Source: Agelas oroides (lineage: Eukaryota > Porifera > Demospongiae > Agelasida > Agelasidae). Taken from it: a DNA stretch of 64,000 nucleotides. The notes under the pieces were generated by a model, which had not been told where the DNA came from, made no database searches, and saw nothing but the letters and a program-made list of their open reading frames with translations. Both the position numbers and the translations under genes were made by a program. Below are positions 1-64,000 of the stretch, in pieces (position 1 is the first letter of the stretch; every line of letters begins with the position of its first letter). The stretch lies in contig OX422190.1 in NCBI GenBank assembly GCA_949130485.1, positions 8,214,167 to 8,278,166 on the forward strand. The letters run 5' to 3'.

Positions 1-248
1 CTCTCCAGAAATTTGACATATAAAGATCGTTCTTCGACACAATCCAGTATATAATCTACTCGTTTGTGTGTCAAGTTGCTGTGTAGATAACTGCGATCGT
101 CGGTCGTAAGCATGAATCGCTCTCGCATATGTGGCTCCAGTGCGTCCACATTGAGACAGTCTCTTATTGGTCGGCGATTTTGACAGAATCTTGAAGCGAT
201 AACTTTAGCACATAGCTCCGGGGCATTAGAACCGCTGAGTTTTGCCAT
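1..248 (-). CDS. CARD-CARD-TPR family protein, 5' part only (runs off window)
   Basis: The reverse strand is open from an ATG at 248 to the window edge, about 82 codons without a stop. The product matches the N-terminal CARD of the three complete paralogues in this window, including the LEPHMRERFMLTTDDRSYL stretch and the VEERSLYVKFLE stretch near the edge. Its own N-terminal tip (MAKLSGSNAPEL) differs from the others, so this is a separate gene. It is divergent (head to head) from the decayed copy at 713. A perfect TGACGTCA lies about 77 bp upstream of the ATG. No intron is seen. Whether the rest is intact cannot be judged because the gene continues beyond base 1. Confidence 0.75.
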   Translation of the reverse strand, partial: MAKLSGSNAPELCAKVIASRFCQNRRPIRDCLNVDALEPHMRERFMLTTDDRSYLHSNLTHKRVDYILDCVEERSLYVKFLE

Positions 249-249
249 A

Positions 250-712
250 GTATTGCAAAGGAAGGAGTACAGCTACATATCACATGACATCTACACAAGT
301 TTGTAATTGTTTACAACTTCAAAATGACGTCACAATAATTGCTGGATCGCTTGGGAATTTCGCTACTTTCGCAAAAATGCCTCCAAAGAAATTTTCGCGG
401 AACGCGAGCGGATCAAGCCACACCCCTACCAAAAGATAACCACGCCTCACGTGTGCAAACCTGGCACATCCAAGTCAGTCACAGTCAAAATCGACGACGA
501 CGAAGCGAAGAGCCAAGTTGCTACAACAGGAGATGGAAAAGAATCCACAGTCTTTAATTAAGAGAGGTTTCAATGTAGCCTGTTACGCATAGTATAGCAC
601 GGACGCCGAGTTACTGTGGTGTCTGCTCGTCTGCATTAGAAGCCTCCATTTATTAAACATTGTATACCTACATATGCCTTTGTAATACATGACTGTATAG
701 TGTTCTAGAGTC
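250..712. other. Divergent intergenic region between two CARD-family copies
   Basis: This is the shared upstream region of the minus-strand gene starting at 248 and the plus-strand remnant starting at 713. It holds the CRE-like site and, next to the ATG at 713, the stretch TATAGTGTTCTAG. That stretch is also found just upstream of the ATG of the gene at 9202, and in weaker form before the gene at 22700. I see no convincing coding sequence; the 72-codon plus-strand ORF at 339 shows no recognisable features. Confidence 0.4.
325..332. promoter_or_regulatory. CRE-like palindrome TGACGTCA
   Basis: A perfect 8-bp TGACGTCA lies between the divergent partial CARD gene (ATG at 248, minus) and the decayed copy (713, plus). 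The same palindrome lies upstream of the intact gene at 22700. TGACGTCA is the classical CREB/ATF target; that it is functional here is inference. Confidence 0.35.
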
Positions 713-1440
713 ATGGCAGCAAAATCCAGTAGGCCTAGCTGTATCTCCCGGGAACAGTTATCACTATATGCTGAAGTCATCGCTTCACGATTCCGTCTGA
801 ACGTCGACGTACTGGAGCCGCATATGCGAGAGCGATTCATGCTTACGACCGACAATCGGAGTTATAATTATCTACACAGCAACTTGACGCGCACACGAGT
901 AGATTATAGACTGGATTGTGTCGAAGAACGATCTTTATACGAGAGTGTGTAAAGTGAAACGACCCACATGGGGCATGTGTATGTGAAGGCTGTTCTGCAG
1001 GGCACATACTATTGCAGCGACGACCATGTTCACAAATCTGCCGATTTACGATGTAAGGTCGAAAGGAACCTGTCCAAAATCACGGACATTGATTTGCCGT
1101 TTCTTGTTCCATTCTTGTACAGGCAACTCCTTCTGATCAAAGCCGGATGAGACAGCGTTAGCCACTGCTAAGTCAGAAGTACAAAATCAAAATGTTTTAC
1201 AGTTCTTTGGAATTTTGGAGACGAAGGGGCCTCTATAGCTCACTTTAAATTTGTCCATTGTCTGTCACAAGAGAAATCGCATCCGGCTCATAGTGAGCTG
1301 TATAACCTACTTTGCCAAACAACTGATGATGAAGAATTGGCTCTATAGCAGTCTATGATAGCCCAACAAACAGAAATCCAAATAGACTGGTAATGGAAGG
1401 GACCTTGGTGCGCAGAAGGAGAAACAATCTTCTTTCCCGC
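713..1440 (+). pseudogene. Decayed CARD-CARD-TPR family copy
   Basis: The start matches the paralogues (MAAKSS, then IASRF, then LEPHMRERFMLTTD). Compared with the intact genes it has lost about 27 bp after IASRF and has an altered SYNYLHS region. About 12 bp are missing around YVKFLES, and a C-to-T change then turns the conserved CAA of VQSETT into a TAA stop at about 950. Homology resumes as SETTHMGHVYVKAVLQGTYY, then has a frameshift and stop near 1148. Further homologous pieces (KFVHCLSQ, SHPAHSELYNLLCQTTDDE) lie between stops, and similarity ends around 1440. The helical C-terminal half is absent. It is clearly a non-functional relic of the two-CARD region. Confidence 0.9.
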
Positions 1441-1675
1441 ACTCCATCGGCTATATAAGCCTAAACAGATGCACTTCCAATTTCATGAAATAGAAGTGTT
1501 TTCAAATGCCCGAGATGTGGGACAACATGGTATGCTGTGACTCCTGAAGAGTGGTATCACCTAAGTCACATAATATTGTTGTACTTGTATTCTGCTCTTC
1601 CAACATGCAAGTTAACTGAATTGAAGTGTCCAACATTTGTTTATTGCATGGTGATGGCAAAATTTATCAACACCA

Positions 1676-1850
1676 AAAAAATTCCATGGGGGTCCCCGAT
1701 TTCATGGAAGGGTCCCTAATATCATATGAAATTGGGGACCCCAGGGTCCCCAAAATATTAGGAAATTGGGGATCCGGGTCCCTTATTTCATATGAAAATG
1801 GGGACCCGGGGTCCCCATTTTGGGGGGTCCCCATTTTCACTTGACACCGG
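1676..1850. repeat. GGGGTCCCC palindrome tract A
   Basis: About 170 bp built from repeated GGGGTCCCC / GGGGACCCC palindromes separated by AT-rich spacers with the words CATATGAAAT and CCAAAAT, in both orientations. It lies downstream of the decayed CARD copy and about 800 bp before the intact gene at 2651. It could be a foldback transposon remnant or a cluster of protein-binding sites. Similar tracts occur at 2455-2615 and 9258-9343. Confidence 0.6.
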
Positions 1851-1960
1851 TACAGCCATGGCCGTCTAAATATGACAAGGCCTTCTTTGGACGTTTTCGA
1901 GTCTTCAAGCATCCAAAGTAGCGACGAGAGGATTGAGGCTTTCTCAATTTTCTATGGCGA

Positions 1961-2264
1961 TATTTGAGCGCGACGCGAAATTGGGGCGGGGCTAACATGC
2001 GCTCGCGCGAAATGCCCCTTTGAGGCGGTCATTTCAGGCAGCACGGTTCAATCGCTTCACTGGCTGCAGAAACTACAGGTGGGCAGATTCTAGTAGCATT
2101 TTTGTCCAAACATGGTCTCAGAAGCGATCTCAGAGTGCCTAATTAAAAAAAAAAATTCCTGGGGGAGCATGCCCCCAGACTCCCCTACCTTGTTCACACT
2201 TATGCATACTCTCATCCGTCACCAATGGCCGTATACCAGTTTAAAATAGCTGGCTCCGGCCCTG
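1961..2264. mobile_element. MITE fragment, same family as 4544-5128
   Basis: The segment from about 2105 to 2264 is clearly related to the right half of the element at 4544-5128. It shares the words GGTCTCAGAAGCGATCTCAGAG, the box CCTGGGGGAGCATGCCCCCAGAC, and a degenerate end GGCTCCGGCCCTG. The left part is more diverged and the boundary at 1961 is approximate. It contains no coding sequence. Confidence 0.55.
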
Positions 2265-2454
2265 ATCTTAGGTGCATCAATCTTAAATGCATACCAAATA
2301 GTGAAGAACAGTGGTTTTGTACTGCATGTAAGTAACTTATAAATAGCTGTTTCTTTTCCTTTTACTCTTTGATAGCATCAATGTTTATGATTGTAAACGA
2401 CATAGATGATGCAGTTAAGCCACAGCAGAACAGAAAAGTGTTATATAGGTAGGG

Positions 2455-2615
2455 CTCCCCATATCTACCATGGACATGGGGACCCCAAATTTATATAGGT
2501 AGGGGTCCCCAAATATGTGAAGGGGTCCCCACATCTATGTAGACATATCTATAATTATGATCATGGGCACCCGGGGTCCCCCAAAACGGGGGTCCCCAAA
2601 ATCGGGGTCCCCATA
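2455..2615. repeat. GGGGTCCCC palindrome tract B, directly upstream of CARD gene
   Basis: At least seven GGGGTCCCC-type palindromes occur in about 160 bp, ending about 35 bp before the ATG of the CARD gene at 2651. Spacer words (CCCCATATC, CCCCAAAT) recur. The position next to the start codon makes this a promoter candidate, but it may be an inserted foldback element. A TGTGACGTG word (half CRE) follows at about 2640. Confidence 0.55.
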
Positions 2616-2650
2616 TCCATATGACATGCACCGGGTCATGTGACGTGTGA

Positions 2651-4192
2651 TTGTCAATCATGGCAAAACGCAGCAGCTCCAACGTCCTGGATCTATGTCC
2701 CGCAGCCATCGCTTCACGGTTCGGTCAAAAGCGCCAACAAATACGAGACTGCCTTAACCTCGAGGTACTGGAGCCGCATATGCGAGAGCGACTCATGCTC
2801 ACTACCGATGATCGAGGTTATCTACGCGACAACTTGACTCGCAAACGAATGGATTATGTACTAGACCTCGTCGAAGAACGATCTTTATACGTAAAATTTC
2901 TGGAGAGTGTGCAAAGTGAAACGACCCACTTGGGGCATGGATATGTGAAGGCACTTCTGCAGGGCACTTACTATTGCAGCGATGAAGATCTTCACAAAGC
3001 TGCTGATATACGACATAAGGTTGAAAGTAACCTGTCCAGAATGATGGATATAGATTTGCCGTCCCTTGTTCCGTTCTTGTGCAGCCGATTTCTTCTGACA
3101 AAAGATGAGAAAACATTACTCACTACTAAATCAGAAGTGCAGAATCAAAACGTTTTACAGTTCTTTGACATTTTGGACACAAAGGGGCCTCTAGCCTACC
3201 TTAAGTTTGTTCAGTGTCTCTCTCAAGAGCTGTCGCATCCAGCTCATAATCAACTGTATGAATTGCTTTGTCAATCAACTGATGAGGAAGGATCAGCTCT
3301 AGCAGTCTGTGATGGTCCAACAAAGAGAACACCATATCGACTGGTGATGGAAGGAGCCCTGGCTCAAAAGAAATACAAACAACTCTTTGCCAAGATAAAG
3401 GAACATAAGTACAGTGGAAACTGGGTAGCTATGAAACGAGGAATAGGTGAGTGTATGCAAAGTGAGATCCCAGAAGTGCGTGTAGTTGGTCTGATTGAGG
3501 ATGCAATTAGCTGGCTGCTTCGTTGTTATGATACAAAAGCATTGATGATCATCAAGCAGGCGAAAGAACTATGTGAAACAGAAGTTAGTGAGAACAATGC
3601 TGTCTTTCTTAAAGCTCGGGCAGAGTACAATCTGTCAGGAATATACAGATACTTAAAACAAGACGACAAAGCACTTGAGTGTGCTGAAAAAGCCATGGTG
3701 CTTCTTTTCAACGCAGAGCCTGGAGAAGATTCTGCATACGCAAATTACAACCATGCTTCAGCTTGTATGCTTAAGAGTAACTCATCCAATGCAGCACAAA
3801 TAATGCTTGAATTCACTTTTGCGCTGGATATTGGACTAGTTGATCAGGCCACCTCTTGCAGTAGTAATAGGTGGTCCCAGATAGTTACAAGTAAATCATT
3901 GATTCGGCAAGCTATGCTTCTCCTCAACTCAAACAAGAACATTCCTGAAAAATCTCTACAAGAAAACATCACAAAAGCAAGCTCTTCTCTCTCAAAGTTG
4001 AATGTCTCATCTCTGAGTAACAGAATAAAGTGTCTATACTATCTGGCAGTGTCTGAGCTTCATGAACAAAGGGAAGAGGTGGATGGTGCCATTAAAGCAG
4101 CAACTCAAGCCCAGACAATAGCCACCAAGTGTGGCTTTGCCTCCTTACTGCACTCTACAAATGCTAAACTCCATTCTCTAATAAGTACTTAA
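2651..4192 (+). CDS. Intronless CARD-CARD-TPR-like protein, copy 2 (513 aa)
   Basis: A single open frame of 513 codons. Residues about 20-100 form a CARD-like death-fold domain, with LEPHMRERLMLTTDDRGYL, an RKRMDYVLDLVEERSLYVKF core and the closing LGHGYVKALLQG. Residues about 115-205 form a second CARD-like domain (FLLTKDE, then FFDILDTKGPLAYLKFVQCL, then HPAHNQLYELL). Residues about 230-510 are helical with TPR-like repeats, for example YRYLKQDDKALECAEKAM followed by DSAYANYNHASA. There is no signal peptide, membrane span, NACHT or helicase motif. CARDs act in innate-immune and cell-death signalling by homotypic pairing; an intracellular adaptor or sensor role is inference. The start is supported by alignment with the paralogues. 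It is tail to tail with copy 3 in an inverted duplication. Confidence 0.85.
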   Translation: MSIMAKRSSSNVLDLCPAAIASRFGQKRQQIRDCLNLEVLEPHMRERLMLTTDDRGYLRDNLTRKRMDYVLDLVEERSLYVKFLESVQSETTHLGHGYVKALLQGTYYCSDEDLHKAADIRHKVESNLSRMMDIDLPSLVPFLCSRFLLTKDEKTLLTTKSEVQNQNVLQFFDILDTKGPLAYLKFVQCLSQELSHPAHNQLYELLCQSTDEEGSALAVCDGPTKRTPYRLVMEGALAQKKYKQLFAKIKEHKYSGNWVAMKRGIGECMQSEIPEVRVVGLIEDAISWLLRCYDTKALMIIKQAKELCETEVSENNAVFLKARAEYNLSGIYRYLKQDDKALECAEKAMVLLFNAEPGEDSAYANYNHASACMLKSNSSNAAQIMLEFTFALDIGLVDQATSCSSNRWSQIVTSKSLIRQAMLLLNSNKNIPEKSLQENITKASSSLSKLNVSSLSNRIKCLYYLAVSELHEQREEVDGAIKAATQAQTIATKCGFASLLHSTNAKLHSLIST

Positions 4193-4429
4193 AGTTGAAC
4201 TTTACAAATCAAGTGGTGCTTGAACCACTAACTTCTTCAGATAAATGTTATCTAGATGGCAACATACTTGCTATAGATATAGTGAGCTTTTAACCTTTGA
4301 ACGGAAACCTTGTACTGTAGTCTTTGAACAGAAGCTGTAATGCAATTATAAACCATACATAGTCATGCTGACAGTGAGCAAGCTGGTTGTGAATCCTTAC
4401 AAGTCAATTAGTGGTTTTGAGTACTATAT

Positions 4430-5460
4430 ACCGCTTCCATGGATTCCACCAGAGTGTCTGTCTGCCATACACCCTACTGCAGCCTTTAATCTTTTCACAC
4501 ATCCTAGTCCATTAGAGTGTGTATAGTTGCCAGGCAACTAGCTCAGGCCCATAGGCAGGGGGGGTTCGAGGGGGTTCACTCGAACCCCCCTTTTGGCCTC
4601 CAAAAGGTTTTATACACCGCCTAGCTATGCATTTTAAGTGCCCTGCCGTTTGCAAGTGGTCCACTAGCCTCGCTGCCATTGAGAATCACCGCTGTCCAAA
4701 TGAGTTTGGTTGCAGCTATGCACCCTGCGGAACGCGCACGTATACGGTTTAGTGATGAAAGGACATGCATAAATATGTGCGTAAATACAGTGCGCAAATA
4801 AATCGCTATTTCTGGCGCTCGAGAGTTCACCAGTCCTCCTTCTAGTGGGTCACCGCCAAAAATGCTGTTCTGCCAACCGTACCTTCTCTCGTGGAAATTG
4901 GACATCACCTGGCTTGGCAATTGCATATAAGGACAGCTAAAAATTGCAAGCCATTCAGCTACTACAGCTCTGCTTTTGTCCCAAAATGGCCTCAGAAGCA
5001 ATCTCAGAGCATCTAATTTCTAAAAACTCCTTGGGGGAGCATGCCCCCAGACCCCCCTAGTCTTGCATGCCTATGCACATGCACACATTCATGTAACCCC
5101 CCTTCTGAAAATCCTGGCTACGGGCCTGTAGCTGTATCAAGGTTTGGGCATGTACTGGGCGAGATGTACAGGAAGCAAGTAATGGTGGATTCAATACCCA
5201 TACGGTATGGGTATTGAATCCATTAATTATTGAGTTCATGTCACTGCTTTAAATATTATCAGCATTGGTGCTTCCTGTACATCTCGTGCTTCTGCCATCA
5301 ATGATTGTGGCACATTACAAATCACTCATATAGTTATGATATTCAATAGGCTGTGTGCTATTTTTAAATTGCTTATGGACAAGGCCAACCACATCACTAT
5401 ATGGGTGTGGGCTTTCTAACAATATTACACAACCTTTGGTACCCATAACAAGAGGTTATA
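4430..5460. repeat. Left arm of inverted duplication (3' flank of CARD copy 2)
   Basis: After removing the MITE at 4544-5128, this flank matches the reverse complement of about 6770-7310. Shared landmarks are the segment around GTCTGTCTGCCATACACCCT, GTTGCCAGGCAACTAG, AAGGTTTGGG, GGTATTGAATCCATTAATTATTGAGTT, TGCTTCTGCCATCAATGAT and GGGTGTGGGCTTTCTAACAAT. Within this arm, 5184-5221 is a perfect 38-bp palindrome centred on CCATACGGTATGG that the other arm lacks. No coding sequence is seen. Confidence 0.8.
4544..5128. mobile_element. MITE with terminal inverted repeats and TAGCT target duplication
   Basis: A 585-bp element. The left end reads CAGGCCCATAGGCAGG and the right end is the inverse of CAGGCCCGTAGCCAGG, two mismatches in 16. 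It is flanked by TAGCT at 4539-4543 and 5129-5133. The inverted-duplicate flank near 7240 reads CAACTAG followed by the AGGTTTGGG side with no insert, so an empty site exists in this window. A partial copy lies at 34740-35348 and a diverged one at 1961-2264. No transposase is encoded; the superfamily is not assigned (a 5-bp duplication is unusual). Confidence 0.8.
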
Positions 5461-5821
5461 TTTTGAGATGCACTGGGAGCTCATTAGTCCAGTTAGCAAA
5501 ATCTGACACACTTATGTAGCTTCCACAAACCAACCTTGTCTTCAAACTGTATTCCCATACATGCAGACCCAGGAGGTTAATTGACCAAAAAATCCCTTCC
5601 CTTAAAGTAGATGGTATTTCCTGAGAGTGTTCCCTATATAACACAGCTGACATGACTGCTGCAAAATGTGTTGAAGCAATGCACACGAAGTTAAACTCAG
5701 AACCCCTACTCACTCCACTTCGTGAAGCAAACTGTTCAGTTCATTAATGCTTGCAACACTAGCTACATGTAAGAATAATTTCAGATTGAAAGTTAATATT
5801 GTGAGTAACAAAGCACTCTAT

Positions 5822-6666
5822 TATTTTTTTTTTGTTTTTTTTTTTTGTTTATAAAACTTTATGTCACATAGACAAGGGATACACGTAAATAGCAAGCTGC
5901 TAATACAAGACATGACCCCAAAAAATAATAACTACAACAGATAGGTTAAGACAAGACAAAACTACAAAGACAATGAGTAGTTCAAACTGTTTAAACTATT
6001 TCTAAAGGTGGCAAGTGAAGGAGCAGTGACAGTTGTAGGGTTTAAACTATTCCATAATGTAATAGTATGTGGAACAAATGAATAAAAATATGAGTTGGTA
6101 TGTGCAAAAGGGTGAGAATGTTCTAAAAACAAGGGATGAAATCTACGATGGCTACAAAATGTACTCAGAGCAAAAACACTACTATCAAAATAGCACAGGT
6201 TGTATATGATTCTGTATAAGAGACAGAGTCTAGCTTCCAATCTTCGGTGTTCTAGGGTGGGAAGGTCAACAAGCTCTAGCAGATCTTGATAACTGATATC
6301 CCAACTTCTGGTGGCCATATGGAGAGCAAATTTCTGAACGTTCTCCAGTAGTGTTTTGTCCTTTTTCATGTAAGGAGACCAGATAGATGCAGCATAATCA
6401 AGATGGGGCCTAACCAGAGAAAGATACAGCTGAAGCATTGTATTACCGGGTGCATGGTTATAGAATTGCCGGTAGAGGAGCCCTAGAATCTTTTTAGCCT
6501 TGGTACACGTAGACTGGACATGTTCACCCCAGGAGAGGTCATGTGACAAAAGAACACCAAGGTATTTGAATGTTTCAACTTTATCCAGGGGGTAGCCATC
6601 TAGCATGAGAGATGTTGGAGGAGTAGACACAGCTCTTCTGCGTGAGATGGTCATAAATTTCCCCAT
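5822..6666 (-). mobile_element. 5'-truncated non-LTR retrotransposon (LINE) 3' end
   Basis: The minus strand encodes 234 codons (6666-5962) typical of the region just after the reverse transcriptase core of Jockey/CR1-type ORF2. The markers are FKYLGVLLSHDLSWGEHV, KAKKILGLLYRQF, LYLSLVRPHLDYAASIWSPY and ENVQKFALHMATRSW, ending PHTITLWNSLN and a final FRNSLNSL. A run of A residues (T-rich on the plus strand at 5822-5852) marks the 3' tail. The catalytic core is missing, so this is a dead, 5'-truncated insertion. It sits at the centre of the inverted CARD duplication. Confidence 0.85.
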
Positions 6667-6770
6667 ATCCTCTCTGTCCTCTTGTCCCCCCTTCCCCTCC
6701 CTCTCTGTCCTCTTGTCCCCCCTTCCCCATCCTCTCTCAGTGCCTCATGCATCTTAGTAAATGTAAAAGC
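6667..6770. repeat. Two-unit tandem C/T-rich repeat
   Basis: The word TCTCTGTCCTCTTGTCCCCC followed by a CTTCCCC run occurs twice in tandem directly at the truncated end of the LINE fragment. It is simple repeat with no coding sign. Confidence 0.5.
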
Positions 6771-7310
6771 ATAACCTCTTGTTGTGGCTACCAAAGATTG
6801 TTAGAAAGCCCACACCCATATCAGTACACTGTCAGTATGTGCTGACAAAGTTCTTTCTCGTGTGTAAACACTGTAAAGAAAAGACAATACAATAACTGTC
6901 ATGCATGGGGGAGTTCTGCTTTTACAATGTTATACATAAATATGGCTTTGGCAGGCCAAGATGTTATAAGTACATTTCAACCAATACTGCTGTGCAGGAG
7001 TGACTGGAAATGGAGACTGTTGTCTCATGCAAAATAAGCAAGTCAGGTGCTTTGCCTTGTCATCTCGGAAATTAGCTGTCTTCTTGTTTATGATTATCAT
7101 AACTAGCTATATACGTGAGTAAGCTTCACATCATTGATGGCAGAAGCACCTGACATACAGAAAACAGTCATAATAAAGCTGTGACATAAACTCAATAATT
7201 AATGGATTCAACACCCATACCCAAACCTCAGTACACATCTAGTTGCCTGGCAACCACACAACCATAAGATGAAAGGGTGTATGGCAGACAGACACTGTGG
7301 TGATACCTTT
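6770..7310. repeat. Right arm of inverted duplication (3' flank of CARD copy 3)
   Basis: Reverse complement counterpart of 4430-5460 without the MITE; see that entry for shared words. The rest of the stretch up to the gene end at 7673 contains a foldback-like pair around 7370-7570 (words GTAACTACGTAAATTTG, ACGGGCGGCTAGAGTAAGAGCG and the inverse CGCTCTTACTCGAGCTGCCCGT), probably another small MITE. No gene is seen. Confidence 0.7.
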
Positions 7311-7344
7311 CACATACACACGCATGCACCATATACATCATAAC

Positions 7345-7570
7345 AACGGGCGGCTAGAGTAAGAGCGTGTAACTACGTAAATTTGAAACCGGTCAGAATT
7401 ATTGAACCGTTACTAAAAATAGTAACACGTACTGCGCAGCTGTGCGTACGCTTAGACATAAGCCGTTGTTGCTAAGCACGTGCCAGATGTTCTGTTTTTA
7501 GTAACAGTTCAATAATAATTATTTTGACCAGACTATGGGGTTACACGCTCTTACTCGAGCTGCCCGTTCT
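7345..7570. mobile_element. Putative foldback MITE
   Basis: The left end CGGGCGGCTAGAGTAAGAGC has its near-inverse GCTCTTACTCGAGCTGCCCG at about 7547-7566. Inside, ATTATTGAACCGTTACTAAAAA is mirrored by TTTTTAGTAACAGTTCAATAAT. The result is a long hairpin of about 220 bp. No target duplication could be defined with confidence. Confidence 0.6.
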
Positions 7571-7672
7571 TATGCGCTCTTGTCAAGCATATCTGGAAAA
7601 AGCATGTTGGTGTATCTGCATGTAAGTATAGTGTATGCACCACTGAGTTTGTGAAGTTCAAGCTTAAGTACT

Positions 7673-9202
7673 TTATAGAGAATGGAGTTTAGCATTCACC
7701 AAGTGAAGTAGGCAAGCAAAGCCATACTCATTGGCTAATGTCCGAGCATCACTTGCTGCTTTATTGGCACAGTCCACCTCTTCCCTTTGTGTATGGAGCT
7801 CAGACTCTGCTAGATAATATAAACACTTATTTCTGTTACTCAGAGATGGGACATTCATCTTTGAGAGAGAAGAGCTTGCTTTTGTGATGTTTTCTTGTCG
7901 AGTTCTATCAGTAATGCCAGCAACATTCTTGTTTGAGTCCAGGAGAAGCATCACTTGCTGAATCAATGACTTATCTGCCACTATCTGGGACCACTTATTG
8001 CTGCAGCAAGAAGCAGCCTGATCAACTAGACCAATGTCTACAGCAAAAGTGAATCCACGCATTATTTGTGCTGCATCAGATGGATTACCCTTAGCTAGTA
8101 AAGCACAAGCATGGTTGTAATTCGCATGTGCAGAATCTTCTCCTGGCTCTGTGTTGAAAAGTAGCACCATGGCTTTTTCAGCACACTTCAGTGCTTTGTC
8201 ATTTTGCTTGTATCTGTACATTGCTGATAGAATGTACTCTGCTCGAGCTTTAAGGAAGACAGCATTGTTCTCACTGACTTTTGTTTCGCATAGTTCTTTT
8301 GCCTCATCGATGCTCTCTAATACTTTAGCATCATTACAACGAATCACCCAACTAAATGCATTCTCAAGCAGACCAACTACACGCACTTCTGGGATCTCAC
8401 TGTGCATACACTGATCCACTCCTCGCTCCACAGCTATCCAGTCTCCATTGTACAGATCTTCCTTTACCCTGGCAAACAGTTGTTTGTATTTCTTTTTCAC
8501 CAGTGCCCCTCCCTTTACTAGTCGATTTGGTGTTCTCTTTGTTGGTCTATCGCAGACTGCTAGAGCCAATTCATCAGTTGTTTGGCAAAGTAGTTTATAC
8601 AGCTCACTATGAGCTGGATGTGACGTCTCTTGAGAGAGACAATGAACAAACTTCAAGTAGGCTAGAGGCCCCTTTGTGTCCAAAATGTCAAAGAGCTGTA
8701 AAACGTTTTGATTCTGTATGGCTTCTGTACTAGCAGTGACTAAAGTTCTCTCATCTTTTGTCAGAAGGAATTGACTGGCCAAGAGTGGAGCAAGAGACGG
8801 CAAATCTATGTCCATCATTCTGACCAGGTTGCTTTCAACCTTGAGTCGTAACTTGGCAGATTTGTGAAGATCGTCTTCGCTGCAATAGTAAGTGCCCTGC
8901 AGAAGTGCCTTCACATATCCATGCCCCAAGTGGGTCGTTTCACTTTGCACACTCTCCAGAAATTTTACGTATAAAGATCGTTCTTCGACGAGGTCTAGTA
9001 CATAATCCACTCGTTTGCGAGTCAAGTGGTCGCGTAGATAACCTCGATCGTCGGTCGTAAGCATGAATCGCTCTCGCATATGCGGCTCCAGTGCGTCGAC
9101 TTTGAGATAGTCTCTTATTTGTCGGCGATTTCGACAGAACCGTGAAGCGATGACTTCAGGCTCAGCACTAGCTGAGTTACAGCTACTGGATTTCGCTGCC
9201 AT
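7673..9202 (-). CDS. Intronless CARD-CARD-TPR-like protein, copy 3 (509 aa)
   Basis: A single open frame of 509 codons reading leftwards from ATG at 9202 to a stop at 7673. It has the same order as copies 2 and 4: first CARD-like domain about residues 20-100 (LEPHMRERFMLTTDDRGYL through LGHGYVKALLQG), second about 115-205 (FLLTKDERTLV, LFDILDTKGPLAYLKFVHCL, HPAHSELYKLL), then TPR-like helices (YRYKQNDKALKCAEKAM, DSAHANYNHACALL). Two residues are missing in the acidic linker (DELALAVCD against DEEGSALAVCD). It has an ITDRTRQENITKASSSL segment shared with copy 4 but shorter in copy 2. It is convergent with copy 2. The tract of GGGG/CCCC palindromes lies 70-140 bp upstream. Function is inferred only from domain type. 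Confidence 0.85.
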   Translation of the reverse strand: MAAKSSSCNSASAEPEVIASRFCRNRRQIRDYLKVDALEPHMRERFMLTTDDRGYLRDHLTRKRVDYVLDLVEERSLYVKFLESVQSETTHLGHGYVKALLQGTYYCSEDDLHKSAKLRLKVESNLVRMMDIDLPSLAPLLASQFLLTKDERTLVTASTEAIQNQNVLQLFDILDTKGPLAYLKFVHCLSQETSHPAHSELYKLLCQTTDELALAVCDRPTKRTPNRLVKGGALVKKKYKQLFARVKEDLYNGDWIAVERGVDQCMHSEIPEVRVVGLLENAFSWVIRCNDAKVLESIDEAKELCETKVSENNAVFLKARAEYILSAMYRYKQNDKALKCAEKAMVLLFNTEPGEDSAHANYNHACALLAKGNPSDAAQIMRGFTFAVDIGLVDQAASCCSNKWSQIVADKSLIQQVMLLLDSNKNVAGITDRTRQENITKASSSLSKMNVPSLSNRNKCLYYLAESELHTQREEVDCANKAASDARTLANEYGFACLLHLVNAKLHSL

Positions 9203-9257
9203 GAGTCCTAGAACACTATATGGTCAAGATAATTCATACCTACGGAAGGTACATGGA

Positions 9258-9343
9258 TAGTACGTATACGGGGATCCCCCATCCCTAATGCTACGCCCCC
9301 CCTCGTGAAAATGGGGTCCCCCGCGTATGTCGGCGTACTACCA
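9258..9343. repeat. Foldback with GGGGATCCCC and GGGGTCCCC upstream of CARD copy 3
   Basis: The left end TAGTACGTATACGGGGATCC is mirrored by the right side, whose inverse begins TAGTACGCCGACATACGCGG. GGGGATCCCC is at 9270-9279 and GGGGTCCCC at 9313-9321. It may be a tiny MITE or a regulatory palindrome. It resembles tracts A and B near copy 2. Confidence 0.5.
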
Positions 9344-11147
9344 TCCTATGTTTTTCTTAGCTGAGATTGAGGACTGTGAGCACTCAATTGCCATGCTATG
9401 AGGAAATCAGTGTAGGATCTTTAAATTTGCTTCACTGAATGTCTGCTCCTATGTTTTCTGCATTTCCAGTGTGTGTTCTTCTGAAGGAGTTGGTATGTGC
9501 CAAATCTGGCAGAGATTTGCAGTGATAGAGAATGAGTGCTGTGAACTCCGAGACATTGTGGAGCTGATGATGCACTCTAGACCTTGTAAAAGGTCCTCCA
9601 TTGTCTGCTGGTAAATAGCAAGTAAATAGCAGGTGTGTGTACTGGAAAAATGGAGAAATGTGCATCCACATTGACTGAGTGATGTGAATATATTTTGGCA
9701 ACAGTACCTTTGATGATTGCTTGATGCCCATCAAAACAAGGCCGTTTTTCTGGAATTGCCAGGAAACTGACGACTTTGTTATCTTCTTTGAACTGCTGCA
9801 AATGCTCATGTGCACGCTATGCAATGATGTATTCCCTTTCTAATTGGCTACTTCCAAATGATAGAGAAATATAAACTACATGAAGAGTGTTAATCGCAAG
9901 CCCCTAAAATCTTAACCCATGTATCTACACACACACATAGGCTCTGTCTACTTCAGGGACTGTGAACTAAACCCAATATCCCCATCTTTCTTATTGTTTT
10001 GGGCTGTTTACTGTTTACCTACATGGGTGTGAAGATCATTGCTTGTTGCTGTGTTTTTCTAACTGGAGAAAGCAGTGTGTCGGAGCTCTTCAAGTTATTT
10101 CTTAAAGTGGTCAGTATAATCTTTCATTTTGTAAATGTGGCTATTGGTGTATCACTTTGTCATCAAGGATTTTAATGATTGAAAGGAGTACAGGTAGCTA
10201 TGATGACTTTAATTTAATTTTACTTTAACTCTGTTGTCTTTGTTTATACCATCCTGCAGCCGGCCTAGGAACCTGTTTTTATTGTGTAGAATGTGTCTTC
10301 CAGACAAGTGATGTGTAGTACCTTGTAGTAATGCTTTGACCGGTATATGCTGAATCCGTGCAGGTGAACAGTTACGTATGCTCAATAAAACATTTAGCAT
10401 GTAGCTAGCCACTGCATACAAGTGCAGTCAGGATAGTACCAGGCAGTCCCTTCATGGTTGGTCTGCCAAGGAGTCATTCAGCATGTAGCTAATGCATGTG
10501 CTGTGCTGGGTTCTCCAGATTGTTTTGAAATGGAAAATCTATGACTATAGTTTAGACGCACAACACAAGTGAAGGGCCCATAGTTAGTAATGTAGGTCCA
10601 AGCTAGACACGTACTGTGGAAGAAAGCCTCCACATAAAGCTGTAGTTACAGACCCTAGCAATCTTACAAAATAAGAGTGTCACTCAATACTGATTGATGC
10701 AAGTGAAGTTAGCAACCAATTAACAAGACCTAGCTAAGTTGTCCGCTCAGGGTGACAGTATTACTAAGATGGGGCACCAGGAAGAGCACCCAGCCAGAGA
10801 TCAGAGTAGCAGCCACACTGCCTCCTCACCTCTGTCACACGAAGACTGTAGATAGAGTATAGCAGATATCCTCATTAGAGTGCTTACAACGGAGGTGATG
10901 AAGGGTATGTGTACATCGACTGTGTTTTGATAATATAATATGGTATACTGGTGTGCCTTTTTTACATGATGGAGAACATCTTGCTATGACTTTTTAGACT
11001 GCAGTTCGTCTTGCTATACATGGATTAACGCTAATTACTACATGTGCTCACCGTTCCAGCGTTTTGTAGTTGGCGCCAAAAGCGCGGTTGCGTGTGAGTG
11101 GTCGAAAACTTCACGTTCAAGCCACGCCCTTAGGCCCTACAAGCAAG
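9344..11147. other. Intergenic, no convincing gene
   Basis: About 1.8 kb between the CARD copy 3 upstream region and the phosphotransferase start. Overlapping minus-strand frames at 9432-9824 contain short stretches that look protein-like (KVVSFLAIPEKRPCFDGHQA) but in two frames, as in a decayed coding fragment; I cannot identify it. The rest is ordinary AT-rich sequence. Confidence 0.4.
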
Positions 11148-14100
11148 ATGAATTGTGGACTGAAACCCGAACACCTGAATAACGAGTTCTTTGCGAGTGT
11201 ATTGGGAGTGCGAGGAAAGCTCGTGACTTGGAGCAAATGGACAGTAAGTACTCTGAGTGGATTAGATGTCAACTTTTTCCTCGGGGCAATTGTGTAGCCG
11301 GGGGTGATCGCTGATTTGCTTCACCATGGATACGAGACAAATACCGTCTCATGTTTATGGCTTCACTTACCAGCTGAGTGGACCGGGAATGGTACGGTGA
11401 ATATCCCAAACCTATTAAACGTGAATATCCTGGGCCACACTCACTCTACTCCCTGTGTGAGAGTCTGGCCTGTGAGACTACATTCCTGCCATCTGAGTCA
11501 ACCAGACTTTGAGTGCCATTGTCAAGGTTAAGGAGTGCACAGCCGGTCACAATTGTACATGAGATTTCAACAGAGAGTAAATGAGATTTGAGCTTAAAAT
11601 CCTTGCTAGGTTTACCAAGATATCAAATTTCAAGATGCTAAGATTCAGTCATGCAACATTTTATACTAGTTGTGGCCCCTTTGGCTACTGTAAATGACAA
11701 ACATTTGGACTGAATGTTTCAGTCATCATCAGAGTGCCCTAGAAACATTCAGTCGGAATGGCAGCAAAAGTCACAAAAAAAAAACTCTGTTGTCATGGCC
11801 TGCGTATATGTGTCAGAGTCTCATTCCAGATCCTCAGTACACATCTGCATTGTGAAAGTATGTGTACCTTTCTCCCGCCTCCTCCGAAAAGGAGGACAAT
11901 AGTTCTTGCCCTTCCATTGGCTTTGCATACGAGCCTATACCAGCAGTTATGGAATCTGGCTAGCGATGCGACTGATATAACACATGGTTATCAGACTTGG
12001 CCGCTGGTATATAGAATCTTTTTTCCGAGGACAGGTGCTTGAATGGATGTAATATTTCATTTTCTGAATCCCAGGTAGAAGACTATTTGGAATTTCAAGT
12101 ACCGTAAAGTCTGGTTATTAGGCGCACCTTGCTATTATGCGCATATTATTTATTAGGCGCATGCTTCCTTCCTGGCACACGGCATCATTTATTAAGCGCA
12201 TGTGCATTAAATACAGTACACGATGGCAGCGAGAGAGAGAGAGAGCGAAAAACCATGGCATCAAGAGTACGCAGCAGACTGGATGGTCAATCAAAGAAGA
12301 ACTACACAGGTATTTCCCGCTTCTAGATAACACAAAGTTCGCAAGCCACACCATACACGATGACCGCAAATTACGCTCTCTTTGAGCAAAGTGGAGTCCT
12401 CTGATTTTATGCCGATACTCACCAAGTGAGCGCGTGAAACAATATACAGCACAGCGTTAGAACATTGCTTAATACCTGTTGGGCGTGGCATCCCTTATTT
12501 AGCACATATCCTCTATTAGGCGCATGCTTGCTTACCACTACACTCATAAGCGCATTAACCAGAGTCGAGGGTATGTTGAATATCAAACTTTAGCCCACTT
12601 ATCCTACAGTTCTTGTGTCTGCTTGATCTCTTTGTGCACGCAACAAGAGCGCAACATTTGTTAAGTGTCCGAGTATGAGAGGAGGAAAAGTGTGACCAGC
12701 GTACATGTACAAGGCTAGGCTAGTGGTAGTTACATGTATTATTAAAGTTTTGGGCCTTGCTTCTCTTTGTGTGCAGTTAAAGACAGGAACAGGCATCCTA
12801 TCTGAGCTGGCAAACGACAGGACGGGCAGGATGGTAGGTCTCCTTGGGTTCACCATCAACTACACTAGCAAAGATGGTGAGTATAATAGTCTCACACCAG
12901 GCTGCCCAACGATTGTCCAGCATTGCTGACAGCTGCTGATCCAACACAGTGTCTGGTGCCTCTTGGATACACATGTACATTGTGCTTGCGAATGGTACAC
13001 TGCCTCTCAGATACCCTAGTGCAATTTGTGCTCTCTCACACACACGCACGCATGCACGCATGCATGCACACGCACACACACACACATACACACACATACA
13101 CACACACACACCACACACACACATACACACTGTACATGTACAGGCTCTTCTGCGGAACTGAACGTTGTGCTGAAGTCAAAACCAACAGATATGGAGACCA
13201 GCAACAATATCAACCACATTGCACAGAGCTTCACAGCACTGGCCGAGACCTATGACAGATATAAGGAGGAGACTGGGTTTAGGTACGTGGACTTGGCTAT
13301 GGTTTCATTTTTTTTACATAAGTATCAGACTACTGCTGTTCTAACCTAAAATTTCTGGTGACTGTTATTCTGCACAGGCTAGCTCCATCCCCTGCTTTCC
13401 TTCCTTTTCACCCTTCTCCCCCTTCTCCCCCTCCATCCCTTCTTCCCGTTCTCACCCTCCCTCCCTTCTCCCCCTCCCTCCCTTCTCCCCCTTCTCCCCC
13501 TCCCTCCCTTCTACCCCCTTCACCCTCCCTCTTCTCCATCTTCCCCTTCACCCTCCCTCTTCTCCGTCTCCCCCTTCACCCTCCCTCTTCTCCATCTCCC
13601 CCCTCACCCTCCCTCTTCTCCATCTCCCCCTTCACCCTCCCTCCTTTCCTCCCTCCCTCAATCACAGGTACTGTCATATTCGAGAGGTCGAGATAGCAAG
13701 GTTGGACAATCCTTTTATTCGATCAGTAATGCCTGAGACCTACCACACCATATGTGAACCAACCAGGGTAAACCTAATCCCTGCTACGTACACACATGCA
13801 TGCTGGTAGTAGTAATTATTGGTTTGCAGTGTTCATGAGAGACTACTACTTCTTCCTCCTTCTCCTCCCCCCCCCCCCACTCTCCCCTCCTTTTTTAATC
13901 CTCCCTTACTCCCCCTTCCCTCCCTTCCTCTCCCTCCCTCTTCCCTCCCTTCCTCTCTCTCCCTCTTCCTCCCTCCCGCCCCTCTCCCCCTCCCTCTCTC
14001 CCTCTCCCTCCCCTCCCCCCTTACTCCCCCTTCCCTCCCTTCCTCTCCCTCCCTCTTCCCTCCCTTCCTCTCTCTCCCTCTTCCTCCCTCCTGCCCCTCT

Positions 14101-17100
14101 CCCCCTCCCTCTCTCCCTCTCCCTCCCCCCCCCCCCTTACTCCCCCTTCCCTCCCTTCCTCTCCCTCCCTCTTCCCTCCCTTCCTCTCTCTCCCTCTTCC
14201 TCCCTCCCGCCCCTCTCCCCCTCCCTCTCTCCCTCCCCTCCCCCCTTACTCCCCCTTCCCTCCCTTCCTCTCCCTCCCTCTTCCCTCCCTTCCTCTCTCT
14301 CCCTCTTCCTCCCTCCTGCCCCTCTCCCCCTCCCTCTCTCCCTCTCCCTCCCCCCCCTCCCACCAGGATATATATGCTATTGTGATGGAGTATATCACCA
14401 CTGAACATTTCTCCCTCCTCAATACGGTGGATGACATATCTGTGTGGACACTCACAGACGTGAAGGTGTGTATATTTATAATGGTGATCAAGTTTACAGA
14501 TACTGTAAAGTTTCTAATATAGGCACCCCTCAATAATTTCAGTGCTGGAAGGCACTTTTTATTAGAACAAAAAAAATTCCACAATGGTCAAAGGGCGCTT
14601 TATAATTGGAGTGGCACCTGGCACATGTATTAGAACAGAAAAGGACCACACGTGTGAAGTTGCTGACAGGAGTTGTCTATGGCAGGCTCTGAAGATGAGT
14701 GAAGCTGTTGTTAGCTACCATGTCTACAAAGACGTACTGGTGCTTCAAGAATCAGTTGGCATTGACAAAAGTTGACAACTAACACTTCAACTATCACATT
14801 TATGTTTTAATGTAGACATCTACCGTAGATCGGGAAATTTTTACAAATATTTTCGTCAGTGCGCGGGAGCGACAAAAATTAAACGCGTGAAAATAAAATA
14901 TACGTATACACGCTACATTGCAGAACCGGCGAGCGACAAAAATTTAAGACGCGAATTATTTTTACCGTGAAAATTTCCCGATCTACGGTAAATTAGGAAA
15001 TTTTTGTTGGTGTGACAAAAATGAAGTGTACCTAAAATTAACTGCATGTATGTGTACATGCTACATTTGTACATTGCGGACACAACAAAGTATTTTCTTT
15101 GCTTCATTCTCAGCTACTGCCAGCTGCTCAGTCACATAATGGCTGTTCAGTCACATGCTGTACATTATGTCTGTTCAGTCACATGCTGTACATTATGGCT
15201 GTTCAGTCACATGCTGTACATTATGTCTGTTCAGTCACATACTGTACATTATGGCTGCTCAGTCACATACTGTACATTATGTCTGTTCAGTCACATACTG
15301 TACATTATGGCTGCTCAGTCACATAATGGCTGTTCTGTCACATGCTGTACATTATGGCTGTTCAGTCACATGCTGTACATTATGTCTGTTCAGTCACATG
15401 CTGTACATTATGGCTGTTCAGTCACATGCTGTACATTATGTCTGTTCAGTCACATGCTGTACATTATGGCTGTTCAGTCACATGCTGTACATTATGTCTG
15501 TTCAGTCACATACTGTACATTATGGCTGCTCAGTCACATACTGTACATTATGTCTGTTCAGTCACATACTGTACATTATGGCTGCTCAGTCACATAATGG
15601 CTGTTCTGTCACATGCTGTACATTATGGCTGTTCAGTCACATGCTGTACATTATGTCTGTTCAGTCACATACTGTACATTATGGCTGCTCAGTCACATAA
15701 TGGCTGTTCTGTCACATGCTGTACATTATGTCTGTTCAGTCACGTATAGTCTCGTGACCAGCCGGAAAAACCTACGGAAAATCCGTCTGGTAACGTTGGG
15801 CTCGATTCTGGGGCTTTTCTACTTACGACGGAGTTATTTGAACGTGCCAATCAAATTGTAGTATGTCCAATTATTCGGGCGGCCCACTGGCGCCCTAGCG
15901 CTTGTGCGGATGCTAATTGGTGATAATTGAAGCCATGTAGAGGTGAGAACTTCCATGTATGGTCAGAGCCGGCTGTGTTCAAACCCTGCTGACGTGTGCA
16001 AAAGCCCAAGAAAGGCGCGCAATGTTACCAGACGGATTTTCCGTAGGTTACATCCGGCTGGGCACGAGACTAAGTCACATACTGTACATTATGGCTGTTC
16101 AGTCACATAATGGCTGCTCAGTCACATGCTGTACATTATGGCTGTTCAGTCACATACTGTACATTATGGCTGTTCAGTCACATACTGTACATTATGTCTG
16201 TTCAGTCACATGCTGTACACATTATGTCTGTTCAGTCACATGCTGTACATTATGTCTGTTCAGTCACATAATGGCTGTTCAGTCACATAATGGCTGCTCA
16301 GTCACATGCTATACTAGTCTATCAAGCCAGTGCTTTTCTGGAGGGTGAGAGATGGTCTGGCTTGATAGACTAATGCATGGCTAGTATTTCATAATGTGAA
16401 GATTTTTTTGCAAGCAAATTTTTCAATCTATGTCATTTAGGCCAGAATGTGTTGTTACATGAACTTGTCTAGGCTGTTGTGAAGAAAGGCTTAAGAACTC
16501 CATTGTTTAGACATGAGATTCTTTCATATGAAAGTACATCACCATAGCAACTTACACAATGTTTATTCATTCTTAGCCACATTTTACTGTGTCTGGCCTT
16601 ACCTATATATAGCATTGTTCCCAGGCCTTCCCACCATTCAGTTTTTGATTGAGGGGGGGGGGGAGGATTCCTAGGTAGACAGAGTGGGGGAGGGGTCCCC
16701 TATCGAAAGAACAAGCTTGAGGCCTTATCTTGTAATTTCTGCCTTCAAGCACTTCAAACGTTTGAGACACGAAAAATGTACCCCTCCTGGTTCAATATGA
16801 AGACCTCGTGCACGAAATGCGTTCTTTGATCGGGGATCCCTCCCCTCCTCTGTCTACCTAGGTAGACACTGACGTCATTCAGGTGATAAAATGGACCAGG
16901 CCTTCCCACTCCATTTTTGCATACTGCAAAAACTTGATGGTGGGAAGGCCTGGGAATGAGGCTAATCTATATAATGGCTGTGCTTGAAAAACCAATGAAC
17001 CTCTCATTGTCAAACACAGGCCTAGAGCAGGACATGTTTTGGCCAATACCAGGCCTTAGCAGCTTCGCTGGGGTGACTGGGAGATGGGGAGGCAGTCAGA

Positions 17101-17327
17101 TTGCTGGGCTTTAACCGATATGATGGGGTATGTATCTTATCCTGTCACAGGTTGTGTTGAGGGACCTGGCAAATATCCATGCACAGTACCTCGGCAAGAC
17201 AGAGTGGCTGTCTTCACGACCCTGGCTGGAGACAAAGGAAGGTGGGAGGATTGTTCGCATGGAGCCACTCTGGCAGGCCATGCTGGACCATGCCAAGACT
17301 GAGTTTCCAGAAATGTGGACAGAAGAG

Positions 17328-17380
<53 letters not shown>

Positions 17381-20300
17381 TTTGTGTTTGCGTGTGCATT
17401 TGTGGGTTTTGTGTGTACATTTGTGTGTGTGTGTGAGAAAATCTCCCTCCTTCTCTCCCTCTCTTCATAACCAGTCACAGTGCCTAATACACTATACCAC
17501 CTGTGTGTAGAGTGTATGTTTGTGATGTGTAATTGTCTTCCTCTTTCCCTCCCTCCCTGCCTTACTCCCTGTCTCCCTGCCTCCTACCCACTCTCCCTCC
17601 CTTCCTCTTTCCCTCCCTCCCTCCTTCCTTTCCCTTCCCTTCCCCCTCCCTCACATACCGTCACAGAGCCAGGGTTGTCAATCAAGCAATCACCATCCTC
17701 CCCAAGATGTGGCAGATTTTAGACTCCTCTCCAAAAACCATGACACACAACGACTGCAGCCCTCGTAACATCTGTTTGAGAAGCCCCAGGCCTACCTCGG
17801 CCATTGACGTACTCCAGACTGGTGAACCATTGTCGACCCCTGCCATCCATAGCACCCCCTCACCCGCTACCACGGTATGTACATGCCCATCATGTAGTCC
17901 CCTTTCTGGTCTCATCTCTCTAAACCCCACCTTCTCACAATGAAACAGTCTGGCTCACAAAGTTTGATTTTGTTGGTGTCTGGGAAGGAACTACAGCGGA
18001 CACCCACGATATAACGGACAATTCTGAAAGTCCCGACTGTCCTTCCATTCCCTGAATAGCGGACACCCCGCTACTCCGTATAACGGACAGTTTTTGCGGT
18101 CCCAATTGTACACAAACAATACTCAACGACCCCGATTTAGCGGACACTCATTGAACTTTTCAGCAAAATTGTCACTGCAACTTGACATTAGATTAGCGTT
18201 GTTACTCATAATACTAGCCTCTGGTTAGCCTTCCCTGCCAGCGTACAGCAAAGGAAAGCTCTGAAAATGCAGCCACGTTGTGCTCAACAGCTCGATTACA
18301 CATACCAAGCCTACCGGAAATATACCGGAAGCCCCTGAGTTAGGGACACCCCGCTATAAGAGACAAAAATATTGGTTCCCAATGGTGTCCATTATAGAGG
18401 GGTTCCACTGTAGACACATACTCAATCCCACCCTCATACAAGAAAGAGACGCTCTTAATGCACCAAGCACAAATTTTGGGCTAGCATGTGCTCCGTACAT
18501 AGGTCTGATCATTGTAAGTTGTAACCAAGCAACATTAAAATGTTTTCGACTTATATGCTAAAGAACCATTACCCAAGTAGAGATACATATACCTTATTAC
18601 ATGAGTTAGCATGCAATATCGCGAGTTATTGCACGAGTGGGCATGGTATTTTCACAAGCCGAAGGTGAGTGAAAATGCAGCCCACGAGTGCAATAACCGC
18701 AATATGCACGCTAACCAGTGTATTTTTTATCCATTACCACAACAGCGTCGTGTCTCTTCTCACACAAAGTACCGAGTAACTTGCCGTTCGAACGCACCGG
18801 TTCTAATTAAAGCACATTGTGGTTGCTAGGATACCACATAGCCCCGGGCCGTGGAATAACACCCGTACAATATTGTGTGATATTGCACGGCACGGGAATA
18901 GGAAAGACTGTTGTAGAAATATCAACTGCATAATAAAAAAACGTTACTGTTGTGATGGAAGTGTGGTCAAGGCACCAGTCAGGATTCCTCATGGTGCTTG
19001 CACAGCCATGCTGATTGACTCCTGTGTAATAAATAATGATCTCGCAATATTACATTCTTCGGTCCCAGACCCAAAACCAACCCCAGCGTGGAAGTGATAT
19101 ACGTGCCAGATGAGGTCTGAGGACGAGACTAATTCTAGGAATGAGCCCAAGAGATTTGACTTGGTGTACCAGATCATTTCCTGGCTGTAAGTAGGTCTGG
19201 ACATGAGACTACTGTGTTCCCAGGCCACTCCCAAATTTATGCTCACACCCTTGTGGAGAAATTGGATAACATTTGAGAATGGCCAGGGAACAAGGCTCTT
19301 GAGCATGCTATGTTCGTGTTATTGTCCGCGTAGACATTCATCATGCATTACTACTAACCTTAATCCTGGGCCTTCCCCACTTACAGTATACAACTTACAT
19401 GTATATTAACAATATCAAAGTACATCATGAGTCCTTTCCATTCTCAAGTGTTTGGGAAAGGCCTGTAAACAAGACTAATTCATTCCATGTACTGTCAATT
19501 GCAGTTGTGTTAAAATTTTCACGAATTCATAATGTGTTCTGCTTGCAAGGTAACTCACTGTGACAATATGAATGGTCGTATAATGGTAGCTCATGGTGGT
19601 TCATTTGTCTTCACCGGAAATCAGGCTAGGCGGCTTATGTACATGTGCCATAGATGTGTTACTTTGCATGCAGTACACAGCATCACGGATGTACAGAAAT
19701 TTCGAACACAACTGTAATCTAGTATTCTGGGGAATAAGGGCTGGATACAGTGAAAATAAACCAAACCCAAACCGAAAGTATACACTGGAATTCAACAATT
19801 CATTGGGCCTGAAAAGACTTACATTTGTACATGGAGTGTTTTGTTTATTCACCAAAAGTGCACTTTCACTTTCACACTGGCCAGGACTGCTTTTTGCTGC
19901 TTGTACACTTGTTATTCTTGCATGAGCTTCAAGAGGAGTTGGGGGAGGCAGGGAGGTTAAAGGTTGGGGGGGGGGGTTGGGATAAAGGGAAGTGTTTTGG
20001 GGATGGGATACACGGGTGGGGTTGCTGAATTTTTATTGAGCATAGGTTTTACCACACATAACATGTAATGTGTGGGAAATGTCACTAAATTGTGTTCTCA
20101 GTAAATTGTGTTCTACCTTAGAGGGGGGGGATGAAGAGTAAACGGTTGATGTATGGTAGCCAGGGATTTATTGTCACTTTACCATCCAAGTCAAGTCTGA
20201 GGACAACGCCTGTGAATAACAGTTGGTTTGTGTGTATATTAGACTTCTTTATAAGTACTATGAAGCCACCAGTAGTATATTGGATACATACTTGCTAGCC

Positions 20301-22008
20301 ATTGTTGACAGCTCCCAATACTACCACACAACTATCGTCTCTTGCTATCAGAAATGGTTCATTAAATTTGCACACACTCAGTTTATGTAATGTTGTGAGA
20401 GCGCCCACACACCTGGTTTTACTCAGCACATTCAGCAGTGTTAATTAATCCTACTACAGCTGTTGTACTACATGGTTCTTTCCCACTGTAGCTTTCCAGA
20501 CCTTAAAAGGAGTCTTTTTAGTGAAATGAAATTTTAATGAATGCCTGTTTATGTGCATGGGATGTCCTGTTCTCATGACTTAAGTAAACTTAGCTATGAT
20601 AGCACATGCTGAGTGTGCAAGCTAGAGAACTGGTAGGTGGGCAAAAGAGCATAAATCAGTATGCTTTTTTTAAAGTCCTCCCTTTCCCTACCCTTCTACT
20701 TCCCTCCCCTCCCCCTCCCTCCCCCTTCCCCCTCCCCTCCCCTCTCCTCCCCTCCTCTCTTTCTTTCCTTCTCTTTCCCTCCCCCCTTCTCCCCTCTTCT
20801 CCCCTCCCCTCCCCTCCCCTCTCCCTCGCTTTCCTTCTTCAAGGCTGAACACAAATTAGCAAGGAATACCCATGGCCCACATATATAGGCTGTATAGCAT
20901 GGGTATAAGTAGCCTCATTTCTTGGCTCCTTTCCAGCTGTTGTACAAACACCATTTTTTGTGTGACAATAACTTGGGGCAGGAATGAATCTAGTAAGACA
21001 AGCTCTTCCATGTCACACTCATGCCATCTGCAGGCTCCTACAGCACATTTATCAACTAGTGGTGTGGAGCAGTTTACTCCCTTTGCCGACCTCCGCACTC
21101 TATGCATATATGATTGGGAGCTAGCGACAGTCAATGTACCACAACATGACGTAGCAGAGTTCCTAGCATTCACTCTACAGCCCTCGACCCCACTCACGAC
21201 TCGACTGGAATTGGTGGAATTTTATTGGCAACATCTGCAGTACTACTCTGGGAGGGAGTACCCTTGGAAACAGTAAGCATATTTACATGCAACCTCTGTC
21301 TTTATGATCAACCCAGCAGTACTGTTGTTCTTCCAGAAAGCCATGGCAGTCATTGTGAATGTACATTTATTGAACCTCATGTGTTTGAACTGGGAGGGTG
21401 TTATTATAGGTTCACTATTATAAATGTGTTAAATGAAGGCTTATTCTTAGTTTCGTCCCCAGACCCTACACTCTCATGTGGACAAACGGTCTGGTGAACC
21501 AAGTTGAATTTCTTGGGCTAATGTATGCTCTTGTGACAGTGTAACCTAGCGACATTTTGTGCTAGACCTGCTCAAAAAGGTACGTAAGTGGAGGTAAAAA
21601 CGTTTTCTGCTGTAAGGGAAGTGTGAAGTAATAATTACCTATCTCGCAATGTCATTGGAGCTTACGAATAAGCCCAAGAAATTCGACTTCGTTCACCAGA
21701 CTGTTTCTCGCCGGGAGGCGTGTGCGGGCTGGGCATGAGACTAGCTTATTCTCTCCTCTTTCCCTTCTCTCCTCCTCCTCTCCAACCCCCTTCTTTCCTC
21801 CTCCTCTTTCATTCCCTTCTCTCCTCTCAGGTTTATCTCAGTCTATGATCTGGCGTGTCTGGATGTTGCGATGTATCGACTTATGATGTACACATTGGTA
21901 CATGGTTATGAGGGCTGTCACTGTCCTTTCCTCCCCCGAGTGGTCCAATCACACTTCAGTTACATCATGGATCAAATTGCTGCTGGCGGCTTTAGCCTAC
22001 TCAAATGA
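11148..22008 (+). CDS. Nine-exon phosphotransferase (APH/choline-kinase-like fold), 445 aa
   Basis: Exons by splice and phase matching: 11148-11243, 12777-12876, 13144-13282, 13668-13767, 14367-14465, 17151-17329, 17667-17874, 21034-21272, 21831-22008. They total 1338 nt, in frame throughout. Kinase-like landmarks appear in order: LNVVLKSKP (candidate nucleotide-binding lysine), IYAIVMEYI (hinge), THNDCSPRNICL (the HxDxxxxN catalytic loop of aminoglycoside/choline kinases) and LCIYDWELATVNVPQHDVAEFL (metal-binding aspartate followed by the typical DvAeFL). No signal peptide is seen, so it is presumably cytosolic. The substrate is unknown; family members phosphorylate small hydroxylated molecules. 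Introns 3, 4, 7 and 8 end in very long pyrimidine tracts. The acceptor of exon 8 (21034) is the least certain junction, because an in-frame reading continues upstream. A TTG in frame at 11070 is not used because ATG 11148 precedes the family-like start. Confidence 0.8.
12100..12573. mobile_element. Putative MITE with TACC..GGTA ends (intron 1)
   Basis: The left end TACCGTAAAGTCTGGTTATT and the inverse of the right end, TACCCTCGACTCTGGTTAAT, are similar inverted repeats within intron 1 of the phosphotransferase. The element holds several TTATTAGGCGCAT-type words near both ends. A TA target duplication (mariner-like) is possible. ORFs inside it show no known domain. Confidence 0.6.
13035..13132. 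repeat. CA microsatellite
   Basis: An imperfect (CA)n run with CGCA and TGCA interruptions in intron 2, just before exon 3. The His/Thr-rich frames across it are artefacts. Confidence 0.95.
13370..13662. repeat. Pyrimidine-rich tandem repeat in intron 3
   Basis: About 290 bp of CCCTCC/CTTCTCC units on the sense strand, ending at the acceptor of exon 4 (13668). It is a very extended polypyrimidine tract. Confidence 0.9.
13850..14362. repeat. Homopyrimidine tandem array in intron 4
   Basis: About 500 bp of almost pure C/T made of roughly 115-bp units that recur about four times. Each has a TTACTCCCCCTTCCCTCC start and a CTCCCGCCCCTC or CTCCTGCCCCTC middle. It abuts the acceptor of exon 5 at 14367. 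The Pro/Ser/Leu-rich and Gly/Arg/Glu-rich frames here are not genes. Confidence 0.95.
14821..14990. mobile_element. Mariner-like MITE, 170 bp (intron 5)
   Basis: The ends are TACCGTAGATCGGGAAATTT and its near-perfect inverse, beginning and ending in TA as expected for a Tc1/mariner-type TA target. GCGACAAAAATT words are repeated inside. A related fragment lies at about 32700-32790 (GATCGGGAAATTTTTAGG). Confidence 0.8.
15120..16315. repeat. 28-bp minisatellite array, interrupted by a MITE
   Basis: The unit is about 28 bp with the core CAGTCACATGCTGTACATTA followed by TGNCTGTT, repeated about 20 times at 15120-15746 and resuming at 16073-16315. Shorter units with CAGTCACATAATGGCTG are interspersed. 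Long ORFs across it come from the 84-bp (3 x 28) period and are artefacts. The interruption at 15747-16072 is a foldback transposon. Confidence 0.95.
15747..16072. mobile_element. Foldback MITE inserted in the minisatellite
   Basis: A 326-bp element. The left end TAGTCTCGTGACCAGCCGG leads into CCTACGGAAAATCCGTCTGG, mirrored by CCAGACGGATTTTCCGTAGG and CCGGCTGGGCACGAGACTA. It is flanked by AGTCACGTA (15738-15746) and AGTCACATA (16073-16081), a 9-bp target duplication with one mismatch, both copies derived from the satellite unit. No coding sequence. Confidence 0.85.
16612..16970. mobile_element. Foldback MITE (TTCCCAGGCCTTCCCACC family)
   Basis: The left arm TAGCATTGTTCCCAGGCCTT, then CCCACCATTCA, is mirrored by GGTGGGAAGGCCTGGGAATGAGGCTA at about 16935-16965. 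An inner arm pair with CCTAGGTAGACAGAG lies at 16670 and 16855. It lies in intron 5 of the phosphotransferase gene. CTATATA words flank both sides. Confidence 0.75.
17328..17435. repeat. TG microsatellite after exon 6
   Basis: A (TG)n run that begins inside the donor site of exon 6 (AGAG then GTGTGTG). This is a striking case of a splice donor embedded in a microsatellite. Confidence 0.95.
17994..18410. mobile_element. Pogo/mariner-like MITE, 417 bp (intron 7)
   Basis: The left end TACAGCGGACACCC and the right end GGGGTTCCACTGTA form CAG..CTG-type inverted repeats flanked by TA on both sides. The internal words ATATAACGGACA and TATAACGGACAG are typical of this kind of element. There is no transposase. 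Confidence 0.7.
18598..18725. mobile_element. Small foldback element (intron 7)
   Basis: GTTAGCATGCAATATCGCGA followed by GTTATTGCACGAGTGGGC is mirrored by GCCCACGAGTGCAATAAC, then CGCAATATGCACGCTAAC. This is a hairpin of about 120 bp. Probably a MITE remnant. Confidence 0.55.
20690..20840. repeat. C/T-rich low-complexity tract (intron 7)
   Basis: About 150 bp of CCCTCCCC-type sequence on the sense strand, about 190 bp before exon 8. Confidence 0.9.
21448..21743. mobile_element. Foldback MITE with 9-bp target duplication (intron 8)
   Basis: A 296-bp element. The left end TAGTTTCGTCCCCAGACC is mirrored by a right end ending GGGCATGAGACTA. The inner pair is GGTCTGGTGAACCAAGTTGA against TTCGACTTCGTTCACCAGAC. 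It is flanked by GCTTATTCT at 21439-21447 and 21744-21752, a perfect 9-bp duplication. A longer relative lies at 47229-47714. Confidence 0.85.
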
Positions 22009-22699
22009 AGTGTCCCCTAAAGTAGACCGTAAAAGTTTTGTATGTCTTTGTAGTGTTCCTCCCATCATCTGACTTCAATACAACATTTTTAGACCACTCA
22101 TCTAAGAGAGAGTTATAGATTTTATGGTGGTATTTCTTTCTTTTATTTTTACATCTGTTCTTTTTATGACATTTTTACTCTTTTCAGCTCACTAAAATCT
22201 GTCTGAATATGGTTGTTCATTATTTCCCAGCTGATGAACTTATGTGCCAATACAGCAACCTCATACCCATGCCGTTTGTGCTAGTATGTTGCGGTAGAAC
22301 ATGCAGTGGGGACTCTGAAGGATGCCAAGTTCCCCCCCAAAATTAGCCTCATTCCCAGGCTCTCTTTACGAGTGACAGAATGCTGCATGAGGGTCAAGTT
22401 CATCCTGGTATAATATATGTACTCTTGTGTTCTAGTTCCCTCATACGTATGTATATATATATGAGCCAAGGTGGTAGCCTGGGAGGAGGCTATAGGCGAC
22501 AAGGACCAACCTCTTCAGCATTGGCATTGCATCATGCTCTTGACAGTGTTGCATCATACATGATAGTTGTTGTTGATTAGTTATGTAATGTTGCATCGCA
22601 GGCTCATAATTGTGACGTCATTTCCAAGTGTGTAATAAACAAAGAAGACTGTAGTTAAGTCTGGCCAGCGAGACAATGTAGTGCCCAGTTCTAGAACTA
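22009..22699. other. 3' region of phosphotransferase gene and 5' region of CARD copy 4
   Basis: Holds the presumed 3' UTR, a solo foldback end at about 22346 (TTAGCCTCATTCCCAGGC), and the promoter region of the next CARD gene with a CRE palindrome at 22613. No gene. Confidence 0.4.
22613..22620. promoter_or_regulatory. CRE-like palindrome TGACGTCA upstream of CARD copy 4
   Basis: A perfect TGACGTCA 80 bp before the ATG at 22700, the same distance class as the one before the partial gene at 248. The recurrence makes it a plausible shared element of the family. Confidence 0.4.
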
Positions 22700-24241
22700 A
22701 TGGCCAGCAGCTGTAACTCCTCGGGACAGTTATCAGTAAGTGCTGAAACCATCGTTTCACGGTTCAGTCAAAATCGCCGACAAATAAGAGACTGTCTCAA
22801 TGTCGACGCACTGGAGCCGCATATGCGAGAGCGATTCATGCTTACGACCGACGATCGCAGTTATCTACGCGACCACTTGACTCGCAAACGAGTGGATTAT
22901 ATACTAGACCTCGTCGAAGAACGATCTTTATACGTAAAATTCCTGGAGAGTGTGCAAAGTGAAACGACCCACTTGGGGCATGGATATGTGAAGGCACTTC
23001 TGCAGGGCACTTACTATTGCAGCGAAGACGATCTTCACAAAGCTGCTGATATACGACGTAAGGTTGAAAGCAACCTGGTCAGAATGATGGACATAGATTT
23101 GCCGTCCCTTGCTCCACTCTTGGCCAGTCAGTTCCTTCTGACAAAAGATGAAAGAACTTTAGTCACTCCAAAGTCAGAAGTGCAGAATCAAAACACTTTA
23201 CAGTTCTTCGACATTTTGGAAACAAAGGGACCTTTAGCCTACCTTAAGTTTGTTTACTGTCTCTCGCAAGAGGTGTCGCATCCAGCTCATAATCAACTGT
23301 ATGAACTACTTTGTCAAACAACTGATGAGGAAGGATCAGCTCTAGCAGTCTGTGATGGTCCAACAAAGAGAACACCAAATCGACTGATGATGGAAGGAGC
23401 CCTGGCTCAAAAGAAATACAAACAACTCTTTGCAGAGATAAAGAAAGATCTGTATAGTGGAGACTGGGTCGCTGTGGAGCAAGGAATTGATGAGTGTATG
23501 CAAAGTGAGATCCCAGATGTGTGTGTAGTTGGTCTGCTTGAAAATGCGATTAGTTGGGTATTTCGTTGTGAGGATGAAAAAGTTTTCACAATCATCAAGC
23601 AGGCTGAAGAACTATGTGAAAAGGAAGTTAGTGGAAGCAATGCTGTGTTTCTTAAAGCTCGAGCGAAATATATTGTATCAGGATTCTACAGACACTTGAA
23701 GCAAAATCACAAAGCACTTGAGTATGCTGAACAAGCCATGGTGCTGCTCTTTAATGCAGAACCAGGAGAGGATTCTGCATATGCAAATTACAATCACGCT
23801 TGTGCTCTAGCAGCTAAGAGTAATCCATCAGCTGCAGCACAAATAATGTGTGAATTCACATTTGCTGTCGATGTTGGTCTGAATGATCAGACTACCTCTT
23901 GCTGCAGCAATAAGTGGTCCCAAATAGTGGCAAATCAGTCATTGATTCGGCAAGCAATGCTTCTCCTGGACTCAAACAAGAACGTTACTGACAAAACTCG
24001 ACAAGATAACATCACAAAAGCAAGCTCTTCTTTAACAAAGGTGGATATCACATCGCTGAGTAACAGAATAAAGTGCTTATACCATCTTGCAGAATCTGAG
24101 CTCCATGCACACAGGGAAGAAGTGGACAGTGCCATTAAATTGGCAAATGAAGCCTTGAGATTAGCAACCACATGTGGCTTTGATCGCCAACGTCACTCAG
24201 CAAATGCTAAACTACAATCGCTAGTGAGTCCTCAGGCTTGA
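22700..24241 (+). CDS. Intronless CARD-CARD-TPR-like protein, copy 4 (513 aa)
   Basis: A single open frame of 513 codons. The first CARD-like domain is at residues about 25-104 (LEPHMRERFMLTTDDRSYL, RVDYILDLVEERSLYVKF, HLGHGYVKALLQG). The second is at about 117-205 (LLASQFLLTKDERTLV, FFDILETKGPLAYLKFVYCL, HPAHNQLYELL). A linker with GPTKRTPNRLMMEGALAQKK follows, then helices to about 505 with TPR-like pairs (FYRHLKQNHKALEYAEQAM, DSAYANYNHACALAAK). It lies 0.7 kb after the phosphotransferase gene and away from the other copies, so the family is dispersed over at least 24 kb. The N-terminal 35 residues before the conserved core vary most between copies. Function is inferred only from domains. 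Confidence 0.85.
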   Translation: MASSCNSSGQLSVSAETIVSRFSQNRRQIRDCLNVDALEPHMRERFMLTTDDRSYLRDHLTRKRVDYILDLVEERSLYVKFLESVQSETTHLGHGYVKALLQGTYYCSEDDLHKAADIRRKVESNLVRMMDIDLPSLAPLLASQFLLTKDERTLVTPKSEVQNQNTLQFFDILETKGPLAYLKFVYCLSQEVSHPAHNQLYELLCQTTDEEGSALAVCDGPTKRTPNRLMMEGALAQKKYKQLFAEIKKDLYSGDWVAVEQGIDECMQSEIPDVCVVGLLENAISWVFRCEDEKVFTIIKQAEELCEKEVSGSNAVFLKARAKYIVSGFYRHLKQNHKALEYAEQAMVLLFNAEPGEDSAYANYNHACALAAKSNPSAAAQIMCEFTFAVDVGLNDQTTSCCSNKWSQIVANQSLIRQAMLLLDSNKNVTDKTRQDNITKASSSLTKVDITSLSNRIKCLYHLAESELHAHREEVDSAIKLANEALRLATTCGFDRQRHSANAKLQSLVSPQA

Positions 24242-24720
24242 ACTCATTATCCCAGGGGTGCTTCAAATGAATGAATGCCAATTCAATAGTACATGGCCAC
24301 ATCCTGAGGGTATTTGTATAGCTAACGTTTTGCAAATGGAGTGGAAATATACTCCGCTATGCAGCAAGGATCTATTTTGTCTGCTACTTGGCAATGCTAT
24401 GATACACAAGCATGTTCCATCTCTGAAATGAACCTCAGCAGTGAGTTAGTGACAGACTGACTGACTGTACATAACATTTATAAGCCTAAATAATAGGAAG
24501 ATGTTACATCCAATTATTATCCATAGATTTGATGTGCTTTGTGTGTGTGTACCATGACATTGTGCTGCATTGTTCCTGTTTGCTGTTGTCTTCTGAACTT
24601 TGCTACTTCATTTGTCCTTAATATTAATATTGACTGCATTCATCATAATCTGAGACCTACATTTGATTAGTATGTGAAACCACACAGTTACAATTGAAGC
24701 AGAAGAGGGCTCAAAATTGC
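24242..24720. other. Intergenic, nothing recognised
   Basis: 3' flank of CARD copy 4. AT-rich, with no gene, repeat or clear signal beyond a short GTGTGTGTGT run at about 24540. Confidence 0.4.
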
Positions 24721-24724
24721 TATC

Positions 24725-24866
24725 CAGGTACGGTACGCGTCCGCGGCGCGGCGCGGTGTGGCTCACGTGAGCGCACATTCCCCGTCGCGATCGCGTCGCC
24801 GCCAGCGCTAGTGCAGTGCAGTCAACCTGTATGAACCAAGACCACAGTGTGGAGTACCGTTTTCAG
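24725..24866 (+). promoter_or_regulatory. GC-rich promoter/5' noncoding exon candidate of the SHD-C2-ZU5 gene
   Basis: A sharp CpG-rich patch (CGCGTCCGCGGCGCGGCGCG, then TCGCGATCGCGTCGCCG) stands out from AT-rich surroundings. It is followed at 24867 by a good donor (TTTTCA then GTGAGTG). A matching acceptor at 25930 (CTTCTCAG) would join this noncoding exon to the exon holding the ATG at 25965. This is inferred, not proven. Confidence 0.45.
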
Positions 24867-25964
24867 TGAGTGTTAACCTTAATGAATGATGAATGTCTTC
24901 CTCTACATTACAAGCATTACTTGCTGCAGCACAAGACTAGTGTACAAGGTCACTGTGTGTTGCGTAAGTACGACAAGTGGCGAGTTAGATCGTACACAAT
25001 TGACGTTAGCTAGCACAAAATCAATGCTAAACGGTTATCCTTCTATCGAAAACGGCAACGTAAAAGGAAGTATACAGCAATGAAGGGTTTTGCCTGGTAT
25101 TAAGTGTGATGCAGTAGCGTATGGCTAAGGATATACTGACATCAACCACATACTGTATGATTATAAGCTTCTGAATTTGATCAGACTAATACTTTATATA
25201 CTGAAATAACTGTGAAGGGTATAAAGAGTGGATAACGTTATCATATTGGAATCGTGGATTACTTTTCTGTTCACGCTCTTTGCACATGCCCATTCGTGTT
25301 TTAATTAATGACCTGTAACCACTCCACTCTCACACATGCATGGATTGTGTCCAGTAACGCAGCCAGTATCTTGAAGCAATACTGGCATTAAGACGAAGGT
25401 GTGAGCAATGACACAGTAACCAGGACAGGTGTTGCACTTACTGTAAATCATTAAAGAAGTATATAGATTTGATGGAGCTGTTGCAGTATTTATATATTGG
25501 TCGAAGTCAAGGCGTTGGGGTTTCAGCATGCTGCTATACCAGTTCACAGATTGTAAGCATGCCAAAACTGTGCACACTGCATGTAGTTCTATAAAGCTAT
25601 GATTCCGGTAAGTTATTTGGGGGAGTAGGGTATTGTGTAGTGGGAGAAGCATGCTTATAGTAATTATACAAGCGAGTCTGTTTTTATACTGGGTACAGTA
25701 GAATGTGAGACATGTTAGGTGGAATGTATAATGTAGACATGGTGTATTAATAATCAGTATTTCACTACACATGTATAGGAAGTGTATAGTACAACAGTAA
25801 TTTGAGAAAGTGAAATATAATTACATCAGGGAATCTATCCTTGAAGTCTGTCTATGTGCACTCTTACCTATATATTTCTACATTCCCCAGTAGATATATT
25901 GTGATGTTTATCTGATCTTCCTCTTCTCAGGCCATTATACCTCAGTTGATCTTTTATTGCAACA

Positions 25965-28900
25965 ATGGAGACAGTGCCTACCCCATCCACACCTGTCTCC
26001 ATGTCTCTTTTGGATCTCAGCTTCCTGACCGAGGAGGAGAGAATGATCATCTCAAACGTGCTAAAAGCTGATGAAGAGCTACAGAAAGTGGAAGAAAGGT
26101 AAGTCTATTGTGCCATGAATTGGGAATTGAATGCGTGTGTCTTGAATGAATGCAAGATTGTTAGTTTTGATGCACTCACAATCTTCTGGTATACAGATAC
26201 CTGTAGCTAAGCTTGTCACATTCTTTTAACGGCAATGTTTGTATTTATTCACAAAATTTAGGCAAACTTCAATCTCAACTAAATCTAAAATCTTGCTATA
26301 GTGGCGCAGAAGTCGCTGTATGTAAGAACCTTATGTAGGTGTACATCACCACTGCAACTTAAGTGTACAGTTTACACAAGTACAGGAATGGCACTCATGC
26401 AACCAATGATTATTATGATAGTAAGTGGATCTCTAGTGTTTGTGTAGGACTTCCTCCACTTACAAATACCACACATACTTGCACACTAAAATGTGCTAGT
26501 GATGGTGTGTCAGATGGTGGGAGTGGCTCAGCAATAGGAACAAGTTTACAGTGAACAGTGTAGTAGGCCTGTACATGCAGTAATAGGCCTCGAGAATTAT
26601 AATCAATGATCTGTAAAGACATATAATTTTCATATAATCCAGGATGGAATATGGGAGAGAAATAGCGAGTTTAGGGAGAGAAACAAAGTGGGCAGTGTTC
26701 TAGCAACATGCATTGGTCAGCTAGAATAGTGTCTTTGGTAGTTTCGGAACCAGACCCTCACACACGGAAGAGGAGAAGAGCTAGGGTGCAAAGGTCTGGT
26801 TCCAAGACTATGTTTTTAGCAGAAGTAGTTAGTATTGCTGTTACAGTATTGTTCTTAGGAGCAATTAAAGCTAAAAGCAGCGAATGAACTAAGCTAAAAG
26901 TGGAAAGTGCATTTTGAACCAAGATCAATAAGCCTGGAGAAATGATGCCAAGCTCTTGGTGGTCTTGTTTTCAGAGGTTACAGACAGGCTATTTGTTAGT
27001 GTAATGAGTTGTAATTTGATCATAATTAGTGGCGGATGAAACATAATACAAGGGGAGTTGCATAATAGAACAATGGGCTAGCTATTAGGCACAATGTACA
27101 GGTACTTAGAGAAGTGAGTAAGCCAACAACATACGTATCTGATATTACTACTGGGATGATGCTATATTCATCATCAGGACAAGCAGTGAAGCTACAACTT
27201 GCCTAGTTCAAAAGTGACTGATGGAAATATTAGCAAATATCTATCATACAATCATCAGTGAAAAGTCTCCTAGATGTATATATAGAAGCAGAAGTGGAGT
27301 CACCGATTGCCTTCACACAGCAAGGTACTAAGCTATTGCAAGTGCAGTGTAGCATGCTCAATTAACATGCTCATATTAACTCTAGCATGTGTCGGAGAGA
27401 CCATGCACACTGTAAAAAGGTTTAGGTTACTTCAGCCACATTTTGCTCACCTCAGTTGCATCCTTTTGTGTGCATGGCACGTAAAGTTCAAGGAGTGCTT
27501 ACAATTTGAACCATAGTGTATAGTTCAGAAGCGTCCCTCTTTTGTTAAATTAGTATCTCCTTTCAGAAAGCCTATAAATCAGCATTTCTGGTGACATTTT
27601 TTGTTTTTATTTGATCTTATACATCTGCCCCTAGAACGTTCCTTGGTTAATTGTGGTAGCTAGAAATGCCAGGAATGTAGCCAAATAGGTCTTCTGAAAA
27701 AAAAAGAGGACAAGCTAAAAAAGAAGCTCCTCAATGAACTTTCAAGAAAACCTATTTTGTAGCATTCCTTGGTCACACTGATGCAACTGAGACAACCTAA
27801 AAGTGTGGTTGAAGTAACCCAAGTGTTTTAACATGAGCCGAAGTTTGGAGGACGAAGCTAAATCTATCTCTATTAGCTAAGTCAACACCCTAGCTAAATT
27901 ATACACAGTGTTGTACCGGAAATTTTACAGGATGTGTACTACTTTGATGGACCGTGGTCCCAGTGGCGTAGCCAGGTCATTTGTATTGGCCGGGCACCTG
28001 CAGTACAACACTAGTGCTCGCGTGTGCTTCGTGTGAGATCGCATTACATGAGCGGGATGAACATGGTGCTTTGGCCGGGCACGTGCCCGGCCAGGCCCGG
28101 CCTTTGCTACACCACTGCGTGGTCCACTGCTAGACAAACTCCTGAAAGTGGGCCAAGTAATCATAGGAGCACTGAACTATGCCCCTCCAACTGTGCTTCT
28201 ATTTGTACGTACAGTAGAATTAGGCGCATACAGCCAGTGGTCTTGTCCACCTCCAGCCTGCTAAGTCAGGTCCTGAAGTATACTATTGTACTTGGGTCTG
28301 GGGAGAGTACCATACCAAGTAAATAAGAAGTTTTTCAGTGCATTGTCAGCACTAGTGTTGACATTTGGTGAGAGTCTTGGAATGGAGCTAGCAGCTCACT
28401 CCATAATGCACCATACGTTTTTGTATTGAATTCTCACAGAAAAGAAGATTTGCAGTCTGTGGACCTTGTGCCTATTAGCACTCCACCCAATTCTCTGTAT
28501 GGTTCAGAGCTGATACGTAAATCCCTCAAGGCTTCAAGTGAGAATGAAACTGCAGGTATGATGTAATATGTACTTCTGTTATACATAGTTTAAGCACAAA
28601 TTGGTCCAAGGTGTAGGTCATTCAAATATAACTGTTGACTGTTTATTCTAATAGAGTTGCAAGACACATTTAAGCAGTACCTATTTTGTGTCTAGCCTTG
28701 TTCCAAGGCCTCCACCCAGCTTTCCGTCACCGAACTCCAAGCAACAGAGACCTGAGTTGGGGCCTGGGAACAAGTGTCCAGTTTTGTTAATTGGCAGTTT
28801 GCATTCATATTCTATAGTTTAGCTACTACTTGTGATTTATAAGTGATTCATAGTACAAGACTGCAGAGTTCAGGCAGAACAAGTTATAAAACACATGTAG

Positions 28901-31900
28901 TATAGCTAAACTATAGAATATAAATGCAAACTGCCCATTAGCAAAACTGGACACCAAATGTGTGGTTTACAAGACTGCAGAGTTCAGGCAGAGTATACTT
29001 TCCTTAGAGTAAAAGTGGTCTGGATATGTGGCTAGACTACAACTAATTTGGCTAACAAATAATTAGAAGTAGCTAGAAATGCCCCTTGTCTGTGACTTTG
29101 TCTGTGACTTTGTCTGTGAATTTGTCTGTGAATTTGTTTGTGTGTTGAACAGGGGAGACTGTCTCAGTTCCAAGTCCTGTAGTCAAACCACAAAGCAGCC
29201 CTCAAGGAAAAACTCAGGTGAAACCAGAAGAAAAGCCAGTTGCTCCTGATACTCCTTCTTCCACCACCACACCACATGATGGTGAGGCCACAGAAAACAT
29301 GAGCAATGATCCTAAGGACAGTGTAGACTCCAAGGGGGAGAAAATCCCTCGTAAAGAGACCACACTGAATAAGCCAGTAGAGAATGTAGAAGAGAAGCAC
29401 ACACGCAAACACTCTGTTGAAAATCCAGACATGAATTCGTCATTAGTTACACGTGAGGTTCAGTCTAAGCTTCGCTCAGAGAAAGGGGCACCCTCAGAGA
29501 ACTTGGCTGAATCTGGTGACACTATTTCCCCCCTTACCACTCGTGCACCCAGTGCCTCCATCACCCGCAGAGACAGTGATCTCTCAAGAAAGAGACATAG
29601 TTCAATGCAACCTTCGGGTAGTACTCTCGCTAGCAGTAGGCAAGCTGGGATATCGATGTCAATGCGCAGTCTTCCATCACAATCCAGATCAGCTTCATCT
29701 GGCAAGGTGAGGTTATGCAGGTTATGTATATATATATTTAGGGAAAGTTGTTAACTTGTTAATATGTGGGGTGGGACTATGTATGCTCCAATAGATGTGT
29801 GCGGCATGGCTAAGCTGGAGGGTAGGCTGTTTGATGTGGTAAAGCTGCTAAGACTGAGCTGCTGTGTGGCCTGCATGTAGTGGGAGGACGTTTTGAACCC
29901 TGGGAAAAGCTATTCCTGAACTTGGACCCTCGTCAAAACTTGAATGCTGAAGAAAATGTAGCTTTGTTTCTAGGCTTTTCCGGCTCCAGTAATTGAAACT
30001 AGAGGCAGGGAAAGCCCTGAGCGTGAGGCTAATATTTAACAGTACCATACTGGCAAAGATGTGTAATACACCCTCAAGCCTGTCTGTGATGTGTTAAATA
30101 GGCTAGCATAAGTATTTTCACAAGGTGATTGTACATAGTTTCACTGGCTTACACTGTATTACATTGGTTTAGTGTGATGGTTCAGAATAGTCACACGTTC
30201 TTCACTTCCACCACTAAAGCTGAAACATGCTGAGAGCATCTCAAGCATTGGTAGCATGACAGCACTCTCACGCCCAAGTAGAGGAGATTATGACATTACT
30301 GGAGACGTGTTACTTGCGATAGAGTATAAGAAGAAAGAACTGTTGATCCACGTGAAGAAAGCGAGAGGGTTAGCTAGCTCCAATACTGGGAGTGCCTCTC
30401 CAGATGCATACATCAAGATCTACCTGCTCCCCGACAAGAGCAAACATTCCAAGAGGAAGACTGATGTCAAGAGAAAAACAGCCAATCCTGTATACAAAGA
30501 AATATTGAAGGTATGTAGTGCGTACTACTCTATCTTGCACAATTTGTCGAGCATTAAATTTTGCGTGGGAATAGTGTTTTGTACAACTTTCTATATGTGT
30601 ACATGTGTATGTAATTTGTGCCCACTGCATTGGCTGTACCACCTGCATTAAAAGTTCTTTCAATCATGAATGTGTGTATTGACTTGTGTGAGATAAGCAA
30701 TTGACTTTACTTCAAGTTGGTTAGGCCAGACCAAGTTAATGTCTTCGATCATGCCTGTATCTTTGCAGCTTGAAATTGATGGTGATTGAAGCAAATTGGG
30801 AAAGTGGTCATATCTTCATTGTTTTATGTAGCAAAGAATTACCACAACAATATTTTATGCGAAAAGATTTGTGGACTCCACCTAACTTCATTAGACAGCA
30901 GTATACTTCTTTCACCTGCCTTGAACAGCATTGAAACTTGTTTTCTCCCAACAGTACCGACTCCCCAAGGAACAACTGAATGCACGTACCATCTGGTTGA
31001 CAGTCTGGGACCGAGATTTGTTCAATACAAGCAAATTCATTGGTGAAGTCTCCCTCCCAGTTGCCTCACTCGATCTCAGCAACCCTGCACCAAAGTGGTA
31101 CAAGCTGCAAGACTATGCGCAGCCTAGTCAAGTCCCCACAGCTTCAACTGCCTCATCATCTCAGCTGGCCGTCAGAAGAGGTTCCACCCCTCTGAGGATC
31201 GTGACACAGTCTGCCCCACAAAGGAGGTTAACGATGGAGCAGACACCAATGGAGACTAGAGGTATAGTGGAAAATAGATGTAATCTGAGTAGGTTCTCTT
31301 CTAAATGATCACACCTTCTGTCAGCAAGCACAGTATAAAATATGGATCTCTAAGGCTCACTAATCAGTGGGTGTGGTTTAGAGTCGTGCGTATTTTGACA
31401 GTCTTTATCATGCAGTGACTGAGTATTACCATCGAATTGTTTGCATCACCATTGCATGACTTTCTCCAGGTTTCAGTGGCATAGCCAAGCTGGGGCACAC
31501 TGGGGCACATGCCCTAGCACCTAGAGGCTGTGCCCCACCGGTGCAGGTGCACTTGAAAATTATCGGCACCAAATGTACCATTGTCAATCACGAATCGGGC
31601 ACTAAAAATGCATACAGGTGACGAAATCGAGCTGTGCAGTATAGCAATTGGTGTCATCAGAATAACAAGGTCTCGTATGCTCCCCTGATCTCAATGTATG
31701 TGAGTTTGCCGTAAGTAGGGTGACTTTACACTGCGCACAGTCTTGTACCGAGGCATGGTCGATGTGCTAGGCAACGGTATGGCCTAAAATAACCTCAGAA
31801 TCAACCCGGGAAGCTCAAAAAATAATTCCAAAATTTCCTGACACCCAGAACCGCCTAGTTGCTTCTGCATTTTGTACACGATTTCTTGCTAAGGTAGTGT

Positions 31901-34052
31901 GCCCTGGCATCGGCTGTGTTCTGGCTACGCCTCTGCCAGGTTCCAGTATGTATCTTTTGCTACCAAAAATATAGCCTCAGTCCCAGCCACTCACACCCCC
32001 CAGCTTTTATTAGTGATACCACCAGTGATGAAAACTGAGGGTGTGGGAGGCTAGGAATGAGGCTATATAGTTTACATAGTTATGAATATTATCCACGTAG
32101 TCAGCAGTTGACATTGCTGTTTTGCAAGAAATCATATACCCCTTGTAACTTGGAAGTGAGCTACATGAAATAAAATTTACTACATAGGAATGCAGATTCC
32201 CAGGGACCCTCGTCACCCTACAATCGTTAAAGATGGAATACCAACAAGTACAAAGGGCTTACAGCCAGCCAGCATCAAACAACAAGCTGTTCGAAAAGTA
32301 ACAACTATTGTAAGAACAACAGGTATGCTATACACATGCATATGCCATATAGCTACATAATTGTTTTTGTACCTGGGCTAAGCACTAACATTTCTGCCGG
32401 GGTTTTCTGATTCTTATAGAAACATAGTTGAAGGAGTGGGGTGTGAAAGAAAGGCGGGTACTCTTCATGAATAAGACACTGGTTCTGCTAACATACAGTT
32501 AGGGGTATAGTGTACGTAACTCTCTGTTGTGTATATATATCACTGCAAAAACACTTGGGTTACTTCAACCACATTTTTAGGTTGTCTCAGTTGCATCAGT
32601 GTAATGCTACCAAATGGGTTTCATTGAGGAGCTTTTCATTAATTACTTTAGCTAGTCTCCTTTTTTCAGAAGACCTATTTGGCTATATACATTCCTGGCA
32701 TTTTCTACCGCAACTGTGGATCGGGAAATTTTTAGGTTAAAAATAATTTGTGTAAAAACATTTCGTGGTGTTAAATTTTCCTGACACACAAATAGGCTTG
32801 CACGAGCTTGACAGGACCTCCATAGAGGCGAAAAATGCTTTCTCGATCTTTGCACTTAAACAGATCTGCACCCGCTTCATAGCACGTGCACGGTGGTTAA
32901 AACAGCCTTTTTAGACCTTTCCCACATTTAAACAGGCTTGCACTAGCCTCACAGGACCTGTCAGGCAGCTGATGTGACAATGTGCCCAGTTTCCATTCCT
33001 GGCCGTGGTCACAATATCTTTTCACTCAAAACGCGACTCTCACTTATTCTCACTCATGCATACAGAACTGGGTAGCCCTAGCCCTGTTCCCAGGCCTCCC
33101 CATATTTTGTTCTTCTGTTCACATTCAGTATAATGCACAGGGGAGGTCTGGGCACAAGACTACCCTTTTCTTAAGACTAGCCCACTACAAGTGCAGCATC
33201 ATTCCCGAGGTTAAATAAGAGTAGGAAACATGTGATAGTGAAAGTGTGAGCATGTGATATCTACCGTAATTATTTGAATACAACGTATGATCCAATTTAA
33301 CGTAAGAAAAATTCAATTTCAGGAATTTATTAGGAGTCCAATCTAACGTAATGTCTAATTATTTTTTAAGCTTACGTAGTAACTTTTGGTTGTACATTTT
33401 CCATGTAGAATACCTCCCGGGCTTTGAAACCATTGCTGAAGCATGTTTCATCATTACTAAAAGTCGTGCTCACACTATGGAATGGAAAGGATATGGAATC
33501 AAACTCCATATTCCTGAAGGAGCATTACCAGCAGAACACACAGAATGCAGAGTTGGCATCAAAGCTGGCCTGGCTGGACAGTTTAGTCTCCCAGATGATT
33601 CAGAGCTCATAAGTTGTGTATACTGGTTTTATTGCCCTCATAAGTTCCTGAAGCCTGTGACACTTGAAATTCAGCACTGTGCATCACTCCAAGACTCCTC
33701 CTACTCTTCATCTCCTCAATTTGTCATTGCTAAGTGCTCCCAGGCAGAACTCCCATACAGATTCAGAACGCAAATGAGTGGAACATTCTCACCACAGAGT
33801 TCCTTTGGTAGTATACAAGTTTCCCAGCTGTCAGACTCTATCTTTGGGATAATCATCGACAGGATGTTTCGCCGATGCTACTGTGGTCATCTTTATTACA
33901 CTAAGAAAGAGTCCAATAAGTGGAATGTGGATTTTGTCATCACATGGAATTTGCCAGCATATTTGAAGGTTAGCTGTGTGTGTTTGCTAGCCTTGTTGTT
34001 AGACTATCACCTTAGGAGTGATGCTGTGTGTGTGTGTGTGCGTGTGTGTGTT

Positions 34053-34090
<38 letters not shown>

Positions 34091-36893
34091 TGTGTGGCCC
34101 AAAAGAGCGTCAAACTGTCACAACATATTGTGCGGTTCCATGTGTTGTCAAATTTCAGACCCCAGCAGTTCATAAGTTCCTGGTGTATGTAACAGGAAAA
34201 TCCATCATAGTTTCCATATGATATACTGTAGGCAATCCAGAGTACATATTCCAGTCTGGCTGCAGTGGCTGGCCCTTGTTTTGAGGTTCACTTCCAAAGT
34301 GACTCCATCTCCTTGGAGCTTCCTGAAGATGGTCTGGTTTTGCCAAATGGATGGGCAATTAGGCCACTGGGACCTCTTGTGGTAAGTGCATAAATACCAG
34401 CTCAGAAAGGAGGTCACATGGTATAGACTGACAGAGACATTGGCATACTTTGCCTCACAACATGTCTTCATTTCCTGCTGAAACAAGATGTTCAAGACAT
34501 AGCTCTGTGCTGCTACATAGCCTTTGAGCTCATGCAGGTTTCACAGATTTTGCTGCACAGCGTAATTTGCTGGAAAGCAAAATCTGGGACGGGTACAAAG
34601 CTGTGAGGTAATGGAAATACTTGGGAGAGAAAACATGGACTTGAGGTTCATTTTGTGTATATGTGACCACCTCTGCTCTATCTGGGCTAGTTCTTACTCC
34701 TAGGGGAAAGTGAAAAGCTGAAGGATTTAGATCAAGAGAAACCACCCAGCATGCCCAAACGGGTTTGGTTGCAGCTATGCACCCCATTTGTTCATGCATA
34801 GATAGTATCTATGGTTCATGGAGGACCGGCGGATGAAAGTGGACCATGCGCGTAAGCGGTTTACACAGCTGCGATGAAAGGACGTACGTAAATATGTGCA
34901 TAAATAAATCACTATTTCAGGTGCTTGAGGGTTCACCAGTTGTCCTTTTAGTGATTCACTGAACAGACTGCAGTCAAACCATCTTTCTTAAAATGCATGG
35001 AAGCGTATAAATGGTGTATTGGTAGTCTATAGACATTTTGCAGTATTCTCTGACTATTTCACCATCCGTCACCCCTCTTGCTGTTCTGCCAACCATAGTA
35101 CTTTCTTTCGTGGAAATTCGATGTCAGCTGGCTTAGCAAATGCATATATGGACGACCAGAAATTGGATGCAACATGTACTACAGCTCTGCTTCTGTCCCA
35201 AAATGGCCTCAGAAGCAATCTCAGAGCATCTAATCCCTAAAAAATTTCCTGGGGGAGCATGCCCCCACACCCCCCTAGTCTTACATGCTTATGCATGCAT
35301 ACAGACACCCATGTAACCCCCCTTCTGCAAATCCTGGCTACGGGCCTGGATGGTATGTGTTTCATGCAGATCACAAAGCAGCAAGTTAATGAGTTCACTC
35401 CAGGACAGCGAATACCCTGCTGCCAACTGCAGGCGAAACTTGAGAAGGACAAGAAGCCAGTTGAGCTGGAGCACAAAGTGAAATTAGTGGGAGCTAAAAG
35501 AGACTTCAACTTCTTCACTATTACCTGTACTCCATTGGGTATGTCGTATTGATTGTTTGCAAGTACGAAATGAATTCTGTGTATTGTGGGGACAAGCCTG
35601 GTTGAGTGAGTTACTTCCCTACCAGCTAGTAATGATGCATGAACATTTGTACAACACCCATGTGGGGCTTGTAATTGCCCAAACTTGTCCCAATTGTGAA
35701 TGAATATACACAAGTGAACAAATTATGTTGCACTCACTTGTATGCATGGTGATTGGATTTTTTTTGTTGCAGAAAATCTTACAGACTCTGGTAGAACTGC
35801 TGGTGGAGACAAAAAAGAGTTAGGAGGAAGTAAGCAAGAAGGTAGGTGTGGCTAGGTAAAATTAATAACTGATGAGATTTAATTAGCATCAAATTTGGCT
35901 GCACAAAGTATGATATAATTATAGAAAATTTTGGGGGTATGGATGTCACTGTACATGCCCAAACTCCTATTCTGATGTTGTCACACACTAGCTGTACATA
36001 TGACACATAGCTAAAACACCTGCTAACAACTTAGAACACTAATTAAACAACTTAGAACACCAAGTCAATTTTTCTCCAGTTGTTGATATTGAATTCTTGT
36101 CATGATTATCAGGGACCGCCTCACTTGCTGCCAAAGACTTCCCCCACTCCTTTATAATTTGCTGGCAACATCTGGCATCAGCCTGAATTTTCTTTAGTGT
36201 GGAAACAACTTTGGCCTTCACTGGCTTAGCTTTCTCCTTTGAGTTGTTGTCTTTGAACTGCATTGTAGCAGTCTTTTGTTTTTCTCCTTCCATGTGTTGT
36301 TTCTGAGCTGCTTTGTATTCTGTCCACAGAGTAGCTCTTCAGTCTCGTCTTCGTCGTTGAACAGGTCTGATGGCTTCGTTCAAAACTCCCGTGCTATACT
36401 TAGAAGGGGCGGAAACCGGTGGCAGGTTAGTCAACCCAGCCCTGTTTGGCTCCTCCCAGTTCACGTGTACCTTCGCGAAGACAGCCTCTGAGCCTCGATC
36501 CCCAAGTGCAGTACCGAGAGTCGAACGATGCCATTGCAACAGTAACTAGCTAGTACAGTAGGCTATAGTCTAAATCGGTCAGACACCAAAGCCTAGGGAT
36601 CCACGGGATTTAGAAGCCCGCGCGAAGCCTCATAAAACCCGCGCGCTTCGCGCTTGGGTTTTATATAGGCTTCACTTGGGCTTCTAAATCCCGTAGATCC
36701 CTAGGCTTTGGTGTCTAACCTATATATATGATTACTTGTAGGAAAAACTTAAATACATATCAAGATTTGTATCATTCCTCTGTCTGCTTGGGTGTGGTTA
36801 ATTGCATGTGTCAGTATTTGCTTCTACTTTTCCATTACAGACACCACTCTCCCATCCACTGCCACACCAAAGGAAAAAGGCTCAGTATACTAA
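25965..36893 (+). CDS. Slp-homology-domain / C2 / ZU5 multidomain protein, 12 coding exons, 853 aa
   Basis: Coding exons: 25965-26098, 28440-28555, 29153-29706, 30220-30510, 30955-31261, 32188-32322, 33409-33968, 34159-34182, 34232-34381, 35370-35538, 35773-35841, 36841-36893. They total 2562 nt with all phases matching. Residues about 16-45 match the synaptotagmin-like-protein homology helix that binds Rab27-type GTPases (LDLSFLTEEERMIISNVLKA). A Ser/Thr-rich linker follows. Exons 4-5 form one C2 domain (ELLIHVKKARGL, PDAYIKIYLLPDK, RKTANPVYKE, LTVWDRDLFNTSKFIGEV). The first and last calcium-binding aspartates of canonical C2 domains are replaced, so calcium binding is doubtful. Exon 7 is a ZU5 domain (YGIKLHIPEGALPAEHTE, KPVTLEIQHC, AKCSQAELPYRF) followed by FVITWNLPAYL. 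The 24-nt exon 8 and 49-nt intron are the weakest part. It could be two adjacent genes, but nothing breaks the frame. Likely role: membrane-traffic or signalling scaffold. Confidence 0.7.
27961..28117. mobile_element. hAT-like MITE, 157 bp, with 8-bp target duplication
   Basis: The ends CAGTGGCGTAGC and the inverse CAGTGGTGTAGC are typical hAT-type termini. It is flanked by perfect CGTGGTCC duplications at 27953-27960 and 28118-28125. The interior carries GGCCGGGCAC in both orientations. It lies in intron 1 of the SHD-C2-ZU5 coding region. Confidence 0.9.
28690..28780. mobile_element. Small foldback remnant
   Basis: TAGCCTTGTTCCAAGGCCTC is mirrored by GGGGCCTGGGAACAAG at about 28760-28776. 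It belongs to the TAGCCTCRTTCCCAGGC foldback family. The surrounding 28790-28980 also holds a local inverted pair (AACTGCCAATTA / TAGCTAAACTATAGAATAT words). Confidence 0.55.
31474..31935. mobile_element. hAT-like MITE, 462 bp, with 8-bp target duplication
   Basis: The left end CAGTGGCATAGCCA and the inverse of the right end, CAGAGGCGTAGCCA, differ at two of 14 positions. It is flanked by CCAGGTTT (31466-31473) and CCAGGTTC (31936-31943). No coding sequence. It lies in an intron of the SHD-C2-ZU5 gene. Confidence 0.8.
31970..32070. mobile_element. Foldback MITE, about 100 bp
   Basis: TATAGCCTCAGTCCCAGCC with CTCACACCCCCCAG is mirrored by GGGTGTGGGAGGCTAGGAATGAGGCTATA. A short member of the TAGCCTCRTTCCCAGGC group. 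Confidence 0.65.
33075..33170. mobile_element. Degenerate foldback MITE
   Basis: TAGCCCTGTTCCCAGGCCTCCCC is partly mirrored by GGGGAGGTCTGGGCACAAGACTA within 90 bp, in the intron before the ZU5 exon. Confidence 0.5.
34023..34100. repeat. TG microsatellite
   Basis: A (TG)n run with few interruptions in the intron after the ZU5 exon. The Cys/Val-rich frames here are artefacts. Confidence 0.95.
34740..35348. mobile_element. MITE copy, truncated at left, family of 4544-5128
   Basis: It shares with that element the words GGTTTGGTTGCAGCTATGCA, CCTCAGAAGCAATCTCAGAG, CCTGGGGGAGCATGCCCCC and the right end CTGGCTACGGGCCTG. The left terminal repeat is missing. It ends only about 21 bp before the acceptor of the exon at 35370, so it supplies almost all of the intron's 3' end. 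The duplicate locus at 42955 lacks it. Confidence 0.8.
36039..36320 (-). CDS. Possible minus-strand coding segment, unrecognised
   Basis: The minus strand is open from about 36320 to a stop at 36039. The product is lysine-rich and helix-like (LWTEYKAAQKQHMEGEKQKT, then KVVSTLKKIQADARCCQQII). It lies antisense within the last intron of the SHD-C2-ZU5 gene. A further frame upstream (36539-36339) is separated by an in-frame stop, which only an intron could remove. No family is recognised, and it may be a chance ORF or decayed fragment. Confidence 0.25.
   Translation of the reverse strand, partial: EYKAAQKQHMEGEKQKTATMQFKDNNSKEKAKPVKAKVVSTLKKIQADARCCQQIIKEWGKSLAASEAVPDNHDKNSISTTGEKLTWCSKLFN
36577..36717. 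mobile_element. Hairpin element, about 140 bp
   Basis: GACACCAAAGCCTAGGGATC, then CACGGGATTTAGAAGCCC, is mirrored by GGGCTTCTAAATCCCGTAGA and TCCCTAGGCTTTGGTGTC. An inner GCGCGAAGC / GCTTCGCGC stem completes a nearly perfect foldback. It lies in the last intron of the SHD-C2-ZU5 gene. Confidence 0.75.
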
Positions 36894-37706
36894 CCGTGTG
36901 GCTAGACTATTACCAATTTTATACGTATATCTGAAGTATTGCCGCCCTTCCTTGTTCTCATAATATTATGTTGTTTTCTGTCTCCATACTTATCAAAACA
37001 GCACACACAGGCAAAACACATTAAGTGTAACACAGAGTCAGTCAAAGAATTACAGTGAGCATTGGAAAATTACACAGGAAGTCAGTTGACTGACACGATG
37101 TGGATCCAACAAAAGCTGGTATTAAGGAAACTAGGACTACACCCTATTGCCATAATTGTTCAAACCTAGCATGAGCAGGCAAGGATAAAAATTCATTTTA
37201 CAATAAATTGCATATTTTGTGCCAGACAAGGGATGAAATTCAAACTCTGTCTATAATCATGAATGTAGCATAATGTCTGAGAACCTGTTATAGGCTATAA
37301 ACTCTGGGCAGTATTCATGTAATGTTTCAAATATTCATGCAATATATTGGAACTTTGAGTACACATGCAAAATCATGGATGTAACCCTATACCATAATAA
37401 ATATTTTTGTTGTAATAAACAATAGAGGGATGCAACTCTAAACTTCAGATGCATGAACACAGGGGGACTTACGATGCTCGAGCCAAAACCTGAGAATGAG
37501 GTTAAAATGCAACTGAGCCAATCTAACTTTGACAAGATACATTAGTATACAATTGCATTAGTATATACCACGCCTCTTCATCCTATAGCTAAGGCTATAT
37601 ACAACAACAACATGGATGATTAACCTATGTAGGCAAAATGTTCACAGTACATATACTAAGGTATGTAGCAATGTTAAGGTCTTGTCAACAGTCTTTGGTC
37701 AAAGTT
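36894..37706. other. Intergenic between convergent genes
   Basis: 3' flanks of the SHD-C2-ZU5 gene (plus) and the first stanniocalcin-like gene (minus). AT-rich; only a degenerate foldback end (CCTGAGAATGAGGTTA at about 37489) was noticed. Confidence 0.4.
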
Positions 37707-39095
37707 CTACACTATCAAAAGCAAATACTGTATCACACAGATAACAGCCATTAAGTGGAGCTGCACAAATAGTGCAGTGTTTGCTCCACTTGTAGGTAAT
37801 GATAATGGTCCAGGAGTTGTAGGTGGTGGAGCTGTGGCTAACTCAGTTACATTCGTGGAGTTGCATAAGATGTCGGTACACTGCCCAACAGAAAATACCT
37901 CCAGATTCATTTGAGTACCATTCAGGACTATCGGAATTTCTGATAACAGTCCATCACCAACTGCATTTGCAAGGTTTTCCACAGCTTGATCAAGATCGAT
38001 ATTTCCTCTGGTTGGTGTTGATGTGGTGCCATTTGAAATGTTCAAAGCCTTTGTGTCAACCAGCAGAACATTGATGTTAGTATACTCATCGGTGGTCTGT
38101 CGTTTGTTTCTATTGCCCATGTCTGAATTGTCATTATCATCATCAAGAAATGGAAACCAGCGGAATCCATTTTCAATCCAATTCTGTTCTGTGGCAATAT
38201 AATTAACTAATTTGGCAGCTGCAAGACGAGTACCAATGTGCCCAGGGAGGACAGTAATGAGTAATGCAGTCTGTGCAGCTGGAATACAACCTGAATGTGG
38301 CCAACGACTGAAACACCTTGCCATCACAGACAGCATCTGTTTTCCAGTTTCAATTGGCGCAGATGAGAGTGCCCCGCCCTCAAAGTTTACGAGCCAAAAA
38401 GCCCTCCAAACATCAGGACACCATAGCTCGCATATCCCGGGCGCTCTAGAGGCAGGGGTTACATAACAGTCTGGATGACTGTTGAAAGCATCCCTGCGAA
38501 TATCCTCGCACGTCTTCCTGACCCATGGCCTCAGGGAGGGAACTAGAGCAACCTGGAGACATTTACGTACTCCATCTACCCACGCTCTACCATCGTTACT
38601 GAAATCGTTGTAATTATTGGCAAACAAATTGCAGAACTTTTCGGCGTACTCGATAGCGTAACTGTCATCGGTTTCTTCACACTGGTAGCGCCGCTCCAAA
38701 CACTCCCGATACCAACTGCAGTCTTCGCCACGAGGGCTGTAGCAGTGCGGAGGTAGGTTGTCAGTGGGTGCTTCCGTGGTTGTTTCACCAGGTGAGCAAC
38801 GACAACCACTGTATACTGGACCTTGATCAAGTTCGTAGAACTCGAGCATGCACTGGTACCAGCATATCACTGCAGACGGATCGCGACAGTAATGCCTTTG
38901 GTTGGACACACGCATTATATAATCTTCTGTCAGGCAAGTTGCCCACTGATACTGACTGTAATACGGAGTTAGCAGTACACACTCCGTTCCACCTATGCCA
39001 ACGACATTGCCGTTTTGAGTACGGCACTGCTGCTGCAAGGAAGGTTCTGGCACAAAGTATAGCAGCAAACTGAGAATGAGTATGAAACGATCCAT
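37707..39095 (-). CDS. Secreted, probably GPI-anchored stanniocalcin-like cysteine-rich protein A (462 aa)
   Basis: A single open frame reading leftwards from ATG at 39095. It starts with a signal peptide (MDRFILILSLLLYFVPEPS). The core at residues about 115-250 is cysteine-rich (CSWYRECLERRYQCE, then EKFCNLF, then WVDGVRKCLQVALVPSLRPW, KTCEDIRRDAFNSHPDCY, GICELWC). The spacing of FCNLF, a G-x-WV segment, a CLQ helix and a second helix with DAFNSHPDCY resembles the stanniocalcin fold of invertebrates; the exact family name is inference. RNKRQ at about residue 330 is a furin-type cleavage site. The C-terminus is Pro/Thr-rich and ends in a hydrophobic stretch with no charged tail, as in GPI-anchor signals. 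A paralogue follows upstream at 40510-41439. Confidence 0.75.
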   Translation of the reverse strand: MDRFILILSLLLYFVPEPSLQQQCRTQNGNVVGIGGTECVLLTPYYSQYQWATCLTEDYIMRVSNQRHYCRDPSAVICWYQCMLEFYELDQGPVYSGCRCSPGETTTEAPTDNLPPHCYSPRGEDCSWYRECLERRYQCEETDDSYAIEYAEKFCNLFANNYNDFSNDGRAWVDGVRKCLQVALVPSLRPWVRKTCEDIRRDAFNSHPDCYVTPASRAPGICELWCPDVWRAFWLVNFEGGALSSAPIETGKQMLSVMARCFSRWPHSGCIPAAQTALLITVLPGHIGTRLAAAKLVNYIATEQNWIENGFRWFPFLDDDNDNSDMGNRNKRQTTDEYTNINVLLVDTKALNISNGTTSTPTRGNIDLDQAVENLANAVGDGLLSEIPIVLNGTQMNLEVFSVGQCTDILCNSTNVTELATAPPPTTPGPLSLPTSGANTALFVQLHLMAVICVIQYLLLIV

Positions 39096-40509
39096 AACCC
39101 GCGCCAGACTGCACGACTCGCTTCTTTTCTACGTAGCCAGAATAGCTGTGTTCTCAGAGACTCATGCAGACTAGGGCGATATGGGCGGGCAGTTAGGCCG
39201 TCATTATTCAGTACGGAACGGACCGGAACACATTATTCTGCGGAATACGTTTGCCATCATGACGTTTGCTACCGCACACACGACTGCCAAATGTCGTTGA
39301 AATGCTCTACCGGCCGTGATACTGTTTGAACAGTAAGCAAAGATTGGTTGTTTTTTTTTTTAAAGTATCGCGTTGACGGACATTTCAAAGCCAATTGTCG
39401 AGCCTTTTGTAAGAGCCGGTTTGTCCAGTTGCTGCCACTCTGTCAAGAACCCTGGTTTAGCATGCATACATGAACAATCAACGAACCACATCTCCCTTAT
39501 AAAACAGGCATGCAGCCGCCGGGAAAAAAAAAGAAAAAAAAAGACAAGTGGCATGCACGATGAGGCTACTGAGTACTTCACATACTGAAAACCGTTACTG
39601 TATTGTCAGCGCTTACATTTACACTTCAACTAGAATCAAGTACCATGCCGAGCACCTAGACCAATTCAACGCACAAAGCGGTATTGATATAGATACATAT
39701 ATACAAACGCGAACTGACTACACTGCACGATTAGTAGCCTCGCGCTAAGGCGCTCGGCAATAATTCGTACAAATTAGCTGAATAGAGTACGTAAATTACC
39801 GAATATTCCGAGGAACGGGGGTGTATGAATAGAGTGAATACAGTCACGTTTTTTTTTTGTTGAGAAGTTGGAAGTACTAAGTGAATTAGTTAATCCTATC
39901 AATGTCACCAACCAAACCTTATCATGAAAAACAGGCCTGTCGCCCCAGGATGGAGAGTCTCAAGAGCTATGTGTACATGTTCCAGAGTAGGCCATACTGA
40001 ATTCATGACTCCTGCTCAGTGAGTTTTATGTCAACTATGAGTTCTGATGCATTGCTACACTTGTAAATCTCTACTGGATACCTCAGGAAGAGCTGTAAAA
40101 CAGTTGGCTATGTGCCTTGCCAAGCAAGCAAAAGTCAGCAGTCGAGGTCAAAGTATAACACACGCCCATAGCTCCACCCACCGGATGCGGCATTCGGCCA
40201 GTACCTAACAGGAACCATTTAGAAATTTTTGCGCAATACCAGGAAGGAAGCCTCTCAATTCTCCTAGTTAGTGGCAACAAAGGGCGGTCAAGAACAATTA
40301 AGAGCTATCCCATAAATGTTCTACTTCGACGTTTGTAAGACTTTTTGTTGCTGCAATTGCTACTGTCTATCAAGAACCTCATTTCTGGAGAACTGAAGGC
40401 CATAAACTCTTTGCATTTCTGTTTGACCAAAAAAAAATTCGCGTTTGAATCCACTGCAACGCATGATTGAATTTATGGGTGGATCTAACTTAACGCATGC
40501 CCACTCAAA
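39096..40509. other. Promoter region of gene A and spacer to gene B
   Basis: The 40-50 bp before each ATG of the two stanniocalcin-like genes are nearly identical (CATAACCCGCGCCAGACTGC on the plus strand), so the promoter was duplicated too. The rest holds A- and T-runs (39349-39361, 39523-39542) and AT-rich sequence. A repeat-like patch at 40425-40530 adjoins the truncated end of gene B. No gene seen. Confidence 0.45.
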
Positions 40510-41418
40510 TTATTTAATTTGCATGCGTTTTAAATACAGTACTTTGGTAGCCACAAATAAAGAGAGATGAATATGAGGTGAAACAATAGTCAGAAGCAAT
40601 GCAGTCTGAGCAGCTGGAATACAACCTGAAAGTGGTCCACTATCGAAACACCCTGCCATCACAGACAGCATCTGTTTTCCAGTTTCAATTGGCACAGACG
40701 AAAGTGCTCCACCCTCAAAGTTTACAAGCCAGAAAATTTCCCAGATATCAGCACAGGACAGCTCGCATATGCCGGGCGCTCCGGAGCCAGGTGTTAGGTA
40801 ACAACGCAGATGACTGTTGAAAGCATCCCTGCGAATATCTTCGCACGTCTTCCTGACCCATGGCCTCAGGGAGGGAACTAGAGCAACCTGGAGACATTTA
40901 CGTACTCCATCTACCCAATTTCTGCCATTATTGCTGAAATCATTGTAGTTGTTGGAAAACAAATTACAAAATTTTCCCGCGTACTCAATAGCGTAACCAT
41001 GATCCGTTCCTTCGCACTGGTAGCGCCGCTCCAAACACTCCCTATACCAATTGCAGTCTTCGCCACGGGGGCTGTAGCAGTGCGGAGGTAGGTTTTCAGT
41101 CGGTAATGTTTCATGAGACGAGCAACGACAATCATTGTACACCGGACCTCGATCATATTCGTGGAGCTCTAGCATGCACTGGTACCAGCATACCGTTGCC
41201 CGACCACGACAGTAATGCCTTTGGTTGGATGCGCGCATTATATAGTCCTCTGTCAAGCAAGTTGACCACCGGGAGTGGTTGTAATACAGACTTAGCAGTA
41301 CGCACTCCGCTTCACCTACGCCAACGACGTTGCCGTTGTTAGTACGGCACTGTTGCTGCACGGTAGATTCTGGCACAAAGTATAGCAGCAAACTGAGAAT
41401 GAGCATGAAACGATCCAT
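40510..41418 (-). CDS. Stanniocalcin-like protein B, C-terminally truncated paralogue (302 aa from the conserved Met)
   Basis: Colinear with gene A from the signal peptide (MDRFMLILSLLLYFVPEST) through the cysteine core (CNWYRECLERRYQCE, WVDGVRKCLQVALVPSLRPW, DAFNSHLRCY, GICELSC) and the following GKQMLSVMAGCF segment. It diverges after about 285 residues and stops, so the furin-type site, Pro/Thr-rich region and hydrophobic anchor of gene A are missing. An upstream in-frame Met at 41439 exists, but the conserved start is the Met at 41418, as in gene A. It may be a secreted soluble form or a gene damaged by insertion of a repeat at about 40425-40530. All core cysteines are retained. Confidence 0.7.
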   Translation of the reverse strand: MDRFMLILSLLLYFVPESTVQQQCRTNNGNVVGVGEAECVLLSLYYNHSRWSTCLTEDYIMRASNQRHYCRGRATVCWYQCMLELHEYDRGPVYNDCRCSSHETLPTENLPPHCYSPRGEDCNWYRECLERRYQCEGTDHGYAIEYAGKFCNLFSNNYNDFSNNGRNWVDGVRKCLQVALVPSLRPWVRKTCEDIRRDAFNSHLRCYLTPGSGAPGICELSCADIWEIFWLVNFEGGALSSVPIETGKQMLSVMAGCFDSGPLSGCIPAAQTALLLTIVSPHIHLSLFVATKVLYLKRMQIK

Positions 41419-41792
41419 AACCCGCGCCAGACTGCACAACCCGCTTCTCTGTTAGCTGTGTTCTCAGGCGATATGGGCGGCACATTAAATAGTTACTCAT
41501 CAGGCGGGCGCGCGCGCGGGCGGTTATTATGTTTATCCGGAATGCTGTATCTGCATATTAGTAGATTTTCATACAGGTCCTGGAACAAAAACAGACAAAG
41601 AATAACAGTAACTACCCAGTAAACCAAAAGCAAGGCTCTATAAGGTTACTTAATAACCAATTTAACGTACAACACATGCACAGGACTATGAAATAATGCC
41701 CTTGAGCACTACAGAATTATAAAATAGCTTACTTACAAAGAGGAACAAAACAACAACAAACAAACAAACAAAAAGAAAAGATATAGAAACAA

Positions 41793-42059
41793 CTATGAAT
41801 TATTATTACTATACTGAAGTAAGGCAGCCTTAAATTGTTTACATCCCTTAATGACTCTGATATTCTCTGGTAAATTGTTAAAATGCATGGCTCCTTGGAA
41901 CTCAAAACTGGAGTGGTAAAAACTGGTCTGTGGTCTTGGCAGGTGTAGTTTGTTTGACCCTCTGGTTCTGATATAGTTCAAGTTTGAATTTGGTGCGAAC
42001 TTTGAGCAGAGGTAAGGAGGTGCCTGATTAGTGCAGCAACGATGGACCTGACAAAGCAC
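41793..42059 (-). mobile_element. LINE ORF2 extreme C-terminal fragment
   Basis: Eighty-eight codons with the typical end of non-LTR retrotransposon ORF2: APPYLCSKFAPN, then YIRTRGSNKLHLPRPQT, then SSFEFQGAMHFNNLPENI and CKQFKAALLQY. The sequence family differs from the LINE piece at 5822-6666. It is heavily 5'-truncated and inactive. The A-rich plus-strand stretch at 41750-41780 is not in the tail orientation. Confidence 0.7.
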
Positions 42060-42954
42060 AGCATTGTCAGGTCCAGCAAAAAGAGTTCAGCCTGAAAGAA
42101 GAGATCTTGCAGTTGTTCTGTACTAGTAGCCAGCTAATTACAAATGAACACATATAGAAAGCACGGCCCTTCCACTCGTCCAGGTAAGGTCATTTCCAAA
42201 CAGAATATTATACATACTCTCCCAATTAAGCTTGAAGCTTGAGGAATGTCAGCTGACCATATCATGCATCTAGCCAAGTGTGTCAGCGTACACATCCCTC
42301 CACAAATGGTCAGAAGTGGTTTGTGATGGCAAACATTCAGCCCTTGCATTCAGCCTGCCAGTTCCTGAAACTGTACCATGTCCTCATCCCACAGTGTAAC
42401 AGGAAAGTATTGGCAAGCTGCCTTGTACGTACACTATCAGTAATAACAGCCAAATAGTAATTCGACAGCTTTGGTGTGGAGAAACTTGAAGACTATTTAC
42501 TTCATAACTGTCATAAAGAAACTACTAACTATAATGGACCTATTTTCTGTTGTCATAGAGAGCACATTCCCAAATCTCCAGGACAACAAGCCACATATAT
42601 CAACTGAAACATGGCCGCATTCACAGCAGGTGTCATTGAAGTTAGCTATAGAAATGGGCCCCCTAAATTAGCAGGTCAAGAGGAGACACCCTTTACCGAT
42701 AAAATGGAACCCTGCCACCAGAATTTTCCGATTAACCCCTATCAGAGTTTGATGTGATGGCACATACTGAGGGGCTGCTGGCATGCAACTGAAGCATTTA
42801 GTACCAGTATATATATAATCTAGAGGGCTGGTGGTTGTCCATTGGTTGTAGGGAAGAGTACGTAGTGGCAGGGGCCCTGGTTCCCAGTAACAGCTAGCTT
42901 TTTTACTATTCTATTTTGCTTCATAAAGTCAAACATTTCTTTAGTCACGCACGT
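42060..42954. other. Intergenic, nothing recognised
   Basis: No gene with support. Short ORFs on both strands have no recognisable domains. Confidence 0.35.
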
Positions 42955-44520
42955 TTTTGATGATAATATGTGTTCTGCTTCAACCATGCAGATCACAAAG
43001 CAGCAAGTTATGAGTTCACTCCAGGACAGCGAATACCATGCTGCCAGCTGCAGGTGAAACTTGAGCAAGACAAGAAGCCAGTTGAGCTGGAGCACAAAGT
43101 GAAATTAGTGGGAGCTAAGAGAGACTTTAACTTCTTCACTACTACCTGCACTGCAGAGGGTATGTCACATTGATGGTTTGCAAGTACTAAATGGGCTGGG
43201 CATGAATGAGTTGCTTCTCTCCCAGCTCTAAATCGGATGCATGAGCATTTGTACAACAACCATGTGGAGTTTACGATTGCTTAAGCTTGAATACACGAGT
43301 GAACAAAATTAATTCCATTTCACTCACTTGTATGCATGAATCTTGTGTTGCAGAAAATTTGAAAGACTCAGTCAGAACTACAGTACTGGTGAAGACAGGG
43401 AACAGTTAAGAAAAAGTAAGCAAGAAAGAAGTTGCTGCTGGGTAAAATTAATAATTTAATTAACTCTTTAACCACCGTAGGCCATTCAGTACAAATTTGT
43501 TTTAGGTAATGGATACCTTCTTTGGTCGGCATTTCCATGTCTGCTTGGAACTAGCACTGGAAATTTGAGCCAAAGCTTCTTTGATCCAGTGTATGGGGAT
43601 TCATCACCTTGACCACACCCACTCATTAGCAAGCTTTCAATGGTCAGGCCTCTCTGACCTGACTAAAAACTGCCTACAGTACCAGAAATGGTGTCCCTAC
43701 AAAGGGAGAGGAGTGGTTTCAACGTCCTTTTGTGCTAGCAAGGTGAGAGATGGTCCAGTCGGTGCCAATCAGGGCCACTCTTCAGCCAGCCAAGGTGCAC
43801 ACGGCTTTCCATGCTGAAACCTGCCCACCTCCTCCTATCCTATCTTTTTTGCTAGCACAAAATCTATCTTCAAAACAGATTTTGGCAACTGATAGTGAGT
43901 GGCCAAAGTCAGACAATGCTAAATGGTATCATCCAGATGACACCATTTAGCATCATCTGACTTTAGCCACATATTATCAGTTGCCAAAATCTGTGTGAAG
44001 ATAGATTTTGTGCTAGTGTCATCCGTGGTTAAAGGGTTAATATGTACCAAATTTGGCTACACACATATTTTTTTTTTTTACAAATTTGGGGGATGTCTGG
44101 ATGTCACTGTACATGCATAAAGCTGGGGTAGAATGGGTGGCTGCATATATTGTGTATATATGGCTTTTAGGCACTGGCGTGTCATTCTTTCATTGCCTAT
44201 AGTATACAGTTATTAGCTGCTCTCTCCACACTCAAGTGTAAACAATATTGACTGTATCACTGCATATTTAGAACACTCCTCGGACTAACTTCTAACCCTC
44301 AAATTGGCTGAAGATCATGTGATTAGTACTAAATATGATGACCTGTCCAAACAAGACTAGGAAAACCTACATTGAGCTTTGTATTGTCTGTGTGTACATA
44401 GTTTGTCACATGGTCACAGCACATGAAATCATGCCCCATTATTTTGCTTCTGCTTTTCTCATTACAGCCATCACTCTCACATCCACCACTACAGTTAAGG
44501 AAAAAGGATCGGTACAGTAA
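42955..44520 (+). pseudogene. Decayed duplicate of the last three exons of the SHD-C2-ZU5 gene
   Basis: Exon-like blocks match 35370-35538 (at 42991-43159), 35773-35841 (at 43354-43425) and 36841-36893 (at 44468-44520), including splice-like borders and intron sequence. In the first block one A is lost (CAAGTTATGAG against CAAGTTAATGAG), shifting the frame. In the second the frame meets a stop (GGGAACAGTTAAG). The last block still reads ATTITLTSTTTVKEKGS-like and ends in a stop. No ZU5 or upstream exons are present. A piggyBac-type MITE sits in its last intron. Confidence 0.75.
43464..44036. mobile_element. piggyBac-like MITE, 573 bp, TTAA-flanked
   Basis: The ends are CTCTTTAACCAC and the inverse of the right end, CCCTTTAACCAC, directly flanked by TTAA at 43460-43463 and 44037-44040. 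CCCTTT-type ends with TTAA targets are diagnostic of the piggyBac superfamily. The right half (43850-44016) is itself a long hairpin with CTAGCACAAAATCTATCTTC and its inverse. No transposase. Confidence 0.85.
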
Positions 44521-44607
44521 CTGTGTGGTATTGTAAATGACCACTTCTATATCTATTAGTACATCTGAAGATTCTGAACTATTGCAGCTGTTCTTTTAGT
44601 CATTCTA

Positions 44608-44984
44608 TACAAGTTGGTTGTTTTAACCACAGAGTGGTAACCATGGTTGCAGACAAACTGGAGAGACAGTGGTTATGAGAGGTTTGCTTTGGTATTAGAG
44701 ACTAACTGCATAAGCCAATCCAAGTGGCAGCTGCCCAGTTCATCTTACAACCACAATACACTGAAAACCCTCATAGCTTCCCTCACATTAAGAGCATGAA
44801 AGTTCCTTACTGCAACTATGAAGTGCATTTGTAGTGACTCCTTCACAGATGTTCTGAGGGTTGTCAGTTATTGTGGTTGTAAGATGAACTGCAAAAGTGA
44901 ACCTCTCATAACCACTGTCTCTTCAGCTTGTCTGCAACCATGGTTGTTTTAACCACTCTGTGTGGTTAAAACAACCAACTTGTT
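44608..44984. mobile_element. Foldback element with ACAAGTTGGTTGTTTTAACCAC ends
   Basis: The left arm ACAAGTTGGTTGTTTTAACC, then CCATGGTTGCAGACAAACTGG and AGACAGTGGTTATGAGAGGTT, is mirrored at 44890-44984. A third partial end (GGTTAAAACAACCAACTTGT) follows at about 45080-45100, suggesting a second partial insertion. No coding sequence. Confidence 0.75.
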
Positions 44985-45269
44985 TTTGGAGTGTATTTAC
45001 AACCTCTGGAATGTCTTGTGGTAATACAGGTATTTCATTAGTTTCCAGTTTGTCTCCAACCAGGGTAACCACTCCCTGGTTAAAACAACCAACTTGTTTT
45101 TTATATATATTTACAACCTTTGTGGTAATACAGGTAACCAGTACGTATGACGTAAATATGATGTACTATCATAGAGCTAGGAGACAACAGAAATGAACAG
45201 TGGCCAGATACTTTCCAGTCTTGTTCACAGTTCACGGAAAGTACATAATTTGTAGTCATAGGTTGAAGT

Positions 45270-46747
45270 ACTATACGTTCCCAGGCGCGGAGGAGGGGGA
45301 GCGCCTGGTACACACTGCTTGCGCATGCGCGTAATTATAGCAAAGGCCACGTGGTAGATTTAGGGGCGTGTACTAATATGACGATCAACGGTTCACGTGA
45401 ATAGCATAAACCGTCATAAAAAATACCTCGGCTTTTGTTCTTAGGACGCTATAAACATCGCCGCTACATGCTCTGCCTAGTTTTATACTGTCGGATACAA
45501 AGAGAAATGTCTGGTAGGCAGTGGTAGGAATCGACTTACCGGAAAAGGTGGATAACCGCATAAAGGTACGTTTCCTCGGTAAACGCACTCATTGGAGGCA
45601 ACCTGTTCTTTCTTGAGCTTTAACTCGAGGTACCTAGCTACCAGAAGGCCTAGAACAGCGCGATATGAAACTCACTCGAACAGAACACTAACTGGCACAT
45701 CAACGCGGCGAGTTTATGACGTCACCAGTATACGTAGGTACACGTACGAACACGGTCGCCACGGAATTCCGTCAAAGTTCATTTATCTGATTCGCCCAAT
45801 ATGGGCATACAGAATACAACAGCAAACAGAAAGCAACATGCACACTCAGATGTAATAGTCCAACAATACAACATCATGAGCACACAAGTTGTCTCAGGGG
45901 CTGTCACGTCAGGGAGAAACGGAGATTCCTGAGAGTAGCAGTAAACTGAGGCATGGGCACCTCAGACACGACAGCATTCACACCTTGCGCCATCACCCTG
46001 GAACTGAAACTAAGTTCCATTGGCCACTCTTCCTGATCAGTTCACACATAGGGAGGGGTTGCCACACAAGCAAAAACACTGACACTACACAAGTTGGTTG
46101 AATTGCTAGGTCTTCCATGCAAGCACAATACTCTCGTCAGAAGCTTTTAAAGGGGGAGTCCATCCATCAGTCAGCAGACGAGATGTCAGGCTGCGTATAG
46201 CTGTAGCAAATATAACACGTTGGGCTCTCTCACAGCCCCGTCATAGATATAGCCACTCACCGCTCGGCAGACAGGCCGGTGGGACGTCCCCAAAGAATAC
46301 CGCACCGCTGCACACCCCTTCGAGGCACGGGCTCGCAACCACAAGAGTTTTGTCGTGGCTTATGCTTAGTTAGAGCTCTCTCACAGCTCCCGTCTTCTTC
46401 ACTGACACTCTGCTTAGCGGACAGACCAGTGGGACGTCCTCAAAGAATACCACACCGCTGCACACCCCTTCGAGGCACGGGCTCGCAACCACAGGAGTTT
46501 TGTCGTGGCTTATGCTTAGTTAGAGCTCTCTCACAGCTCCCGTCTTCTTCACTGACACTCTGCTTAGCGGACAGACCAGTGGGACGTCCTCAAAGAATAC
46601 CACACCGCTGCACACCCCTTCGAGGCACGGGCTCGCATCCACAGAGGTCTTGTCGATGCCTCTCGGCTTGCATTATTAAGCGCATGCGCAAAGTGTGTAC
46701 CAGGCGCTCTTTCTCCTCCCCCTCCTCCGCGCCTGGGAATGAGGCTA
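45270..46747. mobile_element. 1.48-kb nonautonomous transposon with long inverted ends and internal 150-bp tandem repeat
   Basis: The left end CGTTCCCAGGCGCGGAGGAG, then GCGCCTGGTACACACTGCTTGCGCATGCGC, is mirrored by the right end GCGCATGCGCAAAGTGTGTACCAGGCGC, CTCCTCCGCGCCTGGGAATGAGGCTA. It is flanked by AGGTTGAAGT at 45260-45269 and 46748-46757, a 10-bp target duplication. The interior from about 46260 to 46655 contains 2.7 copies of a 150-bp unit. No transposase domain was recognised; the ORFs within are not convincing. Long TIRs and a 9-10 bp duplication are Mutator-like. Confidence 0.75.
46255..46660. repeat. 150-bp tandem repeat, 2.7 copies, inside the transposon
   Basis: The unit begins at GTGGGACGTCC (46281, 46431, 46581), with period 150. 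It contains CCTTCGAGGCACGGGCTCGC and GAGCTCTCTCACAGCTCCCG. The period is a multiple of three, so a repetitive 163-codon ORF arises; I do not regard it as a gene. Confidence 0.9.
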
Positions 46748-46925
46748 AGGTTGAAGTTCTTTGTTGTTAAAAATTACCTGAGGAAGAGTTCTCTTTCCAA
46801 CTGCAGTCTTCCTGGCGGTCGATAACGTTCAACACGCCATGGTCTAAGTACACAGTGCATTGCCGTCCAGAGACCAAGTCGAAAGTGCATGCCAGCCTTC
46901 ACAATTACGATGTAATTCCAAAATG

Positions 46926-47200
46926 ATTATTATTACGTAATTTAAATAACTATTATTACGTAATTTAAATAACTATTATTACGTAATTTAAATAACTATT
47001 ATTACGTAATTTAAATAACTATTATTACGTAATTTAAATAACTATTATTACGTAATTTAAATAACTATTATTACGTAATTTAAATAACTATTATTACGTA
47101 ATTTAAATAACTATTATTACGTAATTTAAATAACTATTATTACGTAATTTAAATAACTATTATTACGTAATTTAAATAACTATTATTACGTAATTTCAAT
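46926..47200. repeat. 23-bp AT-rich tandem repeat carrying ATTACGTAAT, 12 copies
   Basis: The unit TATTATTACGTAATTTAAATAAC (23 bp) recurs 12 times with essentially no variation; TTACGTAA starts at 46933 and every 23 bp to 47186. Each unit holds the palindromes ATTACGTAAT and ATTTAAAT. The near identity indicates a very recent expansion. It is not CRISPR: there are no spacers. Confidence 0.95.
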
Positions 47201-47228
47201 AACATCATCAACATGGATCGCGGTGAAC

Positions 47229-47714
47229 TTAGTCTCTCCCTTTTGTGCACGCCCTTCGATAGTCACGTGCCCCGCCCGCGCGCGCCTCCCGGCGAGAAAC
47301 GGTCTGGTGAACGAAGTCGAATTTCTTGGGCTTATTACCCAAAAGTAGTAATGACCAATGAGATTGCGAGATCGGTAATTATTACGTAGGACTTCCCTTA
47401 CAACAGTTACTGTAAAATTTGTTCATCTCCATTCGAGTATCCGTACCTTTTTTGTTTTTTGAGCGGGTTGGCCGCAAAATGTTTTGATCGTGACATTGTC
47501 GCAAAAGCGTGCGCTAGCCTAGCCTCGTTCCCAGGCCTTCCCCGGCTCCAGTTTTTGATCGCTTGCAGTATGCAAAAACGGCATACTGCAAGCAATCAAA
47601 AACTGGAGCCGGGGAAGGCCTGGGAACGAGGCTACGCTAGCCCACGAAATTCGACTGGGTTCACCAGACCGTTTCTCCTCTTGAGAGGGTGGGGTCTGGG
47701 GACGAGACTAGCCC
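47229..47714. mobile_element. Foldback MITE (GTCTC/GGTCTGG family) with nested insertion
   Basis: The outer ends are TTAGTCTC and GGTCTGGGGACGAGACTA. The inner arms GAGAAACGGTCTGGTGAACG, then AGTCGAATTTCTTGGGCT, are mirrored by AGCCCACGAAATTCGACTGG and TTCACCAGACCGTTTCTC. A second MITE (47520-47634) lies inside, in the right arm. Related to 21448-21743. Confidence 0.75.
47520..47634. mobile_element. Near-perfect hairpin MITE, 115 bp, nested
   Basis: The arms TAGCCTCGTTCCCAGGCCTT, CCCCGGCTCCAGTTTTTGAT, GCTTGCAGTATGC pair with their inverse; one mismatch in about 53 bp and a loop of about 8 nt. It is flanked by CGCTAGCC at 47512-47519 and 47635-47642. It is inserted within the older foldback element 47229-47714. 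Confidence 0.9.
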
Positions 47715-47827
47715 TTCAACGAGGCCATAGGGCGCGCGCAATAGTTTGGTCTGGGGACCAGACTATACTCGGACACCGGAAGCTCAGATGCGGGATTAGG
47801 AATGGGAATCATACAAGTACTACCGGT

Positions 47828-47906
47828 ATATATAGAGCCTTGTTCCCAGTCCTTCTATCACAGCTTCCACCGTGATAGAAGAAGGCCTGGGAACGAGGCG
47901 ATATAT
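47828..47906. mobile_element. Short hairpin MITE
   Basis: GAGCCTTGTTCCCAGTCCTT with CTATCACAG pairs with TGATAGAAGAAGGCCTGGGAACGAGGC within 70 bp, flanked by TATATA words. A short member of the TTCCCAGGC foldback family. Confidence 0.7.
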
Positions 47907-48648
47907 AAGTCTTACAGCTGATCGACGCAGTAAATCAAGCTACAGCTAGAAGTACCGCTCCTGCAGCCACAGGCTCGACGGCAAGATCTGAGCAGAAGCG
48001 GTGAGATGCTGTGCAAGTAGTCATACTGTTTTCAGTTCTCCTGCTGTAGTTAGGCCATTTGTTGGCCTAGTGGTTGCATTCGCTACTGGGCGCACGATGG
48101 GTAACATTCCTATTATTTTTCTACTATATTCAAAGCAGTGCAAAAGGCCGAATGGAGGGCTGTGAAACAGTGGACCAGCAAAATGCTGGAAATGCTGAGG
48201 TGCACTAAAATAATTCATAGGCTATGAATATACACCTAAAATAGTGAAATTCCTAAATTTTAGCAGCACCTGAAACACTTTTTAAGAGTATTATCGAGTT
48301 ATTGTTTGTGGGTTAGTTCACTTTACCGCTCAAGCCCTTTCTCAACTATAATGTTAACTACAACTTCACAGCTGAATAAGCATATATAAGCCGCCAGCAA
48401 GGGCACATCGACCTCCTTCTGCGGCTCGATAAGCCCTTGCTGCCAGTGTATTGCTGTGTGGAGATATTGTAACTGAGCCATACTGATATTTTAACACAAA
48501 ATATCGCGAATGATTTTGGTGAGCTTTGCAGTCAAAGGAGTTATAAGTTTAATCATAGCTAGATGTCTCTTGTAGCAGTCTGCCGAACTGTCTCCAAAAA
48601 TGCATGTATCAATTGACTTTATAAGAGCAATTCCCATATTTTCACCCG

Positions 48649-48975
48649 ATGAGGTGTGTGGATAATAAATGCATGTTGATAATAAAGGTGTTGATGTTGT
48701 GGCTATTGTTGCATGGTTTCTGGGGTATCACCCAAGGCCAGAGCCAGGAGGGGGCATGCTCATCTCAAAGATATGAAATCTTGGAGCTGGTCAAAGAAAG
48801 GTTGCTGGTGACAAACAGAAATAGAACCCTGCCTGAATCCAAAGTATACTCAACAAGAGAGCAGCCTGCAAATGCTAATCAGATTGTTTATTTGCCTCAG
48901 GAATGTAACTACCTGTCCACGTTTACATTCCTAAGCCTCAGGATATCACATTCACTCAATTTGGATATATCATAG
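48649..48975 (+). CDS. Small secreted-type protein or first exon, unrecognised
   Basis: An open frame of 108 codons. The N-terminus is a good signal peptide (IIKVLMLWLLLHGFWGITQG), followed by a short polar region with two cysteines (ACSSQRYEILELVKERLLV, then LPQECNYL). The stop lies exactly at the start of a MITE-like insertion (about 48971-49118), so the original 3' end was probably different. The segment after residue 50 is repeated, degraded, at 50006-50210, where the signal peptide is lost. No family recognised. Confidence 0.35.
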   Translation: MRCVDNKCMLIIKVLMLWLLLHGFWGITQGQSQEGACSSQRYEILELVKERLLVTNRNRTLPESKVYSTREQPANANQIVYLPQECNYLSTFTFLSLRISHSLNLDIS

Positions 48976-49118
48976 GCGGTTCCAGACCCGGGCAAGCCCG
49001 GTCATTGCCCGGGTAAAATTCTGGTCACTATATAGCGTGGAAACTTGGCTGTAACATAGCGGTTCCGCCGCGCGTGTCGCCTGCCCAGGTAACCTGGCAG
49101 CTCTGCAACCGCCACTGA
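48971..49118. mobile_element. hAT-like MITE, about 148 bp, in first copy of the tandem duplication
   Basis: The left end CATAGGCGGTTCCAGA and the inverse of the right end, CAGTGGCGGTTGCAGA, are similar; CCCGGG-type inverse words follow. The corresponding place in the second copy (about 50205) has no insert. A target duplication is not clear. Confidence 0.6.
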
Positions 49119-49145
49119 GCTGTATACTCAGCTATGCATAGATCT

Positions 49146-49302
49146 TAGAATGATATAGTCTGTTCTTGGTATAATGCACTCATGCAACATACAGTGGCTT
49201 TAACCAACCATCCTGTGCCTTCACTGCACAGGATGGTTGGTTAAATCCAATGTATGTTGCATGAATGCATTATACCAAGAACAGACTATATCATTCTAAG
49301 TC
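49146..49302. repeat. Near-perfect 157-bp hairpin
   Basis: The left arm CTTAGAATGATATAGTCTGT, TCTTGGTATAATGCACTCAT, TTTAACCAACCATCCTGTGC is mirrored by the right arm, with a loop of about 7 nt and few mismatches over about 75 bp. The tandem copy at 50225-50305 has only the right arm in diverged form. A transcript would form a long stem. Confidence 0.85.
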
Positions 49303-51430
49303 ATGTCAAAGGGCAACAGACCTATAGTATACAAACAAAAACATTAAGCTAATGACATTGTGTCAATACTTATGATCAACATACTCCCTGTAAAATATGA
49401 TTTCTACGGTTTGCTCCATTGGCAATAATTGCCGACTAGTGTTGCAACGTATTTTGAACATACAAACACCGCAAAATTGTATAATAGCTCACTGATCAGT
49501 AACTCACTGATTGGTCGAACAACAGACTGTCAACAGTGTAGCAACTAATCTATGTCATATCAACAGGCAGCATGCCATCTAAATAAAGTATATTATCCAC
49601 ACTGCAATCAGATGGCTAGCCTTGTTCATATGGTTATATAGTTAAAGCTTAGCTGATGTCTTTGCATGCAGTTTGTTTTTTAATCATTGCTGTGAGCTAT
49701 CACAATTGTCACGTATGTGCCCTTGCAACATAAAATTGTGTATCAAGCCATCTAACTGATTTATTCTATGCACACTGCAGAGGTTTCTACTAATACGGGT
49801 ACAGGAACAAACAATTACTTAACCTGCAAGTCTGTGGGTTTCTGGACTATAGAAGCTTTCTAGACTATACTGAGGTGTTTCATGCATGACTAGAGAAGTG
49901 AATCACTTCTATATGTCCAAAAAGCAACGCATGATACACTTGCAACTACAAACAACAAATGCAGTGAAATGTTTCGAATACAGGTGTGTTAGGGTGTTGA
50001 TGTGGTCAAAGAAAGGTTGCTGGTGCATTTGTTATGACAAACAGATTCTGAAGTAGAACTGCCTGAATCCCAAGTGAAACTCAACAAGGTGGCAGCCTGC
50101 AAATGCTAATCAGATTGTTTATTCGCCTCAGGAATGTAATTATCTGTCCACACTTACATTCCTAAGTCTCAGGACATCATATTCACTTAATTTGGATATA
50201 GATAAAGCAGCTGTATGCGCATAAATCTTCACTGCGCAGGATGGTCACTTCCACTGTATGCATGAGTGTATTATACCAAGAGCTGACTAGATAATTAAGT
50301 CATGTCAAAGGGCAGCAGACCTTTGTGACAGTATGTAAAAAAGATAATTGTAGTCAATACAATTTTACTTATGATCACCATACTCCCGGTAAAATATGAT
50401 TTCTACATTTTGCTGTATTGTGAGTGCAATAAATGCCGACTAGTGTTGCAACACACTTTAAACATATAAACAGCACAAAAATGTATAATAGTTCACTGAT
50501 TAGCTGAACAGTGAAAAAGCTGCAGTAACTCACTGATTGGCTGAACAACAGACTGTCAACAGTGTAAACTACTCATTTGATTGGATGATCAAGTGGGCAA
50601 AAGTGTAATAATGCCCTGATAGGTCGATATATTGTAATAACAACACGTTTTAAGCTATATATTGGTGATATACAATGCAATGTAAACTATAAGCTTGCTT
50701 TTCATACATGCTCATACTTACACTTAAACATTATACGATTAGTTACTTGCAGCATGTTTTACAAGCTCATTCCAGTAATCACAAACCACTCATATAAACC
50801 ATGTTTAAAATAATATACTTGAATTCTCTATAATTGACATAGCTACTGACTGTAAAAGGATGTTCACCTTACATACAATCTGTTCAAATTACCATAGTGC
50901 TTCCCAACATTATTTTGTATTACTACATATGTAATACAAGCAGTAAAATACTTTGAAATGAACTAGAAGAACTGCAGTACATGTCTCAATAATTATGTCA
51001 TCTAAACATGCAACATGCCATTCCAAATAAACTATATTGTCCATGCACACTGCAGTTAGGTGGCTAGCCTTATTCATGTGGTGAGTAAAAGCTTTCAAAG
51101 CTGATGTCTTTTCATGCAGCTGTTTTTTTTTTCTTAAATCAATGCTGTGAGCAATCATACTTGTCACGTATGTGCCCTTGCAACATAAAAATATGTATCA
51201 AACCTTCTAACTGATTTATTCTATGCACACTGCAGAGGATTCTGCTAATATGGGCACAGGAACAAACCCAATAATTGCGTCCTGCAAGTGCAAGGGTTTC
51301 TCAACTATAGAAGTGAAAGATGTGTGGCTTTCCAGACTATACTGAGGTGTTTCATGGACGGCTATCTAGATTATAAAAGTGAATCACTTCTATAGTCCAG
51401 AAAGCCATGCATGATTCACTTGCAACTGCA

Positions 51431-52317
51431 ACAAATGGAGTGAAATGTTTCGAATACAGATCACAGGCATGCAGGACAAATTATGTTTGTGAGGGATGAA
51501 TCTAAACATAGCATGCACCTGGATGTAGCGATAACCTGCAAGAGCTACTTGTGAATTAGCCCTGTTTCCATTCGAGGAGAGAGCCTGGGAATGAGGCTAC
51601 TGGTGATTGTGTTATTCCACATCCATAGAAGTTACAATATGTATGCAGCAACTACTGCAGTCCCATGCAGTTTACGTGCAGTGCAGTAGAAGATGGTAGA
51701 AGGGTGCTTCTTCTCCTGTCATGTCCTGAGACTTACTAGTTTATCAACAGTGGTTGATGGTGTAAAAAGTGTGACCAAAGTTTGCTAGATAGGGTCCTAT
51801 CTTCGAGCAGATCAATGATTCAATCTCTAAATATTATATTGTGTTATGCATGATACTCCTATGAAGTTACATACATTTTTCTGCATCCCGAGGACATACA
51901 TGAGGTGATGTTTTGATATCAAAGTGCAATGTGGAATGTCAGACACATATAGCTGCACAATGAATTAATATGGTTGTGGAACATACTACCTGTATGGCTT
52001 CTAAACAGAACCCATCCAATTTTGCTCTGTTGCACTACCTTTAGGCCTTTCTACAACACTGTACATACAATGTCATGTGTTTTGGTCTGCACTTTTCTTC
52101 ACGAAATATCATCGATTCCGGCACTGAAATGTATCTGGAGATCAAAGTTATTGATTTGTATTCTCTCTAAACATAAGCGTGACTTAATTGGATGGACCTG
52201 GTTGTGTTTCATGTATATACTCCTTCATATGAATGTAACCTATTCCCTTTCATGAAGTAGAATGTGACAAGTTACCAGGTAACTTGCTTGATTGTTATTC
52301 TTTTTGATTTGACATGA

Positions 52318-52373
<56 letters not shown>

Positions 52374-52671
52374 ATATGCCTGCATTGCATTCTTATGTAC
52401 TTGGACGTTATACTATACCATATAAAGTTACATGAATTACCCAGCTGTCAGTGGACCTTATCTTTCAGCAGGCAGGACAATGTACATCATTCAGTATAGC
52501 AAATATACAAGGCTACTTATCATCAATTGGGATCATGGAAAGTGTCTATGATGTTACCAACCCAGTGGGGTGTCCTGAAACACAGTAGGGTCATGAAAGG
52601 AGAAGAGGAAGAAGAATGGTCGTTGATATATTATGGCATCTTATTTTGCTTGCAGATATTGCAGTATTACT
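51431..52671. other. Intergenic, no gene; contains TG microsatellite
   Basis: Holds a solo foldback end at about 51580 (GCCTGGGAATGAGGCTA), a (TG)n run at 52318-52372, and the presumed 5' flank of the TMEM45-like gene. ORFs seen here have no recognisable features. Confidence 0.4.
52318..52372. repeat. TG microsatellite
   Basis: An uninterrupted (TG)n run of about 54 bp. Confidence 0.95.
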
Positions 52672-54563
52672 ATGGGGGATCCAGCAGGACACACACTTGC
52701 AGGTAACATTTTGGATGCAAATAAAATGTGTGCATGTAACTTATGACTTTGATGTGGAACACCTTCATTTTGAGGAATTTTAGTGTTCTAGTTATTTAGC
52801 AGCAAGATCAAATTTACTATCATTGTTCCAAATCTTTTAACCCTAATGTTTTTCAGTTGTAGTGCGTACCAATGTGGGCATTCTATAGGGTGGCGAGGTT
52901 GTAAGTTTAAGGTCTGAAAATGAGGCTACAAACTGTAACAAGGTTTACGTAGATGCAACCAGCACACTTTGGAATGTATTTACAAGAGGAAGTGTTTGTG
53001 TACTTCCCTTCTTCAAAGCAGAACCCACTGTTGTGTGCATACTATAGGCTGCTCTTTGATATCAATTGCTCTGTCTATTTCATAATACACTAGCTGCATG
53101 CCCTTAGGCAATCCATGGTATCCTCGTTACTTCCATATTGTGGAAAATATGTGTAGTGGCATATGAAAACATGACATTGCGCTATAACAATTTTGGGATA
53201 ATCATGTTTTTTAATACACTTTGGACTTTCTCCTTATATTACAAGTAATGGTTACAGCATCCTGCAGGGCATTAAATGGAGAATGTTTTAGTTTGATGTA
53301 TGACAAGGAAAGTTGAACATTATACATTGTTATTTTAGCGCAATGTCATGTTTTCATATGCCACTACACATATATACGTTGAAATTTTTGCAGAGATAAT
53401 TATTGCAATAGCACAATGCATTGTGGTGCAGACCAACTCACAAAATATGTGAAAATTTATTCACAGTGAGCATATTTTTGAGACAAGGATCACAACTCTC
53501 AAAAATATGCCCACCCCCCTCTTTTTGAGGACCCACTTAAGTTCATCACCAGTGGGTGTATTTTCAAGAGATTACAGTAACTCTCATTCTGATTGATTTG
53601 CACAGATGCATAAATATAACTATCATACTGTGACCCCCTAGTTTCATTTATCCAGCTTCTTTGTTCATGGTCTGGGGACTATGGTGGATCTTCATCACTT
53701 TCTGGACCCACCTCAGGAGAAAGCTACCACAAGGTCGTGGGCAACACTCATCATCTAGTTCTGATGATGAAGTTATATCCAGAAGGTCCTGGCTAACACA
53801 GCCATGCTGTACCAAAGTTCCCCTGGAGCCTATTATCAAGATGATTCTTCCATGCTTGGGAGTCATTGCTGAAACATTTTTGAACGTTGTCGATGGGAAA
53901 GTCATGGGTGTGCAGTACTCAATACATGTTGAAAATGGAAAATTTATTGGCTTGGGGCGTTTATTTCACATCACCTTGTACAGTGCTTTTGTGTTCTCAG
54001 GGATAATAGACCTGCTGTCCATCATCTTGAAGCTTCCCAAGCATACAAGCCAGTTTTTCATGTCATTTGCTTTTTTCAGTGAGGCCTTTCTTTTTTATTT
54101 TCACATTCATGGCCGAAACACCTTCAACATAACAATTCATCAAGTTTTAGTAATGATTTCCATCTTTTGTGGCATCTTTTCCTTGTTACGAAGCCTAAAT
54201 GCTCAGAACTTACTCACAAATGCGTGTTTCTCAGGAGGCTTGCTAATGGAAGGTACTTGGTTGGTGCAGACAGGCTCTCTCCTCTATGGTCCCCATGATT
54301 GGGATGTGGAAGACCCTTCTCTAGTGCACCTTGCAGCAGTGCTTGCCATTTGGCACTTTATCGGAATAAGTGTCTTTATGATCGCTGTTTTTATAATAAT
54401 GCGTCTTATTGTCAGGAGGGCAAACAGGTATAATGTGCAGCTGAATGGGTCTGACATGCAGAGGGAACTTGAGGAGAAAGAGAGGCTCATTACTACAGAG
54501 ACAGAAACTACCAAGAAAGGAGAAATGATGGAACTGCATTGTCATGACAAAACAAATGTATAG
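52672..54563 (+). CDS. TMEM45: TMEM45-family multi-pass membrane protein, 312 aa, two coding exons
   Basis: Exons 52672-52702 and 53656-54563, joined in phase 1. The first exon gives MGDPAGHTLA, and the second continues ASLFMVWGLWW. This is the typical GHxLPGxFF-to-GLWW start of TMEM45 (DUF716) proteins and the reason for placing the start in the small upstream exon. About seven hydrophobic spans follow. Hallmarks are VIAETFLNVVDG, LGRLFHITLYSAFVFSGIID, FAFFSEAFLFYFHIHGR with NTFNITIHQVLV, and GTWLVQTGSLLY. The C-terminal tail is charged (RELEEKERLITTETE). An insertion rich in Ser/Asp (HSSSSSDDEV) follows the first span. The biochemical role of the family is unclear; localisation is endomembrane or plasma membrane. 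Confidence 0.88.
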
Positions 54564-54632
54564 CGATTCTTTTTCACAATTCTCTAGTTTTGTTTCTTGC
54601 TGCTGCTTTTATTCAAGATGACATTCTGCTAG

Positions 54633-54800
54633 ATATCACATTGCTGCTATAAGATGACTATATAGAATATCACATTGCTGCTATAAGATGACTATATAGA
54701 ATATCACATTGCTGCTATAAGATGGCTATATAGAATATCACATTGCTGCTATAAGATGGCTATATAGAAATATCACACTGCTGCTATAAGACGGCATTGC
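54633..54800. repeat. 36-bp tandem repeat, about 4.5 copies
   Basis: Unit ATATCACATTGCTGCTATAA followed by GATGACTATATAGAAT, degrading at the right end. It lies in the presumed 3' UTR or flank of the TMEM45-like gene. Confidence 0.9.
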
Positions 54801-56687
54801 TATAAGTCAGCATTGCTGCTATATAGAATATGCTGCTAGATAATCATGCACCTGACTGCATTTTGTGTATGAGATAGCAGTCTCCAACTCTTGGTCACCC
54901 CAGCGCAGCTGACGAGGCCTGGTGTTGGTGGAAACGCGTCCTGCCCAATAGGTGACTTTACATAACATCTAGGTCTCTTTTTTGTAGGGAGATGTGCATG
55001 GTTCGTTGAGTGCTCATGCACATGTCAACTTAAATTTTTCATATGTCCTGATCATCATTGCTCTTTTACAGCCTGAGGGATAACTAAAACAACACCACTG
55101 AGGGTGTATAATTCGAGTGTTATAAACTTTTACATCATGTACAGTATAATCTCCACCCAATACCAGTTCAAGTTGATTATATGCTGGTAGGAGGGTTTCA
55201 TATGGGACCCAGGGAAATTCTCCCCCTCCCCCCCCAAAAGTTTTGCTAATAATCAATTAGTTGTGTATATCATAGCTGTGCATGCATGACGACTAAACAG
55301 TATTTAGAACTTTCTTCAAGCCCCTAGACCGCTCTAGTAATCAGTGCTTTGTGAGTAAGTGTTCCCCAAACTTAAAACCCTGTAAGAAAACTGATCAGAG
55401 TCTTCTTCTCGCCTGTTGGGTCTGGTCATGCCCAGTGCATGGTTCTGCTGTAACAGTGGCTGAAGATACAGGGGAGAAGTTGGAATGGTACAGCTAGCTC
55501 TTGAACAGACTGATCTTAAAAGATTAGAGTGTTATTAAGGGAAGACTTTCAAGTGCAGTCAGAAACATTTTGATGCAAGATATTCCCATTGGTAGCATGC
55601 AATAGCTTAGGATTCCGAATACACTGCTATATTCCTAACTTGAAGCCATCATAACAGCATTAAACAAATGTAGTGTAGCAGAAAATTGGTGAAGTACATG
55701 GGGGGTGGCATGAGAGATACACTATATAACTGATCTTTGGGTTTAGTTCAGTTCAGTTCAGATAAACAGTTACATAAGCTGGCCTTCTGTAACGTTCTAC
55801 ATTACAACTAAAATATGCTCACTTTCTACCATTATTCTTATTTCCGTATTCTTTACCTATTATTCTTTTCAATGCATTCTAACTCAATTTCATACATACA
55901 AAATGACAATAATTCAAAAGTGGTAACAGTTAGGATTCTCGCTTTTTTTGGTGGTTGTATTGTAGCATTACTGAAAGTTGTAGCTATGTAGCTAGTCCTC
56001 CAATGAAGATTCTTGCTGTGAACAAAAGACTGGGAATGAGGTTACAGCGCACTTGGTCGAACAAGATCGTAAGTTTGCAACATTCTTGGCCATCTGATCA
56101 GGAAAGTCTACTTACCTATTATAATTCTTGTTGCTTATTCCCAACATTATGCATAATCTACCATGGCCTAATTACAACACAGTTACAGCTAAACAGGCAG
56201 AGCAAAAATAACCAATAGAACAATAATGGCATCATAGAGGTGACAAAGAAATAGTACAAGTGGTGTCTTGTAGCAGATGTTACTCTGGAAGAGGTCTCGA
56301 GATGCAATGTCTACGTACAATACCAGTTAATATAGTACAGCAGTACAAACAGTTGACTGAAATTCTGCATCACAATTGCTTTAGAGCACATGCATGCACA
56401 TACACTATGTGTAACAAGCCTGCTGAGGCTACTCACAAGTTTCTGCGTGATCTCTGTGGTCTCAGAATCTCGTGAAATTTCGAAATTCCCGCTGGAATAT
56501 CGCGCTCACGCGGCCGGCGTGCCATTGCGGCGCCTAGAATTAAAGGTACAAGCCCCGCCCCGGCACGACTCAGTACGGTGAATATAATAAGACTTATTGT
56601 TTGGCCACTGGTGAAGCCTTGAGCAAGGCTAGTATTGTCTGTGACTCAGGCAGTTGGAGTTGGCTCGACTGAGGCAGGCTCTGCAGT
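54801..56687. other. Intergenic, no gene recognised
   Basis: AT-rich sequence with short ORFs lacking features. A degenerate foldback end is at about 56025-56045 (GACTGGGAATGAGGTTA). The last 200 bp before 56688 become more GC-rich and are the likely promoter of the next gene. Confidence 0.4.
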
Positions 56688-63235
<6,548 letters not shown>

Positions 63236-64000
63236 AGTCACAGAAGTGAACTGTCATCAAGCCACCAAGAGCCTAGGACTCCCTCACTATATTGAGCATC
63301 AGCTGTATCTTGTTCATTCTCAGCCAGGCAGGAATTAGTAAATTTAGCTTACCAATTACAGCTGTCACAGAAAGAAACAGGCTGTTTGGAAGCTTTGCAT
63401 TACCTGTGGAGAGAACAGCAACTATACAGTAGCTATGCTAAGAAAACTGAGGCACATAGTCTTGGCAAACAATGTAAGAAGATTTCTGTCGTCAGCTGAT
63501 AAAGTTTCAGGACGCTTCCACTCCTGGACCGATAAATGTTTCTGGCTCATTTTTTGAGCTTTTGACACATGCAGTTCTGAACTCTGAACTTTACTGAAGC
63601 ATGAGTTAACATAACAATGTTGAATGCTAGTTCCAATTGCTAAATGGCCAAAAAGATCACTTTAGGATAGCTAATTGAAAGTATGTACGTGAATTTACGT
63701 TTACAAATATGGGCGTGGTCATTGTTTACAAGTCAGTCAGCAACTGTTGGCAAACTGGCATTACTGCAAACACGCATCAAAAATAAATTTATAGCTGAAT
63801 AGACGATTGGAATGACCTGACAGAGATCCTCTATTCATTCATGCATGGAGTCCATCAAAAACCGATCACAGTTAATAATTATGCTTGTGGTGACACAATC
63901 CTAGTATACTTAAGTTTGCATAGCACATGACATATAAAATGTCAGGTATGCACCTACAGGATTTTGATTAAAAAAGTATTTTAATAATGACAATTTAGAG
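63236..64000. other. Window end, nothing recognised
   Basis: 3' flank of the secreted-protein gene. AT-rich with no coding sign. Confidence 0.4.

What the first reader, a model, noticed from the sequence alone, without database searches (positions are those of the whole stretch)
1..24241. Cluster of intronless two-CARD plus TPR-like genes: a candidate undescribed immune or cell-death gene family
Three intact genes, one partial gene and one pseudogene encode the same unusual order: two tandem CARD-like domains, then about 280 residues of TPR-like helices. There is no NACHT, helicase, caspase or kinase module. Tandem CARDs are known from RIG-I-like and NOD2-like receptors, and a pure CARD-CARD-TPR protein would be a different design. 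All copies are single-exon while the neighbouring genes have 9-12 exons.
Basis: partly seen in the sequence, partly recalled or inferred. Interest (0 to 1): 0.85.

Follow-up and report, generated by a model that had tools for sequence, protein, structure and literature searches.

The report
Sponge tandem-CARD plus TPR gene family
An animal genome that looks like a freshwater sponge carries a dispersed family of one-exon genes whose proteins join two cell-death signalling domains (CARDs) to a helical-repeat (TPR) region, a combination we did not find described and which may be an unrecorded kind of internal danger sensor or adaptor.

Summary
Three intact ORFs (2660-4192 +, 7673-9202 -, 22700-24241 +) encode CARD-CARD-TPR proteins. 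The "partial" edge gene is intact outside the window (560 aa); 713-1410 is a decayed copy. The same genome holds at least 15 open one-ORF members on 8 contigs, 26-34% identical to gene A outside the C8 group, including a C22 array with a four-CARD member. Both CARDs are supported separately: 14-member profiles match solved CARDs (CARD11, CARD9, APAF1, caspase-9), and Pfam CARD hits 14 of 14 aligned members. TPR support is real but weaker. No NACHT, NB-ARC, helicase, kinase or caspase match was found in the aligned members. Position-one CARDs form one clade and 13 of 14 position-two CARDs another, so the tandem is probably older than the radiation. High-scoring CARDs elsewhere include those beside NACHT ORFs. 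Best reading: cytosolic sensor/adaptor, TPR input, tandem-CARD output; function is inferred. Side finding: a short inverted-repeat element has captured about 205 bp of this gene's start and spread to five places. The genome is most likely a freshwater sponge.

The parts
22700..24241 (+). Gene A, intact CARD-CARD-TPR ORF, 513 aa
   Evidence: ORF; Pfam CARD E 1.4e-5, above the curated cut-off; own-genome paralogues
22745..23017 (+). CARD1 of gene A (residues 16-106)
   Evidence: profile A3 of 14 members matches solved CARD11 E 2.2e-9, CARD9 1.9e-7, APAF1 7.3e-7
23033..23329 (+). CARD2 of gene A (residues 112-210)
   Evidence: profile A4 of 14 members matches CARD11 E 2.7e-6, APAF1 1.7e-4, CARD8 2.4e-4, caspase-9 3.4e-4; Pfam CARD best stretch 126-196
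23363..24238 (+). TPR-like module of gene A (residues 222-513)
   Evidence: Pfam TPR_12 in 6 of 14 members at E 0.01 or better, best 9.6e-6; profile A5 matches a chain named CTPR-rv4 at E 4e-6
2660..4192 (+). Gene B, intact CARD-CARD-TPR ORF, 510 aa
   Evidence: (CARD 21.2 bits, below the 23.9 cut-off)
7673..9202 (-). Gene C, intact CARD-CARD-TPR ORF, 509 aa
   Evidence: (CARD 20.1 bits, below the 23.9 cut-off)
1..248 (-). First 82 codons of gene D, which continues intact outside the window (560 aa; has a strongly hydrophobic C-terminal stretch)
713..1410 (+). Decayed copy, CARD region only, interrupted by stops
22613..22620 (+). TGACGTCA (CRE-like, motif and label recalled) 87 bp upstream of gene A; also 84 bp upstream of gene D. 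A match to one of the three octamers sought lies at -391 and -335 of the C3 and C18 members; none in the 400 bp upstream of B, C or the other nine
   Evidence: no chance control was run and function is not tested

Best explanation
A lineage-expanded family of cytosolic signalling proteins without a nucleotide-binding switch. The C-terminal TPR module receives the input (a ligand, a modified host protein or a partner chaperone) and holds the two N-terminal CARDs inactive. When relieved, the tandem CARDs act as a nucleus for CARD-CARD assembly and recruit other CARD proteins of the cell: CARD-NACHT NLRs, CARD-NB-ARC proteins or CARD caspases. In plain terms it would work like the 2CARD unit of RIG-I/MDA5 or NOD2 (recalled), with TPR in the place of the helicase or NACHT-LRR part. 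Shown by sequence: the architecture, the number and spread of genes, purifying selection, longer shared runs in the CARD part of the C8 copies, and related CARDs beside NACHT and NB-ARC ORFs in the same genome. Inferred: the age of the tandem, gene conversion, autoinhibition, the ligand, CARD oligomerisation, the partner, and the immune or cell-death outcome.
For: Both CARDs match solved CARDs on their own profiles: all 24 chains with E below 0.001 for CARD2 are CARD proteins by name, and 27 of 28 for CARD1 (the other is a de novo designed protein). Pfam CARD in 14 of 14 aligned members, best E 4.3e-15. The 14 CARD1s form one clade (98/92) and 13 of 14 CARD2s group elsewhere (94/94). The 937-aa member repeats the CARD1-CARD2 unit twice before one TPR module, as expected if CARD valency matters. 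Lone-CARD ORFs on C21, each followed on the same strand by a NACHT plus NOD2_WH ORF, score 67.5 and 62.3 bits against the family's CARD2 profile. 14 of 15 open members have no strongly hydrophobic segment (19-residue mean at most 1.37), so they look soluble. The CARD region is more alike between the C8 copies than the TPR region, with long shared runs (B-C residues 65-107, p 0.0005; A-D 124-144, p 0.0015; C-D 152-170, p 0.004; six pairs tested), which fits a shared output and a diversified input.
Against: No functional, expression or interaction data. A profile of A, B and C alone found no CARD in the PDB (one match, Exportin-1, E 0.72); the CARD matches need the wider family. dN/dS of the TPR part is 0.28-0.52, so there is no sign of the positive selection often seen in recognition surfaces. 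Autoinhibition is not tested. Pfam TPR stays below the curated cut-off in A, B, C and in every relative tabulated singly. On the tree the C21, C11 and other single CARDs are not placed as sisters of the family, and one CARD2 (C2 member) falls among them, so kinship with NLR CARDs rests on profile scores only. No structure could be predicted.
Confidence: 0.42

Rival explanations
1. Adaptor or scaffold rather than sensor: the TPR module docks constitutively to a partner (chaperone, receptor tail or NLR) and the CARDs bridge it to caspases or kinases, as BCL10/CARD9/CARD11 do.
For: The top solved match for both CARDs is CARD11, with CARD9 and APAF1 next or near; no input domain other than TPR was found; the TPR module is also found without CARD in four ORFs, three of them with an N-terminal hydrophobic segment, so it may be a general docking module.
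Against: 15 or more strongly diverged copies seems more than an adaptor needs (a judgement, not a test).
Confidence: 0.3
2. Decoy or brake: CARD proteins without an effector domain that cap CARD filaments of NLRs, like the CARD-only proteins ICEBERG, COP and INCA (recalled).
For: No effector domain; both CARD profiles also match ICEBERG (E 5.7e-4, 4e-4), though less well than activators.
Against: Tandem CARDs in known proteins are activators (recalled); a large conserved TPR module is not needed for capping.
Confidence: 0.12
3. NLR remnants: CARD-NB-ARC-TPR receptors that lost the NB-ARC part by retroposition or deletion, then multiplied.
For: The genome has CARD ORFs followed by NB-ARC ORFs on C12 and C22; two of the four NB-ARC ORFs scanned match TPR_12, below its cut-off. 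Placozoan NLRs combine CARD with NB-ARC and TPR (PMC6321704, passages).
Against: The family's TPR profile finds no match at E up to 1 in the C12 and C22 loci (those ORFs are cut at the locus ends), and the C12/C22 CARDs form their own clade away from CARD1 and CARD2 (97/93). No run of 10 or more A within 600 bp downstream of the 15 members, so no recent retrocopy signature.
Confidence: 0.1
4. Developmental or apoptotic regulators of sponge cells, not immunity.
For: APAF1 CARDs are among the best matches, and an NB-ARC ORF preceded by an ORF with two CARD matches lies on C6.
Against: Multiplication and array structure are more typical of immune families (recalled); not decisive.
Confidence: 0.06

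Closest known systems
RIG-I-like receptors and NOD2 (tandem CARD receptors)
   Same: Two CARDs in tandem at the N terminus followed by a large input module (recalled)
   Different: No helicase, NACHT or LRR found by Pfam; TPR-like module instead
CARD-NACHT NLR-type genes of this genome (CARD ORF C21:6816359-6816769 with NACHT ORF C21:6814376-6816151; CARD ORF C21:6832055-6832450 with NACHT ORF C21:6830077-6831876)
   Same: Related CARDs: 58.8 and 50.0 bits to the CARD1 profile, 67.5 and 62.3 to the CARD2 profile
   Different: One CARD, CARD and NACHT on separate ORFs (that they are exons of one gene is inferred), NACHT and NOD2_WH present
CARD-NB-ARC-TPR type NLRs (placozoa; also C12 and C22 of this genome)
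   Same: CARD plus TPR together
   Different: NB-ARC present; no match of the family's TPR profile in the fetched NB-ARC ORFs; CARDs in another clade
CARD9/CARD11/BCL10 adaptors
   Same: CARD11 is the best matching solved CARD for both profiles
   Different: Those carry coiled coils, MAGUK or Ser/Thr-rich tails, not TPR, and one CARD (recalled)
IFIT proteins
   Same: Cytosolic TPR proteins in expanded families, with one main coding exon (recalled)
   Different: IFITs have no CARD (recalled); profile match to IFIT5 is not significant (E 0.38)
TRADD-N (NCOA6 clade) proteins, PMC8195603 section 10 (read)
   Same: Amphimedon expansion with 1-3 death-fold domains followed by a variable C terminus; in the oyster C. 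gigas some DED-TRADD-N proteins end in a cGAS-like domain followed by TPRs, so death fold plus TPR without a STAND NTPase is known
   Different: No TRADD-N match here; the section does not name a TPR C terminus for the sponge set; DED rather than CARD in the oyster case

Membership tests
CARD superfamily | Death-fold CARD detectable by profile | tested here: met
   Pfam CARD 14 of 14 aligned members at E 0.01 or better; both CARD profiles match solved CARDs; the three-sequence profile did not
CARD superfamily | Six-helix bundle structure | not testable with these tools
   Structure prediction switched off
NLR | NACHT or NB-ARC NTPase domain | tested here: not met
   None in A, B, C at E up to 10; none among the five families found in 14 members at E 0.01; none in the four-CARD member at E 0.1
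RIG-I-like receptor | DExD/H helicase and C-terminal RNA-binding domain | tested here: not met
TPR proteins | Tetratricopeptide repeats | tested here: inconclusive
   TPR_12 in 6 of 14; 27.2 bits in the four-CARD member, below the 30.1 cut-off; CTPR-rv4 chain E 4e-6. At least one or two repeats supported, the whole 280 residues inferred
MAVS-like tail-anchored CARD protein | C-terminal transmembrane anchor | tested here: not met
   14 of 15 open members lack it; only gene D has a 19-residue stretch of mean hydropathy 3.04 near the C terminus
Amphimedon-type TRADD-N proteins | TRADD-N domain after the death-fold domains | tested here: inconclusive
   No TRADD-N family, but whether the NCOA6-type domain has a Pfam model was not checked
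Tandem-CARD signalling proteins | CARDs that oligomerise with partner CARDs | not testable with these tools
   needs biochemistry

The most novel reading that the evidence does not exclude
A separate class of intracellular receptor in early-branching animals: CARD-CARD-TPR proteins sense danger without any NTPase or helicase switch, with one TPR module re-used behind two CARDs, four CARDs, one CARD, or a transmembrane segment, so that the same input can be wired to different outputs; at least one copy (gene D) may be tail-anchored to a membrane in the manner of MAVS.
Probability: 0.25. Interest if true: 0.82.

Novelty: new variant of a known kind. Interest (0 to 1): 0.6.

Why it matters
Tandem CARDs are known as output units of virus- and bacteria-sensing receptors that use a helicase or a NACHT-type NTPase as switch (recalled). 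A dispersed sponge family that couples tandem CARDs straight to a TPR module would be a simpler wiring and would give a concrete, testable set of genes for how early animals linked sensing to death-fold signalling. It also warns that CARD counts by Pfam cut-off miss copies: B and C score below it.

Tried and rejected
Prokaryote and viral origin: no relative confirmed in viral contigs or genome contigs (17 and 68 pattern matches, none confirmed by tblastn). Local duplication only: rejected, members lie on eight contigs. Recent retrocopies: no run of 10 or more A within 600 bp downstream of 15 members, and members outside C8 are 26-34% identical to gene A, so a single recent wave is excluded; an ancient intron-less founder remains possible. 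Derivation of the TPR part from the NB-ARC-TPR genes: no profile match, but those ORFs are cut by locus ends. Recent CARD1/CARD2 duplication: the two profiles are clearly related (hhalign E 3e-21), but CARD1s form one clade and 13 of 14 CARD2s another, with other CARDs of the genome between them, so the pair is old and need not be an internal duplication. Gene D's hydrophobic tail: 6 of 621 open 50-aa stretches of the window reach the same hydropathy and one member in 15 has it, so it may be accidental. A profile of A, B and C alone gave no CARD in the PDB. The NACHT and caspase maps and a third family query were not obtained because the genome search stayed busy. Of the 52 CARD places, eleven were never fetched, so partner CARDs were sampled, not surveyed. 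Species: the largest contigs (C1-C5: 32.7, 26.2, 19.4, 12.6, 11.7 Mb; no match lay on a contig numbered above C23) resemble the 23 chromosomes of Spongilla lacustris (31.1, 22.2, 17.8, 13.6, 11.3 Mb; PMC12141999, abstract, outline and section 6 read), but 259.3 Mb in 141 contigs is not that assembly (248.7 Mb, 70 scaffolds); freshwater sponge is an inference.
Full report
What is there. The window has three intact ORFs of 509-513 codons at 2660-4192 (+), 7673-9202 (-) and 22700-24241 (+). Their proteins are about 74-76% identical. A fourth copy starts at window position 248 on the minus strand and runs off the window; the whole genome shows that it is intact (C8:8212732-8214414, 560 aa). A fifth copy, 713-1410 (+), is decayed: three in-frame stops in residues 4-215 and no TPR part. 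Among the four intact copies whole-gene dN/dS is 0.28-0.48.

A genome-wide family. A search of the genome in which the window lies (259.3 Mb, 141 contigs; window = C8:8214167-8278166) gave 32 matches to the 513-aa protein. Reading the loci gives 15 single-ORF members, open from a methionine to a stop, on eight contigs: four on C8, five on C22 (four of them in an array at 1524789-1535362), and one each on C19, C13, C23, C3, C2 and C18. The C13 member matches gene A only up to residue 462, so its end may be damaged. Outside the C8 group identity to gene A is 26-34% (14 of the 15 aligned, the four-CARD member left out). A second query (the C2 member) gave 42 matches and no further full-length member, but more fragments and relatives; both searches score only the best candidates, so counts are lower bounds. 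One C22 member (937 aa) has the order CARD1-CARD2-CARD1-CARD2-TPR. A C21 locus is split into two frames (C21:1981727-1983227), and its neighbour has one CARD plus the TPR module (L071). Four further ORFs (C4, C3:3274350, C14, C10) carry the TPR module with no CARD match in the ORF; three of them have a hydrophobic segment before it (19-residue mean 2.18-2.65). Exons upstream of these four were not examined.

Are the domains real? Yes for the CARDs. Pfam CARD is over the curated cut-off in gene A and below it in B and C, but it is found in 14 of 14 aligned members at E 0.01 or better and reaches E 1.3e-28 in the four-CARD member. A profile of A, B and C alone found no CARD in the PDB; profiles of 14 members do. 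CARD1 matches CARD11 (E 2.2e-9), CARD9 and APAF1; CARD2 matches CARD11 (2.7e-6), APAF1, CARD8 and caspase-9. The two profiles are related to each other. On a midpoint-rooted tree of 47 CARDs from this genome the 14 CARD1s form a clade (98/92) and 13 of 14 CARD2s group on another branch (94/94) that also holds the very long-branched single CARD of L071; the C2 member's CARD2 and the NLR-type CARDs are not resolved. For the C-terminal region the support is weaker: TPR_12 in 6 of 14 members, the CTPR-rv4 chain at E 4e-6, and an insignificant match to IFIT5 (E 0.38). Structure prediction was off, so the folds remain inferred from sequence.

No other module. In A, B and C only CARD, atypical CARD and TPR/ARM-type repeat families appear up to E 10, and in the 14 members only CARD and TPR families at E 0.01. 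In the four-CARD member a RING/U-box model (zf-RING_14) scores 21.4 bits, below its cut-off, over the junction of its first CARD1 and CARD2.

Exons. All 15 members are one ORF. Because they were recognised as ORFs, this is partly a selection effect; a six-frame search would also show exon-sized pieces of intron-bearing members, and the partial matches it showed were lone CARD ORFs, fragments inside a mobile element, TPR-only ORFs, the decayed copy and the split C21 locus. No acceptor-like tract of the pattern used was found in the 150 bp upstream of the 15 start codons and no run of 10 or more A within 600 bp downstream. A 5'-UTR intron is not excluded, and gene D has a donor-like GTAAGT shortly before its stop codon (sequence printed). 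The exon numbers of the neighbours were not tested.

Evolution. CARD-coding parts are more alike between the C8 copies (amino-acid identity 77-96%) than TPR parts (69-76%). Runs of shared variable sites longer than in shuffles were found for B-C (residues 65-107, p 0.0005), A-D (124-144, p 0.0015) and C-D (152-170, p 0.004) out of six pairs; A-B, B-D and A-C gave 0.040, 0.059 and 0.052. This points to gene conversion in the CARD part, and synonymous divergence of A and C in CARD1 is only 0.036 against 0.443 in the TPR part, although stronger constraint would also lengthen runs. The TPR part keeps dN/dS at 0.28-0.52 (0.81 for C-D over the last 113 residues), so there is no evidence of positive selection.

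Possible partners. Among the ORFs of 34 fetched loci searched with the family's CARD2 profile, the highest single-domain scores are a C21 CARD beside a NACHT plus NOD2_WH ORF (67.5 bits), a C11 CARD (63.3; its only larger neighbouring ORF scanned has no Pfam match) and a second C21 CARD beside a NACHT ORF (62.3). CARDs beside NB-ARC ORFs lie on C12 and C22; a C6 NB-ARC ORF has two CARD matches before it; two C21 ORFs pair a CARD with a sub-threshold DED match. Of the 52 CARD places found by Pfam eleven were never fetched, and the caspase and NACHT maps could not be made, so partners are candidates only.

How it most likely works. I favour a cytosolic sensor/adaptor in which the TPR module controls two CARDs that seed assembly with other CARD proteins. 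Steps shown: domains, copy number, lack of a hydrophobic segment in 14 of 15 members, and presence of candidate CARD partners. Steps inferred: age of the tandem, inhibition by TPR, the ligand, CARD assembly and the immune outcome.

What is known. Searches for 'CARD-TPR', 'TPR-CARD' and 'CARD-CARD-TPR' found no paper. Searches joining sponge or cnidarian terms with CARD and TPR words listed papers on NLRs, placozoan immunity and TRADD-N expansions among others (listings); one other search found none and one listed six papers that by title concern other subjects, mostly RIG-I-type sensing. In the passages read, animal TPR-bearing immune proteins come with an NTPase: PMC6321704, PMC4083563, PMC12909245 (NACHT-TPR) and PMC11797021 (NACHT with TPR). 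PMC8195603 (section 10 read; passages) describes sponge proteins with 1-3 death-fold domains before TRADD-N, and oyster DED-TRADD-N proteins that end in a cGAS-like domain and TPRs, the nearest death-fold plus TPR case without a STAND NTPase that I met. PMC7385117 (Ephydatia genome; term counts and passages) has no occurrence of CARD or NLR in its main text. The library holds open-access papers only and no eukaryote protein set was searchable, so 'undescribed' is provisional.

Side finding. Five dispersed copies of a 522-576 bp element with inverted ends of about 28 bp, bordered by TA, carry about 205 bp of the start of this gene (from about 12 bp before the ATG to residue 64; 83-84% identical to gene A). 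Other copies share only the ends: in the 13 full-size ones fetched the interior is a different sequence common to them, in one (L035) only in part, and one further copy of 314 bp is shorter. This is a transposable element that captured a piece of an immune-type gene, of the kind called Pack-type (name recalled). One paper search for such elements in sponges listed seven papers, none on this by title.

Verdict. Observation confirmed and enlarged; interpretation partly supported; new variant of a known kind.

Noticed in passing
own genome: L025:873-1438 (C2:3004672-3005237) and copies on C3, C9, C1, C12: Short inverted-repeat element bordered by TA that has captured about 205 bp of the CARD1 gene start; five copies with the gene fragment, while other copies of the same element have another interior.
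   Followed up: partly
C8:8212732-8214414 (window 1-248 is its start): Gene D alone ends in a strongly hydrophobic segment (mean hydropathy 3.04) with a short tail, like a tail anchor, and has a donor-like GTAAGT near its stop codon.
   Followed up: partly
L068, L069, L022, L070 (C3, C14, C4, C10): ORFs with the same TPR module but no CARD match; three have an N-terminal hydrophobic segment and a middle region without Pfam match.
   Followed up: partly
window 37707-39128 (-) and 40510-41451 (-): Two neighbouring one-ORF genes, 85% identical in DNA over 866 bp, for cysteine-rich proteins with signal-like starts, the longer with a hydrophobic C terminus (by eye); only a sub-threshold stanniocalcin match to the longer one.
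   Followed up: no
window 5962-6666 (-): ORF resembling the C-terminal part of a non-LTR retrotransposon reverse transcriptase (reading recalled; no Pfam match).
   Followed up: no
C6:8632391-8634902: NB-ARC ORF preceded on the same strand by an ORF with two CARD matches, an APAF1-like order.
   Followed up: no
C11:1479971-1547439: Series of lone CARD ORFs related to the family's CARD2; in the one locus read (L072) the only larger ORF scanned, 196 aa, had no Pfam match and smaller exons were not scanned.
   Followed up: partly
window 15123-16314: Long tandem-repeat tract that gives overlapping repetitive ORFs.
   Followed up: no
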